A stretch of 64,000 nt of DNA from Butyrivibrio proteoclasticus B316. Lineage in GTDB: Bacteria; Bacillota; Clostridia; Lachnospirales; Lachnospiraceae. The DNA lies in the NCBI RefSeq assembly GCF_000145035.1, contig NC_014390.1, positions 122,326-186,325 of the forward strand, written 5' to 3'. The position numbers were made by a program, and so were the translations under genes. Position 1 is the stretch's first letter. Each line of letters begins with the position of its first letter. The notes under the pieces were generated by a model that ran no database searches, was not told the DNA's origin, and saw nothing but the letters and a program-made list of their open reading frames with translations. Of this stretch, positions 1 to 64,000 are shown in pieces.

Positions 1-1230
1 ATCCCCTTCTGTCAGTCCTTGAACAACTGCGTGATCGGTGATCGCTATACCAGGCATTCCCCACTTGTATGCCTGCAAAATGATATCTTCGGCACTAGAA
101 ACCGCATCCATATCACTCATTTTTGTATGACAATGTAGCTCTACTCTTTTTCTTGGGGCATTATCGACTCTCTTCGTCGTAAAATCAGGAATTTCTTTGA
201 TTCCCACAACGCTCTGGATGGAAACTTCATGGTCAAAATTATCAAGTGCAGCTATTCCTTTTAACTTTATGAAAGCACCCACATGGATTTTTTCCTCAAG
301 TTTTGCTACTTGCTCCTGTTTGGCAAATATCTTAACTTTGATGCTGTCCGTAAAGTCAGTAATGGCAAACATCAGAATAGCTTTTTCATTTTTTATGTCT
401 TTACGTTCATACTTAATAATCTGTCCACGAACAACAATTTCACCTATAGCCCCCTCGATATCGATAATCTGCGTAATTTCTTCATCAAAGTTTCTGCCAT
501 AGATTATTGATGGATCATCTGGTATTTTTGAAAACTTTCCTTTAGCAAAAGTCGCACCTTTCTTGATATCCTGCTTTGACTTTTCATTGCTCCAATTACT
601 ATCCTGCTTTTTTTCTACCTTTTCAGATCTGGATTCAACAACCTTGATAGCATCAACCTCTACAATCTCAGGTCCTTTTTCTATATGGACTGCATCGTAT
701 GTATATTGAGGCTTAGTTCTTTCTACCGCCTCCCTGTATGTAATATTAAAATTGACATTCAATCCGCAACGCTCATTAAAAATCTTTTCAAATACGCGCT
801 TTATATCCTGAGCCTTTTTCCTAGTAATCACGTTTTCTTCAAGACATATGTTCACATTAGAATCATCTGGATACTCAAAAGTAGCCCTTTTTATGATGGT
901 ATGCTCAATTGGATCATAATTCTTGAATTCCAGAAAGATACTCTCCGAATAAAAATCCATGAGATATTTAGGCGTATATTGTGAAGACAGTGTAAATTTT
1001 TCATATACTTTCACCGTAACGTTAACCCCAGAAAAAAGCTGGTCTTGAATAGACTTTTCAATCTTATAAATTGTACTTTTTTCGATTAATATGCTGCTTT
1101 TGATGTAAATACGTATAAAATCATGCTTCTTAGTTGATGAAATCTTCTCAATCTCAACACTTTTCATATCATTGAAAATATCATCATCGACCTTAAGCAT
1201 GGGAAATGCTTCAAAAAACATTCTGTTCAT
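1..1230 (-). CDS. polC: PolC-type DNA polymerase III alpha subunit, N-terminal part (runs off the left edge)
   Basis: PolC is the Gram-positive replicative DNA polymerase with built-in proofreading. About 410 residues are visible. The N-terminal region resembles the PolC N-domain, followed by an OB-fold-like stretch (IEGAIGEIVVRGQI, then VGAFIKLKG). The start of the PHP domain follows, with HCHTKMSDMDAV and GMPGIAITDHAVVQ near the cut end, both highly characteristic of PolC. The ATG at 1230 overlaps the stop of the upstream gene as ATGA, which points to translational coupling. The catalytic part lies outside the window, so it is unknown whether this copy is active, unlike the degenerate relatives at 3447-4445 and 5855-7297. 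A second replicative polymerase on a plasmid is unusual. Confidence 0.85.
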   Translation of the reverse strand, partial: MNRMFFEAFPMLKVDDDIFNDMKSVEIEKISSTKKHDFIRIYIKSSILIEKSTIYKIEKSIQDQLFSGVNVTVKVYEKFTLSSQYTPKYLMDFYSESIFLEFKNYDPIEHTIIKRATFEYPDDSNVNICLEENVITRKKAQDIKRVFEKIFNERCGLNVNFNITYREAVERTKPQYTYDAVHIEKGPEIVEVDAIKVVESRSEKVEKKQDSNWSNEKSKQDIKKGATFAKGKFSKIPDDPSIIYGRNFDEEITQIIDIEGAIGEIVVRGQIIKYERKDIKNEKAILMFAITDFTDSIKVKIFAKQEQVAKLEEKIHVGAFIKLKGIAALDNFDHEVSIQSVVGIKEIPDFTTKRVDNAPRKRVELHCHTKMSDMDAVSSAEDIILQAYKWGMPGIAITDHAVVQGLTEGD

Positions 1231-1511
1231 AATTCGTTTGCTCCATTTATTCCTTGGGGTTCATCCCCCTGTTCTGTTTTGGAACAGGCAATCACCAAAT
1301 CATCAAAGATGATATATTCACCCGGCTTGATCTGACTGATATACTTGGCAACTTTATCCAGGTCTAAGTCTTTAAGCGCGCACATCCTGACCATATCATC
1401 GACATCTGCGAATTCCCCTGGCCGGAGATTATGCATATATTCTGATAGCCTCTCAAGATCAAACTCTATTTCATCTTCCGGCTCATTATGTTTTTTTCTT
1501 TTTGAGGCCAT
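1227..1511 (-). CDS. Small acidic protein co-translated with polC
   Basis: This 94-residue protein is unknown to me. It contains two similar units: residues about 20-45 (LERLSEYMHNLRPGEFADVD) and about 52-75 (LDKVAKYISQIKPGEYIIFD). They share the pattern L-x-x-[VL]-x-x-Y-[MI]-x-x-[LI]-[RK]-P-G-E, so it is an internal tandem repeat of about 33 residues. AGGAGG lies just upstream of the ATG. Its stop overlaps the polC start, so it may be a polymerase accessory protein, but that is only inferred from position. Confidence 0.75.
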   Translation of the reverse strand: MASKRKKHNEPEDEIEFDLERLSEYMHNLRPGEFADVDDMVRMCALKDLDLDKVAKYISQIKPGEYIIFDDLVIACSKTEQGDEPQGINGANEL

Positions 1512-1625
1512 AAAAAATTCCCTCCTGATGTATAAAAAGGTTATATAAGTATAAAAAACAAAGTGGACACATTATGACCACGTCGAATTATTGCTTAATT
1601 AAGGTTATGTTTTCTCCAGATTTAC

Positions 1626-1664
1626 ATAATAAAAAAAGCGATGTACATTTTTTAGTACATCGCT
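1626..1664 (-). terminator. Hairpin terminator, dispersed family copy 1
   Basis: A perfect 10-bp stem (1637-1646 with 1655-1664, AGCGATGTAC/GTACATCGCT) is followed on the minus strand by a T-tract and TATTATGTA. It lies between the SGNH hydrolase and the polC operon. Compared with copy 2 the stem has a G-C to A-T change with pairing kept. Confidence 0.75.
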
Positions 1665-1707
1665 CTCTTGCGAGCATAATAGTATTTTGGGCTATATGAA
1701 CCATAAA

Positions 1708-2340
1708 TTAAATTGCCTGAATAACCTTATATATTTCGTCTGCAAGTATCTTGTGCCCCTCAGGAGTCAAATGCAATGAATCTGTCTCTGATGGATATAT
1801 ATACTGAGCTGCATTAAAGAAAATACATCCTTTACTGTCAGCAATTTTCTCGTAATATTCATGGAACTTTTTAGACTCATCAATAGCATTTTCAGTGAAT
1901 GCCCCATAAAACGGAGAGTACTTTATGCCAGCACCTATCTCTGGAGGAGAAACCAGAATAATCTCTGGAACAAAGTCCTGTTTTTCTGCAGTAAATTCTT
2001 TTATTACATCAATGAGAATGCCTGCATTTTCAGCTATCTGCTCAGCTGTAAGATGGAATGTCTGCTTGAGATCATTGCTCCCAAGCATCAGAATCAATAT
2101 ATCTATTGGCTTGTGTGAATTGAGACATGGTCTCAAATAATCAAGACCGTTCTTCCATCCATCAATTGGATCATCGTGAATAGTCGTTCTTCCATTACAG
2201 CCTTCCTCGATAACTGCATAGTCACTCCCAAGAAGCATCTGTAGTCTTCCAGGATACCTAATATCCTTTGGATACCTCATTCCTGTCTCTGGAATATAGC
2301 CATATGTATTTGAATCGCCATAACAAAGGATTGTTTTCAT
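1708..2340 (-). CDS. SGNH/GDSL-family hydrolase (esterase/arylesterase type)
   Basis: This 210-residue protein has the SGNH hydrolase blocks: block I GDSNTYGY at residues 8-15 with the nucleophile Ser, block III LGSNDL with the catalytic Asn, and block V DSLHLTPEGH near the C-terminus with the Asp-x-x-His pair. The length matches cytoplasmic arylesterase/TesA-like members, and no signal peptide is seen. These enzymes hydrolyse acyl esters; the substrate is unknown. It is the last gene before hairpin copy 1 and has no evident link to the replication genes beside it. Confidence 0.9.
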   Translation of the reverse strand: MKTILCYGDSNTYGYIPETGMRYPKDIRYPGRLQMLLGSDYAVIEEGCNGRTTIHDDPIDGWKNGLDYLRPCLNSHKPIDILILMLGSNDLKQTFHLTAEQIAENAGILIDVIKEFTAEKQDFVPEIILVSPPEIGAGIKYSPFYGAFTENAIDESKKFHEYYEKIADSKGCIFFNAAQYIYPSETDSLHLTPEGHKILADEIYKVIQAI

Positions 2341-2462
2341 CGCCTATGTACCTCTTGAAATTAGTCATACTTATAATAAAACATTCTTAAGCACGTTTAA
2401 ATCACATCAAATATATTAGTTCCACTACATATGTTATTACCTAACAATTCATAAACATATAA

Positions 2463-3308
2463 TCAAAACTCTATCCTAGCTAAAAGCCCTTTCTCTATAC
2501 GTGATATAAGAGCTTCTTCAATCCCTAATTTACGTGGCTCTTTTTGCGAAGAAAATACTAATTGTTTCTCATCATTAAGCATGACATCAATTATATTAAC
2601 CAATTCGCTTGATGCTTCACTTTTGCCCACAAAACAATCTATGTCATCTATAAGAAGAACGTCCAGGGACCTATAAAAATCGACAAATTTGTTTGAATTC
2701 CCATTTGTTTTCATATCCATGACATCGTTTATAAACTTTTCCGCTAAAATATAAAATGCACGCTTGTCGTCACTTTCATGATTAATATAATCCTCTATTG
2801 TTTTCAAAAGGTGTGTCTTTCCTGAACCGTGATCTCCATAGATATATAGCGGATTATATGATTCTTTACGCGGATCTATGATTAACTGTGCTGCTTGAAA
2901 TGCAAAGTAATTCCCTGAAGAAACACGAAAGTTCAAGAAACTATACTTATCCATAATCTGCCATTCCTGTTTCTCAAGATAGCTCATATAATGGCTACTT
3001 CCGTCATAATGCACTTGGGGAAGTTCTGTTAATCCAAAACATTCCATTATCTTCGGAATATATTCCTCACCAATATTACAGTTCATATATAGAATCGGCT
3101 TTCCTTTTGAATTAAACTCCACTCTACCTCGCGGGTAATAGTAAAATGGCTTATTACTACACTCCTTAGGTTTTACAAAGTCCCACAGAAGCTTATGATT
3201 GTAGTTTTTTCCCGACTTAGCAACTCCAACAGTTGCATCCGCTTCAAAAGGGAAAGCTAGTATTGAATTGTCTACAAGCCAAAACACGCCTCTTTTTGGT
3301 TCACCCAT
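2463..3308 (-). CDS. DnaA AAA+ domain fused to an unknown N-terminal domain; lacks domain IV
   Basis: Residues 1-110 form a domain I recognise only as a small hypothetical family (RGVFWLVDNSILAFPF, VAKSGKNYNHKLLWD, YYYPRGRVEF, EEYIPKIMECFGL). Residues 122-281 match DnaA domain III: KYSFLNFRVSSGNYFAFQAA, YNPLYIYGDHGSGKTHLLK (Walker A 158-165), LLIDDID (Walker B 218-224), and a box-VII-like ISRIEKGL at the end. The lid and the DNA-binding domain IV of a normal DnaA are absent. A stand-alone domain IV is encoded at 13406-13756. The ATG overlaps an upstream 36-residue ORF by 8 bases. It could be an ATP-dependent DnaA modulator; that role is inference. Confidence 0.85.
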   Translation of the reverse strand: MGEPKRGVFWLVDNSILAFPFEADATVGVAKSGKNYNHKLLWDFVKPKECSNKPFYYYPRGRVEFNSKGKPILYMNCNIGEEYIPKIMECFGLTELPQVHYDGSSHYMSYLEKQEWQIMDKYSFLNFRVSSGNYFAFQAAQLIIDPRKESYNPLYIYGDHGSGKTHLLKTIEDYINHESDDKRAFYILAEKFINDVMDMKTNGNSNKFVDFYRSLDVLLIDDIDCFVGKSEASSELVNIIDVMLNDEKQLVFSSQKEPRKLGIEEALISRIEKGLLARIEF

Positions 3309-3411
3309 ATATACGCTCCTTACGTAATTTTGTATAACAAAGATGCTCCAACTTAGAATATGCCCTATCTGTATAGCTCAGTCCTTCACCGCATTTACTT
3401 ATTGTCTCCAT
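3301..3411 (-). CDS. Short ORF homologous to the N-terminus of the adjacent PolC-like gene
   Basis: The 36-residue product contains LSYTDRAYSKLEHLC, nearly identical to LTYTEQAYIKLEHLC at the start of the PolC-like protein at 3447-4445. The TGA overlaps the ATG of the DnaA-like gene by 8 bases. It looks like the stub left when a duplicated PolC-like gene was replaced after about 35 codons by the DnaA-like fusion gene. It may now serve only as a coupled leader peptide. The ribosome site upstream is weak, so expression is uncertain. Confidence 0.5.
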   Translation of the reverse strand: METISKCGEGLSYTDRAYSKLEHLCYTKLRKERIYG

Positions 3412-3446
3412 GCTATTCCTTTCATACAAATACAATTATTACCTAC

Positions 3447-4445
3447 TCAGTTAATAGTTATCCTATCTTTGCTATTTTCAGCCACTAAGCCACCATAATG
3501 CTGTATTTCCATCATACTATGTGCTCTTGGGAACACATGACTGATCTTTTCGCATGATTTTAAATACCACTCTGGGATTCCTGCATTATAAAGAAGCGCT
3601 ATAGTCTCAGCATCCCATCCATTTCTTTTAATCCTTCCCCAACGAACATCTTCAGAAATCCGATAAGCTTTTTCTCTATCAATACCATGATCAAGCATAA
3701 ACTCAAACACATCTTCTCTATGAGCAATCAGGTCCCCTAGCGCAATCTCATCCGATTTAGCAAGCTCTTCCGCATTTTCTTCCCAGACTCCGTTGCCTTC
3801 TACACTTAACCCTCTGCACTTCACTTTATCTTCAAACGTCAATGGATTTAATAGATCAAATACTGGCCCAGATAAAACCTTTCTACCAATTCTCTTTTGC
3901 CTAGATACCTCTAAAAAGCCAAAGAATAATTCGTTATCGTCGTAATAATCACGTAACAAAACTTGTGGGTCACTGATGCCAACGCCGTTAACTATTCCAC
4001 TCGTAAAATGTTTATATCTTATTCTTGCGTCGCCATTATAATGCTCAAAGTACTTAACTAGTTTTCTGTATAATTTACGCGTCACATTGATTTCAATAGA
4101 CAAGTTTTCTTCCCCATTAAGGCCAAAGCAAAATTCAGAATAAAGCCTAGGTCTAATCCTAACAGGGTCTATCTCTGAAATATCAAGAAGGTAGGCAACT
4201 ACTGATGATCCAGTATCTCCTCTAAGGCTGAATTTCTCATGTTTCGCCCCAACTCCACAAAGTGCCTCATATACAACAATAAATAAAGGCGCTGTCCCTT
4301 TCTTCTTTATCGCAGCAAGTTCTTTTTTCATTCGTTCGTATGCTTCCGATAAATCATTATCGTTATATCTATCGTATATCCTTGTAATACATAGATGTTC
4401 CAATTTTATATATGCCTGTTCGGTATATGTCAGGTCTTGAGTCAT
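3447..4445 (-). CDS. Truncated PolC-like protein without catalytic aspartates
   Basis: This 332-residue protein aligns by eye with the PolC palm and fingers but has no PHP, exonuclease or OB domains. KKELAAIKKKG plus LRGDTGSSVVAYLLDISEIDP (from about residue 74) corresponds to the PolC SRGSVGSSFVA palm region. The metal-binding PDIDLNF motif is replaced by LSIEIN (115-120), and the LDILGHD segment with the third aspartate is not present. The C-terminal GVWEENAEELAKSDEIALGD through VPEWYL/PEWYLKSC and FPRAH-like motifs follows PolC closely. It should not polymerise DNA. It may bind DNA, the clamp loader or nucleotides; that is inference. AGAAGGAG precedes the ATG. The FtsH-like gene is just upstream (28 bp). 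Confidence 0.8.
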   Translation of the reverse strand: MTQDLTYTEQAYIKLEHLCITRIYDRYNDNDLSEAYERMKKELAAIKKKGTAPLFIVVYEALCGVGAKHEKFSLRGDTGSSVVAYLLDISEIDPVRIRPRLYSEFCFGLNGEENLSIEINVTRKLYRKLVKYFEHYNGDARIRYKHFTSGIVNGVGISDPQVLLRDYYDDNELFFGFLEVSRQKRIGRKVLSGPVFDLLNPLTFEDKVKCRGLSVEGNGVWEENAEELAKSDEIALGDLIAHREDVFEFMLDHGIDREKAYRISEDVRWGRIKRNGWDAETIALLYNAGIPEWYLKSCEKISHVFPRAHSMMEIQHYGGLVAENSKDRITIN

Positions 4446-4472
4446 TTATCCTCTCCTTCTGAAGCCTTCTGA

Positions 4473-5735
4473 TTAGCCCCTCATTTCATCAATAATTCTC
4501 TGTATATCAGCATGAATAAGCGTTGTCTTAGCCAAAAGTTCATCTACAATTTTCTCGAGTAGTTGCCTATTCTCAACGATTATCTTTTTAACCTCTATGT
4601 AATTTCTTTCAAGTATCATTGCCATTGTTCTATTACGATTTTCTGCTGAATAGTCATTATCGTGATCTTCAATCCAATTATGGAAGCCATAGGCACAAAG
4701 ATTGTCTACTAGTCCTTTTGCATTATCAAAAGCATTTTGCAAATCACTATTGGCCCCATCATCAACTTCTCCATACACCAGCTCTGTAACAGCTCTTCCT
4801 GCAAGAGAGGTCTTTATCATATTTTCGATATACTCACAAGTCCATTCCTTTGGCTCTCTTCTGTAATACCTCACAAAGCCAACTTTATCGTCGTCCGCTT
4901 GTCTTATCGAAGCTATGCTCACACTACCAGGATCTAGAATCTCAGCCACTAAGGCATGACCTGCTTCATGATATGCAGCTCTAGTCAATGTCTCCTGACT
5001 CATGTGTGAATCAAATAATTCAGCTCCAAACTCCTGTGTAAGAAAGGCCTCAACTATGTTACTCATATCAATCTCTTTTTGCCTGTTAAAGGCAGCATTC
5101 ATCGCTGCATTTTTTATAACGCATTCAAGAGTCGCGCAAGATTCTCCTGAAAGGAGCTTAGCAATCGATATCTCATCCAATCTCCCCTTCATTCCTATTT
5201 TGTCGAGGTAGAATCTAACTATCTCTGCAGCCTCATAAGCCTTTGGTTCTCGAGTATTTATTCTTCTACCAAGTCTTCCAGGCCTTAGGAGGGAATCAGG
5301 AATCTTTCTGGTTCCGTTTGCTGTTGCTATAACAAAAACATCTTTTCCCTTTACTTCATCTATGCAGGACTGCACAGCAACGAATTCTTCGGCATCCTCG
5401 CTATCATCATTATCAGAAAACTTGTCAAGATCATCCATAAACACAATGGAAGGTGCATTTTCGGAAGCATTATTAAATGTCTCTACTACCTCATCTATAA
5501 ACTTTCCATCTGAGACTTTTTTTCTTAATACATAAGCTTTTCGATTTATAGCATTGATCAAAGCATTAACCATAGTGCTTTTCCCAGTACCAGGTCGCCC
5601 CACAATAATCACGCCATTGTCCATAGTAGCTCCAAGGTCTTTATATACCTCTGGATTATTGAGCATATCTATAATGATAGTTAGTTCTCTTTTTATTTCC
5701 TCATATCCCTTTATCTCTTCAAAGTAATCTTTCAT
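4473..5735 (-). CDS. Soluble FtsH-like AAA+ metalloprotease
   Basis: Numbering is from the ATG at 5735, giving 420 residues. Walker A is GRPGTGKS (46-53). Walker B reads IVFMDDLD, with Asp where FtsH has the catalytic Glu. The second region of homology has LLRPGRLGRR. The zinc site is HEAGH (256-260), with a candidate third ligand Asp331 in GANSDLQ. FtsH's N-terminal membrane helices are missing, so it is probably cytoplasmic. A longer reading frame reaches 5849, but its first 38 codons would be read through hairpin copy 2, whereas AAGGAAAGGA stands just before codon 5735. It sits between the two inactive polymerase homologues, suggesting turnover of replication proteins (inference). Confidence 0.85.
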   Translation of the reverse strand: MKDYFEEIKGYEEIKRELTIIIDMLNNPEVYKDLGATMDNGVIIVGRPGTGKSTMVNALINAINRKAYVLRKKVSDGKFIDEVVETFNNASENAPSIVFMDDLDKFSDNDDSEDAEEFVAVQSCIDEVKGKDVFVIATANGTRKIPDSLLRPGRLGRRINTREPKAYEAAEIVRFYLDKIGMKGRLDEISIAKLLSGESCATLECVIKNAAMNAAFNRQKEIDMSNIVEAFLTQEFGAELFDSHMSQETLTRAAYHEAGHALVAEILDPGSVSIASIRQADDDKVGFVRYYRREPKEWTCEYIENMIKTSLAGRAVTELVYGEVDDGANSDLQNAFDNAKGLVDNLCAYGFHNWIEDHDNDYSAENRNRTMAMILERNYIEVKKIIVENRQLLEKIVDELLAKTTLIHADIQRIIDEMRG

Positions 5736-5791
5736 ATCTCGTGGTCCTTTCCTTAACCCAAAAACGTCGTGTACTTTTATGGTCACATAAT

Positions 5792-5826
5792 AAATGAAGC
5801 GATGTGCTTTTTTTAGCACATCGCTT
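5792..5826 (-). terminator. Hairpin terminator, dispersed family copy 2
   Basis: A perfect 12-bp stem (5797-5808 with 5815-5826) is followed on the minus strand by CATTTATTATGTG. It lies after the DnaE-like gene and 56 bases upstream of the preferred start of the FtsH-like gene, inside the longest open frame of that gene. Confidence 0.7.
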
Positions 5827-5854
5827 TTCTCTGAAATAAAAGTATTCATATTTA

Positions 5855-7297
5855 TTATGGCAATATATCGGATTTGATTCCTCTGTACTTCTCCGCCGCC
5901 TCCATAAACTCTGATCGATAATATAATTTTAACCAGGCCATTTCATATATCATCAATGAAAAAGCAGCAACATGAGACTTGTTAAAGCTATATCTCGCTT
6001 TATCCCATAGCATATCAAATATAGCATTCGCCACGTCCATCCCCACAATCTTTGACGACGTAGCTCCATAAACAAATTCCTCTCTCATTTCTCCTATAGT
6101 AAATTGCTTTCTTTTCGATAAATCTCTACGGCATAAATCGCTTTTTTCAGGAGAAAAACCCCCTAAATCCTGCAATATCCTCATAATTTGTTCTTGATAG
6201 ATTACACAGCCATATGTTGTGGACAAAATCGTTTCAAGCTCTGGGCATTCATATGTAATATACTGTGAATTCTTGATGTTACGCAGATACTTTTCTATAT
6301 GTTCTTCTGACAAAGGCCTGTCCAACGTTATTGCTGCCATGAGCTCATCCATGTTTTTAGGTCTTATCACTTCATATAAAGCAGCGTTCCCAGCAACCAA
6401 TGGTTCATGATATTCATGCCATTTACCGTTATCATCAAGATGCCACCAAGTTGAATATGAATGAGGATCATCCTTGTCAAAGAAGAGAATACCATTAGTC
6501 TCACCTGATAATAGAAGCTCAAAAACAGCCGGATCGGTTTTATCAATTCTCACTATATCTATTCTCTCTCTTTTGCTTCTAGATATAATCTCGAGAGTGT
6601 CTTTGATTATTGAAAGCTCCACCCATTCTTTAATGCTAATATCTGCCATTTTCAAAAGCTTAGGCATTCCGCTTCCATACATTTCAGTAAGATACCCAAA
6701 TATCAAAGGTTTGGCCCCTTTCTCAACATCAATCCTAATACAGTAAGAGGGAGTCTCTCTACCCATGTTTAGGTAGCGTTCAAAGAGAAGATTTTCTTTT
6801 ATCGGATCAACTCCTGTTATTCCAAGGCAGTATGCCACCAGACTCCCCGGAAGGGCTCCGCACCCTGGAGATATCATTAGATTATTCGATCTCGCAAATT
6901 CGATTAAATCATAAATAATTAGAAATCCGCCTACCATTCCCTTTTTATTTATGACTTCAAGCTCATGCGCCAAGCGTGCATGAACATCCTCTGTTACATT
7001 AGGATATTTCTCAGAAAAGCCTTTGTGACACAGTTCTTCCAAAAAGCCAAAAGCAGTTTTACCATCTGGCACTAATCCACTCAATAATCCATCCTCACAC
7101 AGTTTTGAAAGGTATGCATTTGAGTTATGTATCGTTATTCCAGTTGCAGGACCATTATATAATAAAGCCCTCATCACTTTTACAGTTGTTTTCCCCTCAT
7201 CAACCGTTCTTTGAGTAGTCACATTGTATTTTTTATGGCCTTCTCCGAATATATACTCTTCAGATAGAACTATGTCTTTCGTCTCTTTAACCATCAT
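5855..7297 (-). CDS. Truncated DnaE-like protein with substituted catalytic residues
   Basis: The 480-residue protein aligns with the DnaE palm and fingers. CHKGFSEKYP and HELEVINKKGMVGGFLIIYD precede PGCGALPGSLVAYCLGI (144 on), where active DnaE has PGRGSAAGS. The metal motif PDxDxDF is replaced by PSYCIRID (183-190), so both aspartates are lost. The third aspartate (DFLGL) aligns with WVELS. The fingers are well kept: GCVIYQEQIMRI, LCRRDLSKRK and FNKSHVAAFSLMIYEMAWLK. The PHP domain and the C-terminal OB and tau-binding parts are absent. Catalysis is unlikely; a decoy, scaffold or regulatory role is possible (inference). AGGG lies before the ATG. Hairpin copies 3 and 2 flank it. Confidence 0.85.
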   Translation of the reverse strand: MMVKETKDIVLSEEYIFGEGHKKYNVTTQRTVDEGKTTVKVMRALLYNGPATGITIHNSNAYLSKLCEDGLLSGLVPDGKTAFGFLEELCHKGFSEKYPNVTEDVHARLAHELEVINKKGMVGGFLIIYDLIEFARSNNLMISPGCGALPGSLVAYCLGITGVDPIKENLLFERYLNMGRETPSYCIRIDVEKGAKPLIFGYLTEMYGSGMPKLLKMADISIKEWVELSIIKDTLEIISRSKRERIDIVRIDKTDPAVFELLLSGETNGILFFDKDDPHSYSTWWHLDDNGKWHEYHEPLVAGNAALYEVIRPKNMDELMAAITLDRPLSEEHIEKYLRNIKNSQYITYECPELETILSTTYGCVIYQEQIMRILQDLGGFSPEKSDLCRRDLSKRKQFTIGEMREEFVYGATSSKIVGMDVANAIFDMLWDKARYSFNKSHVAAFSLMIYEMAWLKLYYRSEFMEAAEKYRGIKSDILP

Positions 7298-7340
7298 CTG
7301 CTTCCCTTCTTATACAAGCCTCATGTGCTCTTCCAATTAC

Positions 7341-7378
7341 ATAATAAAAAAAGCAATGTGCATATTTTTGCACATTGC
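7341..7378 (-). terminator. Hairpin terminator, dispersed family copy 3
   Basis: The stem GCAATGTGC/GCACATTGC (7353-7361 with 7370-7378) is followed on the minus strand by CTTTTTTTATTATGTA. It lies just after the dnaX stop and before the DnaE-like gene. Confidence 0.75.
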
Positions 7379-7398
7379 CTGTATCATGTTATCCCTCA

Positions 7399-8604
7399 TT
7401 AAGTCATTGTATATGTCCCATTATTGGTGATATGGAGCATATTTTCTATATACCTTGAATGTTCTTCAAGTATGCTTAACCGTTTACCATACTCGTTATC
7501 TGCACGAGATCGTTTACAAAGTTTAACAAACAAGGCTTCAATCATAACCCTTTTCTGCTCTGTGTACCGAATATCTGAGGACAGTTCAGAGAATAGTTGC
7601 AAAAACAACATAATGGTATCTGAATCTACCTTTCTGGCATCGTCCTTCATAATTTGAAGATTCTCGGATGAGGCTTCTATAAGGTTATCTATCTGGTCTG
7701 ACTTTTGTAACAGCATAAGATTTCGCAGGTACCAGATAATTTCATTTGTAAGCTGATAAAGATCTACCCCTTGAGCAACTTTCTCTGAAAGAACAACTAT
7801 TGCGGAATGTAAGTCTTTTTCATACAAAGCAAAGAACATCCTTCTCAGTGTCTTGGTATCGTCTATTCTTAGCGACTCCAAGGCAATATCGTACGATAGC
7901 TCTTTTCCATTGGCTACAAAAATAACATGTTCTAATATGCTCAGCGCGTCTCTCATAGAACCATCTGCCACCTTGGCTATGTATTGCAAAGCTGTCTCCT
8001 CCGCAGGAATTCTTTCTGCCTCAGTAACCATCCTAAGATGCTGCTCGATGATATCGATTGAAATTCTTCTAAACGCATATTGCTGGCATCTTGAAAGTAT
8101 TGTAGCTGGAACCTTATTCATTTCTGTCGTTGCCAGGATAAAAACTGCATAGGGCGGAGGCTCCTCCAGAGTTTTTAGAAGTATATCAAAGGCCTCCCCT
8201 CTTTTTCCATAAAGCATATGGACCTCATCTATTATGTATACTTTCCATTTACCTTTCATGGGCGGATAGGACACTTCTGCTATTATGCGCCGCACATCAA
8301 CCACCTTGCTATTGGATGCAGCATCAATCTCTATTATGTTTGCATCGCTGCCGGAAGCATAGGACTTGCAAAAATCGCATTCTCCGCACGGGTTTCCGTT
8401 TATAGTGTTCTCACAGTTGATTGCTCTAGCAAAGATCCTTGCTAAAGTCGTCTTCCCTGTTCCTCTTGTACCATGAAACAGGTAGGCATGCGAAACCATG
8501 TCATGTTTTACCTGGTTTCGAAGTGCCGTGACAATATAATCCTGCCCCTGGACCTCATCAAACGATTGTGGCCTAAACTTTCTATATAATGCTAAGTATC
8601 CCAT
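7399..8604 (-). CDS. dnaX: DNA polymerase III gamma/tau-type clamp-loader subunit
   Basis: From the ATG at 8604 the protein has 401 residues. YRKFRPQSFDEVQGQ at the N-terminus, Walker A GTRGTGKT (45-52), the zinc module NPCGECDFCKS, Walker B IIDEVHML, LLKTLEEPP, and sensor ATTEMNKVPATILSRCQQY are all intact DnaX signatures. It is shorter than tau of Bacillus (about 560 residues), so much of the polymerase- and helicase-binding tail is missing. The longer frame begins with GTG at 8616, but AGGTGG is well spaced for 8604. It overlaps the upstream zinc-ribbon gene by 13 bases. It is the only evidently complete replisome part in this island. Confidence 0.92.
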   Translation of the reverse strand: MGYLALYRKFRPQSFDEVQGQDYIVTALRNQVKHDMVSHAYLFHGTRGTGKTTLARIFARAINCENTINGNPCGECDFCKSYASGSDANIIEIDAASNSKVVDVRRIIAEVSYPPMKGKWKVYIIDEVHMLYGKRGEAFDILLKTLEEPPPYAVFILATTEMNKVPATILSRCQQYAFRRISIDIIEQHLRMVTEAERIPAEETALQYIAKVADGSMRDALSILEHVIFVANGKELSYDIALESLRIDDTKTLRRMFFALYEKDLHSAIVVLSEKVAQGVDLYQLTNEIIWYLRNLMLLQKSDQIDNLIEASSENLQIMKDDARKVDSDTIMLFLQLFSELSSDIRYTEQKRVMIEALFVKLCKRSRADNEYGKRLSILEEHSRYIENMLHITNNGTYTMT

Positions 8605-8801
8605 CTTACTATCCACCTGAATGATAAAAATGCTGTTCGGATCTTCGCTTTTTTCTCTTCTCGCCTATATTCTTGCAAATCCATTAGTGAAAAAGCTTCA
8701 TCAAACGAATAATATCTTTCACAGTCCTCACAATAATAACCATCTTCCTCTTGGAGCAGGAAAGGACAGCCACAATCCTCACAAATCAGTTCCTTTGTCA
8801 T
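8592..8801 (-). CDS. Small zinc-ribbon protein
   Basis: The 69-residue product has CEDCGCPF and CEDCERYYSF at residues 7-30, two CxxC pairs typical of a zinc ribbon. A basic helix EYRREEKKAKIR follows, and then a tail that overlaps dnaX in another frame. AGGAGG is upstream, though at rather long spacing. Overlap with dnaX suggests coupled expression. I do not recognise the family. Confidence 0.7.
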   Translation of the reverse strand: MTKELICEDCGCPFLLQEEDGYYCEDCERYYSFDEAFSLMDLQEYRREEKKAKIRTAFLSFRWIVRWDT

Positions 8802-8905
8802 AGAAATATTCTTATCCTCCTTTTAATATCTGACCCTTCCAAATTAGGTTCAATTAAAAGACTTGTGTTTCTTTTTTTAGATCATGCTTACCTTGTAGGT
8901 ACATA

Positions 8906-8940
8906 ATAAAAAAAGCAATGTGCTTTTTTTAGCACATTGC
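8906..8940 (-). terminator. Hairpin terminator, dispersed family copy 4
   Basis: The 10-bp stem GCAATGTGCT/AGCACATTGC (8915-8924 with 8931-8940) is followed on the minus strand by TTTTTTTATTATGTACC. It separates the 8984-9664 gene from the zinc-ribbon/dnaX pair. Confidence 0.75.
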
Positions 8941-8983
8941 CATCCTGCAGTACCCATGGATATATAAAAAACTCATTAGTGAC

Positions 8984-9664
8984 TTATACCCTACGGCTGT
9001 AATCACACCATGCTGCAAGAATCCCAAATGCACACTCTACTATTGCTTCACAAATCCCACACTTACGCATAAACCGAATGTCTTCAATCAATGATGCAAC
9101 AGAGGTGATATTTGCACACTTATGTAACCATGACTCATCTGACATTTCAGCCACCACATCAGAAATTAGCATATCCTTTTCCCTTAACACATCTTCTATA
9201 ATCTCCGTCCGTTTGCTCTCTGATACTATCAATATTGGAGATTTATCATATTTCATAATACTTGCTTCCTGATCAGTTAGGATTTCCATACATTCATCCT
9301 CAATTATCCTGCGGGTATCCTCAACCACAGACGCTATTAACGAAGGTGAAACTCCAATACAAAACGACTCTCTCTTACCAACACCAATATCCAGGTATTC
9401 ATCACTTCTAGAATATTTTAGTTTCCATCGTTCTTCCATTATTTCTTTTTTATACCTTGCAATATTTTCATCACTCATGCAAGGAAGCATATCTATATAA
9501 TGGAGCACAGATGCATGATAAGCTCTTGTATTTTGCGGTTCTATAAGATGTTCTTCAAAGTCGTTCTCATCCAACAAGCATTCCCCCAGGCGTAAAATCT
9601 CCGCCAATGCCTCATCTCTATTATTTTGGATTCTAGACACAAATCTTATTACTGTATTTTCCAT
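8984..9664 (-). CDS. Hypothetical protein, helical
   Basis: This 226-residue protein is unknown to me. It appears mostly alpha-helical, with no signal peptide or clear membrane span. Charged N-terminal helices (NNRDEALAEILRLGECLL) are followed by a segment with SPILIVSESKRTEIIEDVL. A cysteine-rich C-terminus contains KCGICEAIVECAFG. AAGGAAGAAGG precedes the ATG. It is a single-gene unit with family hairpins on both sides (copies 5 and 4). Confidence 0.75.
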   Translation of the reverse strand: MENTVIRFVSRIQNNRDEALAEILRLGECLLDENDFEEHLIEPQNTRAYHASVLHYIDMLPCMSDENIARYKKEIMEERWKLKYSRSDEYLDIGVGKRESFCIGVSPSLIASVVEDTRRIIEDECMEILTDQEASIMKYDKSPILIVSESKRTEIIEDVLREKDMLISDVVAEMSDESWLHKCANITSVASLIEDIRFMRKCGICEAIVECAFGILAAWCDYSRRV

Positions 9665-9718
9665 AATTTTACCTTCTTCCTTTTACAGCCATGGAAATAT
9701 ATCTTCTATTAAACATAT

Positions 9719-9753
9719 TAAAAGAGGCAATGTACTGTTTTTAGCACATCGCC
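9719..9753 (-). terminator. Hairpin terminator, dispersed family copy 5
   Basis: The stem is 11 bp (9726-9736 with 9743-9753). Two pairs are G-U wobbles if the minus strand is the RNA, and would be A-C mismatches in a plus-strand RNA. That supports function in the minus-strand transcript. Confidence 0.65.
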
Positions 9754-9785
9754 TTTTTTGCCGAATCTCTTTTTACAATTAAGCA

Positions 9786-9911
9786 TTACATATGATATTG
9801 AAGCCTGTTCTCGTATCTATAATTCTTGTAATCATCATAATTATAATATCGTGGCTCTTCCTGCAATATTTTACCATATGCGCACTCATCAGAAATTTTT
9901 AGGATAGTCAA
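9786..9911 (-). CDS. Possible tyrosine-rich small peptide
   Basis: A TTG-initiated frame of 41 codons follows AGGAGG, although only two bases separate the two. The product is hydrophilic and ends RYYNYDDYKNYRYENRLQYHM. It lies between the MBL protein and hairpin copy 5. The spacing is unusually short, so the true start or coding status is uncertain. Confidence 0.3.
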   Translation of the reverse strand: MTILKISDECAYGKILQEEPRYYNYDDYKNYRYENRLQYHM

Positions 9912-9934
9912 CGCCTCCTATGCACGAAATATCT

Positions 9935-11122
9935 TCAGATAAAAACCGTTTCTCCATCCTTAGGATCTGAGAGAACTGTTCCCTGCGGTATAACTAACTT
10001 CTTAAGTTCTTTTTCTTCAGCAGATGTATGATGGATAATAAGCGTATCTGGTGCCACAACATTTATTACATATTCCAAATCTTCTTTTGTAATATGTCCC
10101 GATACATGAATAGACTCAATCTTATTACAACACTGAAGAAACTTAGCAACAGTCGGCAATTCCCTATACCCTCTCCACATTGAATAGATTAAACAAGTGT
10201 CATTTGGGTACTTACCAAAGAACTCTTCAACATACGGAAGAAAAAAATCTCCAGCTCTAACTACCATTCCAAAGCCACGTTTCTCATAATCTTCTTTCTT
10301 ATCAGGATCGTATGGCCAAATTCTCCTTGATTTGAATGCTTCATCCCTATCAATGTCCGCTATCTTCATCAGTCTCTTTTGAAAACCATCGCATAGTCCA
10401 TGTTTCCCGCACGGGATAGCTCTCGAAAATGAAGCAATTCTGTCTATATTAGATGACGAAGCAAGTAAAAAGACATATTTATTTTCTTTGAGGATTCTTT
10501 TAAACTCCCCCTCTACCCACTGCTCATCATGACAAAATGGGGACTCTCTATCTATATTTGTACCTTCCGTTATCATTAAATCTATATGTCCAAGACTTCT
10601 AAAGGTCTCTTTTAGCTTTTCTCCATTAAAACCATGTAATCTGTAATCCCCAGTTATAAGAATTCTTTTATCATGGCCCTCGACTAAGTACATGAGAGAA
10701 TCAATAGCGGAATGATCTGAGGCTAAAGGCGTAATCTTAATATCTTTTATCTCTATTGCCTCTCCTTCAGTCAACGCCTGGATGTCTTGAGCCCATACAA
10801 CCTGACCAACACTTACCTTATGTTCCTGCTGAGCCTGAAGGATCCTTTTCGCAGTCTTTTGCATATATACGGGAATTCCCGCAAGAATTGCAGGCACTTC
10901 ACCGACATGATCTCCGTGATAATGAGTCAGAAAAACCGCATCACAGCCCACTTCGCCTTTTGTTACACCTTCGATACTTAGTGGTTTCTGATTGCCTTCA
11001 TCTTCTAGTGGCGCACCAAAATCAAATAGTATTCTAGCTTCATCAGTTGCTATTTCTGTACATACTCCGCCAATCTGACTCATTCCTCTATATGGAGTTA
11101 CCTTAATCTGCTTATCACTCAT
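9935..11122 (-). CDS. MBL-fold (RNase J/beta-CASP-like) metallohydrolase
   Basis: The 395-residue protein shows metallo-beta-lactamase motifs: VFLTHYHGDHVGE (HxHxDH, about 63-75), LASDHSAIDSLMY, ITGDYRLHG with the bridging Asp, and a C-terminal VSGHITKEDLEYVINVVAPDTLI with HHTS. That end resembles the SGHA and final-His motifs of RNase J and other beta-CASP nucleases. The middle holds a cap-like insert (ASSSNIDRIASF, YSMWRGYREL). It probably acts on RNA or DNA in the cytoplasm. The substrate is unknown. A gene for a nuclease-like protein (11139-11972) lies 16 bases upstream. Confidence 0.85.
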   Translation of the reverse strand: MSDKQIKVTPYRGMSQIGGVCTEIATDEARILFDFGAPLEDEGNQKPLSIEGVTKGEVGCDAVFLTHYHGDHVGEVPAILAGIPVYMQKTAKRILQAQQEHKVSVGQVVWAQDIQALTEGEAIEIKDIKITPLASDHSAIDSLMYLVEGHDKRILITGDYRLHGFNGEKLKETFRSLGHIDLMITEGTNIDRESPFCHDEQWVEGEFKRILKENKYVFLLASSSNIDRIASFSRAIPCGKHGLCDGFQKRLMKIADIDRDEAFKSRRIWPYDPDKKEDYEKRGFGMVVRAGDFFLPYVEEFFGKYPNDTCLIYSMWRGYRELPTVAKFLQCCNKIESIHVSGHITKEDLEYVINVVAPDTLIIHHTSAEEKELKKLVIPQGTVLSDPKDGETVFI

Positions 11123-11138
11123 TTTTTTACCTGCTAAA

Positions 11139-11972
11139 CTATAAATATTTAACTACCGAGATTTTTTTATCTTTTTCACTATAGCTGTACCAAATTGGCT
11201 TGATTTCAAGAAAATCCATCAACTCTATCAGTTTAGGTCCAGCACTCATATATTCCTTGTATTGGCTTTCTCCAAAAGGAAGCAGTGGTGCCGCTTTCCA
11301 TATTGTGTTCCCTTCAGGAATACTTAATCCTCGATATTTTCCCCTTAAGGAATCAGCTGCTTCACTTTTGTTTAACATTTCTCTATATGTATATGCCTCC
11401 ATTACAGCACGTACTAACGGCTCTGTATTATCTTCTTTTTTAAGTTCAAGTATTGTAAAGCAATTATTATCAAATGACACCAAATCACATTTACCTGGAT
11501 TGAAAAGCATGCTATTTTTTGATGGATTAGAGTTCGGGTCAGGATCGCATATACCACGAAGCTCTCCGTTTTCTTTCAGTAGCTTTTCAGTGTTACCTCC
11601 TATAGGCATTTCATAATCCAGTATGAATCCCAGATTATCGATTTTTACTAGTTCTTTACCTTTTCTACCTTGCTTAAAGATGATCATTGCTAGGTGTTTT
11701 TCATCTATTTTTCCATTTTTATCCTTTCTAGGTTCAGAATCAGTTGCTCCATCTCTGCTGTCGTATCTGTATTCCAAAGAATCTCCATTACAATTAACGC
11801 GTACTAAATCACGATAAAAGTGCTTATCAAATAACTCTTTATTATCAAGCAGGTACTTACACAGTTCTTCGCAGGCAGCTCCAGAAAACTCCTTGTCCAT
11901 TAACCATCTATAAAGAACATTGATACTCTTTGGATTTTTATGTATTTTTTCTTTTATTTTTTCAAATTCCAT
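11139..11972 (-). CDS. PD-(D/E)XK-like nuclease, hypothetical
   Basis: The family of this 277-residue protein is unknown to me. The stretch GKCDLVSFDNNCFTILELKK contains an Asp, then hydrophobic strands and ELK. This is the classical PD-(D/E)XK layout, as in restriction and repair endonucleases. Downstream VRAVMEAYTYREML could be the usual helix with a Tyr. AAGGAG precedes the ATG. It sits between the WYL regulator and the MBL protein in one minus-strand unit. Nuclease assignment is from the motif only. Confidence 0.65.
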   Translation of the reverse strand: MEFEKIKEKIHKNPKSINVLYRWLMDKEFSGAACEELCKYLLDNKELFDKHFYRDLVRVNCNGDSLEYRYDSRDGATDSEPRKDKNGKIDEKHLAMIIFKQGRKGKELVKIDNLGFILDYEMPIGGNTEKLLKENGELRGICDPDPNSNPSKNSMLFNPGKCDLVSFDNNCFTILELKKEDNTEPLVRAVMEAYTYREMLNKSEAADSLRGKYRGLSIPEGNTIWKAAPLLPFGESQYKEYMSAGPKLIELMDFLEIKPIWYSYSEKDKKISVVKYL

Positions 11973-11984
11973 ATATAATGCTCC

Positions 11985-13025
11985 TTACTTGTATCTTTTA
12001 TAGATATCCAACGATGCCTGTTTTATTCGTTCTCTCATGCTCTGCGGTTCTACAATCTCTGCATACTTGCCATATTGCATCACCCAATAGAAGAACGCAT
12101 CTGGATTACACTTAAGATCAACCACAATATCGGTCCCTTCACTGTAATTAATCCGAAGGTCTTTTCCGAAATTATCTACAAGTGTATCCATGAGGTTCTC
12201 ATTTGCTCTAAGCTTGAAATGCTCACTTTCTCCGGAAAACATGTAAACATGCTCAGCTATATGTCCTGCGATATTGAGACCATTCTCCAATCCTTTTACA
12301 GATTTCATTGGTTTTCGAGCATCCTTAAGTATCTCAACATCAGTTACCCTGTCCAATCTGTAGTGTGAAATATCATCATAAGCGTCATAGTTACCAATCA
12401 GATAATACTTACCTTTACTACTAATCATCTGATACGGGCTCACCACATATCTTATATCCCGCTTCGGATGGAGCTTTAAATCTGTTCCATACTGAAGATA
12501 TGTAAATCTTATCTTCTTCCCTTTTGAAATAGCAGTGTCAATTGCTGCTATAGATTCCATAACATTCTGATTCTCCGCATTCTTTCCACTAGATGCACTA
12601 TGGATATGAGATACATGGGCTTTAAAATACTTATTTGAAAACTTCTCAAGTTTTTTTACTAGCTGATGAGCCTCTTTATCCGTAATAGCTCCAGAAGTAA
12701 AGATACTGTCTATCATCAAACGCAGCTCGGCGTCTGTGAATTCTCGTTTCCTGAGAAAATAGCCTTTATCAGCTACTATGTCATACCCCATCTCTTGAAG
12801 GCTAGTAATATTGTTCTTTACTGCTCTTCGCTCACAGGTTGCGCCATATTCTGAATTTAGTAAGTCTATGATGTCCTGCTGCAAAAGTCTATGTTCACTA
12901 TCAGAATGTTCCTTAAGGATATCTAAGATGAGCATATTGAGCATTTTCTTCGTACTTGTTCCGTACATGGAATAATCCTCCAGGTCTTTTCCGTTACTAT
13001 CAACTAAATTATTATTCATGTCCAT
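11985..13025 (-). CDS. WYL-domain transcriptional regulator
   Basis: From the ATG at 13025 it has 346 residues; a longer frame starts at 13055. The N-terminal helix-turn-helix region (KKMLNMLILDILKEHSD, LLQQDIIDLLNSEYG, CERRAVKNNITSLQEMGYDI) leads to a WYL domain (KKIRFTYLQY, VVSPYQMISSKGKYYLIGNY, FRLDRVTDV-like) and a WCX-type C-terminus (FFYWVMQYGKYAEIVEP). It is a paralogue of 16736-17725. WYL proteins often control defence genes through a nucleic-acid or nucleotide ligand. Hairpin copy 6 lies upstream. Confidence 0.9.
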   Translation of the reverse strand: MDMNNNLVDSNGKDLEDYSMYGTSTKKMLNMLILDILKEHSDSEHRLLQQDIIDLLNSEYGATCERRAVKNNITSLQEMGYDIVADKGYFLRKREFTDAELRLMIDSIFTSGAITDKEAHQLVKKLEKFSNKYFKAHVSHIHSASSGKNAENQNVMESIAAIDTAISKGKKIRFTYLQYGTDLKLHPKRDIRYVVSPYQMISSKGKYYLIGNYDAYDDISHYRLDRVTDVEILKDARKPMKSVKGLENGLNIAGHIAEHVYMFSGESEHFKLRANENLMDTLVDNFGKDLRINYSEGTDIVVDLKCNPDAFFYWVMQYGKYAEIVEPQSMRERIKQASLDIYKRYK

Positions 13026-13100
13026 TTTACATCTCTCAATTCGATATATCGCCATATATTAACGCTTTTTAATACATTGTTTATAGTTCTTTCAAGAAAA

Positions 13101-13139
13101 TAATAAAAAGAACGATGTGCATTTTTTGGCACATCGCTC
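13101..13139 (-). terminator. Hairpin terminator, dispersed family copy 6
   Basis: The 11-bp stem (13110-13120 with 13129-13139) has one pair that is G-U only in the minus-strand RNA. It is followed by CTTTTTATTATT and ends the 13174-13395 unit before the WYL gene. Confidence 0.7.
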
Positions 13140-13173
13140 TTATCAATTATATGCAGTATTCATTTTTCACAAT

Positions 13174-13395
13174 TCAAAAATGTTCGATACCATACTTTTC
13201 CAAAAACGAGTATATCATAGACAACATACTCTCTTTTCCTCTGTATGCACAACCTTCAAGTATTGCTTCATTTTCGCAACCGAACTTGTCTAGAAGATAC
13301 GCATACCAACACACTCCATAAACGTTCTTCTTGCCCTCATCACAAGAATACTTCCGTAAAGCGTCTCTAAACACGTACTCAACTGAATCAGCCAT
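13174..13395 (-). CDS. Hypothetical small protein
   Basis: The 73-residue product (begins MADSVEYVFRDALRKYSC) is unknown to me. It appears helical, with four cysteines and several aromatic residues. GGGAGAGG precedes the ATG, and the gene follows the DnaA-domain-IV gene by 10 bases, so the two are probably cotranscribed. Confidence 0.7.
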   Translation of the reverse strand: MADSVEYVFRDALRKYSCDEGKKNVYGVCWYAYLLDKFGCENEAILEGCAYRGKESMLSMIYSFLEKYGIEHF

Positions 13396-13405
13396 TACCT
13401 CTCCC

Positions 13406-13756
13406 TCAGTGGTTATTGAACATGTACTCTTCTATAGCTGCAATCGAATATGCATAAGCACTGCCAGATTCCATTTCACGTTTAACTGAAAAGATGCCGC
13501 TCATCACCTTGGTATGGTCACGTATTCCCAGCATTTTTCCGATTCCTTCCAGCGACATATCTGTATATTTGCGACATAGATACATGATTAACGTTCTTGC
13601 AGAATCCAGTTTTTCATCTTTTTTCTTGGAAACAATGTCTCCCTCATCAACATGACAGTACTCACACACTGCTCTCATGATTACGGAAGGCTCTATTTCT
13701 GTATCTCTCTTTTGCAATTCAGATACTCGGTTGCTATCCATATATTGTTTCTTCAT
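13406..13756 (-). CDS. Stand-alone DnaA domain IV-like DNA-binding protein
   Basis: From the ATG at 13756 (AGGAG ten bases before it; a TTG frame reaches 13780) it has 116 residues. VIMRAVCEYCHVDEGDIVSK, then SARTLIMYLCRKYTDMSLEG and IGKMLGIRDHTKVM match DnaA domain IV. GxRDHTxV is the DnaA signature that contacts the DnaA box. No ATPase domain is present; the AAA+ part occurs in a separate protein at 2463-3308. It may bind DnaA boxes on the plasmid or host and compete with DnaA, or pair with the separate ATPase. Both roles are inference. Confidence 0.85.
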   Translation of the reverse strand: MKKQYMDSNRVSELQKRDTEIEPSVIMRAVCEYCHVDEGDIVSKKKDEKLDSARTLIMYLCRKYTDMSLEGIGKMLGIRDHTKVMSGIFSVKREMESGSAYAYSIAAIEEYMFNNH

Positions 13757-13794
13757 CGTTTTAATACTCCTATAATCCAAATTCTCTTTAGTAC

Positions 13795-14214
13795 CTAGTC
13801 AAAATCGCTCTCCAGACGTTCTTTTACCTCTGAGTCAGAATTGCCTTTATAAGGATTAGCGATGTTTGAAACTTCCGGCATTCTCAGATTTTTGATGTTA
13901 TCGTAAACTTGTACTATATCCCTCATATGAAAACCGTTAAGAATATTGATAGCCTCTCCTTCAGTAAGCCCAAACCGTTCCTGTAACTCAATCCTTAATT
14001 CTCTTCTTTCCCCAATATCTTGAAGGCCGTTGTAAGGCAGTTTTTCTGCCCTATCGCGATACTCTTTTGCATCTTCAAAGGTAATCCACTCCCCTTTATG
14101 ATCATCCCGCCGCTTCTGTATCTTCTTTATTTTTCGTGCTAATGCCTTTTTCCTTCTGGCCGGGCTATCTTTCTCAGATTCCTCTCTACCTTCATAATAT
14201 TCACTAAGTTTCAT
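13795..14214 (-). CDS. Hypothetical charged helical protein
   Basis: The 139-residue product has a very basic N-terminal stretch (RRKKALARKIKKIQKRRDD) suited to nucleic-acid binding. A helical segment with RRELRIELQERFGLTEGEAI and an acidic tail follow. I do not recognise the family. TAGGAAG precedes the ATG. It stands first in the unit with the DnaA-domain-IV gene. Confidence 0.7.
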   Translation of the reverse strand: MKLSEYYEGREESEKDSPARRKKALARKIKKIQKRRDDHKGEWITFEDAKEYRDRAEKLPYNGLQDIGERRELRIELQERFGLTEGEAINILNGFHMRDIVQVYDNIKNLRMPEVSNIANPYKGNSDSEVKERLESDFD

Positions 14215-14386
14215 ATCTTCCTAACATGCTATTTACAAACAAACCTCTGGTACGTAAACAACAATACAACTTGGCATGGACATAATTAGTCCATCATGCT
14301 GCAATAATATAGAACGAAGTTTTCATAAGAAAAAACTTGGAGCTATAGTAAAGTGCGAATAATTATTTAGGAGTGAATAAAACAAG

Positions 14387-14419
14387 GCCCCAGATCACCA
14401 ATCACACGTGGTCTGGGGC
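14387..14419 (-). terminator. Terminator hairpin
   Basis: The stem is GCCCCAGATCAC/GTGGTCTGGGGC (12 bp, one wobble or mismatch). On the minus strand it is followed by CTTGTTTTATT, placing it after the small zinc gene at 14504-14644. It could also work on the plus strand. Confidence 0.6.
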
Positions 14420-14503
14420 TGATTATATGATTATGCACAAAAAATAAATACACCTTATCTTTTGCAAAGCTATAGAATCAAGTAATTATCCTCTTCAACT
14501 AAC

Positions 14504-14644
14504 TCAAAACTCTTCTCCATATTTGCCATCAGCAATCTTTTTTAAAGTATCTCTATATACCTTTGGGTACAGAAATCCAATGCCAAGAAGTATGCTGTAT
14601 TCGTGTCCACATTCTTTACACTTAAAACGATAACCGGTTCCCAT
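14504..14644 (-). CDS. Small zinc-ribbon-like protein
   Basis: The 46-residue ORF, too short for routine calling, begins MGTGYRFKCKECGHEYSILL and continues with GFLYPKVYRDTLKKIADGKYG. There is one CxxC and His; the rest of a zinc site could come from a dimer or a lost C-terminus. The sequence resembles the N-terminus of a longer zinc-ribbon family, so truncation is possible. It lies 15 bases after the Rep gene stop. Confidence 0.55.
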   Translation of the reverse strand: MGTGYRFKCKECGHEYSILLGIGFLYPKVYRDTLKKIADGKYGEEF

Positions 14645-14659
14645 AATAATCCCTCACTG

Positions 14660-15451
14660 TCAATAAATAAAAAATCTAACTCCTATAACAGCTCTTCCAT
14701 CCTTAATTGGAGCATACTCCACTTTTAGCCCCGTCTTTTCATTTATCTCATTAACGGCATTAGCAAGCACTCTTTCATTAAACTTGGAATATCCCTTATG
14801 AAAGTCAAAACCTTTACTATCAACGATATCTTCAATCCTATTATAATCTGGTTGTTCCTTTTCAAGTTCATTAGAAATAAGTGGTATTGCCTTATAATCT
14901 ACATCTCCCAACATCAGTTTCAGTTCCATAAGATTATAATCAACAACTATCTCGCCACTCTTCTGCTCATGTGATTTGAAATCATAATCTGCTTTTAGAA
15001 TCTCGTAGAGCCTGTAAGAGTTTTTGGTCTTTAGACACATGGATTCTGAGAGGGATAATGCAGTATAGTTTTTGCTCAGATTCATAATCAGATTTGTAAT
15101 CTCTTTGTTATAGGCAATCCACAAAATGCCATTACTAAATGAAGCATCCGATACCACTTTGTAATCAATCATCTTTCCGGATTCGCAATCCCTGTACATA
15201 ATCATCCAATCATAGATTGAACCAACAGCATCTTCTCTATCACACAGGTCTCTGATCCTTTTGTAAATACTATTTGAGGTGAGACTAAGTTCCTTTTTGA
15301 TATCTTCTCCAAGCATTTTTGAAACAGCACGATTATCTTCATCAATAAAGATATTCTGCAAACCAATAGCAAACAGCTGGTTAGCTAAAAGAGTTCCATT
15401 ACTGTATGCATATATCAGGTTATTAGACTTCTTGAATAACTTTTCGCCCAT
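14660..15451 (-). CDS. Rep_3-family (RepB-like) replication initiator
   Basis: The 263-residue protein has the winged-helix layout of Rep_3 initiators. KSNNLIYAYSNGTLLANQLF at the start, FSNGILWIAYNKEITNLIMN, and LSLSESMCLKTKNSYRLYEILK are the WH1 helix hallmark. A C-terminal WH2-like region (FDFHKGYSKFNERVLANAVN, then EYAPIKDGRAVIGVRFFI) follows. Such proteins bind iterons and open theta origins. The only iteron array visible is at 63.2-64 kb, far from this gene, so either another initiator lies beyond the right edge or this protein works at a distance. It follows a 54-residue gene by 4 bases. Confidence 0.8.
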   Translation of the reverse strand: MGEKLFKKSNNLIYAYSNGTLLANQLFAIGLQNIFIDEDNRAVSKMLGEDIKKELSLTSNSIYKRIRDLCDREDAVGSIYDWMIMYRDCESGKMIDYKVVSDASFSNGILWIAYNKEITNLIMNLSKNYTALSLSESMCLKTKNSYRLYEILKADYDFKSHEQKSGEIVVDYNLMELKLMLGDVDYKAIPLISNELEKEQPDYNRIEDIVDSKGFDFHKGYSKFNERVLANAVNEINEKTGLKVEYAPIKDGRAVIGVRFFIY

Positions 15452-15455
15452 ATTG

Positions 15456-15620
15456 TTATTTTCCTCTTTCCACTGTTGCGCTCATGACATACGTGAGAGC
15501 CTCATAAGCTTCTTCCTTTGTGTGTCCATTCTTAATCACCCACTCTGTCAACCTTTTTGCCTGCTCATCTGTTAAAGACTCCTCGATTTCCTCTTCATCC
15601 TCATCATAAAGTGAACCCAT
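15456..15620 (-). CDS. Small acidic protein coupled to rep
   Basis: The 54-residue ORF begins MGSLYDEDEEEIEESL and contains a UBA-like helix pair (LTDEQAKRLTEWVIKNGHTK, EEAYEALTYVM). GGAGATAAAGAAA precedes the ATG. The stop is 4 bases from the Rep start, so it is probably cotranslated and could adjust Rep level or activity (inference). Confidence 0.65.
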   Translation of the reverse strand: MGSLYDEDEEEIEESLTDEQAKRLTEWVIKNGHTKEEAYEALTYVMSATVERGK

Positions 15621-15642
15621 TTTCTTTATCTCCTTTTCATTT

Positions 15643-15945
15643 TTATTTTGAAGCTGATTTCAGCTCACAAACAGCACCCTTAAAAGTTACGTAAAGCACT
15701 TCTGCCTCTGCTTCATCTTTAATATGATCATATAGGCGACCAGCGCTCATGCTCTCTCCGAGCACTGTATATGGGCTATTTGCCACGTATCCAATCTTTC
15801 CTAGTCCTCTGAGTTCTACCCTTATTGCTTCCTTGTCGTACTCATTATCAGGCTCCTTGACCAGCTTGACTTTCATACCTGGCTCAAGATAATCGCATCC
15901 GTAATAATTCTTTGTTCCTGCTATAGTAAAGAATAAATCACACAT
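15643..15945 (-). CDS. HIRAN-domain protein
   Basis: The 100-residue protein is essentially one HIRAN domain: IAGTKNYYGCDYLEPGMKVK, LVKEPDNEYDKEAIRVEL, and LGKIGYVANSPYTVL. HIRAN domains bind single-stranded 3-prime ends or damaged and stalled-fork DNA. GGAGG lies before the ATG. It heads the small gene run leading to rep, in keeping with a DNA-end or fork-related role. Confidence 0.85.
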   Translation of the reverse strand: MCDLFFTIAGTKNYYGCDYLEPGMKVKLVKEPDNEYDKEAIRVELRGLGKIGYVANSPYTVLGESMSAGRLYDHIKDEAEAEVLYVTFKGAVCELKSASK

Positions 15946-15966
15946 TTATGTCCTCCAATGCAAAAT

Positions 15967-16290
15967 TCATGTTATATCATAGGTTTCATAACCAAAGACC
16001 TTTAATTCTCCGATCATTTTGCCATAATCATGATAATCTTTAAAAAGAATTATCACTACCTTTCCATTTACAACAAATTTCATATAAAGCGGTTTTGTCA
16101 TGCTATTTCTATCACACACATATTTCCTATCGAATATTCCAGGCGTAATACCTTCGTAGTAGCTGTTCTTAACGGCTTCTTCAAAGAGGAGGTCGTAATC
16201 AGGAAATATTATTCCTTTCTCTGTTATTTCCTTGATATCCTCATAGTTAAATTGCATATCTATAACTTGTTCCCAGTCCGTTACTTTCAT
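15967..16290 (-). CDS. Hypothetical protein
   Basis: The 107-residue protein is unknown to me. The N-terminal half is acidic and helical (YEDIKEITEKGIIFPDYDLL). The C-terminal half looks beta-rich (KPLYMKFVVNGKVVIILFKD). Its ATG overlaps the stop of the upstream gene as ATGA, with GAGG upstream, so the two are translationally coupled. Confidence 0.7.
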   Translation of the reverse strand: MKVTDWEQVIDMQFNYEDIKEITEKGIIFPDYDLLFEEAVKNSYYEGITPGIFDRKYVCDRNSMTKPLYMKFVVNGKVVIILFKDYHDYGKMIGELKVFGYETYDIT

Positions 16291-16622
16291 GTAGTACCTC
16301 TTTCTTCATTGTTGCTTTTCCTATAAGTCATTCTATAATCGTCATATTTGCATCGATTAATGATTATGGTTTTCCCTGGATCATCGCCCATTTCCCAGTA
16401 ATAGTGGCAATCGTAGTACAAGTACTTATGTTCCTGATTTCCAAAGAAAGCAGGGAATCCATTTTCTCTTATAAAAGCTACGACCTCTGGAACAAGCGCC
16501 TGATTACGTTCATCTAGCTTATCTTTTACAACATACTCATGCGGTGCCCATTCAGCATAGGTCTTGGCAAATATCCAGTTATTATCAGCAACAAATCTTT
16601 TGAATTCTTCTATGCTAATCAT
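16287..16622 (-). CDS. Hypothetical protein, coupled pair
   Basis: From the ATG at 16622 (AGGAGAAGCGC upstream) it has 111 residues. A longer frame to 16694 would run through hairpin copy 7. The protein is rich in aromatics (HKYLYYDCHYYWEMGD) and appears soluble. The family is unknown. It overlaps the next gene by 4 bases. Confidence 0.7.
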   Translation of the reverse strand: MISIEEFKRFVADNNWIFAKTYAEWAPHEYVVKDKLDERNQALVPEVVAFIRENGFPAFFGNQEHKYLYYDCHYYWEMGDDPGKTIIINRCKYDDYRMTYRKSNNEERGTT

Positions 16623-16658
16623 GCGCTTCTCCTTTCTTCTCCTTTCTGTGTAGCTAAA

Positions 16659-16693
16659 TAATAACAAAGCAAATGTACATTTTTTTGCACACA
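16659..16693 (-). terminator. Hairpin terminator, dispersed family copy 7 (degenerate)
   Basis: The loop and T-tract layout of the family is kept (GTGTGC, A-tract, GTACAT, then TTTGCTTTGTTATTATT on the minus strand). Only about 6 pairs remain, two of them G-U. It lies 43 bases after the WYL gene stop. Confidence 0.5.
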
Positions 16694-16735
16694 AAAAAGA
16701 GGCCGAAGCCCCTTCTGTAAATACGCAGTTTTATG

Positions 16736-17725
16736 CTATTTTTTGTACCTTTTCATCATATCTTTTATATCTGAAATAATCTGATTCCTTAATGATTCAG
16801 GCTCGAGAACTTCTACACTTGTTCCGTATTGCATAGCCCAATATCTCATGGCCTCCTCATTGCATATTACTCTTACAACCAGTTTATCACCGTCTTCTTC
16901 TATTACTTTTACATCTGTGCCAAACCAATCGACAATATCCGTAAACACTTCTACTGTGGTTTCCAGCTTTACTGGAACTGTAGGCCCACTGAACATATAT
17001 AGGTGTTCTGCCATATGCTTTGGAAGATTGAGCCCATGCTCAAGGCCTTCTACATACTTCATAGGCTTAACCTTTGTATCCAGTTCTTTCACATCAGTCA
17101 TCTTGTCAATCCTGAAATGTGATACTGTATCATACTTATCGTAGTTACAGATAAGATAGAATCTGCCATTGTTGGCCACAATCTGATATGGATTAACAAT
17201 ATAATGCATGTTCCAGCGAGGATGGAGCTTAAAATCCGTTCCTATATCGTTATACATAAAGCTCACCTGGTGCTTGGCTGCAATAGCATCGTTGAGCGTG
17301 TCCAGACCATACATGGCCTGCTTATTTATGGTCCTATTAAGCTCCGGAAGATTACTGACATGAGATACCTTTGCATTAAAGAAATTGCTAGCAAGTCTCT
17401 GTATCTTGTCAATCAGGTCCTTGGCCTGCTTGGTAGAAATAACCTTTGAAAAGAGCACACTATCAATCAGAATACGAAGCTCCGCATCGTCAAACTCTCT
17501 TGTCAAAAGCCGGTAGCCATCTTCCATATCTATATCATAGCCAAACTCCTTAAGTGACAAGACATTAGCTTTTACAGATCTTCTGTCACAAGGCATATCA
17601 TAATTCTTTTTAAGAAGCTTTATGATCTCCTGCTGTGTTAAAGAATGATTCTCATCCGTATATTGCCTTAGAATTTCAAGGATGAGCATATTAAGCATTT
17701 TCTTATTTCCGGTAGCAAACATCAA
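16736..17725 (-). CDS. WYL-domain transcriptional regulator beside mcrBC
   Basis: The 329-residue paralogue of 11985-13025 shares KKMLNMLILEILRQY at the start, CDRRSVKANVLSLKEFGYDI in the winged HTH, YIVNPYQIVANNGRFYLICN in the WYL domain, and MRYWAMQYGTSVEVLEPESL at the C-terminus. It lies 28 bases after mcrC in the same direction, so it is likely the regulator of the restriction operon. WYL regulators are commonly found with defence loci. Confidence 0.9.
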   Translation of the reverse strand: MMFATGNKKMLNMLILEILRQYTDENHSLTQQEIIKLLKKNYDMPCDRRSVKANVLSLKEFGYDIDMEDGYRLLTREFDDAELRILIDSVLFSKVISTKQAKDLIDKIQRLASNFFNAKVSHVSNLPELNRTINKQAMYGLDTLNDAIAAKHQVSFMYNDIGTDFKLHPRWNMHYIVNPYQIVANNGRFYLICNYDKYDTVSHFRIDKMTDVKELDTKVKPMKYVEGLEHGLNLPKHMAEHLYMFSGPTVPVKLETTVEVFTDIVDWFGTDVKVIEEDGDKLVVRVICNEEAMRYWAMQYGTSVEVLEPESLRNQIISDIKDMMKRYKK

Positions 17726-17753
17726 AATTCCTCCATTGAGAAAATACCTTGTA

Positions 17754-18842
17754 TCATACTAAAGTCTCATTTACTACATCCTCTTCTTGCAGAAGCTTGT
17801 TGCATATTCCGTCCAGGTCTTTCCTTATTACTGAAAAATCTCGGCCCAGATCAAGCGTCCTAACGGTTATTTCATTCCCTGTCATGTGGAACACTCCATC
17901 TGGTTGGAACGGGTCCTCTGTTTTAGCATATAGCAACATGCCTGAAATAGTCCTGTCCGCGCAATACTGCGCCTCCAGGTTTTTCACATAGGTAAATACC
18001 TGGTACAGGTTATGGGAATGAATTGTGTGCTTGTCATATTGCATCTGTGTATTCTTAGAATAATACTTTGCATCTATGATCAGCGTTTTCTTCAGGTCTC
18101 TAGTCTGCAGTGTTATATCCGTTTGCATAACCGGAAGCATGTACTTAGCTTCCCCTTCATCCAGTGCCCAATCTATCTGAATAGCATTGGCAAATATCTC
18201 TTTATGCTCTGCACGATAATACTCAAGAATAAACTTCTCATATAATCTGCACATTCTCTGCTCATCAAGAAATGATGCCATCTTTGTTTTCCCTGAGTCA
18301 TCGGTAATAATAAGCCCGGTCAAAACATAATAGCAGATACTCAGAAGCATCCTATATTCCTGATTATTTCGGCGATAGATAATGGAATTCCATCGTATAT
18401 CCTGAGGTGCGATACAATCAACATTGTCAAAGAACGGTCTAAGGCTTCTCAAAGAGTTTTTATTCTCAGTTTTAACCTTAGGACACCTAATGAGTTCTAA
18501 AAGGGTAGTTTTTATAATCTGATTGAATATATTGTTCTCCGAAAGCTCATCATACTCACAGTTCAGCCTTCGTTTTTGCTGCAGCTTATTCTTTATGGTT
18601 CCCGATATTACAATACGTCCACGCATAACACTCAGGTCTTCATTAAGAGTAATATACTCTCTGTGAAGACCTTGCTTTAGTTGCCTGGCAACACCTCTGC
18701 CTAATATAACAGCAAAAAGATCATGGATATGCTCAAATTCCTCTGTTCGGATATCTGCATAATTATCCTGATGTAATGCCTGAAATGCGTATGCAAGCAT
18801 GTAGTATATATTTTTTATCAGAATACCCTTATCACTGATCAT
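17754..18842 (-). CDS. mcrC: McrC-like nuclease subunit of a McrBC-type restriction system
   Basis: The 362-residue protein has the McrC N-terminal region (GILIKNIYYMLAYAFQAL, then GLHREYITLNEDLSVMRGRI) and a C-terminal PD-(D/E)XK nuclease core (PVMQTDITL then KTLIIDAKYY; Asp and D-x-K catalytic residues). McrC cuts DNA when driven by the GTPase McrB at modified cytosines (family knowledge). It overlaps the end of mcrB by 11 bases. Confidence 0.88.
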   Translation of the reverse strand: MISDKGILIKNIYYMLAYAFQALHQDNYADIRTEEFEHIHDLFAVILGRGVARQLKQGLHREYITLNEDLSVMRGRIVISGTIKNKLQQKRRLNCEYDELSENNIFNQIIKTTLLELIRCPKVKTENKNSLRSLRPFFDNVDCIAPQDIRWNSIIYRRNNQEYRMLLSICYYVLTGLIITDDSGKTKMASFLDEQRMCRLYEKFILEYYRAEHKEIFANAIQIDWALDEGEAKYMLPVMQTDITLQTRDLKKTLIIDAKYYSKNTQMQYDKHTIHSHNLYQVFTYVKNLEAQYCADRTISGMLLYAKTEDPFQPDGVFHMTGNEITVRTLDLGRDFSVIRKDLDGICNKLLQEEDVVNETLV

Positions 18843-21216
18843 TAGAAGCTACTATCTCCTCAAGTGCATTTGCCCACTTCAAAACTTTGCTCTTATCGTC
18901 AAACCAGTACTCTTCAAGCATTGGAATAATTTCATAGTCAACAACCGATCTCATCCACTCGCTTGTGCATGTCTTCTGACCACAGAAATAGCTGTGTCCA
19001 ATACAAAAACCTGGTCCAAACTCTGATTCAATCTGCTTATTCAATTCTCCTATCTTCAGAATAAGCTCATCCAACGTCTCATTCTTCAACGATTCCTGAT
19101 ATTTTTTGAAACCTGCAGAAGGGAACCCTGGCTCCATAGAAAAGAAGCTAAATCTTCTTCTAAGAGCGTAATCAATAAGTGCAAGACTTCTGTCCGCAGT
19201 ATTCATCATTCCAATAATATACAGATTTTCTGGAACTGCAAAAGACAGGCCATCATATGCTAATGTTGCCTTTGTTCCACGATAATCTCTTTCTATCAGC
19301 ATCAATAGTTCGCCAAAGATCTTACTCATATTTCCTCGGTTTATCTCATCAATGATGAAGAAAAACTTATTCTGTGGTTCATTTTCTGCCTTCTTACAGA
19401 AACGATAAAAGATTCCCTTTTCCAGTCTAAAGCCATCTTCATATGGCTTATATCCCATTATGAAATCCTCATACGTATAACTCTGGTGGAATTGAACAAA
19501 CTCTATCTTACTGTCATCCTTTTCTCCAAGGATTGAATATGCCAGTCGTTTTGCTGCAAATGTCTTACCAACTCCAGGAGCTCCCTGAAGAATTACATTT
19601 TTCTTATTCAAGAGCAGATTCTTCAATGACTCATATCGACTCTCTGACATGAACACTTCATCAAGGAAATTCTGTTTATCATATTGGGGCTTAATCTCTT
19701 CTTCATTCTTGCCAGGAGCCGGATTCTGCTCACGGATGAGATCCATGATGATTTCATATTCGCCTTTGGTAAGCTTAAACAGACTTCCCTGCCTTGTTGA
19801 GAAATACTCCATTTTCTCAAGCTCAGGTGTCTCTTCCAATTCTTTGATATCTATAGGCGCACTGAGTCCTTCAGTCTTTTCAAAATAGATATATTCTCCA
19901 TCGTTTTCCTTAACGATTTTAGCCAGCGCTACTATCTGAGTTGTAGGGTAACACTCATAACCGATAATCAGATCTCCAACCTTAGCATCGAGGAAATTCT
20001 GGAATATTCTACGTTTATGATGATTCTCGTTGTATATTGAATAAGTCTGAACCTCTCCTACTGAAATGTCAGAGAATCTCCATACCTTTGGACTAGCATT
20101 TAGCCACCAATACTGTACATCATCTTGCTCAAAACCAGCATATAGATCAACAGAAATATCTACTTGCTTTATTGCTTCGCGAAGTTCATCTCTTATTTTC
20201 CAGACAAATACTCCATCTTCATCACTGCTTGCATATCTTCCTTTATACAGTATTGACCAATACTCATCCTTACCATTTTTATTCTTTAACGTCTTACAAC
20301 CAGTCTTCTTTTGTACACGTTTTCCAAGTGAACTGGAGCCAACATTATAAAAGTTTGCACTTTCACCATATCTTGCAGCTAACTGGGTACACGTAGCTTC
20401 TCCACCATAATCCTCTAATCTCTTTATTATTTCGCGACTCTGTTGATTAAAAACATCTTCATTATTCAGCAGTTCCACCCACTCATCAACAGATATACCC
20501 GGATTAAATTCTGGATCAAGCCATTCTGTATTTTTTTCTTTTTTCTCCACAAGAACATTTGCTACATAATGTGAGAAATCCAAAGCAAGCATTCTATTAT
20601 CTGGATCATCATAACTATTGTCATCAAGGTAATCCCTGTATTCTTTTATGAAATCTTTATCCTCGACAAGTCTATCTCTAAGCGCATCCAGGTACTTCAT
20701 CAGTTCAGGTATGTTCTCCGTTGTATGGCCCTTAGCCGGTATGTAATCTGATTCAAGATAAGCTGCTCCGCTCTTAAAATTTGAATACTTATAGATAGTG
20801 TACTTCTCAGGATTGTTCAGCCAAAGATAAACCGTAATAGCCATTGGTCTTTGATAGTGACTCTTTCCAGGGCTATGAATATCGCATAGTCTCTGAGATT
20901 CATCTTGGAATCTAGATATACGTTCCGCAAGGTCCTTTTTATCATCAAAAAGATCTATAAACATGGCACGAACTGCCTCGGGATCCTGTTTTGCATAGTG
21001 AACAATCATTCTTCTAGGAAAGTTGTTTACAGAGGTAAGAAGGCTTTCTGTTTTACCAGTAGCCTCTTCTATCATTGCAGATAAGTCTTCTGCTTTAATA
21101 TCCCAATTATCTTGGAATTGCTTTACCGCATCCCATTTAAATCTTTCGTCATTCCATCTTCCAGCAAAAGCTTCTTTATAGCTATTTACAGCTGCATCCA
21201 GTTTTTCAAGATTCAT
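18832..21216 (-). CDS. mcrB: McrB-like AAA+ GTPase with EVE-type modified-base reader
   Basis: The 794-residue protein has an unassigned N-terminal region (1-330). An EVE-like domain follows at about 360-490 (YWWLNASPKVWRFSDI, GDLIIGYECYPTTQIVALAK). The McrB-type AAA+ core has Walker A LQGAPGVGKTFAAKRLAY, FHQSYTYEDFIMGY, Walker B FFIIDEINRGNMSKIFGE, and the McrB signature MMNTADRSLALIDYALRRRF. EVE domains recognise modified cytosine. This indicates a type IV restriction system against modified phage or plasmid DNA. AGGAGG precedes the ATG. Hairpin copy 8 separates it from the KAP pair upstream. Confidence 0.9.
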   Translation of the reverse strand: MNLEKLDAAVNSYKEAFAGRWNDERFKWDAVKQFQDNWDIKAEDLSAMIEEATGKTESLLTSVNNFPRRMIVHYAKQDPEAVRAMFIDLFDDKKDLAERISRFQDESQRLCDIHSPGKSHYQRPMAITVYLWLNNPEKYTIYKYSNFKSGAAYLESDYIPAKGHTTENIPELMKYLDALRDRLVEDKDFIKEYRDYLDDNSYDDPDNRMLALDFSHYVANVLVEKKEKNTEWLDPEFNPGISVDEWVELLNNEDVFNQQSREIIKRLEDYGGEATCTQLAARYGESANFYNVGSSSLGKRVQKKTGCKTLKNKNGKDEYWSILYKGRYASSDEDGVFVWKIRDELREAIKQVDISVDLYAGFEQDDVQYWWLNASPKVWRFSDISVGEVQTYSIYNENHHKRRIFQNFLDAKVGDLIIGYECYPTTQIVALAKIVKENDGEYIYFEKTEGLSAPIDIKELEETPELEKMEYFSTRQGSLFKLTKGEYEIIMDLIREQNPAPGKNEEEIKPQYDKQNFLDEVFMSESRYESLKNLLLNKKNVILQGAPGVGKTFAAKRLAYSILGEKDDSKIEFVQFHQSYTYEDFIMGYKPYEDGFRLEKGIFYRFCKKAENEPQNKFFFIIDEINRGNMSKIFGELLMLIERDYRGTKATLAYDGLSFAVPENLYIIGMMNTADRSLALIDYALRRRFSFFSMEPGFPSAGFKKYQESLKNETLDELILKIGELNKQIESEFGPGFCIGHSYFCGQKTCTSEWMRSVVDYEIIPMLEEYWFDDKSKVLKWANALEEIVASNDQ

Positions 21217-21354
21217 TAGCTAACCTCCTATTTGAGTGCTTATCTCGCATATACTATTTTATTACTTACAGAACAATTATTGTTGTAATTACAAACATTT
21301 AATAATAGTTTTAGAAAATGACTACCCCTTATAATCACCATATTTCCGCATTTT

Positions 21355-21388
21355 AACAAAAGCGATGTGCAAAATTATGCACACCGCT
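21355..21388 (-). terminator. Hairpin terminator, dispersed family copy 8
   Basis: The 10-bp stem (21361-21370 with 21379-21388) includes one pair that is G-U only on the minus strand. It is followed by TTTTGTTAAAATG. It ends the KAP/membrane-protein unit before mcrB. Confidence 0.65.
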
Positions 21389-21425
21389 CATTAAATAATT
21401 ACTTTATTTTTTAATGTTTACCTAT

Positions 21426-21815
21426 CTAACGTTTTTTCTTTCCACCACCCAAAACTCCTAGCACCATGGCAATTGCGAGTAATATAACAATAGCAGTTCC
21501 AACCGGCAGTAAAATCTGCGCAGCAATAGCTTTTTTTATATCTTCTCGGAGAGCACCTTGTTGTTCCGCATGTTGCTTACAAGCTATCACCGCGACAACA
21601 TACGAAATCAACGACAACAAACACCAAACTATAAACCAAAAAGATACGTCCGGATTGGGCCACGTGAATAATGCACAAAGTATAAATAAAGCCTGCAATA
21701 CAAACGCCGCCCAATTAATCGCTGGTTCGCCATATTTATCCTCATAACTGCGATTAAAATAGTAACCAACAGCACTTGATCCTATCATTATCACCAGGAT
21801 AATAAATCCAGCCAT
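21426..21815 (-). CDS. Four-helix membrane protein, partner of the KAP NTPase
   Basis: The 129-residue protein has about four hydrophobic segments: FIILVIMIGSSAVGYYF (N-terminus), ALFILCALFTW, FIVWCLLSLISYVVAVIA, and ILLPVGTAIVILLAIAMVL. A basic tail GGGKKKR ends it. GGAG precedes the ATG, and it follows the KAP gene with one base between. It probably provides a membrane partner for the NTPase, but I do not recognise the family. Confidence 0.75.
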   Translation of the reverse strand: MAGFIILVIMIGSSAVGYYFNRSYEDKYGEPAINWAAFVLQALFILCALFTWPNPDVSFWFIVWCLLSLISYVVAVIACKQHAEQQGALREDIKKAIAAQILLPVGTAIVILLAIAMVLGVLGGGKKKR

Positions 21816-21816
21816 A

Positions 21817-23517
21817 TTATTCTCCGACTTTTTCGCATTCCACTACTTTTCCAGTTATACTTAACGCATTTAAAAATTTATCGATGTCATTAGAAGGCCA
21901 CCATCTATACAGATAAACCTTAGTCCCATCCGAAAGTTCTATAGGCCTTTCCATAAGCCAATCCTCTTTCTTCTCAACATCCCTAACAAGCATCCTTGAG
22001 CTAATCCATTTACATTTTGCTTTCCGCGAAAGGTCAACTATATAATCATGTAACTGTTGATAGTTCCAGGATTCATCGATAACTTCATTAACAATTAAAT
22101 CCCACATCAAATCATACAGCTTTAATCCCGCACCTTGCTTTTCATAAATCTTACCATCATAGGTATATGCAGTTCTCTGTTTTTTACCTTCTGCCTGAGG
22201 AGCATCAGTTCCCGTTATGGATGCAATCTTCATAACTTTAATAAGTGGCACAAGCTCTGGCTTGCTGAGCGGATCGTCTTTATTTGTGTCTAGAACATCG
22301 ATAAGACCACTTATAAACGCCTCCACCCTCGGCTTATCGATTTTTTTGAAGTCAATATCAGGATAATACTCCATAACTCTTTCAAGGTTAGAATCAATAT
22401 CGCATAAGCATTGCAACATTTCCGGAGATAGATCATCTTTCACCTGAACTATTGCCTTGTAAACAGAATAATCTAATTCTTGAAGACATAATGTCGCAAA
22501 AATAAGTAATTTACACTCTTTTAGATCCAGATCATGATTTCTGCTGACAATCATGCACAATAACTGATAGCTGTTCTTGAGACGTTTGATAGCTCTAGGG
22601 TTAGTTCCAATAGAGTTCCTTACCAATCCTTCATAAATAGCTATATTATCATTGCCGTCTATTACTGGCTTTCCATCCACAACTACAGCAGTCAATTGTT
22701 TCTCAAGGTAAGATTCTATATTATATTGTTCTACAGGCATCTTGAACGGAACCTGTATGATCTTATCAAAAAAGTCTTTTCCCTTTTTGTAATTTACAGG
22801 ATCCTTGAAATCAAAATTATACTTTTCCGCAACTCCCCTGCAGACCACATCATAGTCTATCGCAAGAACGAATACGCATTTCTCACAATCTAGAAAATTC
22901 TTTAATACTTCAAGGAGTTCTACTGCTTTCCTTGGCTCCAGCCTATCAAGATCATCTATAAAAATAATGATTCGTTCTTTAGGGTTTTCGTTTACACTTT
23001 TAGTAAACTCCTCTTTTATTTTATTCATTATGTTAACAGGATTTGCTGGATCCGCTCCACCCATCTGTTTCGATACAGCATCCATTGCAGTTTTAAACAA
23101 CTCACCAAATGAACCAAGACCTGTTGCTTTCTCTACAATTGGCATTCCCGCATATTTAATCACAGAAAGTGTTGTAAACAAGGCATTCATGTTTTTGGAC
23201 TTTCCCTTTTCAGGATCAATCTTTGCAATCAGACTCTTAATAAGTGTTTCTGAAAGATTACTTTCCATGTTAAACTGAGAAAATTGCCATGTATTAAACT
23301 CAACAAAACTGCATTTATCCTTATCCAACTCTTTCTCAATCATCTTCATGATAGAAGTTTTTCCTGTTCCCCAGCTTCCCTGAATAGACACCGTAAGCGG
23401 TGTTGCGCATGTCATTAAAAAATCTGCCATACTAGCTATATAGTTCTTTATTCCAAAAGAATCCTCTGATGCAGGAAGGTCAGATGATGCAATTACATAA
23501 TTGTTGTTCTGTGTCAT
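21817..23517 (-). CDS. KAP-family P-loop NTPase
   Basis: From the ATG at 23517 (AGGAG upstream; a longer frame reaches 23559) it has 566 residues. Walker A is GSWGTGKT (47-54), followed by VEFNTWQFSQFN. Walker B is RIIIFIDDLDRLEPRKAVEL, the KAP signature, with VFVLAIDYDVVCRGV downstream. KAP NTPases are often tied to membranes and to phage defence. No transmembrane insert is evident here, but a small membrane protein follows. A C-terminal region of about 250 residues is unassigned. Confidence 0.88.
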   Translation of the reverse strand: MTQNNNYVIASSDLPASEDSFGIKNYIASMADFLMTCATPLTVSIQGSWGTGKTSIMKMIEKELDKDKCSFVEFNTWQFSQFNMESNLSETLIKSLIAKIDPEKGKSKNMNALFTTLSVIKYAGMPIVEKATGLGSFGELFKTAMDAVSKQMGGADPANPVNIMNKIKEEFTKSVNENPKERIIIFIDDLDRLEPRKAVELLEVLKNFLDCEKCVFVLAIDYDVVCRGVAEKYNFDFKDPVNYKKGKDFFDKIIQVPFKMPVEQYNIESYLEKQLTAVVVDGKPVIDGNDNIAIYEGLVRNSIGTNPRAIKRLKNSYQLLCMIVSRNHDLDLKECKLLIFATLCLQELDYSVYKAIVQVKDDLSPEMLQCLCDIDSNLERVMEYYPDIDFKKIDKPRVEAFISGLIDVLDTNKDDPLSKPELVPLIKVMKIASITGTDAPQAEGKKQRTAYTYDGKIYEKQGAGLKLYDLMWDLIVNEVIDESWNYQQLHDYIVDLSRKAKCKWISSRMLVRDVEKKEDWLMERPIELSDGTKVYLYRWWPSNDIDKFLNALSITGKVVECEKVGE

Positions 23518-23893
23518 ATCCTGGTTTCTCCTTATTAAAACACGATTGATCAATCCCACAAATATATGTTACATCATACGCAAGTTAACGGATATTAAAT
23601 AAATATTAAGCGTATTCATTCTTGAACACAGTTCCGTTATCTTCTTACTAAGTTTTCCTTAATAGTGGCTATGTCCTTTGCAGTCAAATAATCGCATTCC
23701 ATTAATAAAGGATATGGAATTTTTGCCCCTTATCTGCTACTCACTGCATAGTTTTTTCACGTTTTATAATCATTTCCCCATCATGCTAATAACAGCAGAT
23801 ATAGCTGGGTATATTCATAGTTTTATATGCTCGTGTAAAAATCCTGCCCTCGGTTAGAAAGGAGGATGGCACTTGTTATAGTCGGAAATTAAC
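23518..23893. promoter_or_regulatory. Divergent intergenic region
   Basis: This region lies between the minus-strand KAP gene and the plus-strand regulator gene. It must hold promoters for both. I see AT-rich stretches but no repeat or strong hairpin. A near-perfect AAAGGAGG at 23860-23868 lies directly before an eight-codon ORF (MALVIVGN) and 26 bases before the next gene. Confidence 0.35.
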
Positions 23894-24265
23894 ATGTGTA
23901 TATTTCATATGAATATTTCAGAGAACACAACAACTGATATTTTCAAAAACTCTTCTGTAGAATATAGAAATGAGGAGGTGATAGTCATAAACAGCAATCC
24001 AGACCGTTATAGCGGAGTTTATAAAGAAATGGCTGATTTGCTAGGCGATGCTGCAGCAGTAAAGATCTGGAAGCGCTTTTCAGGTCTGAATATCTCCTTT
24101 CCGCAAAGACTATACTCAAAGGAATTCACTAGACAGTTTATCGAAGAAAACATGGAAACCATGCGTCCTCATGATATAGCCAGGAATGTGAACCTTTCAG
24201 AAAGAAGGATAAGGCAAATCATTAACGAGATAAAAAACGAAAAAGAAAATGGGAGAAACGCTTAA
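23894..24265 (+). CDS. Mor-like DNA-binding protein
   Basis: Up to 123 residues. The core (YKEMADLLGDAAAVKIWKRF, SGLNISFPQRLYSKEFTRQF, MRPHDIARNVNLSERRIRQI) has the pattern of the Mor transcription-activator family: a dimerisation helix, a strand, then a helix-turn-helix. The start is uncertain. ATGs lie at 23894 and 23909, but a strong GAGGAGG sits inside the frame at about 23971, followed by no ATG until 24028. The stop overlaps the lipoprotein ATG by one base, so the pair is an operon. Confidence 0.7.
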   Translation: MCIFHMNISENTTTDIFKNSSVEYRNEEVIVINSNPDRYSGVYKEMADLLGDAAAVKIWKRFSGLNISFPQRLYSKEFTRQFIEENMETMRPHDIARNVNLSERRIRQIINEIKNEKENGRNA

Positions 24266-25056
24266 TGAAAAAGATTATTAGTATTATGTTGACGTGCACA
24301 TTATATTTCTTCTTATTTGGATGCGGAGAGTCTTCACAAATAACGCCGCAGAATTCTGAAAGCGTGAAGATTCAAGATTCACAGAAAACTGATGAACCAG
24401 CAGATGCGTCAAAGGAAAGTGTCGAAGAAACAGGTGGTGTTGAAAAAATAATAGGTGATTGGTTTGGACAAACAGAAATACACACCGATTATAATGATGG
24501 AACATTTGATGCAGTATTATCTATCAACGCTGACAATACCTGGGCGTCTTGTGTTGATGGAGACTTTAATTGGGGCACATGGGAAGCTGCTTCTGAAAAG
24601 GGAAATAGAATTGTATTGACCGTCCAGTATGAAGGAACCGATGGCACAAATGAATGGTCTTTTGAAAAGCATCCAGATGGATATTATTACGAATACGTGC
24701 ATATGGAAACTATAGAGTTTAAAATGACTAAGCTGGAATCTGAGCCGGCAGATCAGATATACAATGACTGGTATGGTGAAATCACATATATAGATAAATA
24801 TGATAATGAGGAAGAGGAGGCCAAAACATCAATCTCAATCAATTCCGATGGAACCTGGTCTTCCTCAGTAAGCGGAGCAAATAATAATGGAAATATCCGA
24901 TATGTATCAGAATCTGGTCACCTTATCATTTTGGACGTAGTATACGAAGGGGTTGATAAAACCAATCAATGGGGAGTGGTGAAGAAGGCTAATGGGCAAT
25001 TTTACTATGAATACTATCATGGACAACTGATAGAAATACCAATTAATCCATTATAA
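24265..25056 (+). CDS. Lipoprotein with two repeated beta-rich domains
   Basis: The 263-residue protein has a signal peptide with lipobox FFLFGCGES (Cys 20), so it is probably lipid-anchored outside the cell. After an acidic linker two related domains follow. The first starts DWFGQTEIHTDYNDGTFDAV and has NADNTWAS, VQYEGTDGTNEW and DGYYYEYVH. The second starts DWYGEITYIDKYDN and has NSDGTWSS, VYEGVDKTNQW and FYYEYYH. Both resemble lipocalin-like beta barrels. The ligand is unknown. Confidence 0.8.
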   Translation: MKKIISIMLTCTLYFFLFGCGESSQITPQNSESVKIQDSQKTDEPADASKESVEETGGVEKIIGDWFGQTEIHTDYNDGTFDAVLSINADNTWASCVDGDFNWGTWEAASEKGNRIVLTVQYEGTDGTNEWSFEKHPDGYYYEYVHMETIEFKMTKLESEPADQIYNDWYGEITYIDKYDNEEEEAKTSISINSDGTWSSSVSGANNNGNIRYVSESGHLIILDVVYEGVDKTNQWGVVKKANGQFYYEYYHGQLIEIPINPL

Positions 25057-25097
25057 ACACATATAGTTAGGATATTGCCTTTCGATGTAATATAAAC

Positions 25098-25148
25098 AAA
25101 AGCACCCTAAATGTAGAACTCAGGTTTCGCATTTAAGGTGCTTTTTTA
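25098..25148 (+). terminator. Intrinsic terminator
   Basis: Arms AAAAGCACCCTAAATG and CATTTAAGGTGCTTTTTT enclose a loop of about 15 bases. The T-run follows the stem. It ends the Mor-like/lipoprotein operon. Confidence 0.8.
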
Positions 25149-25305
25149 TCCTTCGTTTACGAGAAATGTGAACATGTATCTCACTGCGTAGCTTAATATT
25201 TTTTTCATAATAAGTTGCAGTTATTTTTATAATTGTAAAAACATACACATGATAAAATAACCTCACAATATGGTCATTTGCTATAAAGTGAAAGGGATTT
25301 TATTT

Positions 25306-27198
25306 ATGTGCAAAAAGTTACCTCTGACTATCTTGCTTTCTATATCTATTCTTCTTAGCTCTGTTTCCATGCCTTACTTTACAATAAAAGCTTCAGCATC
25401 TGCGCTAGAAAAAATTAAAGAAGCGACCGAAGAAGCAGGTAACACTGCTAAAGAAAAAGCTAACGAAGCCGCTGAAGCGACTAAAAAAGCCGCTGAAAAA
25501 GCTGGCTCTGCTGCTAAACAAACAATGGATGACGCCGGAAAAGCTGCAAAAGATGTATCTGAAAAAGCAGGTGCAGCGTCAAAGGAAGCTGCCACTAAGG
25601 CCAAGGAAGGTGCGGAAAAAACTGGTGAAGTAATTTCTGATGGTGCTGGAAAAGCTTATAATTCCGCATCAAACGCGGCATCAAAAGCCGGCAACAGCAT
25701 CAAGAACTATATCGCCAATATAGACACTGCCAAGTTCGAGGCAGGATGGGATTATGCTGCACAGTATACCGGTACTGCAATAGCAGCTCTAAAAGGACAG
25801 AGCTACGTCAACTCTGTCCAGAACAGTATTACCTCACTCCAAAAAAACATGGTGGACACAGTACGCACAAATCGTGGCATTGCCCAAGAAGCCGGATTTG
25901 CTGCTGAGGTGTGGGCAACAGATACATTTAACATCGATGCCGCTCTGAACAACTCTGATTATAAAGCTACAAGGCCATCATCAAATAAAGCCAATTCCGC
26001 AGATGTAGTCATTTCAGATGGAAAAAACACTTCTGATTACAGTCTAAAGTACTATAAGGACGCTGACAGCAGTGCAAATGCCCAAGCTAGGACATTTTTT
26101 GAAGACTATCGTGAGTATTGCGCCAAAACTGAACGCAATGGCGGAACTCCTATGTCCGATGAAGAATATCTTGCACAATATGGCAAATCACTGGATTCAC
26201 TTTATGATTCATTGTACTCCGGACAAGGACGAATCATCCCGACAGATCAGTTAGATAAGGCTAAGACATATCTAAAAAATCGAAATGCCAAGATGACAGG
26301 CAGCGACAGCCTTGATCGGCAAGCGCTATCTCCCGCTTTACAAGAAACCATAGATAACCTTGCTGATAGAATTGAAGCCCCTGATGGTACAAAGTCACGC
26401 CCTCTCAGTGAGAGTGAGGCAAAAGCAATTGTTGAACTATGTAGGGATGGAGATTTTGATCCTGCAGACTTTGGTATTTCTCCATCACAGCTTATTACCA
26501 CCAGATATATCCTCAAGCAATCCATTAATGCTGGTGCGCAATCAGCAATGATTAGCACAGCTTTTGCCATTGGACCAGATATATATGAAATAATTGTAGA
26601 TGCAGCTAAAAATGGCAAAGTTGATGAAGAGAAACTCAAAGAAACCGGTATTGATGGCATACTTGCCGGTTCTGAAGGCTTTGTAGAAGGCTCTGTGAGC
26701 AGTGCGATTGTCGTCGCTGCTCAGTCAGGGAAATTTGGTACAAGTCTTGTAAACATTGCTCCAGAGACCGTTGGAACATTGACAGTATTAACAATAGACG
26801 CTATCCGCTATGGATATCAGCTCTCATCAGGAAAAATTACAAAAACAGAATATGCAGACTTAATGACACAGGATATAATTATCGCCCTTGCTTCTCAAAC
26901 AACCGGTGCACTTATGCTTGCGCTATTCCCGTTCATACCATTTTCCTATATGGCTGGAAGCATGGCAGGCGCAATGCTTGCATCTGTCGGATACCAAGCG
27001 GGCAAGGAACTATATTTGGAACTTCGCGGAGAAGATGGCTTCGAAACAATAGTTCCTTCCTCAATTGCATCTGGAACAGATATGGCATCAGCTTTCCTTT
27101 CGTCGCTTAACATTAAAGATAGTATTTCGGGTTTTAAAGATAGAACCGTCACTGCGTATAATAATGGGAAAATCAAAATAACCTCGCGCACAGGTTAA
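25306..27198 (+). CDS. Large secreted or membrane-targeted protein with LEA-like repeats
   Basis: From the ATG at 25306 (AAAGGG upstream) it has 630 residues. A signal peptide (LPLTILLSISILLSSVSMP, cleavage after ASA) is followed by about 100 residues of Ala/Lys/Glu 11-mer repeats (EKANEAAEATKKAAEKAG and similar) resembling LEA or apolipoprotein helices. The rest is related to 28509-30020: TFNIDAAL, DYSLKYYKDADSSANAQART, YSGQGRIIPTDQLDKAKTYL, EGFVEGSVSSAIVVAAQSGK, and the glycine-rich hydrophobic SYMAGSMAGAMLASVGYQAG. The glycine-zipper-like stretches suggest membrane insertion. The function is unknown; a toxin or envelope effector is possible. Confidence 0.75.
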   Translation: MCKKLPLTILLSISILLSSVSMPYFTIKASASALEKIKEATEEAGNTAKEKANEAAEATKKAAEKAGSAAKQTMDDAGKAAKDVSEKAGAASKEAATKAKEGAEKTGEVISDGAGKAYNSASNAASKAGNSIKNYIANIDTAKFEAGWDYAAQYTGTAIAALKGQSYVNSVQNSITSLQKNMVDTVRTNRGIAQEAGFAAEVWATDTFNIDAALNNSDYKATRPSSNKANSADVVISDGKNTSDYSLKYYKDADSSANAQARTFFEDYREYCAKTERNGGTPMSDEEYLAQYGKSLDSLYDSLYSGQGRIIPTDQLDKAKTYLKNRNAKMTGSDSLDRQALSPALQETIDNLADRIEAPDGTKSRPLSESEAKAIVELCRDGDFDPADFGISPSQLITTRYILKQSINAGAQSAMISTAFAIGPDIYEIIVDAAKNGKVDEEKLKETGIDGILAGSEGFVEGSVSSAIVVAAQSGKFGTSLVNIAPETVGTLTVLTIDAIRYGYQLSSGKITKTEYADLMTQDIIIALASQTTGALMLALFPFIPFSYMAGSMAGAMLASVGYQAGKELYLELRGEDGFETIVPSSIASGTDMASAFLSSLNIKDSISGFKDRTVTAYNNGKIKITSRTG

Positions 27199-27245
27199 TC
27201 TATTTTGTACTAACGTAACGAGTGTTCCATCGGGTTAAGATTTTT

Positions 27246-27420
27246 TCAGAAACAATTTAGGTTGGATTAAAGTAGGCAGATTATCATTGTCTTATCAGGA
27301 AGAGAAAACCTGATAACCCCCCACACATACTTTTTCATTTTCATAGCAAAAAGGCTGTCACAACAGCATGACAGCCTTCCTCCCTAAGATTCTGCCGGAG
27401 CTTTTGCTCCGGCTTTTAAC
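27246..27420 (+). ncRNA. Structured noncoding element, copy 1 (three hairpins, candidate small RNA)
   Basis: Three hairpins lie in a row. H1 is TTATCAGG/CCTGATAA (27292-27316). H2 is AAGGCTGTCA/TGACAGCCTT (27351-27378). H3 is GCCGGAGC/GCTCCGGC (27394-27413) followed by TTTT as a terminator. Between H2 and H3 is a single-stranded CTTCCTCCCT, complementary to Shine-Dalgarno sequences. A second copy at 34098-34270 keeps the linkers and H1 while H2 and H3 differ in sequence but stay paired. H2 may also end the convergent peptide gene on the minus strand. Confidence 0.6.
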
Positions 27421-27481
27421 AGGTGCTCCTGTTCAGAAACTCCTGCCCTCTTATCAACTTATAGAGAACGATCATATGGAT

Positions 27482-27721
27482 TTAAGCTCCAAATCCCCAA
27501 CTTGGAAAAGGATTATCAGTAACATCTATGGTTGAAGGATCCACTCCTACACGAGCGCATAAGTCAAGTGCGGCCTGATACGTAGCGCAAATTGCTGTAT
27601 AATACTTTCCATCATTTCCCTTATATCTCACGATATAGTATTTTCCACCAGCGTCACCACCAGCAACCATCATAAGTTCATTATCATTAAGTTTGAACTT
27701 TTTATACTCATTGTTTCTCAT
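27482..27721 (-). CDS. Double-glycine-leader peptide (bacteriocin/RiPP-like precursor)
   Basis: The 79-residue product begins with a leader ending FKLNDNELMMVAGGDAGG. The LxxxELxxVxGG pattern is that of peptides cleaved and exported by peptidase-containing ABC transporters. The core of about 60 residues (starting DAGGKYYIVRYKGNDGKYYT) has two cysteines and a Pro/Phe/Trp end. No transporter or maturase gene is visible in the window. The 44-residue membrane protein upstream could be its immunity protein (inference). Confidence 0.65.
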   Translation of the reverse strand: MRNNEYKKFKLNDNELMMVAGGDAGGKYYIVRYKGNDGKYYTAICATYQAALDLCARVGVDPSTIDVTDNPFPSWGFGA

Positions 27722-27853
27722 ATGCGCTCCTTTCTGCCTTCACCTTAGGGCTAATGTTTTTTGTTTTCACTTATTTATACGAATGGTGTCTTGATCTGGC
27801 AGATAACATTTAAAGAGCTTTAACTTCATTCATACGTACACTAAATCACTACG

Positions 27854-27988
27854 TTAGTTTCTTTTTCCAATCATCTTTCCAAAAGCATCCCTGCCAACAA
27901 AAAAGCCAAGGAAACCAAATACTGTAGATATAAACAATAATACTCCCATCAGTGTCCATTCTTTCTTTACTGCCATATCCCTTTTCAT
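27854..27988 (-). CDS. Tiny membrane protein, possible immunity peptide
   Basis: The 44-residue ORF begins MKRDMAVKKEW, has one membrane span (TLMGVLLFISTVFGFLGFFV) and ends in a basic tail. GGAGGTAGCTGT gives an excellent ribosome site. It precedes the double-glycine peptide in the same direction, the usual arrangement of small bacteriocin immunity genes. This role is inferred from size and position only. Confidence 0.6.
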   Translation of the reverse strand: MKRDMAVKKEWTLMGVLLFISTVFGFLGFFVGRDAFGKMIGKRN

Positions 27989-28105
27989 ACAGCTACCTCC
28001 AGCACATATTTTTCAAAAATATAAAAACACATTATTTCTTGCTATCACGCCACTCTCTAAATCTGAATGAAAGATACAAAGGTCCCATAAGTATCAAAAT
28101 CATAA

Positions 28106-28216
28106 TTTCCTGATTTTGACACCTATGAACCATTCAGACTTGTTGGCGGAATCCAGAAGGGTCATCCTGATGAAGCTGAAATCAGTGACGCTGTAGAGTT
28201 CTATAAGAACTTATAA
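28106..28216 (+). pseudogene. Remnant C-terminal coding fragment
   Basis: An open frame without a start codon encodes FDTYEPFRLVGGIQKGHPDE and ends EISDAVEFYKNL before TAA. The composition is protein-like, but the 5-prime end is closed by an in-frame stop. It looks like the tail of a lost gene. The rest of 27989-28432 shows nothing else I can name. Confidence 0.35.
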
Positions 28217-28432
28217 CAGAAAATGCTCTGTATTGCGTTTTCAGGGTTTCAAACGGAGAATTCCACGGTTTTAATTAAGAAAAAAGCAAGTTTTTTATTT
28301 GTATTATATATTATATTTCGCCTAATTGTAGTTATGCGAAGTATGTATTGCAAAAATCATACCCATTTCGGTTATTTTCTTCATGACACTTATATATGGC
28401 TCCGATCCAAGACGCATCTTTATACCATATAA

Positions 28433-28468
28433 AAAGCGGTGTCAAATGTTTTAATACTTGACACCGTT
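28433..28468 (-). terminator. Intrinsic terminator
   Basis: The minus strand reads CGGTGTCAA, an 11-base loop, TTGACACCG, then CTTTTTATAT. It ends the 30758-28509 gene pair. Confidence 0.8.
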
Positions 28469-28508
28469 GAGTTACTAATATCAGATGCTCCAACATCATT
28501 TCTCATGA

Positions 28509-30020
28509 TTAAAATACATACCCTATTTCATTAACACCAATAACACCTCTTCGTAAAAATGTCATTTCAAGTTGCTGCGGTGCGAACTGTTCTGTATCAA
28601 ATTGTTTAAATTCAAATTTTTCGGGTTCAAACTGATTATACTGAAATTGCTCATAATCAAAAACATCAATTCCTATTTCTTTTATAACTTCCTCAGGAAG
28701 CTGGTAATCCTGTTCGACAAGCCCAAACATAGTAAACCCTGTATCTACACAAAATGAGATGGCCGGGTGATAAAGTGCTGAATAAGTAAAAGATCCAAAC
28801 AGTGAACCGATAAAGCTTCCAATCATATATCCCAATACAGGGATTTCTACGAAACTCTGGGACACAGCTCCTAATGCCAAGGCACACGTGCTTGTAAACA
28901 TTGTTTTAATCAGTTCATTTGCCATCTCGCTGCGAGTCATTTTACCAACGGATACTTCATAAGCATTCTTCATGGTATTAATTGTGATAACTGTCACTGC
29001 ACCAATGACTGAAGGGTCAATGCCCTTAAGAGCTTCACCAAGGATTCCGGATTTACAAGCTGCCGTTAGAGAAGCTGAAACAGTTCCTCTTACAAAGCCC
29101 TCAGAAGCTCCAGTAAGCGAAGCAAAACCAACCTTTTTAAGCTGCTCACCTTCAAGTTCCCCATTATCTATTAAGTACTTAACTGCATTTACTATTGCAG
29201 GTGCAGTTTTTAATACTATAGAAATAGTTGCCGCAGTTAATCCTGCTTTGAATGCCTGCTTTAAGATATATTCATATTCAATCAATTCCTCTGTAGTAAG
29301 ACCAAGCTTTTCAGGATCAACATCCCCAGCTTTTGCATGAATGGCCAACGCTCTGGCCCCCTTTTCAGTTAAATCCTTTGAAGTTACTCCATTACCATCT
29401 TCTACTCTCTTTTTAAGCATGTGCAAAGCATCTTCATAACGTTTAACCTGATCAGATCTATTTGCTCGCTCTGTATTTATTTTATTCTTGAGCCATTGTT
29501 CAGCAATCTTATACTGGTCTGCAGGAATAACACGATACTGTCCTGAATATACTGGATCATTTAATACAGTTTCGTCTGGATACCCTCTATTAATCAAGTA
29601 TTCTTCTAACTCTTCTTTTCCGCCTCCTGACTTGTAATGCTTATAGGCATCAAATACACTTTTCGCCTGCTGTTTTGCACTCTCGACACCATTTTTGTAG
29701 TATTTTAAGCCAAAAGAACGATCAAAATTCACTGCGCTTATATCAGCTGATCCAAATTCATGACTTCTATCAACCTGAACTCTATGTTCAGACCCTTTTA
29801 TAACAGCATCAATATTAAACGTTCCTGTATGCCAAAACTCTGCCAGATCACCTTTTAAGGTATCCACATTGCTTTTCATTCCCTCAAAATGATCGATACT
29901 TTCAACAAAGTTGCTAATTTCTTGATTAACCTGATCAACATATATCTCACCAGTGTCCACTCCCAAGAAAACGCCTGCATGTTCTGCAAAGAAGTTATAT
30001 CCTTCTCTGAATCCCTCCAT
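28509..30020 (-). CDS. Large protein of a FNIDA-containing family, paralogue of 25306-27198
   Basis: The 503-residue protein has no signal peptide. Shared landmarks with the secreted paralogue are FWHTGTFNIDAVI, FGLKYYKNGVESAKQQAKSV, VYSGQYRVIPADQYKIAEQW, YILKQAFKAGLTAATISIVL, GASEGFVRGTVSASLTAACK, and PVLGYMIGSFIGSLFGSFTY. Several Gly/Ala-rich hydrophobic hairpins suggest membrane insertion. The C-terminus has a repeated Q-F motif (YEQFQYNQFEPEKFEFKQF) and ends RRGVIGVNEIGYVF. It is 3 bases after its partner gene. I do not know the function; a cell-intrinsic effector is one possibility. Confidence 0.75.
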   Translation of the reverse strand: MEGFREGYNFFAEHAGVFLGVDTGEIYVDQVNQEISNFVESIDHFEGMKSNVDTLKGDLAEFWHTGTFNIDAVIKGSEHRVQVDRSHEFGSADISAVNFDRSFGLKYYKNGVESAKQQAKSVFDAYKHYKSGGGKEELEEYLINRGYPDETVLNDPVYSGQYRVIPADQYKIAEQWLKNKINTERANRSDQVKRYEDALHMLKKRVEDGNGVTSKDLTEKGARALAIHAKAGDVDPEKLGLTTEELIEYEYILKQAFKAGLTAATISIVLKTAPAIVNAVKYLIDNGELEGEQLKKVGFASLTGASEGFVRGTVSASLTAACKSGILGEALKGIDPSVIGAVTVITINTMKNAYEVSVGKMTRSEMANELIKTMFTSTCALALGAVSQSFVEIPVLGYMIGSFIGSLFGSFTYSALYHPAISFCVDTGFTMFGLVEQDYQLPEEVIKEIGIDVFDYEQFQYNQFEPEKFEFKQFDTEQFAPQQLEMTFLRRGVIGVNEIGYVF

Positions 30021-30023
30021 GCC

Positions 30024-30758
30024 TTATCCCTCCATAAACTCTGAGAGTCCATCAATATATAATATTACGGCAAGTGCTCTGTACTGCTGATCCTTGATTT
30101 TGTTGTGTAATTGTATTTTGTTAATGCCATCCACAATTCCTTTGGAAGCTGCTACTCCTACGGCCTGGCCAATCCCACCAACTCCTACAGCAGCTTCAGC
30201 AGCGATTTTCCCAACAGCCACCAATGCGTTCGAAAGTTTCTTTTTTCCATCAGTATCAGGCACTTCTACAACTTCCTGACCATCGTCTTCATCTACTTTA
30301 TTATCAATTAGTCCCTCCGGCTTGTGTACTAATTCTTTTAACTTAGATTTTTTCATGGCGATCTTTTCAAAAGTAGTTTCATAGCCTAAACAAAGCTCAA
30401 TAAACTGATCGTATTCTTCTGGCTTTAACATATCATTATCTACAACCATCATTCCTCGCTTACCAAGCCATCCATATTTCATTCCAAATTTTTCAAACCT
30501 AACAATCATGCTTGAAGTCTCGCTCTTGCTGGCCTTGGTGTTTCCCACGAACAAAATATGCTCGTTCGAAGAAATCTTTACCTTATTTGCTAAATAATCT
30601 GTCTCAAGCCAAACTGCTGCATCTACTGATCCATCAGCTAATCCGACCACCTTATCTTCTTTATCGTCATTAGTGCTGATGAGTTGCCTAAGGTAGTTTG
30701 CATATCCTTCTGTTTTTTCATCGCACACAATTATTAGTTTCTTTGTTTGTTTAATCAT
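30024..30758 (-). CDS. Partner of the FNIDA-family protein, unknown function
   Basis: The 244-residue protein starts KKLIIVCDEKTEGYANYLRQ, a Rossmann-like strand-helix opening of the TIR/flavodoxin kind. ISSNEHILFVGNTKASKS follows. The C-terminal third has a hydrophobic Gly/Ala segment (AVGKIAAEAAVGVGGIGQAV, then GVAASKGIVDG), possibly membrane-associated. GGAAAGG precedes the ATG. It is close-coupled to 28509-30020, so the two probably act together. Confidence 0.7.
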   Translation of the reverse strand: MIKQTKKLIIVCDEKTEGYANYLRQLISTNDDKEDKVVGLADGSVDAAVWLETDYLANKVKISSNEHILFVGNTKASKSETSSMIVRFEKFGMKYGWLGKRGMMVVDNDMLKPEEYDQFIELCLGYETTFEKIAMKKSKLKELVHKPEGLIDNKVDEDDGQEVVEVPDTDGKKKLSNALVAVGKIAAEAAVGVGGIGQAVGVAASKGIVDGINKIQLHNKIKDQQYRALAVILYIDGLSEFMEG

Positions 30759-30861
30759 ATTTATAGCCTTTCCTTGTCACATATCAGTTCCATTATAATT
30801 AATCAACAAATAATATTGTACATCTATATCATTAAACACAAAAATTTTATAATCTGTTCGA

Positions 30862-30927
30862 TTGAAACATTTGTTCGGTAAGTGTATTATATGAAATACG
30901 CAAACAGTTGTTCGGAACATATATTCG
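30862..30927 (+). promoter_or_regulatory. SOS promoter with two DinR/LexA-type boxes
   Basis: The -35 TTGAAA (30862-30867) and -10 TATTAT (30885-30890) are separated by 17 bases. A GAAACATTTGTTCG site (30864-30877) covers the -35 and spacer. A second, GGAACATATATTCG (30914-30927), lies downstream of the start point. Both fit the Firmicute LexA pattern GAAC-N4-GTTC with small deviations. Confidence 0.75.
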
Positions 30928-30949
30928 ATTTTTATTATGAGGAAATGCT

Positions 30950-31297
30950 ATGGAAACAGATTATAAGATTATTGCAGTGGACTTTGATGGAACGCTTTGC
31001 TATAGCAACTGGCCGGATCTGGGTGCACCCAATAAGACACTAATAGAATATCTGATTAAAGAAAAAGCTGCCGGAAATAAGCTCATCCTCTGGACCTGCC
31101 GTGCGGGGCAGGCGCTGATGGATGCCACAAGATGGTGTGAGGACCACGGAGTGTCTTTTGATGCGGTCAATGACAATCTGCCTGAGATAGTAGAGCTTTA
31201 TGGAAACAACAGCAGGAAGATCACCTGTGACCTGTATATTGACGACAGAAGTGTCTATATCGATGCTATGGGAAATCTCCAAGGAGCTGCATTATGA
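30950..31297 (+). CDS. HAD-like hydrolase, first gene of the SOS operon
   Basis: The 115-residue protein has HAD motif I VDFDGTLCY (9-17), a motif-II-like LILWTCR, and a C-terminal DLYIDDRS for motif IV. It is short and capless, resembling small HAD phosphatases found beside phage and plasmid genes. AGGA precedes the ATG, and the stop overlaps the polymerase ATG as ATGA. In an SOS operon it may act on nucleotides (inference). Confidence 0.8.
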   Translation: METDYKIIAVDFDGTLCYSNWPDLGAPNKTLIEYLIKEKAAGNKLILWTCRAGQALMDATRWCEDHGVSFDAVNDNLPEIVELYGNNSRKITCDLYIDDRSVYIDAMGNLQGAAL

Positions 31298-32571
31298 GTA
31301 GCTCTTCTCTTTCATCCCATCAGAGGAGCTACATGATCATAGACCTTAAGAGCTTCTATGCAAGCGTAGAGTGCGTAGACAGAGGGCTGGATCCAATGAC
31401 TACTCTTCTTGCAGTTGCAGACAAGGAGCGCAGCAAGGGAACTATCTGTCTTGCCATCACGCCAGCAATGAAGGCCCTTGGTATCAAGAACCGCTGCAGG
31501 ATCTACGAGATACCTACGCATCTTGACTACATAGTTGCTCCGCCCAGGATGCAGCGCTACATAGATGTCTCAGCCAGCATATACGGAATATATCTTAGTT
31601 ACATTGCCAAGGAGGACATTCATGTATATTCCATAGATGAAGCTTTTCTTGATGTGACAGCGTACCTTGCTCTATATGGGTTATCGGCACACGAGCTTGC
31701 CCTTCGTATAATGGGTGACATCAGAAATAAGCTTGGACTCAGGGCTACCTGCGGCATTGGTACTAATCTGTATCTCGCCAAGGTAGCCCTTGATATCCTT
31801 GCCAAGCACTCTCCTGACTTCATTGCGGAGCTTGATGAAGACTCATTTAAGGAAAGGCTGTGGAAACACAGGCCACTTACTGACTTTTGGCGGATTGGTC
31901 CCGGCACACAGAGAAGGCTCAACTCCCTTGGTATGTACACCCAGGGGGATATAGCTCTTTTCCCTGAAAAGATGCTGTACAAGCAGTTCGGAGTCCTTGC
32001 AGAGTATCTCATAGACCATGCCTGGGGGCGCGAGTCGTGTACCATGCAGGACATCAAGAACTATCAGACAAGATCCAAGTCCCTGTCATGCGGTCAGGTC
32101 CTAATGCGTGATTATTCTTATGATGAGGCTCTTTTGATAGTAAAAGAGATGGCTGATGAACTGTCTTTAAATATGGTCGCAGCCCATGTAGTGAGTAACA
32201 ATATATCTCTTTTCATAGGCTACAGTGCAGAAACTTTCCCGCCCACAGGAGCAAGTGCAACGCTGCAGGTGACTACCAATTCCTTCCGGATTCTGATGGA
32301 TGCTTTTGTTCAGCTATATTTGAAGAGTACGCTCAGGAATGTTCCGATAAGACGGGTCAATGTCAGTGCTAACGCTATCCTTGATGAATGCTTTGAGCAG
32401 TACAGCTTTTTTGTTGATCCTACGGTGATGGAAAAAGACAGACAGATCATCCGGTCCGTCAACCAGATAAAAAACAGATATGGGAAAAATGCCATCGTTA
32501 AGGGAATGGACCTGCTTGAAGCCGGAAATACCATAGCCAAAAACAGCTTTATTGGCGGCCACAAAGCGTGA
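31294..32571 (+). CDS. Y-family (UmuC/UvrX-type) translesion DNA polymerase
   Basis: The 425-residue protein has YMIIDLKSFYASVECVDRG with the first catalytic Asp, HVYSIDEAFLDVTAYL with the Asp-Glu pair, and GIGTNLYLAKVALDILAK in the palm. FWRIGPGTQRRLNSLGM is the HhH of the thumb. A little-finger domain follows. UmuC/UvrX-like members replicate past lesions. The LexA-type boxes upstream indicate damage induction. Confidence 0.92.
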   Translation: MSSSSLSSHQRSYMIIDLKSFYASVECVDRGLDPMTTLLAVADKERSKGTICLAITPAMKALGIKNRCRIYEIPTHLDYIVAPPRMQRYIDVSASIYGIYLSYIAKEDIHVYSIDEAFLDVTAYLALYGLSAHELALRIMGDIRNKLGLRATCGIGTNLYLAKVALDILAKHSPDFIAELDEDSFKERLWKHRPLTDFWRIGPGTQRRLNSLGMYTQGDIALFPEKMLYKQFGVLAEYLIDHAWGRESCTMQDIKNYQTRSKSLSCGQVLMRDYSYDEALLIVKEMADELSLNMVAAHVVSNNISLFIGYSAETFPPTGASATLQVTTNSFRILMDAFVQLYLKSTLRNVPIRRVNVSANAILDECFEQYSFFVDPTVMEKDRQIIRSVNQIKNRYGKNAIVKGMDLLEAGNTIAKNSFIGGHKA

Positions 32572-32596
32572 AACATCTGATACAGAGGAAAGGACA

Positions 32597-32905
32597 ATGC
32601 CAAGAACGGACAGAGCAAGCCAGTTCATGCCCTTTGCAGCCCTAAAGGGCTTTGAAGAGGCATTAAGACTACAGGAACATATTGAAGTTGAAAAGATTCT
32701 TCTGACAGAGGAGTCCCTTGAGTACCTGGATTATCAGCTATCTCTGTTAAAGATAGGCGATATGGTCACTATCGTTTATTTTGATAATGGCGCCTATCTC
32801 ACCAAAACAGGGCTTATCTCCAAGATCAAAAAAGATGCACGGTATCTTACTGTCGTAACTACTGACATAAGCTTTGATGATATCAGAGAAATCCAGGGAA
32901 TATAG
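32597..32905 (+). CDS. YolD-like protein
   Basis: From the ATG at 32597 (AGAGGAAAGG upstream; a longer frame overlapping the polymerase begins at 32552) it has 102 residues. TDRASQFMPFAALKGFEEAL is the YolD-like hallmark. A beta-rich half follows (GDMVTIVYFDNGAYLTKTGL). YolD proteins regularly follow UvrX-type polymerases in Firmicutes and are thought to act with them. Confidence 0.88.
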   Translation: MPRTDRASQFMPFAALKGFEEALRLQEHIEVEKILLTEESLEYLDYQLSLLKIGDMVTIVYFDNGAYLTKTGLISKIKKDARYLTVVTTDISFDDIREIQGI

Positions 32906-32917
32906 AAAGGTCAATTT

Positions 32918-33205
32918 ATGGGAAAAATAAAAGATGAAGTTGATGTGATCTGTGAGCACAAGGCAGATGGCAGCATTATTCCAATGCGTTTGAGATTCAT
33001 GGACGAAAATGGTGAATACGAAACCTATAATATCAAAGGATACCGGCAGGTAAAGGACAAAGGAACATTTACTACAGAGGATGGCGTCTATATTACAAGT
33101 AATACCTATTTATTTGAGTGTATGATCATAGCCATGAATACCAAACGTATCATCAGGTTATATTACGAGCCCTCAACAAAACCAAAATGGCGACTTGGAA
33201 TATAA
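32918..33205 (+). CDS. Conserved small protein of the SOS polymerase operon
   Basis: The 95-residue product contains VICEHKADGSIIPMRLRFMD and ETYNIKGYRQVKDKGTF and is probably beta-rich. It lies 12 bases after the YolD-like gene with AGAAAGG upstream, so it is the last gene of the operon. I recognise it as a recurrent companion but know no function. Confidence 0.75.
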   Translation: MGKIKDEVDVICEHKADGSIIPMRLRFMDENGEYETYNIKGYRQVKDKGTFTTEDGVYITSNTYLFECMIIAMNTKRIIRLYYEPSTKPKWRLGI

Positions 33206-33583
33206 TATATTGTTTTGCCACAATCATTCCTTGTTCGTATAAATATATAGAACATCAAAAATACAGCAGTCCAAGTAGCTTTCGCTTTACAAAAGACGAG
33301 CCGTATTAAAAACATAAACCAGCAAAGGTAGCGATGCTTTACCAATGCATAGGAAAAAAAGATACTTCAGGTAGCTTAAGCTTTACTAAAGGGTATCAAA
33401 AATACATCTACAGCCAATATGACGTATGTTTCATAAAGGCCAAGGGATTTTAGAGGCGGCCAGAGAGCCGCCTTTATTTTGTCATAAATTATTATGATCT
33501 TTTCTCTTTTCCTCTTCATACTGATTACTGGTCTAATATCTCCCCTATAGCTCCTCCGAGACAGCATAGGCCAATCCATTGTA
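33206..33583 (+). terminator. Operon 3-prime region with short repeats and terminator
   Basis: A GC-rich terminator hairpin AGGCGGC/GCCGCCT lies at 33454-33473 and is followed by TTATTTTG. Before it, three related segments of GTAGC-N4-GCTTTAC type occur near 33270, 33325 and 33371. I cannot tell whether these are regulatory sites or remnants of a decayed coding tail. Confidence 0.6.
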
Positions 33584-33814
33584 TTATTCAGTTACATTGA
33601 TCAGGTTTCTGCCACACATAGGACAGTAATTTATTCCTCTGCGAAATTCCAACTGTTTAGCAGTTCCCCTATGTAAAACATGTACCGCAAGCTGCTTACT
33701 TTCAGGTTCAATGAGAACCCACATATTAATTTCTCCAGCAAGCCCCAAATCAATACTAGTGGCAATCATACATCCTTCATAGTACTCATCATGATCTTCG
33801 CAATATCTACACAT
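33584..33814 (-). CDS. Small zinc-finger protein
   Basis: The 76-residue protein has CRYCEDHDEYYEGC at the N-terminus and CPMCGRNL at the C-terminus, a split four-cysteine zinc site typical of phage and mobile-element small proteins. The middle is a beta-rich stretch (INMWVLIEPESKQLAVHVLH). AGGAG lies 7 bases before the ATG. No specific function is known to me. Confidence 0.75.
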   Translation of the reverse strand: MCRYCEDHDEYYEGCMIATSIDLGLAGEINMWVLIEPESKQLAVHVLHRGTAKQLEFRRGINYCPMCGRNLINVTE

Positions 33815-34097
33815 ATCATATCTCCTATCCCCTATGCCGCCTTACGCAGAATTATGAACAATAAAATGTACATTATTCTTCCCAGTAAAAAGGCAGATTT
33901 TATCTGGAAGTAAAGCTAGCTCAATCATATGGTTACCTTGAACCTTAGATTACATGCGGTTTCAAATTGTCTATATTTTTTGCTACTTCAAAACTGCGTT
34001 ATATTCGCAAGAATCGTTTCTGTATCTATAATTCAGCTCCCACAGTCCAATGGAACGCCAATGGAACAGGTGATGCATAATAAGCTTTATATTTCTT

Positions 34098-34270
34098 TCA
34101 GATTCAATTTAGGTTTGGTTTAGGTTGAGATACTATCATTGCCTTATCAGGAACAGAAAACCTGATACCCCACACATACTTTTTCATATTCATAACACAC
34201 AGGCTACCAATTGGATTAGCAGGGTAGCCTTCCTCCCTACAATCCAGCCAGGCACTGCCTGGCTTTTATT
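34098..34270 (+). ncRNA. Structured noncoding element, copy 2 (three hairpins, candidate small RNA)
   Basis: It parallels 27246-27420. The conserved lead (CAATTTAGGTT, then TATCATTG) is followed by H1 TATCAGG/CCTGATA (34145-34167), H2 AGGCTACC/GGTAGCCT (34201-34230), linker CTTCCTCCCT, and H3 AGCCAGGC/GCCTGGCT (34246-34264) with TTTTATT. Stems differ from copy 1 but remain paired. The rest of 33815-34334 shows no gene I accept. Confidence 0.6.
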
Positions 34271-34334
34271 GACTCCGATTCGAGATTCAAACTCCATTTT
34301 GGCATGCCTGGTCCTCAAGAAACATGAAACCACC

Positions 34335-34676
34335 TTACGCATACGCTGGAACTCTGACATATGTTTCTATAAGCTTGTCAAAATAAGTCTTAGGCTGCTT
34401 CCTTCTACCGATATTCTTGTGTCTCCACAATCCAATCTTCCACTCATCATGTTCAACAATCTCAAGCACACAGTCGAGCATCAGACCAAACTGGCCATGA
34501 ATATGGTATCCATCTTCGTATTTATGGGCATGATAAAGCCTGTAATAAGCTCCCATATCAACCACCTTCCAACAGTGAGTAGTGTTCTTTGATACTACTT
34601 CAAAGAAAGTCTCTCCATCTGTGGAACGGAAATCAAAGTAATCTGTCATTGATAAAAAATCATTAGCTGTAAACAT
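34335..34676 (-). CDS. Hypothetical protein
   Basis: From the ATG at 34676 (AAGGAG upstream) it has 113 residues. A longer frame to 34799 would add a spurious hydrophobic lead. The protein is soluble, His- and Tyr-rich (HCWKVVDMGAYYRLYHAHKY), and ends in a basic region (RHKNIGRRKQPKTYFDKLIE). The family is unknown. Confidence 0.65.
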   Translation of the reverse strand: MFTANDFLSMTDYFDFRSTDGETFFEVVSKNTTHCWKVVDMGAYYRLYHAHKYEDGYHIHGQFGLMLDCVLEIVEHDEWKIGLWRHKNIGRRKQPKTYFDKLIETYVRVPAYA

Positions 34677-34732
34677 AAAAACTCCTTGTAACAAAAAACA
34701 AACGTCAGTAACTAAAAGTGTTGGAAAGTAAA

Positions 34733-34750
34733 TTATTGCGACCGCAATAA
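34733..34750. promoter_or_regulatory. Perfect palindrome upstream of 34335-34676
   Basis: TTATTGCG-AC-CGCAATAA is a perfect inverted repeat with 8-base arms, 57 bases before the start codon. It is likely an operator for a dimeric repressor; the regulator is unknown. Confidence 0.5.
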
Positions 34751-34842
34751 CTACAGCTGTGAATGGCTGCGAGGGATAATATAACAGAATGAAAACCATT
34801 TGTAAATAGTTTTTTTGCGAAACAAAATTACGCCAACAAAAA

Positions 34843-34870
34843 AGTGGGCGATTGCGCTAGCCGCCCACTA
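34843..34870 (-). terminator. Intrinsic terminator
   Basis: The minus strand reads AGTGGGCGG, a loop of about 10 bases, CGCCCACT, then TTTTTTGTTGG. It ends the unit containing 34948-35133. Confidence 0.8.
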
Positions 34871-34947
34871 TCAGTCAATTTGCACTTGGTTTGAAGAACA
34901 AGCAACCACTGAAGTAGATACTACTTCTTCAGTGTATATACCGGATA

Positions 34948-35133
34948 CTAGCACCAGTCATCCTGAGTTGCATAAGTGCCCTCAATAGTACCATTCTTGT
35001 TATACCAAGTGGTATTACCTTCCTCGTCATCATATCCTGCAAACACCGCGCCATCTGAACTATTTGTACATATGCGATCTGGCTCATCAAAATACTCATT
35101 ATAAAAATCATTATCAAAAAAAGTAGTTGTCAT
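34948..35133 (-). CDS. Small acidic protein
   Basis: The 61-residue product starts MTTTFFDNDFYNEYFDEPDR and is rich in Asp, Tyr and Phe. AAGGAAGAGAG precedes the ATG. It follows the PIN gene by about 30 bases. The overlapping frame starting at 35117 is less protein-like. The acidic DNA-mimic-like composition is notable, but no function can be assigned. Confidence 0.6.
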   Translation of the reverse strand: MTTTFFDNDFYNEYFDEPDRICTNSSDGAVFAGYDDEEGNTTWYNKNGTIEGTYATQDDWC

Positions 35134-35163
35134 ATACTCTCTTCCTTCCTAAACAAAAACTCT

Positions 35164-35919
35164 TTATACCATCGAAATAAATGATCCAAGTGCAGATATT
35201 GCTGCCTTTCCAAACTTCCCAATACAAAATCCCGTTGCCACACCAGCCAAACCATACATAGCTTTTTCCCAGCCTGTTTTCTGCTTATGCTTCTCTTGAT
35301 TAGCGTTTACACTTTTTTCGGATTTATTTTTATCCCCGGTTTCATTTTTCCCATCTGAATCTTTCTTTCTTTTTTGCTCTTGCAGGTAGCCATTAATAGC
35401 TTGGGCGTATACCTTTTCTGCAACACATTCGCATGGTTGTAACTCACCATTGTAGTTAATGTAACATACCCAAACGCTTTCTCCTTTTACCGACCTAAAA
35501 CTATTATATTTGAATACGTCTGCACTAAGATTATGATCATTTGTAATCAATAATTGATGCGCCTCACGTCGGTTTTCAAAAATCAATTGATGAATGTCAT
35601 AATCTCCAAACGCTTTTTCAAGTGCTTCCTCCGTAATTATCTCATGCTCTATATTAAAAAGATCAGGATTATTATGTAAGATTTCAATAGCATGCATGGC
35701 CTTATTACATTCATCGCTATCAGGAGAAAGAAGGCGACCTAATTCACAATAAACATCATGCGTAATAGTAATTTTACGATCATACATAATAAAAAGGTGT
35801 TTATAATTCTTTATCAATTTGTCTATCGCTGGATTCATTAGAGAACATGTATCAATATAAATTATGTTATTTACTCTAAGCATCTTTCTGACGTAACCTA
35901 GATTTCTTTGATCTGCCAT
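35164..35919 (-). CDS. PIN-domain nuclease with C-terminal membrane segment
   Basis: From the ATG at 35919 (AAAGGAATCC upstream) it has 251 residues. NIIYIDTCSLMNPAIDKLI gives the first PIN Asp, ITHDVYCELGRLL an acidic residue, and HQLLITNDHNLSADVF the last acidic residues, as in PIN RNases. A long charged linker follows. The C-terminus ends in a hydrophobic Gly/Ala segment (AMYGLAGVATGFCIGKFGKA), which suggests membrane association. It lies 26 bases after an HTH/coiled-coil gene, an arrangement like a toxin with its regulator. Confidence 0.8.
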   Translation of the reverse strand: MADQRNLGYVRKMLRVNNIIYIDTCSLMNPAIDKLIKNYKHLFIMYDRKITITHDVYCELGRLLSPDSDECNKAMHAIEILHNNPDLFNIEHEIITEEALEKAFGDYDIHQLIFENRREAHQLLITNDHNLSADVFKYNSFRSVKGESVWVCYINYNGELQPCECVAEKVYAQAINGYLQEQKRKKDSDGKNETGDKNKSEKSVNANQEKHKQKTGWEKAMYGLAGVATGFCIGKFGKAAISALGSFISMV

Positions 35920-35945
35920 ACTGGATTCCTTTCCCAAACTACTTC

Positions 35946-36470
35946 TTACTTTTCTTTTGTTTCCTTCAAAAGTATCTTCAAAGTCGATTTTAGAGCTTTA
36001 TTCTTCTTTTCAAGTTTATCAATATCTGCCTGCAAATTAGCTATTTCTTCTCGTTTTTTTTCAACTTCTTCTTTCTTTGCCTTAATTTTTACTGTATTTG
36101 AAGTTAAATGATTTTTAAAAATATCAATAAAATCTTGAATGTCATACCTTTGTATTTCAGAGGTGTTATCATTATTCTTCAGCACATCATTAATTATTTC
36201 TCCAACAACTACTGTTCCTATTCCTATCGCACTTAAAGCTGGACTAACCACTCCTCCACCTATTCCAGCACTAATTAGTGAAATTCCTGCAACACTTGCG
36301 TATTTTGGAGAAGCCTTTAAAAATTTCTCAAAATCACTTTCAGCTATTTCATTTCCTTCCTTATTCGAACTTTTCGTTGCTTTAAGCTTTTTTTCACGTA
36401 TCCAACGTCTAACAGTTTCAGGATTTGTATGCAATAATTCTGCAATATCGTTTACAGTATAAGTTTTCAT
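35946..36470 (-). CDS. HTH protein with membrane hairpin and coiled coil
   Basis: The 174-residue protein has an excisionase/MerR-like HTH at 1-50 (YTVNDIAELLHTNPETVRRW, IREKKLKATK). A Gly-rich hydrophobic hairpin follows at about 60-95 (VAGISLISAGIGGGVVSPAL, then IGTVVVGEIIN). Residues 125-174 form a lysine/glutamate coiled coil (KKEEVEKKREEIANLQADID). GGAGG precedes the ATG. A DNA-binding head on a membrane-linked coiled coil is unusual. It likely autoregulates through the 15-base inverted repeat upstream. Confidence 0.75.
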   Translation of the reverse strand: MKTYTVNDIAELLHTNPETVRRWIREKKLKATKSSNKEGNEIAESDFEKFLKASPKYASVAGISLISAGIGGGVVSPALSAIGIGTVVVGEIINDVLKNNDNTSEIQRYDIQDFIDIFKNHLTSNTVKIKAKKEEVEKKREEIANLQADIDKLEKKNKALKSTLKILLKETKEK

Positions 36471-36486
36471 TTTTACACCTCCAGAA

Positions 36487-36562
36487 AAATTAATACCACA
36501 TATTATTTGTTCCTGTCAATATTGTTGTAGTAAATATTGCTCATTTAATGTGGTATTAATTT
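36487..36562. promoter_or_regulatory. 15-base inverted repeat flanking the promoter of the HTH/PIN operon
   Basis: AAATTAATACCACAT (36487-36501) and its exact reverse complement (36548-36562) are separated by 46 bases that include AT-rich promoter-like DNA. Two identical sites in opposite orientation suggest cooperative binding by the HTH protein and DNA looping. Confidence 0.65.
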
Positions 36563-36639
36563 GTTGTCCTATTGGGGGCAAAAAAACGACTACTAGAATC
36601 CAGTAAAATACTGACTTAGATCCTATTTCTTTTTATTTC

Positions 36640-36996
36640 AGCACTTTGGGCGTTGCCTGGGAAGGGTGTCGGGAAACGGGCGCGGCAATTATCCTTGTGA
36701 TCTGCCGGGGTGTCGGGGGTGTCATGACTAGATTCGGGCGGCGCGCTAGAACTCCCCTTCTTGCGCCGCCCGTAAACTGGTCTGCAGGAGCGAACTAAAT
36801 TCTCACGTTCTCGCGAGTGCAGACCAGTGCAGGCGTTAGGAATGGCGACTTTAATTCTCACGTGCCTTCGACATTCCTAACGCCTGTGGGAAAGGGGGTG
36901 TGGGGGAAAGGGTCAAGCCTCATGGGCTCCCCCACGACAAAAGCAGCCACGCTCCAAAAGGTATTCTGTGATAAATTCCTCGCGGCTGCTTTTCTC
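36640..36996 (+). ncRNA. GC-rich array of five long hairpins
   Basis: Perfect stems occur at 36735-36744/36763-36772 (10 bp), 36776-36786/36818-36828 (11 bp), 36830-36843/36873-36886 (14 bp), 36900-36906/36929-36935 (7 bp) and 36939-36948/36984-36993 (10 bp, then CTCTTCT). The loops of hairpins 2 and 3 share AATTCTCACGT. The GC content is far above that of the surroundings. No convincing ORF is present. The strand is uncertain; the last hairpin could terminate transcripts from either side. Confidence 0.55.
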
Positions 36997-37012
36997 TTCT
37001 GGTATTAAGTTT

Positions 37013-37345
37013 TCAGACTGGCTTTTCCTCTTCTACGCTCCTTTCTACCTGAGAAGCCTTAAAGAAAAAAGCCTCTTTCAGGATCATTTTTTCTTGTGGC
37101 TCTTCTCCGCTTTTCTTCAGCGGAATGCTCTTCCATATCGGAAGCCGTGAGATGCACTTCTCGCCATGCCTTACGGTGTAGCCTCTTCTCTTCCACTCCA
37201 TGTATGTGTGTATCTCCTCGGGTTCCCTTGTGAGTGTTTTTCTACCCTCACTATCCTCTATCACTATGTTTCTTCCCGTAGTTCCTATAACTCCCTCGTT
37301 CATCAGCCTTATTCGGCTGTTAAATATAATCTGCTCGTTTGTCAT
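37013..37345 (-). CDS. ArdC-N-like / ssDNA-binding-domain-like small protein
   Basis: From the ATG at 37345 (GGAG upstream) it has 110 residues. EEIHTYMEWKRRGYTVRHGE, then CISRLPIWKSIPLKK and LKEAFFFKASQVE, matches the N-terminal domain common in Firmicute plasmid and ICE proteins with an ArdC-like fold. Those bind single-stranded DNA or counter restriction. Only this domain is present, so it is a short or truncated form. Confidence 0.65.
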   Translation of the reverse strand: MTNEQIIFNSRIRLMNEGVIGTTGRNIVIEDSEGRKTLTREPEEIHTYMEWKRRGYTVRHGEKCISRLPIWKSIPLKKSGEEPQEKMILKEAFFFKASQVERSVEEEKPV

Positions 37346-37408
37346 CAATGCTCCTTTCCGTAGGGAAGAGTTTTTTCCTCTTCCCCACTTGGTCTTATAA
37401 TCTATATG

Positions 37409-38236
37409 TTAGGCGGTCAGTAGATACGCTCTGTCAACAAGTCTTTCTAGTGGGTCAACTGTGGTTGCGTTGACTTCCTTAACCATGTTCTCAAACATTT
37501 TCATGTCAACCTCGCTTGTCTTGGGTACTAAAATGCACTCATGGATACTCGATGGAAGAAGTACAAACTCGTGAACACCGATTCTGTCGGCAAGTTCTGC
37601 GATACCCTTTTTATCAAGCATTGCGCTTGCTCCCTTGATGTTGCTCTTATTAGAAAGAACATACATCGGAGCAACCTCTCCATCACTTCCGAAAGAGTCC
37701 GTGCCCATCATCTGCGCAATGAGGTTCATCAGCGGCTGGGCGGTAAACTCTTCGTGGTTGTTCCTTTCTGCAACCTCGAAAAGATATTCCTCTGTAAGTC
37801 CTGCCTGCTCTGCCATTCTAGGCTTTAGCTTTATCGAAAAGCTCTCTCCGTTGTTTGTATCTGCGATATAGAGATACTCTTCGATTCCCTCAAACTCACT
37901 TGTCTTCTTGATAAGTTCCTCTGTTCCCTCTCTCTGTACTCCTATGCGGATATGCTCTGCAAGGTAGTCTGCCGAAAATAACTTGTCAACGTCAAAACTA
38001 AACTCCCTAGAAACAAGGTTCTCAAGGCTGTCCACAACCTCTGAAAGAGTCATGTTCCTCTCTTCTGCGTCCTCAACAACTTCCTCAAGATACAGAGTAG
38101 GAGCAATCCTGTCCTCTTCGCTCTTCTTGACTGAAACGCCTTTCTTTTCAATTCCATTCTTGATGCAAGTCTGCTCTGATACGATATAACCTCTGTTTGT
38201 AAGTTCCTCGATAATAGAATTAACTGTAATGTTCAT
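37409..38236 (-). CDS. DUF5688-family protein
   Basis: From the ATG at 38236 (GGAGG upstream) it has 275 residues. PTLYLEEVVEDAEERNMTLS, EVAPMYVLSNKSNIKGASAM, and FVLLPSSIHECILVP are the recurrent landmarks of a Lachnospiraceae protein family I know as DUF5688. It is probably cytoplasmic. These genes are multicopy on mobile DNA of gut clostridia and have no established function. Confidence 0.75.
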   Translation of the reverse strand: MNITVNSIIEELTNRGYIVSEQTCIKNGIEKKGVSVKKSEEDRIAPTLYLEEVVEDAEERNMTLSEVVDSLENLVSREFSFDVDKLFSADYLAEHIRIGVQREGTEELIKKTSEFEGIEEYLYIADTNNGESFSIKLKPRMAEQAGLTEEYLFEVAERNNHEEFTAQPLMNLIAQMMGTDSFGSDGEVAPMYVLSNKSNIKGASAMLDKKGIAELADRIGVHEFVLLPSSIHECILVPKTSEVDMKMFENMVKEVNATTVDPLERLVDRAYLLTA

Positions 38237-38282
38237 GATTTTTTCCTCCAAATTTGAATTAGTCGATTTTTTGTTTTTTGGG

Positions 38283-38790
38283 CAGAGCCCTGAATGTGCT
38301 TTCTAGATTCAGAACCTTTTCTGGAGGGGAGCGTTCCTTTTTTCGTGTGAGATTTTCCATGTGCTTTTTTTCTTCTCCTTTCTGTGTTTATGGATGTGCT
38401 TTCTGAGTTCATCGCCTATCTGTCGGGTTTGCGTGCATCTTCTGTAGCCCGGATGGGACAGGATGCAAGAGACAAGGAACGAGACGCCGTAGGGCAGCCC
38501 TTGCAGACAGGACCAGAAGGGCTACGATGCACTCCAGCAAACCGACAGGCGGTGGACTTGGAAAGTGCGTCCATACAGAAAGGGATGAAAAAACACATAG
38601 GAAAATCCACACGAAAAAAGAGGGGGTTCCTTCTGGGGAACCCGTTGGAGAAGGGGACTAAGATAATTCCTTGTATGTCCCACACTAAGACTTCCTTGGT
38701 GGAAGTCAGGGACATATTGGTCTGGGAGCTCGGGCAGACCTGCGAAGCTGCTCGGAATGGTACACGAAAAGTACTTGAACTGCAGAAACT
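38283..38790 (+). ncRNA. Large structured noncoding region, candidate ornate RNA
   Basis: A rod of more than 60 pairs closes 38336-38623. The outer helix pairs 38336-38349 with 38608-38623. It continues through GATTTTCC/GGAAAATC, 38379-38403 with 38561-38582, 38420-38432 with 38537-38548, and 38433-38450 with 38519-38532. Several non-Watson-Crick positions are G-U on the plus strand, so a plus-strand RNA fits. Smaller hairpins follow: GGGTTCC/GGAACCC, GACTTCC/GGAAGTC, GGTCT/AGACC. ATGTGCTTTCT recurs three times. There is no credible ORF, and size and style resemble large ornate RNAs. Confidence 0.6.
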
Positions 38791-38832
38791 ATCATGAAAG
38801 AATATTGTAAGAAAGCCCTACGGAGGAAAAAC

Positions 38833-39573
38833 ATGCCTGAAAAAAGTCCACTGACAGCAAAAGAAAAACTGATAAAAGATATCCTTCTGACGCAGATTGA
38901 AAGTGTAAAAACTGGTCCTGAAGAGAAAAAGAAGATATGGAAAGAAGGCAGTACCATCAAGAGCACCCAGCATTATGGCTCAAAGTTTAAAAGAGCACTA
39001 GACCCTGACATGAGTGATATCGCCATAGCCTTTTACAAAGCCCTTTATAAAGACACGATACTAAAAGATAAAAGAGAAATCCTGCTTGAAGATGGGAGCA
39101 TAATTGACAGAGAATTTGCCGGAGATACGATCCTTACAGTAAAGAGCCTCAGATACGTGTATTCAAGAAATAATGATACTGACGAGAGCGAGCTTGAGAA
39201 ATGTTTCCAGCATGTAGATGAAAAGATCCACTGCCTTGCAAACTTCTGGGTCATACCGATGAGGCACGGAAGGAGGAGCAAAAAACTAAACTACTATGAT
39301 TCCCCAGACCTTTACCTGGAAAAGATAAGAAACAATTTCGATGAGTACAAAGAAATGTTTCCGAAATTTTTCGATAAGTACTCTGTTTCTGACATGGTAA
39401 GAGACCTTTGTTTTGAAGAGAGCGAACAACGAAGAAAACAGATAGCAGACAGGGACATAAATATCTTCAGGTCATATGAAGAAGCCATGGATGAAAGGGC
39501 AGACCTGCTTGCCAGAGATAAGACAGATGAACTATATGAACTTTTTAGTACATACGGACTTACCGATAGATAA
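38833..39573 (+). CDS. Hypothetical protein downstream of the large structured region
   Basis: From the ATG at 38833 (GGAGG six bases before it) it has 246 residues. A longer frame starts at 38794 without a ribosome site. Conserved-looking stretches are IKSTQHYGSKFKRALDPDMS, CLANFWVIPMRHGRRSKKLN, and YYDSPDLYLEKIRNNFDEYK. It is soluble and charged. I have seen related sequences in clostridial genomes but know no function. Its position after the structured RNA may be meaningful. Confidence 0.7.
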   Translation: MPEKSPLTAKEKLIKDILLTQIESVKTGPEEKKKIWKEGSTIKSTQHYGSKFKRALDPDMSDIAIAFYKALYKDTILKDKREILLEDGSIIDREFAGDTILTVKSLRYVYSRNNDTDESELEKCFQHVDEKIHCLANFWVIPMRHGRRSKKLNYYDSPDLYLEKIRNNFDEYKEMFPKFFDKYSVSDMVRDLCFEESEQRRKQIADRDINIFRSYEEAMDERADLLARDKTDELYELFSTYGLTDR

Positions 39574-40054
39574 GCGCAGTCACCGGTGAGGGTCTTATGG
39601 GACGGGCTGGCTGGAAGGTGTCCCCTAATAGCATAAAGAGCACGCTTCTATTCTCACTTACCGTGCTCTCCTTGCCTTTTAGTTGAGCCGAAAAAAAGCC
39701 TCAGGATGACTGGTCCTGAGGCAAGCACATTCAATTCACAATTTGACTAATCAAACGGAATCACTAAAAATATTATAACATGAAATGCAGAAAATATCAG
39801 CATTTCAGAGAAAACAATCACGAAAAAATAACACAAAAACCGCGTATATAATAGCGGGGAAGGGCTTGGGAAACGGGCAAGGGCGCCACTGGGGTTTCCC
39901 AATATATTCAAGGGCGCGCCTCATTATCCAATTCCGCGCCTTCTTTGTCCTTACAACAATAACGGTATTTCTTATTTAGTAAAAATGATAAAAGCGGAAA
40001 AATTGGTTTATCACATCACTTACATGATCCCCAAATTCCGTTTTTTAAATCTAC
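39574..40054. other. Gene-free region with hairpins and a motif shared with 36.65 kb
   Basis: A minus-strand terminator is present at 39691-39722 (GCCTCAGGA/TCCTGAGGC then T7). Other hairpins are GAGCACG/CGTGCTC (39640s) and GAAATGC/GCATTTC (39780s). At 39855-39955 a GC-rich block contains TTGGGAAAC/GTTTCCCAA and GGCGCG/CGCGCC. GGGAAGGG followed by GGGAAACGGGC occurs both here and at about 36660-36683. Confidence 0.45.
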
Positions 40055-40267
40055 TCAACTCTTTTTATTTATTACAAGATTCTCCGGCTTCTCAGCTCTA
40101 AGCTCTATATACCCACAATCGGGGCATACATAAACCTTTACTGTAGTAGTTTTCCTTGAATTAAAGATACCCTTCTCTTTATTCCATAGATAAAAATAGG
40201 ATCCTACTGTCATTCCAGTATCCATATTGGCTGTGATCATTTCAGTATCGCAATGAATGCATTTCAT
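40055..40267 (-). CDS. Small zinc-ribbon protein
   Basis: From the ATG at 40267 (GGAG upstream) it has 70 residues. MKCIHCDTEM and VYVCPDCGYIELRAE give two CxxC knuckles at the two ends, the usual layout of a small zinc ribbon. It follows the upstream gene by four bases and is probably coupled to it. Confidence 0.75.
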   Translation of the reverse strand: MKCIHCDTEMITANMDTGMTVGSYFYLWNKEKGIFNSRKTTTVKVYVCPDCGYIELRAEKPENLVINKKS

Positions 40268-40271
40268 GTTT

Positions 40272-40493
40272 TCAGCTCCAGTCATACTTAAATTTATAGC
40301 CATCTTCAGGCTCTCCAATCTCATATCCAAGTGCCTCAGTCAACTTGTCCCTAAGATCCTGATACCACTTATCCCAAATGTCTTCAGGCATCTCACCAGC
40401 AATCTGGATTCCACTAGGCTCAACTGATGCCCAGAGATCTATATTATCTCCCTTCCAACAAGGACCATTATCATCCCCTATCCAATAAGGCAT
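40272..40493 (-). CDS. Hypothetical protein, start uncertain
   Basis: The 73-residue ORF (PYWIGDDNGPCWKGDNIDLW, ASVEPSGIQIAGEMP, ALGYEIGEPEDGYKFKY) belongs to a family I know only as hypothetical. The frame stays open upstream to about 40563 and reads LNIHYTAPDYVWDKIRNVYE, which looks native. No ATG, GTG or TTG is available there, so either an unusual start is used or this copy has lost its start. Confidence 0.65.
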   Translation of the reverse strand: MPYWIGDDNGPCWKGDNIDLWASVEPSGIQIAGEMPEDIWDKWYQDLRDKLTEALGYEIGEPEDGYKFKYDWS

Positions 40494-40564
40494 AGATTCA
40501 TATACATTTCTTATCTTGTCCCAGACATAATCCGGTGCAGTATAGTGTATGTTCAGGTTAATAT

Positions 40565-41092
40565 CTATATTCTTCTTTCACAGCTCCTTTTATCAGCGTA
40601 AATAAAGTCATGATTAAAAACTCTTATATATACGATTGGTTCGCCTATTTCCGCTCTCTGTTTAAACCCATTTACAAAAGCAATGCCATGTTCACAAAGC
40701 TCTGTAGTACAGTGATATGCTGTATAATTTCCATATTTTGAATGGGACTTAATCAAATTATCACATGTTCCGCGAATTCCCCTAAATGCTTTTTTACATC
40801 TAACTCTCCATACTGCCACCATCCCACAAACGGAAAATATAGCAATAGCAAGAAGTATTATCATCACTATCACTGCTTTCAGCGTAGATAGCGCATCAGA
40901 AAAAGTAATGTTACTAAATACTATCATGCACGATAGGAAAGACACAGAAAGTATCAAAGCAAAAACATATCCGACAAATAGCTTAATACAGTCCTTTTTC
41001 AGCGCATAAGCTACATCCGAAATATCCAAATCTTTTCCATCAAGAAGGACCACATCTTCAAGCCTTCTTGGATAGATTGCATCACTGCTCAT
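40565..41092 (-). CDS. Two-span membrane protein
   Basis: The 175-residue protein has hydrophobic segments IKLFVGYVFALILSVSFLSC and VIVMIILLAIAIFSVCGMVA, with a cytoplasmic-looking N-terminus (ALKKDC). The C-terminal domain of about 75 residues is beta-rich (HCTTELCEHGIAFVNGFKQR, then IVYIRVFNHDFIY). The function is unknown. The ATG overlaps the upstream gene's TGA by three bases. Confidence 0.7.
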   Translation of the reverse strand: MSSDAIYPRRLEDVVLLDGKDLDISDVAYALKKDCIKLFVGYVFALILSVSFLSCMIVFSNITFSDALSTLKAVIVMIILLAIAIFSVCGMVAVWRVRCKKAFRGIRGTCDNLIKSHSKYGNYTAYHCTTELCEHGIAFVNGFKQRAEIGEPIVYIRVFNHDFIYADKRSCERRI

Positions 41093-41244
41093 CCTTTTTT
41101 TCCCTTCATAAACAGATCATATGTCAAATATAGTAGCGGAAATGCTGCGCAAAAGAATATCGGCTTACCACTCGTTAATGCCACATATACCCATGCTGCA
41201 CCACCAATTAAAAATACAAATGCTTCTAACTTTTTGTTTTTCAT
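41089..41244 (-). CDS. Small membrane protein
   Basis: From the ATG at 41244 (GGAGATTGT upstream) it has 51 residues, with two short spans (FVFLIGGAAWVYVALT and IFFCAAFPLLYLTYDLF) and a basic tail. It is coupled to the next gene by the ATGA overlap. A longer frame to 41376 has no ribosome site. Confidence 0.65.
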   Translation of the reverse strand: MKNKKLEAFVFLIGGAAWVYVALTSGKPIFFCAAFPLLYLTYDLFMKGKKG

Positions 41245-41360
41245 ACAATCTCCTTCTGTTGGGAACCGCTCCCTACATGAAAGATGATAATACATCTGTA
41301 ACATAGGATATAGACAAATAGTGGCAAAATAGGAACAATTATTCCTACCAAATTGAAAAA

Positions 41361-41393
41361 CCACCGAGCTTATCAAACAAAAAGCACCGGTGG
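41361..41393 (-). terminator. Intrinsic terminator
   Basis: On the minus strand CCACCGGTGC and GCTCGGTGG pair around an A/T-rich loop and are followed by TTTTTC. It ends the 44243-41441 run. Confidence 0.65.
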
Positions 41394-41440
41394 CATTTAT
41401 TTATATATTGTATTACATTATATTTTGTATTACATAATTC

Positions 41441-41659
41441 TCATGACTTCTCAATATAATCCATTATAATCATCATGCTTGAATATGCCAGGTCATACTC
41501 GTCATCTCCCAGACTCTTATATTTCTCTGACGTCTTCTCCATAAGTGAAATTGCTGCTATCCAGTCATCATCTGTCATTTGGTCCTTGGTCTTATCAAGT
41601 GTCTTGGCAAAAGCCCACAGGTCATTACAGATATTATAAAAAAGTTTTTGTTGTTCCAT
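41441..41659 (-). CDS. Hypothetical small helical protein
   Basis: The 72-residue product (begins MEQQKLFYNICNDLWAFAKT) is acidic and helical. It begins three bases after the stop of the isochorismatase-like gene, so they are cotranscribed. The family is not recognised. Confidence 0.65.
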   Translation of the reverse strand: MEQQKLFYNICNDLWAFAKTLDKTKDQMTDDDWIAAISLMEKTSEKYKSLGDDEYDLAYSSMMIIMDYIEKS

Positions 41660-41662
41660 AGG

Positions 41663-42115
41663 CTACCTGATTATCTTTATCCCTTCTTCTGCCATCCTTT
41701 TAATAGTCTCATTAAAAATCTTATCATTTATGCTACTAACACAGTTTAGGTTTACTGTAACGTCATATCCCTTTTTAACTCCATCTAAGGCTGTCTTTGC
41801 AACACAGGAACTACCATCAATCCCAATCAGTTCAATCTCTCTGATACTCTTGCTATCTAATAATCCGACAAATCTCTCAGACGTAAAGGCACTTGGAAAA
41901 TGCTTTTCATAAATACAGTTAGAAACAAGAAAGAGTTTATCAGCTAGCTTATATTCAGGATCATGCTCATTCTTTCCAGAGTTCATAACATAAATGACTT
42001 CCATCCCGCTTTTTTCTGCTTCTCTTATCCTGGCATTCACGCGGTCAACAAGCCCCATGTCATATTTATCCATGTATTTTTCTTGAATATCTATTACTAT
42101 CAGAGCTAATGACAC
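41663..42115 (-). CDS. Isochorismatase-like cysteine hydrolase
   Basis: The 150-residue protein uses a GTG start with AGGGG upstream. The catalytic triad of the family is visible: Asp in ALIVIDIQEKY, Lys in EKHFPSAF, and Cys in GIDGSSCVAKTALDG. It resembles nicotinamidase/isochorismatase-type amidohydrolases. The substrate is unknown. Confidence 0.85.
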   Translation of the reverse strand: MSLALIVIDIQEKYMDKYDMGLVDRVNARIREAEKSGMEVIYVMNSGKNEHDPEYKLADKLFLVSNCIYEKHFPSAFTSERFVGLLDSKSIREIELIGIDGSSCVAKTALDGVKKGYDVTVNLNCVSSINDKIFNETIKRMAEEGIKIIR

Positions 42116-42126
42116 TTTCCCCTCTC

Positions 42127-42690
42127 CTAACCTATTCTTTCAATGTTCTTTTCGTACATCTCCTTTGGAAGTACTGCCTTGTAATAAGCATTGTATATAT
42201 CCCAAAGAGTATCAGGCTCGCCACCATTATCTTTTCCTAGAGATAGGATTATAAATGGAACGCCAAAACACCTTACACGAAGCCCTGTATCAATACAACC
42301 ATTTCTCAGATAGAAACCTAGACGCCTTGTCTGCAGGTCTTTCTCTTCATCGCTGTTTGCATATTTAGAATCCTCTACTTCAACGATCACAATATCCGCA
42401 TCAGCTAGATACTCATTTAATAGCCTTAAGAGCGTACTCCCTGCGCCTTTATTTCTTTTGTCTGGATAAATAGCTATGTAATCGATAAGATAACTATTTC
42501 CCTGTTTTACTAGGAACGTATACCCGATACAGTACTCATTTTCATATAAGCCCAGACACTCATATATTCCTACATTAACAGCTTCAATTATGTATTTCAT
42601 GGGTTTTAGTTCTGCCTTTGGAAAATCTATAACCATTCGTGTCTCATAGATTTCCTTTATTTTAGCAATATTCAAAACGCTTAGTTTCAC
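42127..42690 (-). CDS. GNAT-family N-acetyltransferase
   Basis: The 187-residue protein starts with GTG. YLIDYIAIYPDKRNKGAGST and LLRLLNEYL form the GNAT motif A acetyl-CoA site (Q/R-x-x-G-x-G/A equivalent NKGAGS). The acceptor substrate is unknown. It lies in the same minus-strand run as the isochorismatase-like gene. Confidence 0.82.
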   Translation of the reverse strand: MKLSVLNIAKIKEIYETRMVIDFPKAELKPMKYIIEAVNVGIYECLGLYENEYCIGYTFLVKQGNSYLIDYIAIYPDKRNKGAGSTLLRLLNEYLADADIVIVEVEDSKYANSDEEKDLQTRRLGFYLRNGCIDTGLRVRCFGVPFIILSLGKDNGGEPDTLWDIYNAYYKAVLPKEMYEKNIERIG

Positions 42691-42727
42691 TTACAATGCT
42701 CCAATCATTTATCTTCTGGTTTATTTA

Positions 42728-43291
42728 TCAAAGAGTCTTTCCCTTGATCATTAAGTTAATAGCAATCATTACTATCATCACCAGTACCAGTGGTATACAT
42801 CCGTCTATATATCCCTTAACGTATGGAAGCTCATAGTACAGAATATAGCAGACAAGACTTATTATGCCTGCAATAAGTACCACTACAGCCACAATAGCTG
42901 CTTCTTTTACGGTGAAAACACCCAAAGCATACATGTAATTACAGATGGCAGCTTGTAGTACAATCCATCCGGTTATTATGAACAGCTCAGATGTGACCTG
43001 GCGGTGGAATACAATCTTGGTCATTGCAAGCAGGACCAAATAAAGAACTATTCCGATGGCTATGATTAAAAAGCCATTAACGCCCCTATTTTGCATTTCT
43101 GCTGTCGGAACAGCCATTTCCCTTATTGTTAGAAATAAACCCGCTATTCCAGAAGCAAATGCGCAAATAAGGAGTATATTTCCGATAAGGCTTCCCTTCG
43201 GGGCCGGAGGCTTAAAAACAATAAGCCACCATGTAAGATAAAAAATACTGAATATAACCATAAGCCAGTTGCCAATAAGTATCTTACTCAT
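42728..43291 (-). CDS. Polytopic membrane protein
   Basis: The 187-residue protein has about six hydrophobic spans, for example NWLMVIFSIFYLTWWLIVF, GNILLICAFASGIAGLFL, and AAIVAVVVLIAGIISLVCYI. It is probably a small integral membrane protein of unknown function. The ATG overlaps the upstream stop as ATGA. Confidence 0.75.
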   Translation of the reverse strand: MSKILIGNWLMVIFSIFYLTWWLIVFKPPAPKGSLIGNILLICAFASGIAGLFLTIREMAVPTAEMQNRGVNGFLIIAIGIVLYLVLLAMTKIVFHRQVTSELFIITGWIVLQAAICNYMYALGVFTVKEAAIVAVVVLIAGIISLVCYILYYELPYVKGYIDGCIPLVLVMIVMIAINLMIKGKTL

Positions 43292-43539
43292 CTGTTTTCT
43301 TCCACCTTATCTGATTTTAAAAATCTGTCCGATGAGCATTCTTCCTGCCTAAATCTTTCAGCAAGTTCATCAAGCTCATCTGTACTGAAGAAATCATACT
43401 CTTCTTTTGTGATCCTATAATATCTGTTATACCAAGCTGTCCATGGAACAACGATACTCATCACATAAGAATCTAGTTCTTTAGAGAAACCAACACTATA
43501 CAGCTTTTCACTTCTAACTTTCTCTTTATCAAGTCTCAT
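43288..43539 (-). CDS. Hypothetical protein
   Basis: The 83-residue product contains SYVMSIVVPWTAWYNRYYRI and a helical EEYDFFSTDELDELAERFRQ. It is soluble and charged. The family is unknown. It is coupled to the membrane-protein gene. Confidence 0.65.
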   Translation of the reverse strand: MRLDKEKVRSEKLYSVGFSKELDSYVMSIVVPWTAWYNRYYRITKEEYDFFSTDELDELAERFRQEECSSDRFLKSDKVEENR

Positions 43540-43544
43540 TCTAT

Positions 43545-44243
43545 TTACCTTAATATCAGCTGCGGTTTAAAATCCAGATAATCTCCTGACACAAGACTAT
43601 ACTTTACTCCATTAACATTACCTTTAAGACTGTCATTGAATCTTTCTTTTCCATGGCAATGAGCGTAGATTACCTGCTCCGCTCCATATATTTCAGCCAT
43701 AAGGGTAAATCTACTTCTCTTCTCCCAAAGTGAAGTTGGCGGGTAATGCAAAAACACAATGAATTTCTCGTAGCCATCAGCCCTAGCCGCCTCAAATGAT
43801 TCCTTAAGGCGCTTTGCTTCTCTTTCAACTAACATATCCGCATGCTCTTTGGTTCCTTTGTTCTCAAAGCAGAAGCCCTTTGTGCCTACAAGCGCATAAT
43901 CTCCATACGGATAATAGTTGTTCTGAAGGAAAAAGAGCCTTCCAGCATAAAGGTCATTTAGCTTTTTGGTCTTCTTTGCATCCCAGAAAGTATCATGATT
44001 TCCACGAATAAGGACCTTTTTGCCAGGAAGGTTTTCAATAAACCTAAGATCTTCTTCGCAGTCTTCAAGCTTTCTTCCCCAGCTGTGATCTCCGACAAGG
44101 ACGAGCGTATCATCATCCGTAAGGATCTTATTGCAGTTCTTTTCTATTTTCTTTTCATGGTTTCTCCACACTTTACCAAACATATCCATAGGCTTGTCAG
44201 CCTGAAAAGAAAGGTGCAGATCTCCAAGTGCATATAGCGACAT
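43545..44243 (-). CDS. Calcineurin-like metallophosphoesterase
   Basis: The 232-residue protein has motif I GDLHLSF (D-x-H), motif II VGDHSWG (GD), motif III IRGNHDTFWD (GNH[DE]), and C-terminal His ligands in VFLHYPPTS and YAHCHGKERF. All metal ligands appear present, so it is probably an active phosphoesterase. The substrate is unknown. It opens the minus-strand run. Confidence 0.88.
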   Translation of the reverse strand: MSLYALGDLHLSFQADKPMDMFGKVWRNHEKKIEKNCNKILTDDDTLVLVGDHSWGRKLEDCEEDLRFIENLPGKKVLIRGNHDTFWDAKKTKKLNDLYAGRLFFLQNNYYPYGDYALVGTKGFCFENKGTKEHADMLVEREAKRLKESFEAARADGYEKFIVFLHYPPTSLWEKRSRFTLMAEIYGAEQVIYAHCHGKERFNDSLKGNVNGVKYSLVSGDYLDFKPQLILR

Positions 44244-44380
44244 ATCCCATTATTCCTTACTTTTTATATCCTATGCCTTTTATGATATCCCTTTTTAGAA
44301 TATTAATATACGCAAATATTTAGCTACAAACCCAAACTTTTAGATATAAAATATATTTAAAATTATATTATAACTAGGTG

Positions 44381-44495
44381 TTTACATTTCTTGCGGCATA
44401 TGCTAATATCGTTATTGTTAAGTTAGTAAATAGTTTTTTGAATTGATTCAAATATTGTTGCCGAAATTCTTATGTTTAAGGATTTCGGCTTTTTT
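44381..44495 (+). promoter_or_regulatory. Promoter and leader terminator
   Basis: The -35 TTTACA (44381-44386), a 17-base spacer and -10 TAATAT (44404-44409) are followed by a leader. A hairpin GCCGAAATT/GATTTCGGC (44460-44489) with T6 lies just before the ribosome site of 44514. The layout is that of an attenuator. Confidence 0.65.
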
Positions 44496-44513
44496 GCGTC
44501 TTGGAGGGAAACA

Positions 44514-44780
44514 ATGGTTAGAAATGGTCTAGATAAGCTTATTTCATTATTCTGCGTACTGGTATTTGTAACATTCCTGGTTAACCACGGCCATATTAAT
44601 TTCTGTGCAGTAGACTGGGTAAGAGAGAAAACAGTAGAAGCAGTACAAAGTGAGGAAGGACAAGAGTACATCGAAGAAACAAAGGAGATCTCAAAAGGAA
44701 TCCTTAGCGACATATTGCATGCCATTGACCGGCTTGTGAACGGAAAAGAAGAAGAAAGTGAAAACAGCTCCGCGGGCTGA
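44514..44780 (+). CDS. Small single-span protein
   Basis: From the ATG at 44514 (GGAGG upstream) it has 88 residues: a short basic N-terminus, a membrane span (LISLFCVLVFVTFLVNHGHI) and an amphipathic acidic tail (EETKEISKGILSDILHAIDR). No family is recognised. The longer frame from 44472 would be read through the leader terminator. Confidence 0.7.
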   Translation: MVRNGLDKLISLFCVLVFVTFLVNHGHINFCAVDWVREKTVEAVQSEEGQEYIEETKEISKGILSDILHAIDRLVNGKEEESENSSAG

Positions 44781-44821
44781 CTTTAAATAAAAACTACTAA
44801 ACAACGAAATGAGGACAGAAC

Positions 44822-45070
44822 ATGAACCTGAACCCAGTAGCAACAAAAACTATCGCAGCATTTTCAATCAACTTAAGTGACTGGTATTATGAAGGCCAGA
44901 TTGTAGACATCAAGGACAGATCTGCTGGATATTTACAGAACGCCCTGATCCAGAGCATAAACGAAGATGAACGTACATTCATTGTCACAGCAAATGATCG
45001 CTCCTACACCCTTTCAATGCTTAAGATAGAGGATATTTCCTCTACAGGGAGTTGTAGATTTGCTGTTTGA
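44822..45070 (+). CDS. Hypothetical protein
   Basis: The 82-residue product (KTIAAFSINLSDWYYEGQIV, then LIQSINEDERTFIVTANDRS) is probably a small beta-barrel-like domain. GAGGAC precedes the ATG. It is likely cotranscribed with 44514-44780. The function is unknown. Confidence 0.65.
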   Translation: MNLNPVATKTIAAFSINLSDWYYEGQIVDIKDRSAGYLQNALIQSINEDERTFIVTANDRSYTLSMLKIEDISSTGSCRFAV

Positions 45071-45160
45071 CAAGTATCCCAAAATGTAATAATATAATAA
45101 ATGATTTAAGGTTGTGCTTTTGTAAAAATTGTTTTTCCTTTTTTTACGGGTACAAGAAAA

Positions 45161-45188
45161 GAAGCGGGATTTGCCACCGCTTCTTTTT
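45161..45188. terminator. Bidirectional terminator
   Basis: AAGAAGCGG/CCGCTTCTT has a T-run on the plus side and TTTTCTTGT on the minus side. It lies between the convergent genes 44822-45070 and 45192-45902. Confidence 0.75.
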
Positions 45189-45191
45189 ATT

Positions 45192-45902
45192 TTACTCTTT
45201 TTTCTCGATGTATTCTCCAAACCTGTCATAAGGAATCACGTCTACTTCTGTATGACTGTGCTCACCCATCTTGTAATCCATGAATATCGCGCAGTTTTTC
45301 GGTGAATCATCAAGGAACATGTTTGCCGTGATAAGATCTGTGATGATCTTGGTTTCGAAATTATCATGGTCCATGAATTCCTTTTCTGTAGAAAAGAAAT
45401 GAGTATATATGATAACTGCCTTTTTAAGATATATTACATGCTTCTCTCCTGAGAAAAACTTTGTAAAAGCCGGCTCATACATCTGCCTGATGTCAGCATT
45501 TGTATAGATTGCTTTGCTTGAACTATTGTACCTTTTTGGAAGAAGGGTTGGAAAAACAATGTGGAGCTTATCGCCTTCCATGGAAAACTTAAGTTCCTCT
45601 CCTATTATGCTGCTTATCTCATTTTTTCCGGTAAAACCAGAGTACCTTCCTATCTCCCCTATCTTATTTCCTGTCTTTTTAAATATAAGGCCTAGCTGCA
45701 TAAACTCCTTATTTACAAGATATGAATTGGGAGAATCCTCAAACATCATGTCTTTAAGTGAATCTGAGGAAGTCTTGAGCGCACTGATATAGGAATCAAG
45801 TAGCTCAAACATCTTAAGAACTGCTCTTCTATTTCCCTTTTTCTCAAGCTCTTCTTTATCTAGTTCCTTCGAAGTCTCTTTAGAGATCTTAGTAAAAACC
45901 AT
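45192..45902 (-). CDS. Hypothetical protein (DUF6100-like)
   Basis: The 236-residue protein has helical N-terminal residues (RAVLKMFELLDSYISALKTS). A C-terminal region with FMDHDNFETKIITDLITANM, FLDDSPKNCAIFMDYK and HTEVDVIPYDRFGEY resembles a Lachnospiraceae family I know as DUF6100. The identification is tentative and no function is known. Confidence 0.6.
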   Translation of the reverse strand: MVFTKISKETSKELDKEELEKKGNRRAVLKMFELLDSYISALKTSSDSLKDMMFEDSPNSYLVNKEFMQLGLIFKKTGNKIGEIGRYSGFTGKNEISSIIGEELKFSMEGDKLHIVFPTLLPKRYNSSSKAIYTNADIRQMYEPAFTKFFSGEKHVIYLKKAVIIYTHFFSTEKEFMDHDNFETKIITDLITANMFLDDSPKNCAIFMDYKMGEHSHTEVDVIPYDRFGEYIEKKE

Positions 45903-46025
45903 TTATTCCTCCATGTTCACTGTGAACGTCCATTTAACTAATTATATTATATCTATTTGTTATAGCATTTTCTATCTAAATGTAGTATTATGGTTATGTT
46001 TAGTAGTTTGATTTTTATTATTGCA

Positions 46026-46059
46026 GGCAGTCAGATTTTTTATCTGGCTGCCTTTTTTT
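46026..46059 (+). promoter_or_regulatory. Leader terminator before the primase-like gene
   Basis: GGCAGTCAGA/TCTGGCTGCC is followed by T7, about 70 bases before the ATG at 46128. A TTTAGTAG element lies upstream near 46000, as also before 48004. Confidence 0.65.
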
Positions 46060-46127
46060 ATTAATCAGCTGCCAAACAGCAAACAACCTTAATCACTTAA
46101 CAACCCAAAAAAGGAGGTAAAACAAAC

Positions 46128-47309
46128 ATGTACAAAGGGTATTCTTGGAGTTGCTCCGACGTGTTATCACTTCTGTCAGTCCAATTCAACCCAAACAAAG
46201 AGGAACAGACTATCTACTGTCCATTCTGCGGAGGAAAGCGTTTCGGAATGAACATCAAAAAAGGGATCGGGCACTGCTTTAACTGCTGCGAAACTGCTGA
46301 TTCAGCAAGCTATTATGCAGCACATACTGGCCTATCCCTAAATGATGCAAGAAACGACATAAGGAAAAGACTAAATATCCCAGATGAGAAAGGCAATCTC
46401 CCTGAGAGAATGGTCTACAAGGAAGAAACGCAGGAAGAACTTGCCCCTATCGAAGTACGGGACAGGACATACAGGGCATTTCTTGAAGAACTTATCCTAT
46501 CGCAGAAGAACTACGATAACCTAAGAGCCAGAGGCTTCACAGATGATGACATTGTGGCCAAAGGATATAAGACATTCCCTTCAGCCGAAAACACATCTTT
46601 TGAGGACCTGTGCAGAAGGCTCTTAAACAAAGGCTGCACTCTTGCCGGAGTTCCTGGTTTCTATAAGAACACTAAGAACGAATGGACTTTCGTACGACTC
46701 ACACCAGGAATCATCATTCCGCAGATTGGAATCCATAATCAGATCGAAGGATTCCAGATAAGAAAGGATGATGACCTAAGGCGCGAGTATGACGGAGAGC
46801 TTGAAGCCAAGATAGTGTGGTTTTCTAGTAAAGGCAAGTCCCACGGCACCGGACCTCATGTGACAGTCCACATTGCTACTGATTTTATCTATTACAGGGA
46901 TAAAAAGCAGTACGAGCCAGTCCTTCACGGAAATAAGGTAACTTTGACTGAAGGCGGAATGAAAGCAGATCTTTGCGCATGCCTATTAGACAATCACGCT
47001 TCACTTATAGCTGTTCAGGGTGTGCATGCACTTAATCCGCTAAAAGAAGCCCTTATAGCACTTAAGCCATTTGGCCTTAAGACCGTAAATGTTGCTTTTG
47101 ACATGGACTATCTGACAAACAAGAATGTCAAAGAAGCCATGGAAAAGGTAACTGCTCTCATAAAGGAACTTGGCCTTGAATATGAGAATCTGATGAACTG
47201 GGAATACAAACAAAAGGACGAATCCGGAAACGAGTTTTTCCTAAAAGGCCTTGATGACTACCTTGCATTCCAGCAAAGGGGAATAAAACCGGTCATCATC
47301 AAAAACTAA
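46128..47309 (+). CDS. CHC2-zinc-finger/toprim primase-like protein
   Basis: The 393-residue protein has a zinc finger at 27-55 (CPFCGGKRFGMNIKKGIGHC, then FNC), as in DnaG-type primases. A toprim-like half follows (LTEGGMKADLCACLL, then VQGVHAL, AFDMDYLTNKNVKEAM), the arrangement seen in DUF3854-type plasmid and phage primases. AAAGGAGG precedes the ATG. It probably primes plasmid replication or transfer-strand synthesis. The family level is inferred from motifs. Confidence 0.8.
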   Translation: MYKGYSWSCSDVLSLLSVQFNPNKEEQTIYCPFCGGKRFGMNIKKGIGHCFNCCETADSASYYAAHTGLSLNDARNDIRKRLNIPDEKGNLPERMVYKEETQEELAPIEVRDRTYRAFLEELILSQKNYDNLRARGFTDDDIVAKGYKTFPSAENTSFEDLCRRLLNKGCTLAGVPGFYKNTKNEWTFVRLTPGIIIPQIGIHNQIEGFQIRKDDDLRREYDGELEAKIVWFSSKGKSHGTGPHVTVHIATDFIYYRDKKQYEPVLHGNKVTLTEGGMKADLCACLLDNHASLIAVQGVHALNPLKEALIALKPFGLKTVNVAFDMDYLTNKNVKEAMEKVTALIKELGLEYENLMNWEYKQKDESGNEFFLKGLDDYLAFQQRGIKPVIIKN

Positions 47310-47315
47310 AAAGCA

Positions 47316-47340
47316 AAGGCTGCCCTTTAAAGGCAGCCTT
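47316..47340 (+). terminator. Hairpin after the primase-like gene
   Basis: AAGGCTGCC and GGCAGCCTT pair closely, but only ACAAAAAGG follows, so termination on the plus strand would be weak. It sits 17 bases before the next ATG and may affect its translation. Confidence 0.45.
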
Positions 47341-47356
47341 ACAAAAAGGAATCCAT

Positions 47357-47941
47357 ATGAATTATCTTATTTCAGCACTTATAATAACTTTGATCATCCC
47401 TATCTGGGGGCTTCTAATATACTTTCTAAATAAACTCCTTTATATCCTTCTATCAAAGATTTCCTCTGAGAAGGTAGCCATGACGGTTGTTAACTATCTC
47501 ACCATCCCTGGTGTTATTCACCACGAACTATCCCATGCTGCCCTTGCACTTCTTACAGGAGCTATTGTCACTGAATTTAAACCCTTCTGGCCTGACAAAA
47601 CTTCAGGAAGTTTAGGGCACGTAAACTTTTCTACAAGAGGGTCCCTTTTTACGAGATGCCTTCAGTGTACCTTCACATCAACTGCACCTGTGATACTCGG
47701 AACACTCTCATCCATCCTTCTTTTTGCCTACGCAGCAAATAATACGGTTCCATTCTACATACTTGTGCCAATGATATACCTTATCTTTTCAATCATCATC
47801 CATGCCTCAATGAGTTTTGCAGATGTAAAGATCATGCTGAAAGGTATATGGGCTCTTTTCATCGCAGCATATATCATCTGTCTGTACTTCCAGATCGATT
47901 TTTTGAACGTAATAAGGCTTCATCTTATTGCTCAATTGTAA
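47357..47941 (+). CDS. M50-like membrane zinc metalloprotease homologue
   Basis: The 194-residue protein has several hydrophobic spans. PGVIHHELSHAALALLTGAI includes HExxH (HELSH) inside a membrane segment, followed by ITEFKPFW-type residues. This resembles small M50-related membrane proteins that carry HELSHA. The downstream third zinc ligand is not obvious, so activity is uncertain. AAAAAGGA precedes the ATG. Confidence 0.7.
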   Translation: MNYLISALIITLIIPIWGLLIYFLNKLLYILLSKISSEKVAMTVVNYLTIPGVIHHELSHAALALLTGAIVTEFKPFWPDKTSGSLGHVNFSTRGSLFTRCLQCTFTSTAPVILGTLSSILLFAYAANNTVPFYILVPMIYLIFSIIIHASMSFADVKIMLKGIWALFIAAYIICLYFQIDFLNVIRLHLIAQL

Positions 47942-48003
47942 TAATAGTGATAAAATAACTTTGTTTAGTAGTGATTTACCATTCATACATTGTTGCTTAT
48001 ATA

Positions 48004-48029
48004 CCTCGGTTTCTGACCGGGGTTTTTTT
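48004..48029 (+). promoter_or_regulatory. Leader terminator before the YqaJ-like gene
   Basis: CCTCGGT/ACCGGGG is followed by T7. Upstream, TTGCTC and TAAAAT (17-base spacing, near 47931-47959) and TTTAGTAG precede it. The coding start at 48135 is about 105 bases downstream. Confidence 0.55.
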
Positions 48030-48134
48030 ATTTTTACAGCAAGGAGTCTTTACTCTTAAGGCAAAAGAGTAAGGGCTCTTTTTGTATGTATGGCAAATTG
48101 GAACATAAAACCCCAATTAAAGGAGGACAGAAAG

Positions 48135-49472
48135 ATGTCTAAAACAAAGTACAGACCCTTAGATCCAACAGAACTCATTGATACCACCGGAATGGACAAT
48201 GAAACGTGGCTTCAAATCCGTGAGCACGGACTTGGAAAAGTACCAACTGATCCCGATTACATCCCATACACCATAACAGGTTCAGGTGCATCTGCTGCAC
48301 TTGGAGTAAACCCTTGGCTGTCGGATGAAGAGTACAGGGATAAAAAGATGGGAATAAAGCCGGTACTTGAGGCTGCATTTTCTGAAGAAAGCAAGGCTGC
48401 AGGCCATGTATTTGAGCCTTTTGTAGCTATCAACTTTCTCCGCTACATGCACATGAACTTTCCTGAGACAAAAGTAAAACTCATTAAAGACTGCATACGT
48501 GACATACTTCCATATCTTGAGGATGCATGTCCTGACAAGACATCATACGAAGAGTTTTTAAGATCACAGGAAAAAGTCATTGAAAGCTTCAGAAAGAAAT
48601 GGCCCATGAACCCATCATCCATGTGGCGCTGCAACACCAAAAATCCAGATGGAACTCTCAAATACCCCTTTGCTCTTGCAAATATTGACGGACTTGTTGA
48701 GATAAACGGACGCATAGGGATATTTGAAGCAAAAACAACTTCAAGAAGGCAGAGCATCAAAAACTACTGGGAAGTTGGGAAGATCCCGCCCTACTACTAC
48801 TGGCAGCTGGTATTTTACATGGCAGTCATGAATGTAGATTTTGCATATATCACATGTATCTGGGGCGTGACATTGCAGGATATGGCAGTGATATATCTTG
48901 AGCGTGACTTAAAGATTGAAGAAGAGTTCATGGACTACCTCTCAAAGTTTGTAGAGGACATGGAGATAGGGCTTCCTCTTGAAGAATCAAAATCTGATCC
49001 TGAGCTTGTAAGTCAGTACTACTATAGGCTCTATGGCCCTGCTACAGGCACAAAAGACACCGCAGTTGAACTTCCAGCAGACTGTAGAATCCTAGTAGAA
49101 AGAGCTCTGGAACTAGACCTTGAGATTGAAGAGGAAGAAAAGCGCCTTGCTGAGCTTGAGGCAAAAAGAGCTGAGCTCTGCAAAGAGATACAGCCAGTCA
49201 TGGGTACTAATGCCTATGCCAAGATTGAGATGGATGATGAATCTATCTACGGCATAAAGCTTAAGACACCTATGAAAAGAGCCCAGTTCGACGAGGAAAA
49301 CTTTAAAAAAGACCATCCTGACCTTTACGATGAGTTCAGCGTAACCCAGCTTGATACAACAAGCCTTGGAAAAAAGTATAAGGAGATGAAAACAAAATAC
49401 ACTCTCCCCGCAGAACCAAACCCTAAAGGGCAGCCCTCATTTGAGATTTATAAATACGCAAAAAGGGCTTAA
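48135..49472 (+). CDS. YqaJ-like viral recombinase/exonuclease
   Basis: From the ATG at 48135 (AGGAGG upstream; a longer frame starts at 48090) it has 445 residues. ITGSGASAALGVNPW is the opening YqaJ motif. AAGHVFEPFVA carries the catalytic Glu, and the PD-(D/E)XK core is NIDGLVEINGRIGIFEAKTTS-like (Asp, then E-A-K). A coiled coil near 320-360 follows. These lambda-exo-type nucleases work with annealing proteins in recombination. Downstream genes (RecD-like, 51078) may be partners. Confidence 0.85.
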   Translation: MSKTKYRPLDPTELIDTTGMDNETWLQIREHGLGKVPTDPDYIPYTITGSGASAALGVNPWLSDEEYRDKKMGIKPVLEAAFSEESKAAGHVFEPFVAINFLRYMHMNFPETKVKLIKDCIRDILPYLEDACPDKTSYEEFLRSQEKVIESFRKKWPMNPSSMWRCNTKNPDGTLKYPFALANIDGLVEINGRIGIFEAKTTSRRQSIKNYWEVGKIPPYYYWQLVFYMAVMNVDFAYITCIWGVTLQDMAVIYLERDLKIEEEFMDYLSKFVEDMEIGLPLEESKSDPELVSQYYYRLYGPATGTKDTAVELPADCRILVERALELDLEIEEEEKRLAELEAKRAELCKEIQPVMGTNAYAKIEMDDESIYGIKLKTPMKRAQFDEENFKKDHPDLYDEFSVTQLDTTSLGKKYKEMKTKYTLPAEPNPKGQPSFEIYKYAKRA

Positions 49473-49529
49473 AGGAAAGCAATCACATTTGCATGGGGCC
49501 AGATTATTGGCCCCATTAGAAAGGAAAAA

Positions 49530-51035
49530 ATGGACGTATTACAAACAGTCGAAAGCTACATAAACGATACCGGATCCACATGGTACAAGCCTTCACCCAA
49601 GTACAAAAGACTATTTGATGGAGGCGTAAAAAGAAAAGTACTGGTCGAAAAGAACGGTTACTACACTCTCCCATCCGTATGTTCAAGGGAAATAGAACTT
49701 GCAAAGCGAATAGTCACTCATCTTCACTTTGGTGAAGACGAAAGAAAAAGATACCCAAAAGAATTCATAGAAATCTACATAGGATTCTACGAAGAGCAGG
49801 AAGGTATCAGGCTTGATGAGTGGCAAAAGGATGCTGTTTTTCAGAGTGTGAACAATAACCTCTTTATCCTTACAGGTGGACCGGGAACAGGGAAAACTGC
49901 AACTCTAAAATGCATCCTTTACTGCCTTAAAAAGATCCTTAAGACAGAGGATATTATCTTTACTGCTCCAACAGGAAAAGCCGCACGAAGGATCACCGAG
50001 TCGGTTGGATGCCCTGCACAGACCGTGGCAAGAGCTCTGGGGCTTAAGGATGATAACTCAAAACCAAAGCCAGTCAATAATGCATGCATGATAGTTGATG
50101 AGATATCCATGCTGGATACCGTCACAGCCTGCGCGCTGTTTACCGCAATAAGCCACGAAACAAAGCTCATCCTTGTTGGCGATGCGGAGCAGCTTCCAAG
50201 TGTAGGCTACGGCTCTGTCCTTCGCGATCTCATTGATGCAGGGATTCCTACCACAAAGCTTGAGAAGACATTCAGACAGGCTTCTGAAAGCGGACTATTT
50301 GCCAACATTGCGCAGATAAAAGCAGGTCTTTATACCGGCTTTGAAGAAAGGGACGACTTTAAAGTATTTAAAGCAGAAAACACTTCCAAGGCAAAAGAAA
50401 TCATGGTCAGGGAATACCTAAAGGCCACTGAAAAGTACGGTCTAGACCAGGTTGTATGCCTTACTCCCTACAGACGGAAAGGTGAAGCTTGCGCAATAAA
50501 GCTAAATAACATATTGCAGGCTATCATCAATCCTCCAAAGGATAATGGTCTATGTTTTTCATATACCACAAAAGAAGAGGACGGCTTTAGATACCAGACC
50601 AAACTAAGAGTCGGTGATCCTGTAATGCAACTAGCCAATGCTGAAAGAGTCGCAAATGGCGATGTTGGCACTGTCTGCGAGATTGACAAGGACAAGCAGC
50701 GCTTAAAGGTACAATTCTCAGACTGCATAGTTACTTACTCAAAAAAACAGCTATCTCAGCTGTCACTTGCATATGCGATGAGTGTATTTAAAAGCCAAGG
50801 CTCTGAATATAAGGCAGTTATAACCTCTGCTATTTCAGATGATCTGGACATGCTCTCACGTAACACCATATATACAGCAGTTACAAGAGCTAAGCAGGAA
50901 TGCATCGTAGTTACAAATGAAGACACAGCGAAAAAAGCCTGCAAGAAAGAGTCCGGATATGATAGAGTTACACGTCTTTCAGAAGAGATAATGCATCAAA
51001 AAGCGCGATATGAACTGTTTATTAGCTTAATGTAA
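49530..51035 (+). CDS. RecD-like superfamily 1 DNA helicase
   Basis: The 501-residue protein has Walker A TGGPGTGKTATLKCILY (about 114-130), motif Ia FTAPTGKAARRITE, Walker B MIVDEISMLD, motif III LVGDAEQLPSVGYG, KTFRQA, and the C-terminal AYAMSVFKSQGSEYKAVI and YTAVTRAKQ. This is the RecD/RecD2 helicase order with a reduced N-terminus. It probably unwinds DNA 5-prime to 3-prime for plasmid recombination or replication (family knowledge). Confidence 0.9.
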   Translation: MDVLQTVESYINDTGSTWYKPSPKYKRLFDGGVKRKVLVEKNGYYTLPSVCSREIELAKRIVTHLHFGEDERKRYPKEFIEIYIGFYEEQEGIRLDEWQKDAVFQSVNNNLFILTGGPGTGKTATLKCILYCLKKILKTEDIIFTAPTGKAARRITESVGCPAQTVARALGLKDDNSKPKPVNNACMIVDEISMLDTVTACALFTAISHETKLILVGDAEQLPSVGYGSVLRDLIDAGIPTTKLEKTFRQASESGLFANIAQIKAGLYTGFEERDDFKVFKAENTSKAKEIMVREYLKATEKYGLDQVVCLTPYRRKGEACAIKLNNILQAIINPPKDNGLCFSYTTKEEDGFRYQTKLRVGDPVMQLANAERVANGDVGTVCEIDKDKQRLKVQFSDCIVTYSKKQLSQLSLAYAMSVFKSQGSEYKAVITSAISDDLDMLSRNTIYTAVTRAKQECIVVTNEDTAKKACKKESGYDRVTRLSEEIMHQKARYELFISLM

Positions 51036-51077
51036 GCAACGCAACCTAAATCAAAGCGTAAAAAAAGGAGACAAAAA

Positions 51078-51953
51078 ATGAGCGAAAGAAAGAATGAAGA
51101 AAAGAATTTATTAGCCGCTTACTATGGCAAAAAGGCATTTGTTAAGATTAAGCAGTGCCTTGAGATTGGAAAGATCCAGTTTTCATTTGTGGACCTTAAT
51201 AATACAAAAGACCACATTGACTGCTACATGCTTGCTGAGGAGTTTGGTGCCATACTCATGGCATCCATAACGGATAAAAGCTTATTAAAAGCCATAATGG
51301 ATGAAAAGGCAAAAGGTGAACAGTACCCTAAGCCCATATGGATGTCACCGGTTGGTGGAAATGCCACAGGTAACAACGGAAAACCTATATCAAGGTATTT
51401 TGAGATTGCCCCTGGTTCTTCCAGCGAGGTATTGTTCACTGCTTACAGTTTTCCGGCTGAGCAGAATGACAACGGTGCTTTCATCAAGGTAAAAGGCTCC
51501 AAAGCAATACTTACTCTCAGGGTTCCATGTACTTTCAACGACCTGAAAGTCCTTCAGTACAAATGGAGCTTTTTGGAAAAAGACTACATGTCAGAAAAGT
51601 ATTCTCTTTTAAACATGAAGTCTGACTACCAGCCAAGATATGAAGACACTTACGCTTCAGAATCAGCAGAAGAAAAAGAAAAGGCTATAGAAGCCAAAAT
51701 GAAGACCATAAGGCTTGTGGCAACAAGCGCCCTTGAGCCTGTAAAAGGAAAAAGCAATATTAAGGTGTGCCAGGTTACAGAAAACGGAAATATTCACCGC
51801 CTTATTTGCCTAATGGATAAGATTGCTGATAAAAAGAAACTTTCTTCTTTCGAATCTCAGCTAAATTCCAGAGTATCTGCAAATGGTACTTTAGAATTTT
51901 CTGCTGAAGTTGCAGAAAAAGACAGCGATTATTATCTTACTAGATTTGCATGA
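51078..51953 (+). CDS. Hypothetical protein, candidate partner of the nuclease/helicase
   Basis: The 291-residue protein opens with charged residues, then YYGKKAFVKIKQCLEIGKIQ and PIWMSPVGGNATGNNGKPIS, and ends LSSFESQLNSRVSANGTLEF. No motif I can name. By position after YqaJ-like and RecD-like genes it could be a DNA-binding or annealing protein; this is inference. AAAAAAGGAG precedes the ATG. Confidence 0.65.
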   Translation: MSERKNEEKNLLAAYYGKKAFVKIKQCLEIGKIQFSFVDLNNTKDHIDCYMLAEEFGAILMASITDKSLLKAIMDEKAKGEQYPKPIWMSPVGGNATGNNGKPISRYFEIAPGSSSEVLFTAYSFPAEQNDNGAFIKVKGSKAILTLRVPCTFNDLKVLQYKWSFLEKDYMSEKYSLLNMKSDYQPRYEDTYASESAEEKEKAIEAKMKTIRLVATSALEPVKGKSNIKVCQVTENGNIHRLICLMDKIADKKKLSSFESQLNSRVSANGTLEFSAEVAEKDSDYYLTRFA

Positions 51954-51970
51954 TTTTTATTAAAGCTCAA

Positions 51971-52004
51971 AACAATAGCTGAGAAGGTTACTTTTGTAAC
52001 CTTC
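51971..52004 (-). terminator. Hairpin terminator between convergent genes
   Basis: AGCTGAGAAGGTTAC pairs with GTAACCTTCCCAGCT around TTTT; one pair is G-U on the minus strand. It lies between 51953 and 52038 and probably serves the minus-strand genes. Confidence 0.65.
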
Positions 52005-52037
52005 CCAGCTATAAACATTTAATTAATAAAATACTAT

Positions 52038-52625
52038 TCACCACCGATTTTTATAATACGGAATCCCTTTTCTTCTGCCATACCCTCTCCTTGCATTTTC
52101 CAAAGCACTGTCAAAATAGTCTTCATTTATGCTTCTAAAAAGTATCCTGCAAGGCTCTCTAAATGCATCATTCTGTGGACAATATCCTACATTTCTACAA
52201 ACAACTTCCCCCTCCTCATCATAGAAATAATATCCCCAGCTAGCTCCATCTAATGCATCTATAGCAGACTCTGGATCTGTAGTCATGAGCTTTTCAATAT
52301 CAATCTGCTCCATTACTTTATCAAAATCTTTCACATTTTCCTTATAGATGTTTTTGCCTTCAAATTGAAGGATGACATCGCCATTCGTGTAAAAGATAAG
52401 CTTCCCTGGCATACATTCTAGTATTGGTCCATATCCACATACATCGTAGTCTATGGCAATGAAAATATCATCTGATAGTTTCACCCCATCAGCCATAACT
52501 ACAGGCTTATAGCCAGTATTCCCCTTTATATGAATCGGCATATGCTTTACCTCATACATCAGGGCTGACACAAAAATCAGTATCATTGCTACAAGCACAG
52601 TAATCTTGATTATCTTGCCTTTCAA
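52038..52625 (-). CDS. Membrane-anchored protein of unknown function
   Basis: The 195-residue protein uses a TTG start with GGAGG upstream, overlapping the previous stop. One N-terminal span (IKITVLVAMILIFVSALMY) is followed by an extracellular-looking domain with CGYGPILECMPGKLIFYTNG and ASWGYYFYDEEGEVVCRNVG. The family is unknown. Confidence 0.65.
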   Translation of the reverse strand: MKGKIIKITVLVAMILIFVSALMYEVKHMPIHIKGNTGYKPVVMADGVKLSDDIFIAIDYDVCGYGPILECMPGKLIFYTNGDVILQFEGKNIYKENVKDFDKVMEQIDIEKLMTTDPESAIDALDGASWGYYFYDEEGEVVCRNVGYCPQNDAFREPCRILFRSINEDYFDSALENARRGYGRRKGIPYYKNRW

Positions 52626-52978
52626 CTTGCGGTTTCCTCCTGATTCTTTTTCTCATAGATAAGGAATACCTGGTTATCTATGCAAGAGGCAGCTTCTATC
52701 ACTTTCTGGTAATCAATTGGAAGGGCTTTTCCTATCTGATCAAAAAGAAAACTCTTATAGCACCTGTGGTCTGACATTATGAATATGACATTTCCATTTC
52801 CCACATCAACTGCAAGTCCCATATCACAGTACATAGGCCCCATATCGGTCGTAAGGATCACCATCTTTACAACATCCTCTAGATCAAAAATATACTCCTC
52901 ACCTGCTGTGACAGCATGTATCTTCTCTCCCTCAAGAAAAAGCGAATCCTCATTAGTTTCAACTCTTATCTTTCCCAT
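52622..52978 (-). CDS. Hypothetical protein
   Basis: From the ATG at 52978 (GAGGG upstream) it has 118 residues. It is predicted beta-rich (SLFLEGEKIHAVTAGEEYIF, then VVKMVILTTDMGPMYCDMGL). It is coupled to the membrane-anchored gene by a three-base overlap. The function is unknown. Confidence 0.65.
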   Translation of the reverse strand: MGKIRVETNEDSLFLEGEKIHAVTAGEEYIFDLEDVVKMVILTTDMGPMYCDMGLAVDVGNGNVIFIMSDHRCYKSFLFDQIGKALPIDYQKVIEAASCIDNQVFLIYEKKNQEETAS

Positions 52979-53107
52979 GCACATCCCTCACATCTTTTAC
53001 TCTGAATACACTTTAAAATGGCGATATGTTTCAAATCCATCTTTTGCTTCAGACAACACATCCATTGTTTAAAAAAGCCCCTATCCACATTGGATAGGAG
53101 CTTAATT

Positions 53108-55060
53108 TTACTCTTTCGCATATACCTTAAGAATATCTCTTTCAAAACTGAAATCTATCTGGCCCATATATTTACCCACGATCTTGTTTCGTGCTACATA
53201 AGGCTCTTTCCAATATCTTGAGTCATTTGAATTTTCTCTGTTATCTCCAAGAAGGAAGTAACATCCCTCCGGTACTTCAAACTCTTTTGAACAATTGGTT
53301 TCTATCTCAGAAGATATATATGCTGTTTCATCACAGAACTGATTATTTACGACAACATATCCATCCTTGAATCTTATCTTATCTCCTGGCATACCTATGA
53401 TTCTTTTTCCAAAATAGGAACCATATTCATCTGAGTAAAATACTATTACATCGCCTCTTTGCGGCTCAGAGTTAACATACGCAAGTCTGTTATAGAAAAC
53501 AGTATTTCCTACTGAAAGCGTTGGTGCCATGGATCCTGACTGAATAACTGATACCATGACGATATACGAAAGGACAATGTATGCAGCTATAAGGGGAACC
53601 GCAAATGAAAGGATATCCCAAGCTATATGTGGACCTTTCATCAGATCCTTCTTCTCTTTCTTGGAAAGATGAGAGATATCTACATCATCGTACTCGCTGT
53701 GGTCCTCGTCATCCTTTTTCTTTTTCTCATATTTCTCAGGATTGTTTTTTCTCCTTATAACCTCAACCACATAGATTCCAAGGATGCCACCTAGAGTTGC
53801 ACAGATTATTATCTTAAGCCATGGGATAGGCTTTTCTTCAGGAATAACACGCTCTACTGCTATATCGTATTCCGTCTCATTTCCAGCTTCATCTGATGCT
53901 ATGATTGCAATCTGATTAACGCCTTCCTTGAGCTTATACTCATACTTGAAAGTATTGTCGCCTTCTATCTCAACCTCAGCGCTGTTGATCATGAGTGTTT
54001 TAAAATCATCTACAGCACCTTCAATGACTATTGATTCATTCTGTGTAACGATGTCTTCGTAGGATGAAACAAGTTCAAGAGAAGGGCCTATGACATCTTT
54101 ATCAACGGAATATTTTGTAGAACGCATATTGCCGTCGGAATCAACTATGTATGTTACTAGCTCGTTTGTGCCAACCTCGATTGGAACCTGGAACTCATAT
54201 ATTCCGGTATCCAAAACATCAGTATTTTCAACCTGCTTACCATTTACCAGAATCCTTACACTGTACTTATCCCTAAGTTCACAGCTTACCAGCATACTGT
54301 CATGGTTTGTTATTGTAAGATCCTCGTATGTAACCGTAGCATCCGGATGATTATCGAACTTAAATGTGAAGGTATTTTCTGCTCCCTGTACTGAAGAACT
54401 TACAGCAGGAACTATCTTTACCATAATCTCCTGCACATTTGGTTCAAGCGGACAACAATATGAATTTCCTTGTACCTGCTGAGTATCTATCTTTTGAAGA
54501 TTTTTCGCATTTACTACTTCAACATTTACAGTTCCACATGTTGTATCTGTCCATTCAGCTACGAAACTGTCATCCTTGAAATACATCTTAAGACCAGCAA
54601 TGTCTGTAGCTACAGATATTCCTCTGTCAACATCAACTAGGTTTTCTGTAGAACCCTGGACCTGTACTTTGACTGGACTGATAGCTCTTCTTTGTACGCT
54701 CTCTCCTTCGTTTTCTTCTGACGATTCGGTTGAAGCTTCCTCAGAAGGCTCATCCTTAATTTCTTCCGGATATGAAATGAGTACCTGCCACTGCCCTATC
54801 TCGATATCATCAACTACGCACTGTACGACATTTGTTGATGCAAGTACTCCCTTATATTCCTTACCTGACGGCGACTTGATCACTACCACGTAATCATCAT
54901 AGTACTCAAAGTTTAATGTGAATTTAGCTGACGTATAATTTTTGTTTATGGGTACCTGTATTGTCTTGCTTTCTTCGGCATGAGATGTAACTGCAAACCT
55001 AGGACAAAGAAGCATTAACACCATAATAGGCACAGCCAGATAATATACTAATCTTTTCAT
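53108..55060 (-). CDS. Type I signal peptidase with large extracellular N-terminal region
   Basis: The 650-residue protein has a signal peptide (LVYYLAVPIMVLMLLCPRFA). About 400 extracellular residues follow with Ig/Big-like beta repeats (SSYEDIVTQNESIVIEGAVD, IIASDEAGNETEYDIAVERV) and an acidic linker, then a membrane span (LKIIICATLGGILGIYVVEV). The C-terminal S26 peptidase has Ser in VIQSGSMAPTL, Lys in GKRIIGMPGD, and LLGDNRENSNDSR. Catalytic residues are intact. Normal signal peptidase I is about 180 residues, so the sensor-like N-terminus is exceptional. Confidence 0.88.
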   Translation of the reverse strand: MKRLVYYLAVPIMVLMLLCPRFAVTSHAEESKTIQVPINKNYTSAKFTLNFEYYDDYVVVIKSPSGKEYKGVLASTNVVQCVVDDIEIGQWQVLISYPEEIKDEPSEEASTESSEENEGESVQRRAISPVKVQVQGSTENLVDVDRGISVATDIAGLKMYFKDDSFVAEWTDTTCGTVNVEVVNAKNLQKIDTQQVQGNSYCCPLEPNVQEIMVKIVPAVSSSVQGAENTFTFKFDNHPDATVTYEDLTITNHDSMLVSCELRDKYSVRILVNGKQVENTDVLDTGIYEFQVPIEVGTNELVTYIVDSDGNMRSTKYSVDKDVIGPSLELVSSYEDIVTQNESIVIEGAVDDFKTLMINSAEVEIEGDNTFKYEYKLKEGVNQIAIIASDEAGNETEYDIAVERVIPEEKPIPWLKIIICATLGGILGIYVVEVIRRKNNPEKYEKKKKDDEDHSEYDDVDISHLSKKEKKDLMKGPHIAWDILSFAVPLIAAYIVLSYIVMVSVIQSGSMAPTLSVGNTVFYNRLAYVNSEPQRGDVIVFYSDEYGSYFGKRIIGMPGDKIRFKDGYVVVNNQFCDETAYISSEIETNCSKEFEVPEGCYFLLGDNRENSNDSRYWKEPYVARNKIVGKYMGQIDFSFERDILKVYAKE

Positions 55061-55342
55061 AAAAGGCTCCCAATTAAATTTTTAAGTATATTATATCTAT
55101 TTATATATATGGTGTCAATTAATGCCGCCACATTTCGCCATCATTTTTTTCTGTTCACAGTGAACTATATTGCCCTCTCCCGCCCTTTTTCCGCAGGATT
55201 TACTCACAATTTCTATCAAAAAAGCTCTTTTAACTTCAAAACTATAACTATTTTTATACATAATTTATGTTATAATTTCATTATGCTTAAATCATATTGC
55301 TAGTTGATTATTCCAATATGACAAATTACAAGGAGAAACACC

Positions 55343-56059
55343 ATGAATCCAAATGAAGTAACAGCTGCAAGAATCAAATTGTTAAGAAGTGGCCTTGGCC
55401 TCAACCAGCAGGAATTTGCCAATCAGTTTTCTGAGTTTATCAATCGTACAGAAACTCTTTCTATGATGACTATTTCCAACTGGGAGACAGGAAGAAAACT
55501 TCCTCCTACAGATACAATCATATGGATGTGCAAATTCTTTAACGTATCAGCTGATTACCTTCTTGGTCTTTCTTCTGAAAATGCACCATCCGGTGCTTCA
55601 AAAAGCAAAAAGAAGGTCACATCTATAGATGAGCAGATTGAAATTCCTTTTAACAAGCTTCAGGATTATGATGGAAAGCCTGTATTCATAACAGGACCTA
55701 ACGGATCATTGAAGCCTCAGTGGGCAATCCTTGATTACAGCAAAAAGACTCTGATCTGCCATGATATGAAACTTGCTCTTTCACCAAAGTTAAAATACAG
55801 CACTATCACACCACCTGAACTGATTACTATTCAGAGTCTTGCGCATCACTATTTAGGTCTTGAGGATGTTCGCAAAATGAAGGATGTGTTTGTAGAGTCT
55901 ATCTCTCCAGATCCATTTCTTAGAGGTCAGGTATCCGGTTGGTACCATCACACTCCTGACAAGACCTGCCTCGTAAATGAAAAAGGTATGACACTCAGCT
56001 ACGAAGGACTAGATGTAGCCTACAGAGTTGTTGATACCAAAAAGTCATCAAAGAAATAA
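55343..56059 (+). CDS. XRE-family transcriptional regulator
   Basis: The 238-residue protein has an N-terminal HTH (RIKLLRSGLGLNQQEFANQF, then MTISNWETGRKLPPTDTIIW, MCKFFNVSADYLLGL) typical of Cro/C1 regulators. The C-terminal 150 residues are unassigned (VFITGPNGSLKPQWAILDYS). AAGGAG precedes the ATG. Its target is unknown. Confidence 0.85.
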   Translation: MNPNEVTAARIKLLRSGLGLNQQEFANQFSEFINRTETLSMMTISNWETGRKLPPTDTIIWMCKFFNVSADYLLGLSSENAPSGASKSKKKVTSIDEQIEIPFNKLQDYDGKPVFITGPNGSLKPQWAILDYSKKTLICHDMKLALSPKLKYSTITPPELITIQSLAHHYLGLEDVRKMKDVFVESISPDPFLRGQVSGWYHHTPDKTCLVNEKGMTLSYEGLDVAYRVVDTKKSSKK

Positions 56060-56171
56060 TTAAGCATATACACCCCTTTTAGGACGTATCTTTATGGATA
56101 CGTCCTTTTTTCTTGCATTATGTATATATTTTGATATAATATATCTAATTGTATAAGGAGGATAATCAATC

Positions 56172-56936
56172 ATGTCACAGATTACATGCAATTGCGGAAA
56201 TACATATGACTCTGGTTTTAAGTTCTGCCCTGAATGTGCAGCTCCTAATCCTGAGTATGCAAAAAGCAGTCCTGCAAAAAAGAAATTTACTAAAGTTGGA
56301 GAAAGCAGCTTAAATAAAGAGACATCTGAAAAGAAGCCTGTAGCTCCAGCCACAAAGATAAACGTTCCAAAAAAGACATGTACTATCATTCAGCCTGTTC
56401 CCGTTGTAAAGAAGCCTGTGCAGCCTAAGCCTGTTCCACAGCCTGCAGCTCTTTATGAAGAATATGAAGACGAGGAAGATATTGAAGAGCCTGTTCAGAC
56501 TACTAACAACTACCAGGATTACGACTACGAAGACGAAGCTCCTGCTGAGGAAGAATACGAATCAGGCGACTATGAAGATACAGAAGACTACGAAGATGAA
56601 GTTGAAGAGGCTGATGAACCTGAAGCTGCCCCAGCAAAGCCTTCAATCAAATTCCCATCTAAAGGAAAAGTACTTTCTGCTCCAACTATAAGACAGAATA
56701 GAAATACTCCTCCAAAGATGCCGACTACAAAAAGGCCTTCACAGACAAAGTCTTCTCTTGGAAAGAAAAAGCAAGAATATGATCCTAATCATGACGGATA
56801 TTATGACGACAGACTTCCTGCTATCCTTGATGAAGTAACCAAGACTTCTCATATGGACGTAATCTTAAAGATAAGCCTTTCAGCAGTTTGTATCGCTGCA
56901 CTTATTACATATTGTATCTTCTACGTTCAGGTATAA
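56172..56936 (+). CDS. Zinc-ribbon protein with acidic linker and C-terminal membrane anchor
   Basis: The 254-residue protein has CNCGNTYDSGFKFCPECAAP at 6-25, a zinc ribbon. A basic/proline linker and a very acidic stretch (YDYEDEAPAEEEYESGDYED) follow. The C-terminal span VILKISLSAVCIAALITYCI ends the protein. Such tail-anchored zinc-ribbon proteins are common in clostridia without a known job. AAGGAGG precedes the ATG. Confidence 0.75.
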   Translation: MSQITCNCGNTYDSGFKFCPECAAPNPEYAKSSPAKKKFTKVGESSLNKETSEKKPVAPATKINVPKKTCTIIQPVPVVKKPVQPKPVPQPAALYEEYEDEEDIEEPVQTTNNYQDYDYEDEAPAEEEYESGDYEDTEDYEDEVEEADEPEAAPAKPSIKFPSKGKVLSAPTIRQNRNTPPKMPTTKRPSQTKSSLGKKKQEYDPNHDGYYDDRLPAILDEVTKTSHMDVILKISLSAVCIAALITYCIFYVQV

Positions 56937-56948
56937 AGGGGAATTGCT

Positions 56949-57455
56949 ATGAAGATTTTCAATTACAGCTTTGAGAAACCCGAGCTATCTTTTTCCAATC
57001 TAGATGCTCCATATCAGAGCCACTTTATAAAAGAATTTGTTTTGACCGGATTAGGATTCATTGCTGCTACATTTGTATTTGTCATGTTAAAAGAATGGTT
57101 TTATATCTTTATTGCATTTCTTATAGCTTGTGGTTATGCAGTTTATATTCTTTGGCAGATATATAAGTCCCTCACAAACAGAGTCCTGGTTATTGATGCA
57201 AAATGCATTGACCTTGAAAGAAAAGAAAACAAGCTTCTTGGTTCATTCTCCAAAGATATGACCACTTCAAAAACTTGTACTCTCCTACTTGAAAATGAAG
57301 AAGGCATAAAGTTCAAGCAGCCTGTTGCATTCTCTTCATCATACAAGACTGGCGATATTGTAAGGATTTATTCAGATGAAGGTTCAATAAGCCAGCTTAA
57401 CCAGAACACATACACTGTTCTCAATCCTATATTCATGCATGTTTTAAGGTCATAA
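56949..57455 (+). CDS. Two-span membrane protein
   Basis: The 168-residue protein has spans LTGLGFIAATFVFVMLKEW and FYIFIAFLIACGYAVYILW. A C-terminal beta-rich domain follows (RVLVIDAKCIDLERKENKLL, PVAFSSSYKTGDIVRIYSDE). It lies 12 bases after the zinc-ribbon gene and is likely cotranscribed. The function is unknown. Confidence 0.7.
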   Translation: MKIFNYSFEKPELSFSNLDAPYQSHFIKEFVLTGLGFIAATFVFVMLKEWFYIFIAFLIACGYAVYILWQIYKSLTNRVLVIDAKCIDLERKENKLLGSFSKDMTTSKTCTLLLENEEGIKFKQPVAFSSSYKTGDIVRIYSDEGSISQLNQNTYTVLNPIFMHVLRS

Positions 57456-57544
57456 ACTTATCCTCATTTTTCCTCATAGTTAATGATCTCCAAATAATTA
57501 TCAACGGGGCTGTCGCACTAATTTAGTGTGACAGCCTTTTTAAC

Positions 57545-57738
57545 GCCCAGCCCCTCAGGCATCCGCACAGAAATGATTGTTTTCGTCTGCGGTGTGATTT
57601 TCTAAAACTCATTAAGCATCAAATGCCTCATTTCGACGTTGCTCAGAGAAATCGGCATTTGATGCTTTCTTCGTTTTGAAAATCATCATCCTCGTCCGAG
57701 AACTGCACATTTCCATGCAGATGTCTGAGGGGCTGGGC
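57545..57738 (+). ncRNA. Structured noncoding segment inside the IS, upstream of the transposase
   Basis: A 19-bp outer helix pairs 57545-57563 with 57720-57738, with one G-U on the plus strand. Inside, a 12-bp perfect hairpin pairs 57616-57627 with 57654-57665, and GATTTTC/GAAAATC and CTGCA/TGCAG helices are also possible. The cloverleaf-like fold occupies nearly all of the space between the left end and the transposase gene. It could be a transposition-related RNA, an untranslated leader or a DNA structure. Confidence 0.5.
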
Positions 57739-57804
57739 TGCTAGTAAATATCTTCACATAAAGCAAAAACCAGACTTCGAAAAGCCTGGTTTTTACTGTA
57801 AAAT

Positions 57805-59439
57805 ATGTTTATGCGACTAAACAAAATCTTACAAGGAGATTATACAGTTTCTTCCTTGTATCATCAAATCAAACTTCCGCTCGACATAGAAATTTCTATC
57901 CCATCCGATGATCCGGTGCGCCTGTTAAGTGCATTTGTGGAGGAAATGAATCTTTCTGATCTGTATAAAACTTATGACAGAATCAGAAAAGGCCAGGCTT
58001 CACCGCGTCAGATGCTTAAGATTGTTATCTATGCAGCAATGAACAGAATCTATTCAAGTCGTGATATTGAGTCCGCCTGCAAAAGAGACATCAATTTCAT
58101 GTACCTTCTGGATGGAGCACCTGCTCCAGACCATTCCACAATAGCAAGATTTATATCAATGCATCTTTCACAATGCGCTAAGCAGATCATGGCACAGGTA
58201 GGGACCATACTGCTCGAACTGGGAGAAATATCAGGCGAAAACATCTTTATCGATGGAACAAAGATAGAGTCAGTAGCCAACAAGTATACCTTTGTATGGA
58301 AAAAAGCTGTGTCCAAAAACATGATAAAGCTCACTGAAAAGATATGTGTTTTCTGCGCCAGATGTGAAGAACTTTATGGAATAAAAGTAGTCTATAACGA
58401 TCAGATATCATTACATACCCTTAAGCGTCTTAGAAAGAAACTGTACAAGCTCAAGGAGGATGAAGGTATTGAATTCGTTCATGGAATTGGCAAAAGGAAA
58501 ACTCAGTTGCAACGTTCGTTGGAAGCTCTTGAAGAATACATAGAAAAACTCAAAGAATACAACCATAAGCTTTATGTATGCGGCACCAGAAATAGTTATT
58601 CAAAGACTGATACCGACGCAACATTCATGAGAATGAAGGAAGATGCCATGCTCAATGGCCAGCTTAAGCCAGCATACAATCTGCAGCATGGCGTGGATTC
58701 AGAGTATGTCACATGGCTGGATGTCTTTCCGGCTCCAACAGATACCATTACATTGATACCATTTCTGAAAGACATGGAGTCACATCTTACATTCAAGTAT
58801 AAAAACATCGTTGCTGATGCAGGATACGAAAGCGAAGAAAACTACATATTCATCGAGTCCAACGAGCAGGCCGCGTACATCAAGCCTCAAAACTACGAAC
58901 TTTCAAAAACAAGGAAGTTCAGGAATGACATAAGCAGGCGTGAAAACATGGACTATGATCCTGAGTCAGACTGCTACACATGCAGAAATGGTCAACAGCT
59001 CCCTGCAGTATCCAAAAGAACACAAAAATCAGCAACCGGATATCAGCGTGAAGTTACGATATATGAATGCAGTAGTTGCAATAACTGCCCCTACAAGAAA
59101 GATTGCATTAAAGGGAATAACTGTAAGACCGCATTAGAAGATAGAAATAAAAAGCTTTCTGTCTCAAGAAAAATGGAAGAAAAACGAGCAGAATGTCTTG
59201 AACGGATAACCAGTGATTACGGAACACAGCTGAGGATGAACCGAAGCATCCAGGCAGAAGGATCCTTCGCAAATGTGAAAGAAGACATGAACTTCAGAAG
59301 ATATCTGTACCGTGGAAAAGAAAATGTTCTTACACAGAGCATACTTTTGGCAATCGGCTATGACATAAATAAGCTGCATCATAAAATTGCTGCTGAGCGA
59401 ACAGGAACGCATCTGTTTGAATTAAAAAAGGTTTCATAA
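57805..59439 (+). CDS. IS1182-family transposase
   Basis: The 544-residue DDE transposase has an N-terminal domain (RQMLKIVIYAAMNRIYSSRD, then HSTIARFISMH) and a catalytic core with IFIDGTKIES (first Asp), IVADAGYESEENYIFIE (second Asp), and RSIQAEGSFANVKEDMNFRR (Glu). A cysteine cluster CSSCNNCPYKKDCIKG precedes the last motif, as is usual for this family. It appears intact, so the element may be active. Confidence 0.9.
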   Translation: MFMRLNKILQGDYTVSSLYHQIKLPLDIEISIPSDDPVRLLSAFVEEMNLSDLYKTYDRIRKGQASPRQMLKIVIYAAMNRIYSSRDIESACKRDINFMYLLDGAPAPDHSTIARFISMHLSQCAKQIMAQVGTILLELGEISGENIFIDGTKIESVANKYTFVWKKAVSKNMIKLTEKICVFCARCEELYGIKVVYNDQISLHTLKRLRKKLYKLKEDEGIEFVHGIGKRKTQLQRSLEALEEYIEKLKEYNHKLYVCGTRNSYSKTDTDATFMRMKEDAMLNGQLKPAYNLQHGVDSEYVTWLDVFPAPTDTITLIPFLKDMESHLTFKYKNIVADAGYESEENYIFIESNEQAAYIKPQNYELSKTRKFRNDISRRENMDYDPESDCYTCRNGQQLPAVSKRTQKSATGYQREVTIYECSSCNNCPYKKDCIKGNNCKTALEDRNKKLSVSRKMEEKRAECLERITSDYGTQLRMNRSIQAEGSFANVKEDMNFRRYLYRGKENVLTQSILLAIGYDINKLHHKIAAERTGTHLFELKKVS

Positions 59440-60043
59440 TTTTTGAAACTTCAAAGCAGAAAAGGCAACAATGCACCGATTAGCACATCGGCTTATTAAA
59501 GTACTCTATTTTTGACAGCAGGAAAGATACCGACTTCTCAAATCCACTATTTAAGGCATAAAAATGGGGCCTCGCCCATATGATTTTATCATCTAGAGCG
59601 ACAGCCCCATTTCTTTATATTTTGGCTTTTAAAAGCCTTCTTGTCATTCTTTGATATTTACCCACTTACATAAAAAAGTCTTTAAAACAGCCAAATAATG
59701 CTTTATTACTTCTTTGGCTTTCATTCCACTTTTCTCAAGGCATTTTTGTATATTTCTGCTTTACATATTCTCTTAACTATATTGCAATTTATGTAAAGCA
59801 TATATTTACAAAATTGCTCTATTCTTCTAATTCACTGGATCCGCACCACCGATACATGCAGAGATCCTCCGATAATTCTTTCAGCACCGGCTCTTTGCTG
59901 GCTGTGAACTTTATTTATCAAATTAAATTTTCTAGATCAATAAAGCTGGATTAAAAACTATGAGAAGTTCTTATCCATATTTTTAAAGCTTTCCTCTTAC
60001 ATACACCTAAGCTATTAGCCTAAATCATACGTTCTTTTATTGT

Positions 60044-60785
60044 AAATATTATATTTACAAAATATTCCTATGATTTTGTGTATATTTGCTTTACATAATT
60101 CCCATTCCTTTGGTTTTTATGAATAAATGCTTTACAAATATTTATGTAAATATGTGCTTTACATAATAATTGTTTTTTGAGTATTTTAGCTTTACATATT
60201 ATACATTTTTGTGAATTTAATATTTACATATTCATTTCTATTTATGTATATTTTATATTTACATAATGATTTTAGCTTACGTATATTTTTTATTTACATA
60301 ATTGTTTTATTATGTGTATTTATTATTTACATTATTATTCTTTGTTTTGTAAATTTATTATTTACGTATTTCCTTATGTTTTGTGTATTTTTTATTTACG
60401 TTTTATATCTAGTTTTCTAGTCAAATCTTCCCAAATATTTTTGTAAAGCAATAATATACAAAATTTACACTTGTACTCATATTCTGTATTTGTTTTAGTT
60501 CATACTGAACACAACAAAAATACTTTTTCTCAACTGTTTTAGTCATATTTATGTAAAGCACATATTTACATAAATAATTTTGTGAATATTATCTTTACAT
60601 AATTATAGTGATGTTATATAATATTTTTGTGTATTTTGTATTTACACAATTATTTAGTTTTGTAATACAGATATTTACATATTGTTTTGTGTATTTTAGC
60701 TTTACATTATTTATATAATTAAGCATTTTCATAAATATCTGCTTTACATATTTATTTGTGTATTTTTTATTTACATAATTCAAAG
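60044..60785. repeat. AT-rich repeat array upstream of parA, candidate centromere
   Basis: About 19 copies of TTTACATA-like half-sites, most preceded by a TTTGTGTATTTT or TATGTAAA half-site at 10-12 bases, form imperfect inverted repeats spaced roughly 35-45 bases apart. Two outlying copies lie at 59758 and 59788-59810. The array ends 12 bases before the parA start, so it probably includes the parA promoter and ParB-type binding sites. The stretch 59820-60040 shows nothing I can name. Confidence 0.7.
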
Positions 60786-60796
60786 GAGAAACAAAA

Positions 60797-61591
60797 ATGT
60801 CCGTAACAATAGCAATGGCAAACCAAAAAGGTGGAGTTGGTAAAACAACCTCAACTATAGAATTTGCAACAATACTTACAAAGCTAGGTAAAAGAGTACT
60901 TGCAATCGACTTAGATCAGCAGTGCAACCTTACAAAAAACGCAGAAGCAGATAGAACTGCTCCAACTATTTTTGATTTATTTAGCAGAGATGATGTTGAT
61001 ATGGCACAGGCAATTCAGACAGTAGATGCTGGTTATAGCATAATCGCAGGATCTCCTGAAATGTCAAAGGCCGACAAGATCTTTGATGATCCAACAGCTG
61101 TATATCTTCTTGATGACCTTATTGATGCACTTTCAGAGGATTATGACTATTTCCTCATAGACAATGCTCCAGCAAGAAATATTCCTCTAAACATGAGCTA
61201 TATTGCTGCAGATTACTTCATCATGTGCGCAGATTCAGGAGAAGATTCACTTGATGGTATAGATGCAATTGTATCTGACATGATGAAATACCATAAATCA
61301 AACAAGAGATCTCTATCCGATGCAAAGATACTGGGAATACTGATTACAAGATTTAGACAGACAAACATTGGAAATGCAGTACTAGACATAATAAACGAAA
61401 AGCTTGATACCGATGTACCTGATGTTCTTAAGCCAGAAGAAAGACCCTTTATCATGACGGTAAGAGAAACAGCAGCAGTAGATGAAGCAAAAATGGTACA
61501 CAAGCCACTTGAGCTTTATAAGAAATCATCTACAGCTTCAATGGACTACAGACGTATTGTTGATGAAATTGTCAGAAGAATAGAAGAGTGA
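60797..61591 (+). CDS. parA: ParA-type partition ATPase
   Basis: The 264-residue protein has the deviant Walker A KGGVGKTTST (11-20), VLAIDLDQQCNLTKN (A-prime), and YDYFLIDNAPARNIPLNMSY (Walker B region; Asn replaces the usual Pro-Pro context). It lacks an N-terminal HTH, so it is the small (type Ib/Soj-like) form. It segregates the plasmid with ParB. AAAGGAG precedes the ATG. The repeat array lies immediately upstream. Confidence 0.93.
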   Translation: MSVTIAMANQKGGVGKTTSTIEFATILTKLGKRVLAIDLDQQCNLTKNAEADRTAPTIFDLFSRDDVDMAQAIQTVDAGYSIIAGSPEMSKADKIFDDPTAVYLLDDLIDALSEDYDYFLIDNAPARNIPLNMSYIAADYFIMCADSGEDSLDGIDAIVSDMMKYHKSNKRSLSDAKILGILITRFRQTNIGNAVLDIINEKLDTDVPDVLKPEERPFIMTVRETAAVDEAKMVHKPLELYKKSSTASMDYRRIVDEIVRRIEE

Positions 61592-61607
61592 GATAGGAGG
61601 GGTAAAA

Positions 61608-62048
61608 ATGGCTTCTGGTAGACCAAATAAGTTTAAAACAATGTACAATTCACGAAAAGAATCAAACCTTACTGAAGATCTTGTGGAACAGCTGTACGAG
61701 CATGAAGAAAAGCAAGAAGTAAAAAAGCCGGCCACTCCTGCTAAGCCTATTGTTGAGCCTAAAGTTGAAACAGTAGCTGTGCCTGTGATTCAGCCTATAG
61801 TAGAAGTTCCTGTACAGCAGCCAAAAAGCGAAGCTCCAAAGCAAAAAAAGGTAGGCCGTCCAAAAAAGACTGACGAAGACAGATCCATGTTCAATTTCAG
61901 AATATCAGAGTCAATTAAAGAAAAGATAAACATAGGATCAAGTGCCAAGGGTCTTTCAAAAACAGATTATATTGAATTCCTTATCAATCAGGACTATGCA
62001 CAGAACCAGCAGTATTACGAGATGGTTAAATCAAACATGAAACAATAA
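61608..62048 (+). CDS. Small partition-locus protein with AT-hook-like and RHH-like parts
   Basis: The 146-residue protein has a charged N-terminus and a Pro/Val-rich linker (VETVAVPVIQPIVEVPVQQP). An AT-hook-like KKVGRPKKTDEDRSMF leads to a C-terminal ribbon-helix-helix-like segment (FNFRISESIKEKINIGSSAK, GLSKTDYIEFLINQDY). It lies between parA and parB and could bind the AT-rich array as an accessory centromere protein (inference). AGGAGGGG precedes the ATG. Confidence 0.7.
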   Translation: MASGRPNKFKTMYNSRKESNLTEDLVEQLYEHEEKQEVKKPATPAKPIVEPKVETVAVPVIQPIVEVPVQQPKSEAPKQKKVGRPKKTDEDRSMFNFRISESIKEKINIGSSAKGLSKTDYIEFLINQDYAQNQQYYEMVKSNMKQ

Positions 62049-62062
62049 GGAGACTCGCAGCC

Positions 62063-63055
62063 ATGAAAAAAGATGAAATTGTTGTAATGAACATCCCACT
62101 TGATAAGATCGATGGAAACCCTGAAAACGACAAGCTTTTTTCCATGAGGAGCGTTGACCATCTTGCAAAGATAATTGATGAAGAAGGCTATACAACGCCT
62201 ATAGAAGTATACAAGAAAAAGAATGGCAGATATGAGATAACATCTGGACACAGACGTTATCAGGCCATGAAACTATTAGGCCAAAAAGAAATCCCATGTT
62301 ATATCCATGCTGGATACAAAACAGAGATGGAAAAGGACAGAAAACTTCTTAGCAGTAATATTGCCACCAGAAGGCTTTCTCCACTCGAAATGGCCAACGC
62401 AATTAGCTTTTATAAGCAGATACTCAAAAAAGAGAATTTTAAGGGCAATACACGTCAAAAAATAGCAGAATACTTTAATATCTCCGAGTCAAATGTATTC
62501 CGCTATGAAGTTTTATTAAAACTTATCCCGGAGCTTCAGGAATTCTGTAAAAAACCTCAGTTCCCATATTCTTCTCTTCGCCAGGCTGCATCGCTCACAA
62601 AAGAAGAGCAAAGGCAGCTTTATAACGAGCTTATTAGACTTGAGGCAGATACCAAAAATATCAGCGAAGACGAAGTAGAAAAAGACGAGATAGTTTTCTC
62701 AAGAACAAGAATAGAGCAGATTATCAACGGAAAGATAAGAGCAAAGGAAAACGCTAAAAAGCAGGAAGAGCTGATTGATGATGATTTTCCAATGCCAAAG
62801 CCTGTAGAAGAAGATTCAAATGATTTGACAGATCTGATCATTAAAGACGATAGTGAAGAAGTTATAAGCATTGAAACTATCATCGAGAATAATCTAGCAG
62901 AAGAGAGCAGTGTTAATCTTACTGGATTTGACCAGTGCATTACAACCCTGAATGAATACCGAAAGAGTGCTAAGAGTATTGCAGATAAAAAAGCAGTACT
63001 TGATAAAATAGCTGAGTTAAAGAAAGCGCTTGAGAAACTAGAAAAAAGCTTATGA
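62063..63055 (+). CDS. parB: ParB-type partition protein
   Basis: The 330-residue protein has VMNIPLDKIDGNPENDKLF, ITSGHRRYQAMKLLGQKEIP (ParB/Srx CTPase-fold motif with GHRR) and SSNIATRRLSPLEMANAISF. The HTH KIAEYFNISESNVFRYEVLL follows. The C-terminal part is acidic and ends in a coiled coil (KKAVLDKIAELKKALEKLEK). It is the DNA-binding partner of ParA. AAGGAG precedes the ATG. Confidence 0.92.
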   Translation: MKKDEIVVMNIPLDKIDGNPENDKLFSMRSVDHLAKIIDEEGYTTPIEVYKKKNGRYEITSGHRRYQAMKLLGQKEIPCYIHAGYKTEMEKDRKLLSSNIATRRLSPLEMANAISFYKQILKKENFKGNTRQKIAEYFNISESNVFRYEVLLKLIPELQEFCKKPQFPYSSLRQAASLTKEEQRQLYNELIRLEADTKNISEDEVEKDEIVFSRTRIEQIINGKIRAKENAKKQEELIDDDFPMPKPVEEDSNDLTDLIIKDDSEEVISIETIIENNLAEESSVNLTGFDQCITTLNEYRKSAKSIADKKAVLDKIAELKKALEKLEKSL

Positions 63056-63225
63056 TTACTAAGGAGCCCATATTTGTAATATGGGTTCTTTTATTTTTTA
63101 CAGCAACAGCGGTTGTGTTAATTTGTTTATTTTATATACAACAGTTGTATTAATTAATATTAGGCCCTGGATAAAGCCCATAAATATGGGATTTTTACAT
63201 GAAAGATGTGGTGTTTTTGGGAAAT

Positions 63226-63990
63226 ACTTGTGACCTAAATGGGATTAAGTTGTGGTGTATAAAGGTTATAGAAATGACTAAAAAGGGAACGTTTTTCATG
63301 ACCTAAAAGGGAACGAAGAACTGATGAAAATGGCGCAAGTTCTGACGTTTTTAGGAATTTCATGTGATGTAAAAAGGTATTTATTATTAAACTTATGATG
63401 TAAAAGGGAAAATCAGTATATAAATAGTGGGAAATACTGATAAATACATGCTTTTTCCCTTCCAGGAGATATGTTCAATGCTATAACTTGTGACGTAAAA
63501 GGGAATGACATTTTTAAACTTATGACCTAAAAAGGAACTGGTCATTTACTTACACCGTAAAAGGGAATGATTTAACAATAAAACGTTGTTATTTTAGTAT
63601 AAAAAAGGCATCTAATCAAGAATTTGACGTCTGGAAAATAATAAATACAAAATATTGAATGGAAAAAATTGTAAAACAAAATTTATGATCATTAACTTAT
63701 GACGTAAAAGGGAATGAAAAAAGTATTTCATGACGTAAAAGGGAAGCAAAAAAGGTTACTTATGACGCAAAAGGGAATAAAAATAACCTAACTTGTGATG
63801 TAAAAGGGAATGAAAAGCAAATTGACCAATGAGGTTTGACCAAATAGGTTAACACATATTATTCCCATTTACGTCAGTTCTTGCCTAAAAAAGAAACTTA
63901 TGACGTATTTGGGAATAAGATATATATATTATAGGAACAAGAAAAAAGGTTATAGTATTAACTTGTGACGTTGTGGGGTACAAGATATAT
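63226..63990. repeat. Iteron array, probable replication origin
   Basis: At least 14 direct copies of a motif near ACTTATGACGTAAAAGGGAA occur, for example at 63226, 63274, 63295, 63391, 63485, 63518, 63690, 63725, 63757, 63790, 63894 and 63960. One inverted copy lies near 63866-63886. Spacing is irregular, with AT-rich DNA between. This is the layout of a theta-type iteron origin. The array reaches the right edge, so an initiator gene may follow outside. 63056-63225 holds only a possible parB terminator near 63060-63100. Confidence 0.8.
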
Positions 63991-64000
63991 AGAAATCGGG

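Follow-up and report, generated by a model that had tools for sequence, protein, structure and literature searches.

The window analysed here is a 64,000-nucleotide stretch forming the end of the circular megaplasmid pCY186 (186,325 bases) of the rumen bacterium Butyrivibrio proteoclasticus B316. A first-pass annotation had described its gene set as plasmid-borne. All replisome and protease genes confirmed in the window lie at the coordinates given by that annotation and on one strand, the minus strand (Table 1). They had been regarded as a single island and were found instead to form two separable, interleaved modules: a plasmid replisome and an insertable cassette. Because the same genes recur jointly on other contigs, the set is more than a chance assembly. 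No described system with this composition was found.

Table 1. Features of the window (positions within the 64,000 nucleotides)
Feature	Position	Strand	Remarks
polC, first 410 codons	1..1230	-	DNA_pol3_a_NI, OB, start of PHP
94-aa protein (p94)	1227..1511	-	4-nt overlap with polC start; conserved polC neighbour
281-aa protein (DnaA-AAA)	2463..3308	-	PRGRVE-motif N-terminal domain (residues ~1-112) fused to DnaA AAA+ core; Bac_DnaA E 5e-41
mini-PolC, 332 aa	3447..4445	-	palm and fingers; catalytic Asp pair replaced; DNA_pol3_alpha E 3e-12
FtsH-type AAA+ M41 protease, 458 aa	4473..5849	-	AAA and Peptidase_M41; motifs intact
mini-DnaE, 480 aa	5855..7297	-	palm and fingers; catalytic Asp pair replaced; finger E 5e-34, NTPase E 2e-30
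DnaX, 405 aa	7399..8616	-	above NCBIfam cut-offs PRK05563 and TIGR02397
69-aa cysteine-rich, zinc-ribbon-like protein	8592..8801	-	weak Pfam zinc-ribbon matches
226-aa protein	8984..9664	-	42% relative beside WYL on G010:C159
RNase-J-like metallo-beta-lactamase-fold (MBL) hydrolase, 395 aa	9935..11122	-	HxHxDH motif; recurs beside WYL
277-aa protein	11139..11972	-	cassette member in some loci; weak relatives L297, L303
WYL-domain regulator, 356 aa	11985..13055	-	WYL E 2e-12, WCX; cassette anchor
Stand-alone DnaA domain IV, 124 aa	13406..13780	-	TTG start; Bac_DnaA_C E 8e-22
139-aa protein	13795..14214	-	relatives precede WYL in several cassettes (L096-L098, L305)
Second Rep_3-type initiator, 263 aa	14660..15451	-	Rep3_N and Rep3_C
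ParA-type ATPase	60797..61591	+	AAA_31, CbiA
ParB-like protein	62063..63055	+	ParB_N
Iteron array	63226..63991	+	repeat core ATGACGTAAAAGGGA; precedes Rep_3-type gene C4:29-1309

Replication genes of pCY186

The PolC N-terminus, previously taken for part of a split gene, is interrupted only by the window edge. The whole gene (C4:119083-123555) runs past it and encodes a PolC of 1,490 aa, which has the exonuclease domain and a PDIDLNF motif identical to that of the chromosomal enzyme. It is an ordinary full-length member of the family, and plasmid PolCs group as a separate clade beside the chromosomal ones. The neighbouring p94 matched no Pfam family; its relative on contig G039:C9 (56% identical) also adjoins PolC. 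The proposed DnaX was confirmed by its scores against two NCBIfam gamma/tau equivalog profiles (478 bits versus a cut-off of 400, and 404 versus 250). It is 57% identical to the chromosomal DnaX, whose longer C-terminal part is absent. The 69-aa protein accompanies DnaX on sister contigs, and a 55% identical copy adjoins DnaX on G039:C9.

Directly downstream of polC, beyond the window, lie the genes for DnaB, a DnaC/IstB-type loader, a Rep_3 initiator and a DnaA domain-I protein, and SSB is encoded elsewhere on pCY186, also outside the window. In the part of the plasmid proteome that was scanned, neither a clamp nor a primase was recognised. The module of Rep_3, DnaC-type loader, DnaB, PolC and DnaX recurs wholly or partly on three other Butyrivibrio contigs. 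On G039:C9, Rep_3, loader, DnaB, PolC and p94 are found in the pCY186 order with 56-81% identity, and DnaX (57%) is situated further along from this block. G004:C12 carries the backbone again; on G010:C159 the Rep_3 frame is truncated, PolC is in two frames and DnaX was not seen.

Plasmids usually rely on the fork of their host. The gene families present suggest that pCY186 likely runs its own: the Rep_3 initiators, with DnaA whole or in pieces, the DnaC-type loader, DnaB, PolC and the short DnaX would assemble a fork specific to the plasmid and drive it, with clamp and primase supplied by the host. For the intact genes (PolC, DnaB, loader, DnaX and Rep_3), which recur together, there is good support for the first-pass suggestion of a plasmid-specific replisome. 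From initiator and loader through helicase and polymerase to clamp loader, this plasmid lineage encodes its own set.

When up to 2 mismatches to the iteron core were allowed, 10 of the 11 matches on the plasmid fell within the array, which is likely the origin of pCY186. The Rep_3-type gene that follows it is related to the Rep_3 protein at C4:115146-116384. With a Rep_3 initiator, iterons and ParA/ParB, pCY186 belongs with the iteron (Rep_3) plasmids, and it shares a loader and a helicase with phage replication modules; it differs from both by its full PolC, its DnaX and its DnaA pieces. According to passages of a survey, C-family polymerases are rare in plasmids, making up 3% of its set (PMC3919608).

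DnaA pieces and mini-polymerases

Profile matches bore out the DnaA AAA+ part and the separate domain IV announced by the annotation. Its description of split replisome genes, wrong for PolC, is right for DnaA, which is present on pCY186 as three separate pieces (domain I, AAA+ and domain IV) and is whole on sister contigs; the G039:C9 protein, for example, has 462 aa and combines domains I, III and IV. DnaA has come apart into its domains in one member of this plasmid lineage. The 281-aa protein lacks the lid and domain IV, and its PRGRVE N-terminal part is a stand-alone protein in L096-L098, L344 and G039. The loose domain IV is 46% identical to that of the G039:C9 DnaA, and no DnaA-box cluster was found for it. 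Domains I, III and IV are not united in one protein on pCY186: two of the pieces scored 161 and 74 bits against a DnaA equivalog cut-off of 343.9, and DnaA-AAA, with 60.6 bits, stayed below the 194.8 required for Hda (NCBIfam TIGR03420). pCY186 shares the DnaA-type AAA+ core with Hda and DnaA, with domains I and IV as separate pieces, but these pieces differ by scores below the equivalog cut-offs, by the missing lid and by the PRGRVE domain fused in front. The minis are linked to DnaA-AAA, which is fused to a mini-DnaE in the protein P0018 and is a neighbour at L304.

Both mini-proteins had been described as lacking catalytic residues, and alignment confirmed the loss of the Asp pair in each. 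The pair (equivalent to E. coli D401/D403) is absent in 22/22 close mini-DnaE rows, and mini-PolC reads LSIEINV where PolC has PDIDLNF; the alignment position of the third Asp is uncertain. The minis share the palm-and-fingers fold and sequence with PolC and DnaE, but they are without PHP, the stretch between the palm halves, the beta-binding and later C-terminal parts and the Asp pair of an active C-family polymerase. They scored far below the NCBIfam PolC/DnaE equivalog cut-offs (mini-DnaE 306 bits versus 1,260 and 262 versus 434; mini-PolC 110 versus 873).

The two minis derive separately, one from DnaE and the other from PolC, and each is a family of open frames of similar length. In the better-sampled pairs dN/dS was 0.16 for mini-DnaE and 0.26 for mini-PolC (no significance test); a third mini-PolC pair gave 0.43 at a dS of 0.06. 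The annotation had named absence of joint occurrence elsewhere and a dN/dS near 1 as marks of decay; the genes co-occur and the two ratios are low, a result that speaks against decay. These shrunken, dead polymerases appear to be kept by selection beside a protease. In the parts available, a survey of bacterial polymerases covers Y-family members that are dead, as well as PHP and exonuclease domains that are inactive, and does not name a dead C-family core. More unusual than the plasmid-borne fork genes are these two families of replicative-polymerase cores: separate in origin, they have lost the Asp pair yet look conserved, and they are linked with a protease, a hydrolase and a WYL regulator.

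The WYL-MBL-FtsH cassette

The predicted FtsH-like protease is present. Like the FtsH metalloprotease, it has AAA and M41 domains with intact Walker A/B and HEAGH motifs, but it differs in having no N-terminal membrane-like segment (top 19-residue mean hydropathy 1.23, and 1.07-1.24 across eight relatives, the pCY186 protein included) and in its score of 170 bits, where the cut-off is 600. The 277-aa protein encoded upstream of the MBL hydrolase gene matched no Pfam family.

Eleven close WYL loci were detected in 79 Butyrivibrio genomes, with an MBL gene in 10/11, an FtsH gene in 8/11 and a replisome homologue in 6/11; of the five loci without a visible replisome homologue, two (G020 and G010) end at a contig edge. 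All eight FtsH relatives of at least 57% identity in these genomes adjoin the same WYL-MBL pair, and the FtsH query returned these 8 loci and only one further, at 38%. The frame is fairly constant, consisting of WYL, the RNase-J-like hydrolase, a soluble FtsH-type protease or other AAA+ ATPase and often a PRGRVE protein, and its gene order is conserved; the replisome homologue within it varies between loci and elsewhere includes apparently intact DnaB, DnaG or DnaX. The cassette is also present where the plasmid replisome is missing; in one such case it lies on a contig of chromosome size and adjoins a full-length DnaB. Of the seven named genomes with a mini-PolC, the three most distant (L100-L102; L101 is cut upstream) showed no WYL-MBL-FtsH frame in the stretch fetched. 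Some debris was also observed: a PolC relative with many stops on G062:C3 and fragments of the fingers at L300 (89 aa) and L304 (62 aa).

PADLOC, run on 10 proteins within 2463-13055, reported no complete defence system and no model match for the minis, DnaX or MBL; the only matches were to IetA (at the AAA level), WYL and, weakly, PtuA/AbiLi. The cassette resembles WYL-regulated anti-phage loci in its WYL regulator with protease and nuclease-like genes nearby, but differs in that no PADLOC system is recognised and the FtsH-like protein matches IetA through its AAA part only.

Possible roles of the mini-polymerases

The reading that we prefer, with a probability of a little under one half, is that fork machinery of the plasmid is interleaved with a mobile, WYL-controlled cassette whose minis serve as bait or adaptor. 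The recurrence of the cassette and the selection on its minis are observed; the mechanism is inferred. Having kept the shape of a polymerase core without the Asp pair, mini-DnaE and mini-PolC would bind replisome partners or attackers, the protease and the hydrolase would act on whatever they catch, and WYL would be the switch. Replication might thereby be protected, or phages and rival replicons excluded. For the mini-proteins we favour, as a lead, the decoy proposed in the annotation, since bait would be expected to look like this: a replisome homologue that changes within a WYL/MBL/FtsH frame that stays fairly constant. If so, the replisome parts that are attacked in the rumen could be read from sequence. 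A more specific version, which we consider doubtful, is a modular replisome guard in which dead DnaE/PolC cores, DnaA-AAA, DnaG, DnaB and DnaX are slotted as baits into this frame; an inhibitor or hijacker from a phage or rival plasmid would strike the bait and trigger the effectors. In that case the dead replicative polymerases would act as immune sensors, with the choice of bait showing which part is attacked.

Equally doubtful is the view that the minis and DnaA pieces are regulatory subunits of plasmid replication, DnaA-AAA and a dead core coupling fork assembly to initiator control in an Hda-like manner and setting copy number against the host. It would amount to a new way of governing initiation. 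DnaX, mini-DnaE, FtsH, mini-PolC and DnaA-AAA are consecutive on one strand of pCY186 with short gaps, P0018 joins two of these proteins, and loose DnaA domains I and IV are on the same plasmid. However, the cassette is found in genomes without the plasmid replisome, the backbone occurs on G004:C12 without the cassette WYL, mini-DnaE and FtsH, and DnaA-AAA falls well short of the Hda cut-off.

Somewhat less probable still, the minis could be poisons, i.e. dominant-negative cores used in competition to disable a replisome, be it that of a rival plasmid, a phage or the host. That both replicative polymerases are represented by dead palm-fingers cores, in a plasmid and mobile setting, would suit this role, but the minis lack the beta-binding and C-terminal parts, which a poison would presumably need in order to join the holoenzyme. 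Moreover, no immunity gene was recognised, and apparently intact DnaB, DnaG or DnaX in other cassettes does not fit.

We regard as improbable a WYL-controlled repair or damage-tolerance complex in which the dead polymerase would be the hub, the part that ImuB plays in the mutasome together with ImuA and DnaE2. Dead polymerase hubs are described for the Y family, the mutasome being likewise a regulated multigene cassette with a conserved polymerase relative lacking catalytic residues, and the MBL hydrolase and AAA+ protease could be processing enzymes. The minis, in contrast, are of the C family and of another fold; the annotated cassettes yielded neither an active error-prone polymerase nor an ImuA or RecA-like gene (pCY186/G039 similarity and selected Pfam scans), and ImuA and DnaE2 were not recognised among the partly annotated neighbours of the minis.

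Finally, a graveyard of decaying, functionless fragments of captured replication genes is very improbable: debris does exist (the G062:C3 PolC relative and the L300 and L304 fragments), but the dN/dS values of 0.16 and 0.26 (no significance test) and the double origin of the minis disfavour it, as do their open frames of similar length, the identical Asp loss in all close mini-DnaE rows and the conserved cassette order.

Replication genes of pCY186 and its sister contigs

The four contigs C1, C3, C2 and C4 measure 3,554,804, 361,399, 302,358 and 186,325 bases, in agreement with the replicon sizes given for B316 in its genome paper (PMC2914790). The window, C4:122326-186325, makes up the final third of the megaplasmid pCY186 (C4). 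There, frame listing and Pfam/NCBIfam scans confirmed that the genes listed by the first-pass annotation for nucleotides 1 to 14,214 of the window are present, all on one strand. The split PolC that it reported is an artefact of the window edge: the full gene on C4 encodes a complete 1,490-aa PolC, in which alignment located both the polymerase motif and the exonuclease domain. Genes for DnaB, a DnaC/IstB-type loader, a Rep_3 initiator and a DnaA domain-I protein lie downstream of polC on the same strand. The plasmid DnaX is whole and ends at 405 aa (542 for the chromosomal DnaX open frame), and SSB, ParA, a ParB-like protein and a conjugation coupling protein are also encoded (Pfam). The Pfam scan covered about 42 of the 210 listed frames and may have passed over a gene for a clamp or a primase. 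pCY186 has three Rep_3-type genes and an iteron array (table); no iterons were detected in the stretches searched by the Rep_3 gene adjoining dnaB.

The same backbone was found on contigs of other genomes. On G039:C9 (174 kb, another Butyrivibrio genome), the conserved 94-aa protein p94, PolC, DnaB, the loader and Rep_3 follow in pCY186 order with 56-81% identity, and DnaX (57%) with a zinc-ribbon companion lies further along. The block on G004:C12 is almost identical to that of G039:C9. On the 34-kb contig G010:C159, the loader, DnaB and DnaA occur with a Rep_3 frame that is truncated, and PolC is spread over two overlapping frames (414 and 1,123 aa), which may reflect a frameshift or a real split; no DnaX was seen on this contig. 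Judged by identity and neighbours, plasmid-type PolC is present in 4 of 79 Butyrivibrio genomes, B316 included, a count that leaves out G017 and G044, whose fragments gave partial matches of 74-75%; a decayed relative was found in G062. A quick tree that included 17 chromosomal PolCs grouped three plasmid PolCs in a separate clade (support 99). We infer that pCY186 runs its own fork. The plasmid-borne replisome is a variant of something already known; in one survey (PMC3919608), C-family polymerases were rare in plasmids, making up 3% of the set. No paper on a Butyrivibrio plasmid PolC/DnaB replisome was found in the open-licence literature, and no near matches among plasmid records, from which this genome's own were possibly excluded.

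Locations of features on pCY186 (window or C4), on other B316 replicons and in other loci
Location	Feature	Remarks
window 1708-2340	210-aa hydrolase-like gene	SGNH-type by eye; 75% identical copy at C4:63692-64333
window 16736-17725	paralogous WYL regulator
window 17754-21216	McrBC-type restriction pair	794-aa AAA_5 protein with EVE domain, 362-aa McrC-type protein; directly after the paralogous WYL regulator
window 21817-23559	KAP-family P-loop NTPase	PADLOC matches PifA, PDC-S20, QatA
window 63226-63991	iteron array
C4:104819-106312	caspase-type peptidase gene	near replisome block, outside window
C4:109724-113062	1,112-aa protein kinase	AAA-like match; near replisome block, outside window
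C3:195185-198133 (L012/L003)	982-aa DnaE relative of pCY360	PDFDSD at catalytic place (alignment)
L305:4527-9654 (C2:116527-121654)	p139-WYL-MBL-FtsH cassette	chromid BPc2, same strain
C2:132158	DnaB C-terminal-domain protein	BPc2
L306:11702-12373	stand-alone DnaQ-type exonuclease	zinc ribbon; beside paralogous WYL regulator
L310:4502-5356	DnaB C-terminal domain alone	beside paralogous WYL regulator
L110:900-11139	WYL (27%), MBL (37%) and 709-aa PolC relatives within 10 kb	uncultured Clostridium contig; WYL relative distant
L104:17037-18723	DnaX relative	consecutive short frames under table 11
L176:8096-8892	DnaB relative	consecutive short frames under table 11

A recurring cassette with a variable replisome part

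The second module consists of a WYL regulator, an RNase-J-like metallo-beta-lactamase (MBL), an FtsH-type protease and a replisome homologue that changes between loci. Among 22 WYL loci in the 79 genomes, 11 at 67% identity or above were counted as close, the other 11 (43-50%) being a paralogous regulator that was set aside. An MBL gene accompanies 10 of the 11, an FtsH gene 8 and a replisome homologue 6. A separate FtsH query of the 79 genomes found nine loci. The eight with at least 57% identity all fall within close WYL loci; the ninth (38%) adjoins a paralogous WYL. In some of the set-aside loci, the neighbourhood includes an exonuclease, a DnaB C-terminal domain or an FtsH relative of 38% identity. 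The protease and hydrolase motifs of the cassette are intact (alignment).

The replisome part comprises DnaX, mini-DnaE, mini-PolC and a DnaA AAA+ core (DnaA-AAA) in pCY186, mini-DnaE in G039, mini-PolC in G008, DnaG in G056, mini-PolC with a mini-DnaE fragment in G065, mini-DnaE (403 aa) with DnaA-AAA in G062 and, on a 2.7-Mb contig of G558, mini-DnaE with a full-length DnaB. Four of the seven named mini-PolC genomes (L096-L099) have either the full frame (WYL, MBL, variable proteins, and an AAA+ gene that is FtsH-type or CbbX-like) or at least its WYL-MBL-AAA+ part; the frame is absent from the stretch covered in the three most distant (L100-L102), L101 being cut upstream. In the BPc2 cassette, the MBL and another cassette protein are joined in a fusion of 727 aa; the L303 cassette ends in a piece of the 210-aa hydrolase-like family. 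The three relatives lying together on L110 hint that the association is possibly older.

With pCY186 excluded, five of seven FtsH loci have a replisome homologue (four without DnaG). A rough background control with seven replisome queries, DnaG not one of them, found a homologue in 2 of 36 ten-kb windows on pCY360 and, outside the island, in none of 13 on G039:C9. At an assumed 7% background, the chance of five in seven is 3e-5. When G008 and G065 are excluded, since the mini-PolC search had reached both too, the chance of three in five is 3e-3 at 7% and 3e-2 at 15%.

Backbone and cassette occur apart, so the first-pass view of one island as one system could not be maintained. Each of the seven mini-PolC genomes gave one full-length DnaB match (one with an extra 72-residue piece) and so lacks a second one of the pCY186 kind. 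Conversely, G004:C12 has the backbone and different genes where G039:C9 carries WYL(356), mini-DnaE and FtsH.

Mini-polymerases and their relatives

Mini-DnaE (480 aa) and mini-PolC (332 aa) are palm and fingers relatives of DnaE and PolC, and alignment bore out that they lack catalytic residues, the Asp pair being lost. Of the best 120 among the 243 proteins from the mini-DnaE search, 32 entered a motif comparison: 19 close (P0002-P0020, some short; 22 with pCY186, G039 and L304), nine distant mini-sized and four others. The Asp pair is absent from seven of the nine and retained in three of the four (P0056, P0083, P0108, P0118; 418-489 aa). The two mini-sized proteins with Asp at the catalytic columns, P0092 and P0100 (449 and 470 aa), may represent C-family polymerases of very small size, or genes cut off on short contigs.

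Among the matches listed, mini-DnaE is matched over its whole length only by G000 and G039, and mini-PolC by three (G000, G117, G232), the remaining mini-PolC matches covering the finger part only. In PHROGs and NCBIfam, the minis align with no more than parts of longer polymerases from phages or bacteria. A viral home for the minis was considered and set aside: scans of viral contigs gave 131 loci for mini-DnaE (80 kept) and one for mini-PolC, a 790-aa PolC relative. When the mini-PolC model was searched against BFVD, the 11 matches with E of at most 0.001 were all either phage polymerases or unnamed, with lengths of 652-1,329 aa. The pCY360 DnaE relative may be active because of its PDFDSD motif. 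Stop-codon recoding would explain the short frames in L104 and L176.

Possible roles of the cassette and the DnaA pieces

We favour the reading that the minis of the cassette may serve as bait or adaptor, because the cassette frame is steady while the replisome homologue varies. The minis would bind replication partners, FtsH and the MBL hydrolase would be the effectors, and WYL would be the switch. PADLOC named no system for the cassette, and the PHROG hit by its FtsH has no assigned function. The first-pass statement that no described system has such a composition held in the open-licence literature, where none was found for the cassette or for dead C-family cores. Replication control by the minis and DnaA pieces is a serious rival to the bait or adaptor reading, because DnaA pieces are involved. 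A graveyard of decaying copies was rejected for the main mini families on their recurrence, low dN/dS and common Asp loss, although debris does exist.

Between PolC and DnaB, all three sister contigs encode a 462-aa DnaA and a 172-aa DnaA AAA+ core; the DnaA of G039:C9 has all three DnaA domains by Pfam, and its counterparts on the other two share 84-100% identity with it. In pCY186, domain I (129 aa), the AAA+ core (within a 281-aa protein) and domain IV (124 aa) are separate, with 32, 35 and 46% identity to the G039:C9 protein, and the lid between the AAA+ core and domain IV is absent. No DnaA-box cluster as a target of the loose domain IV was found in the window or on pCY186: the box TTATNCACA occurs twice in the window against 3.6 expected, and one-mismatch boxes on pCY186 reach at most 3 per 400 nt. 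DnaA-AAA is fused to mini-DnaE in the database protein P0018, and the two are near neighbours in L304. Among the 120 matches listed, a PRGRVE-motif domain fused in front of DnaA-AAA was seen only in the pCY186 protein and an identical 219-aa piece. In another database protein, P0136 (245 aa), the PRGRVE-motif domain is joined to a Fic domain (PF02661).
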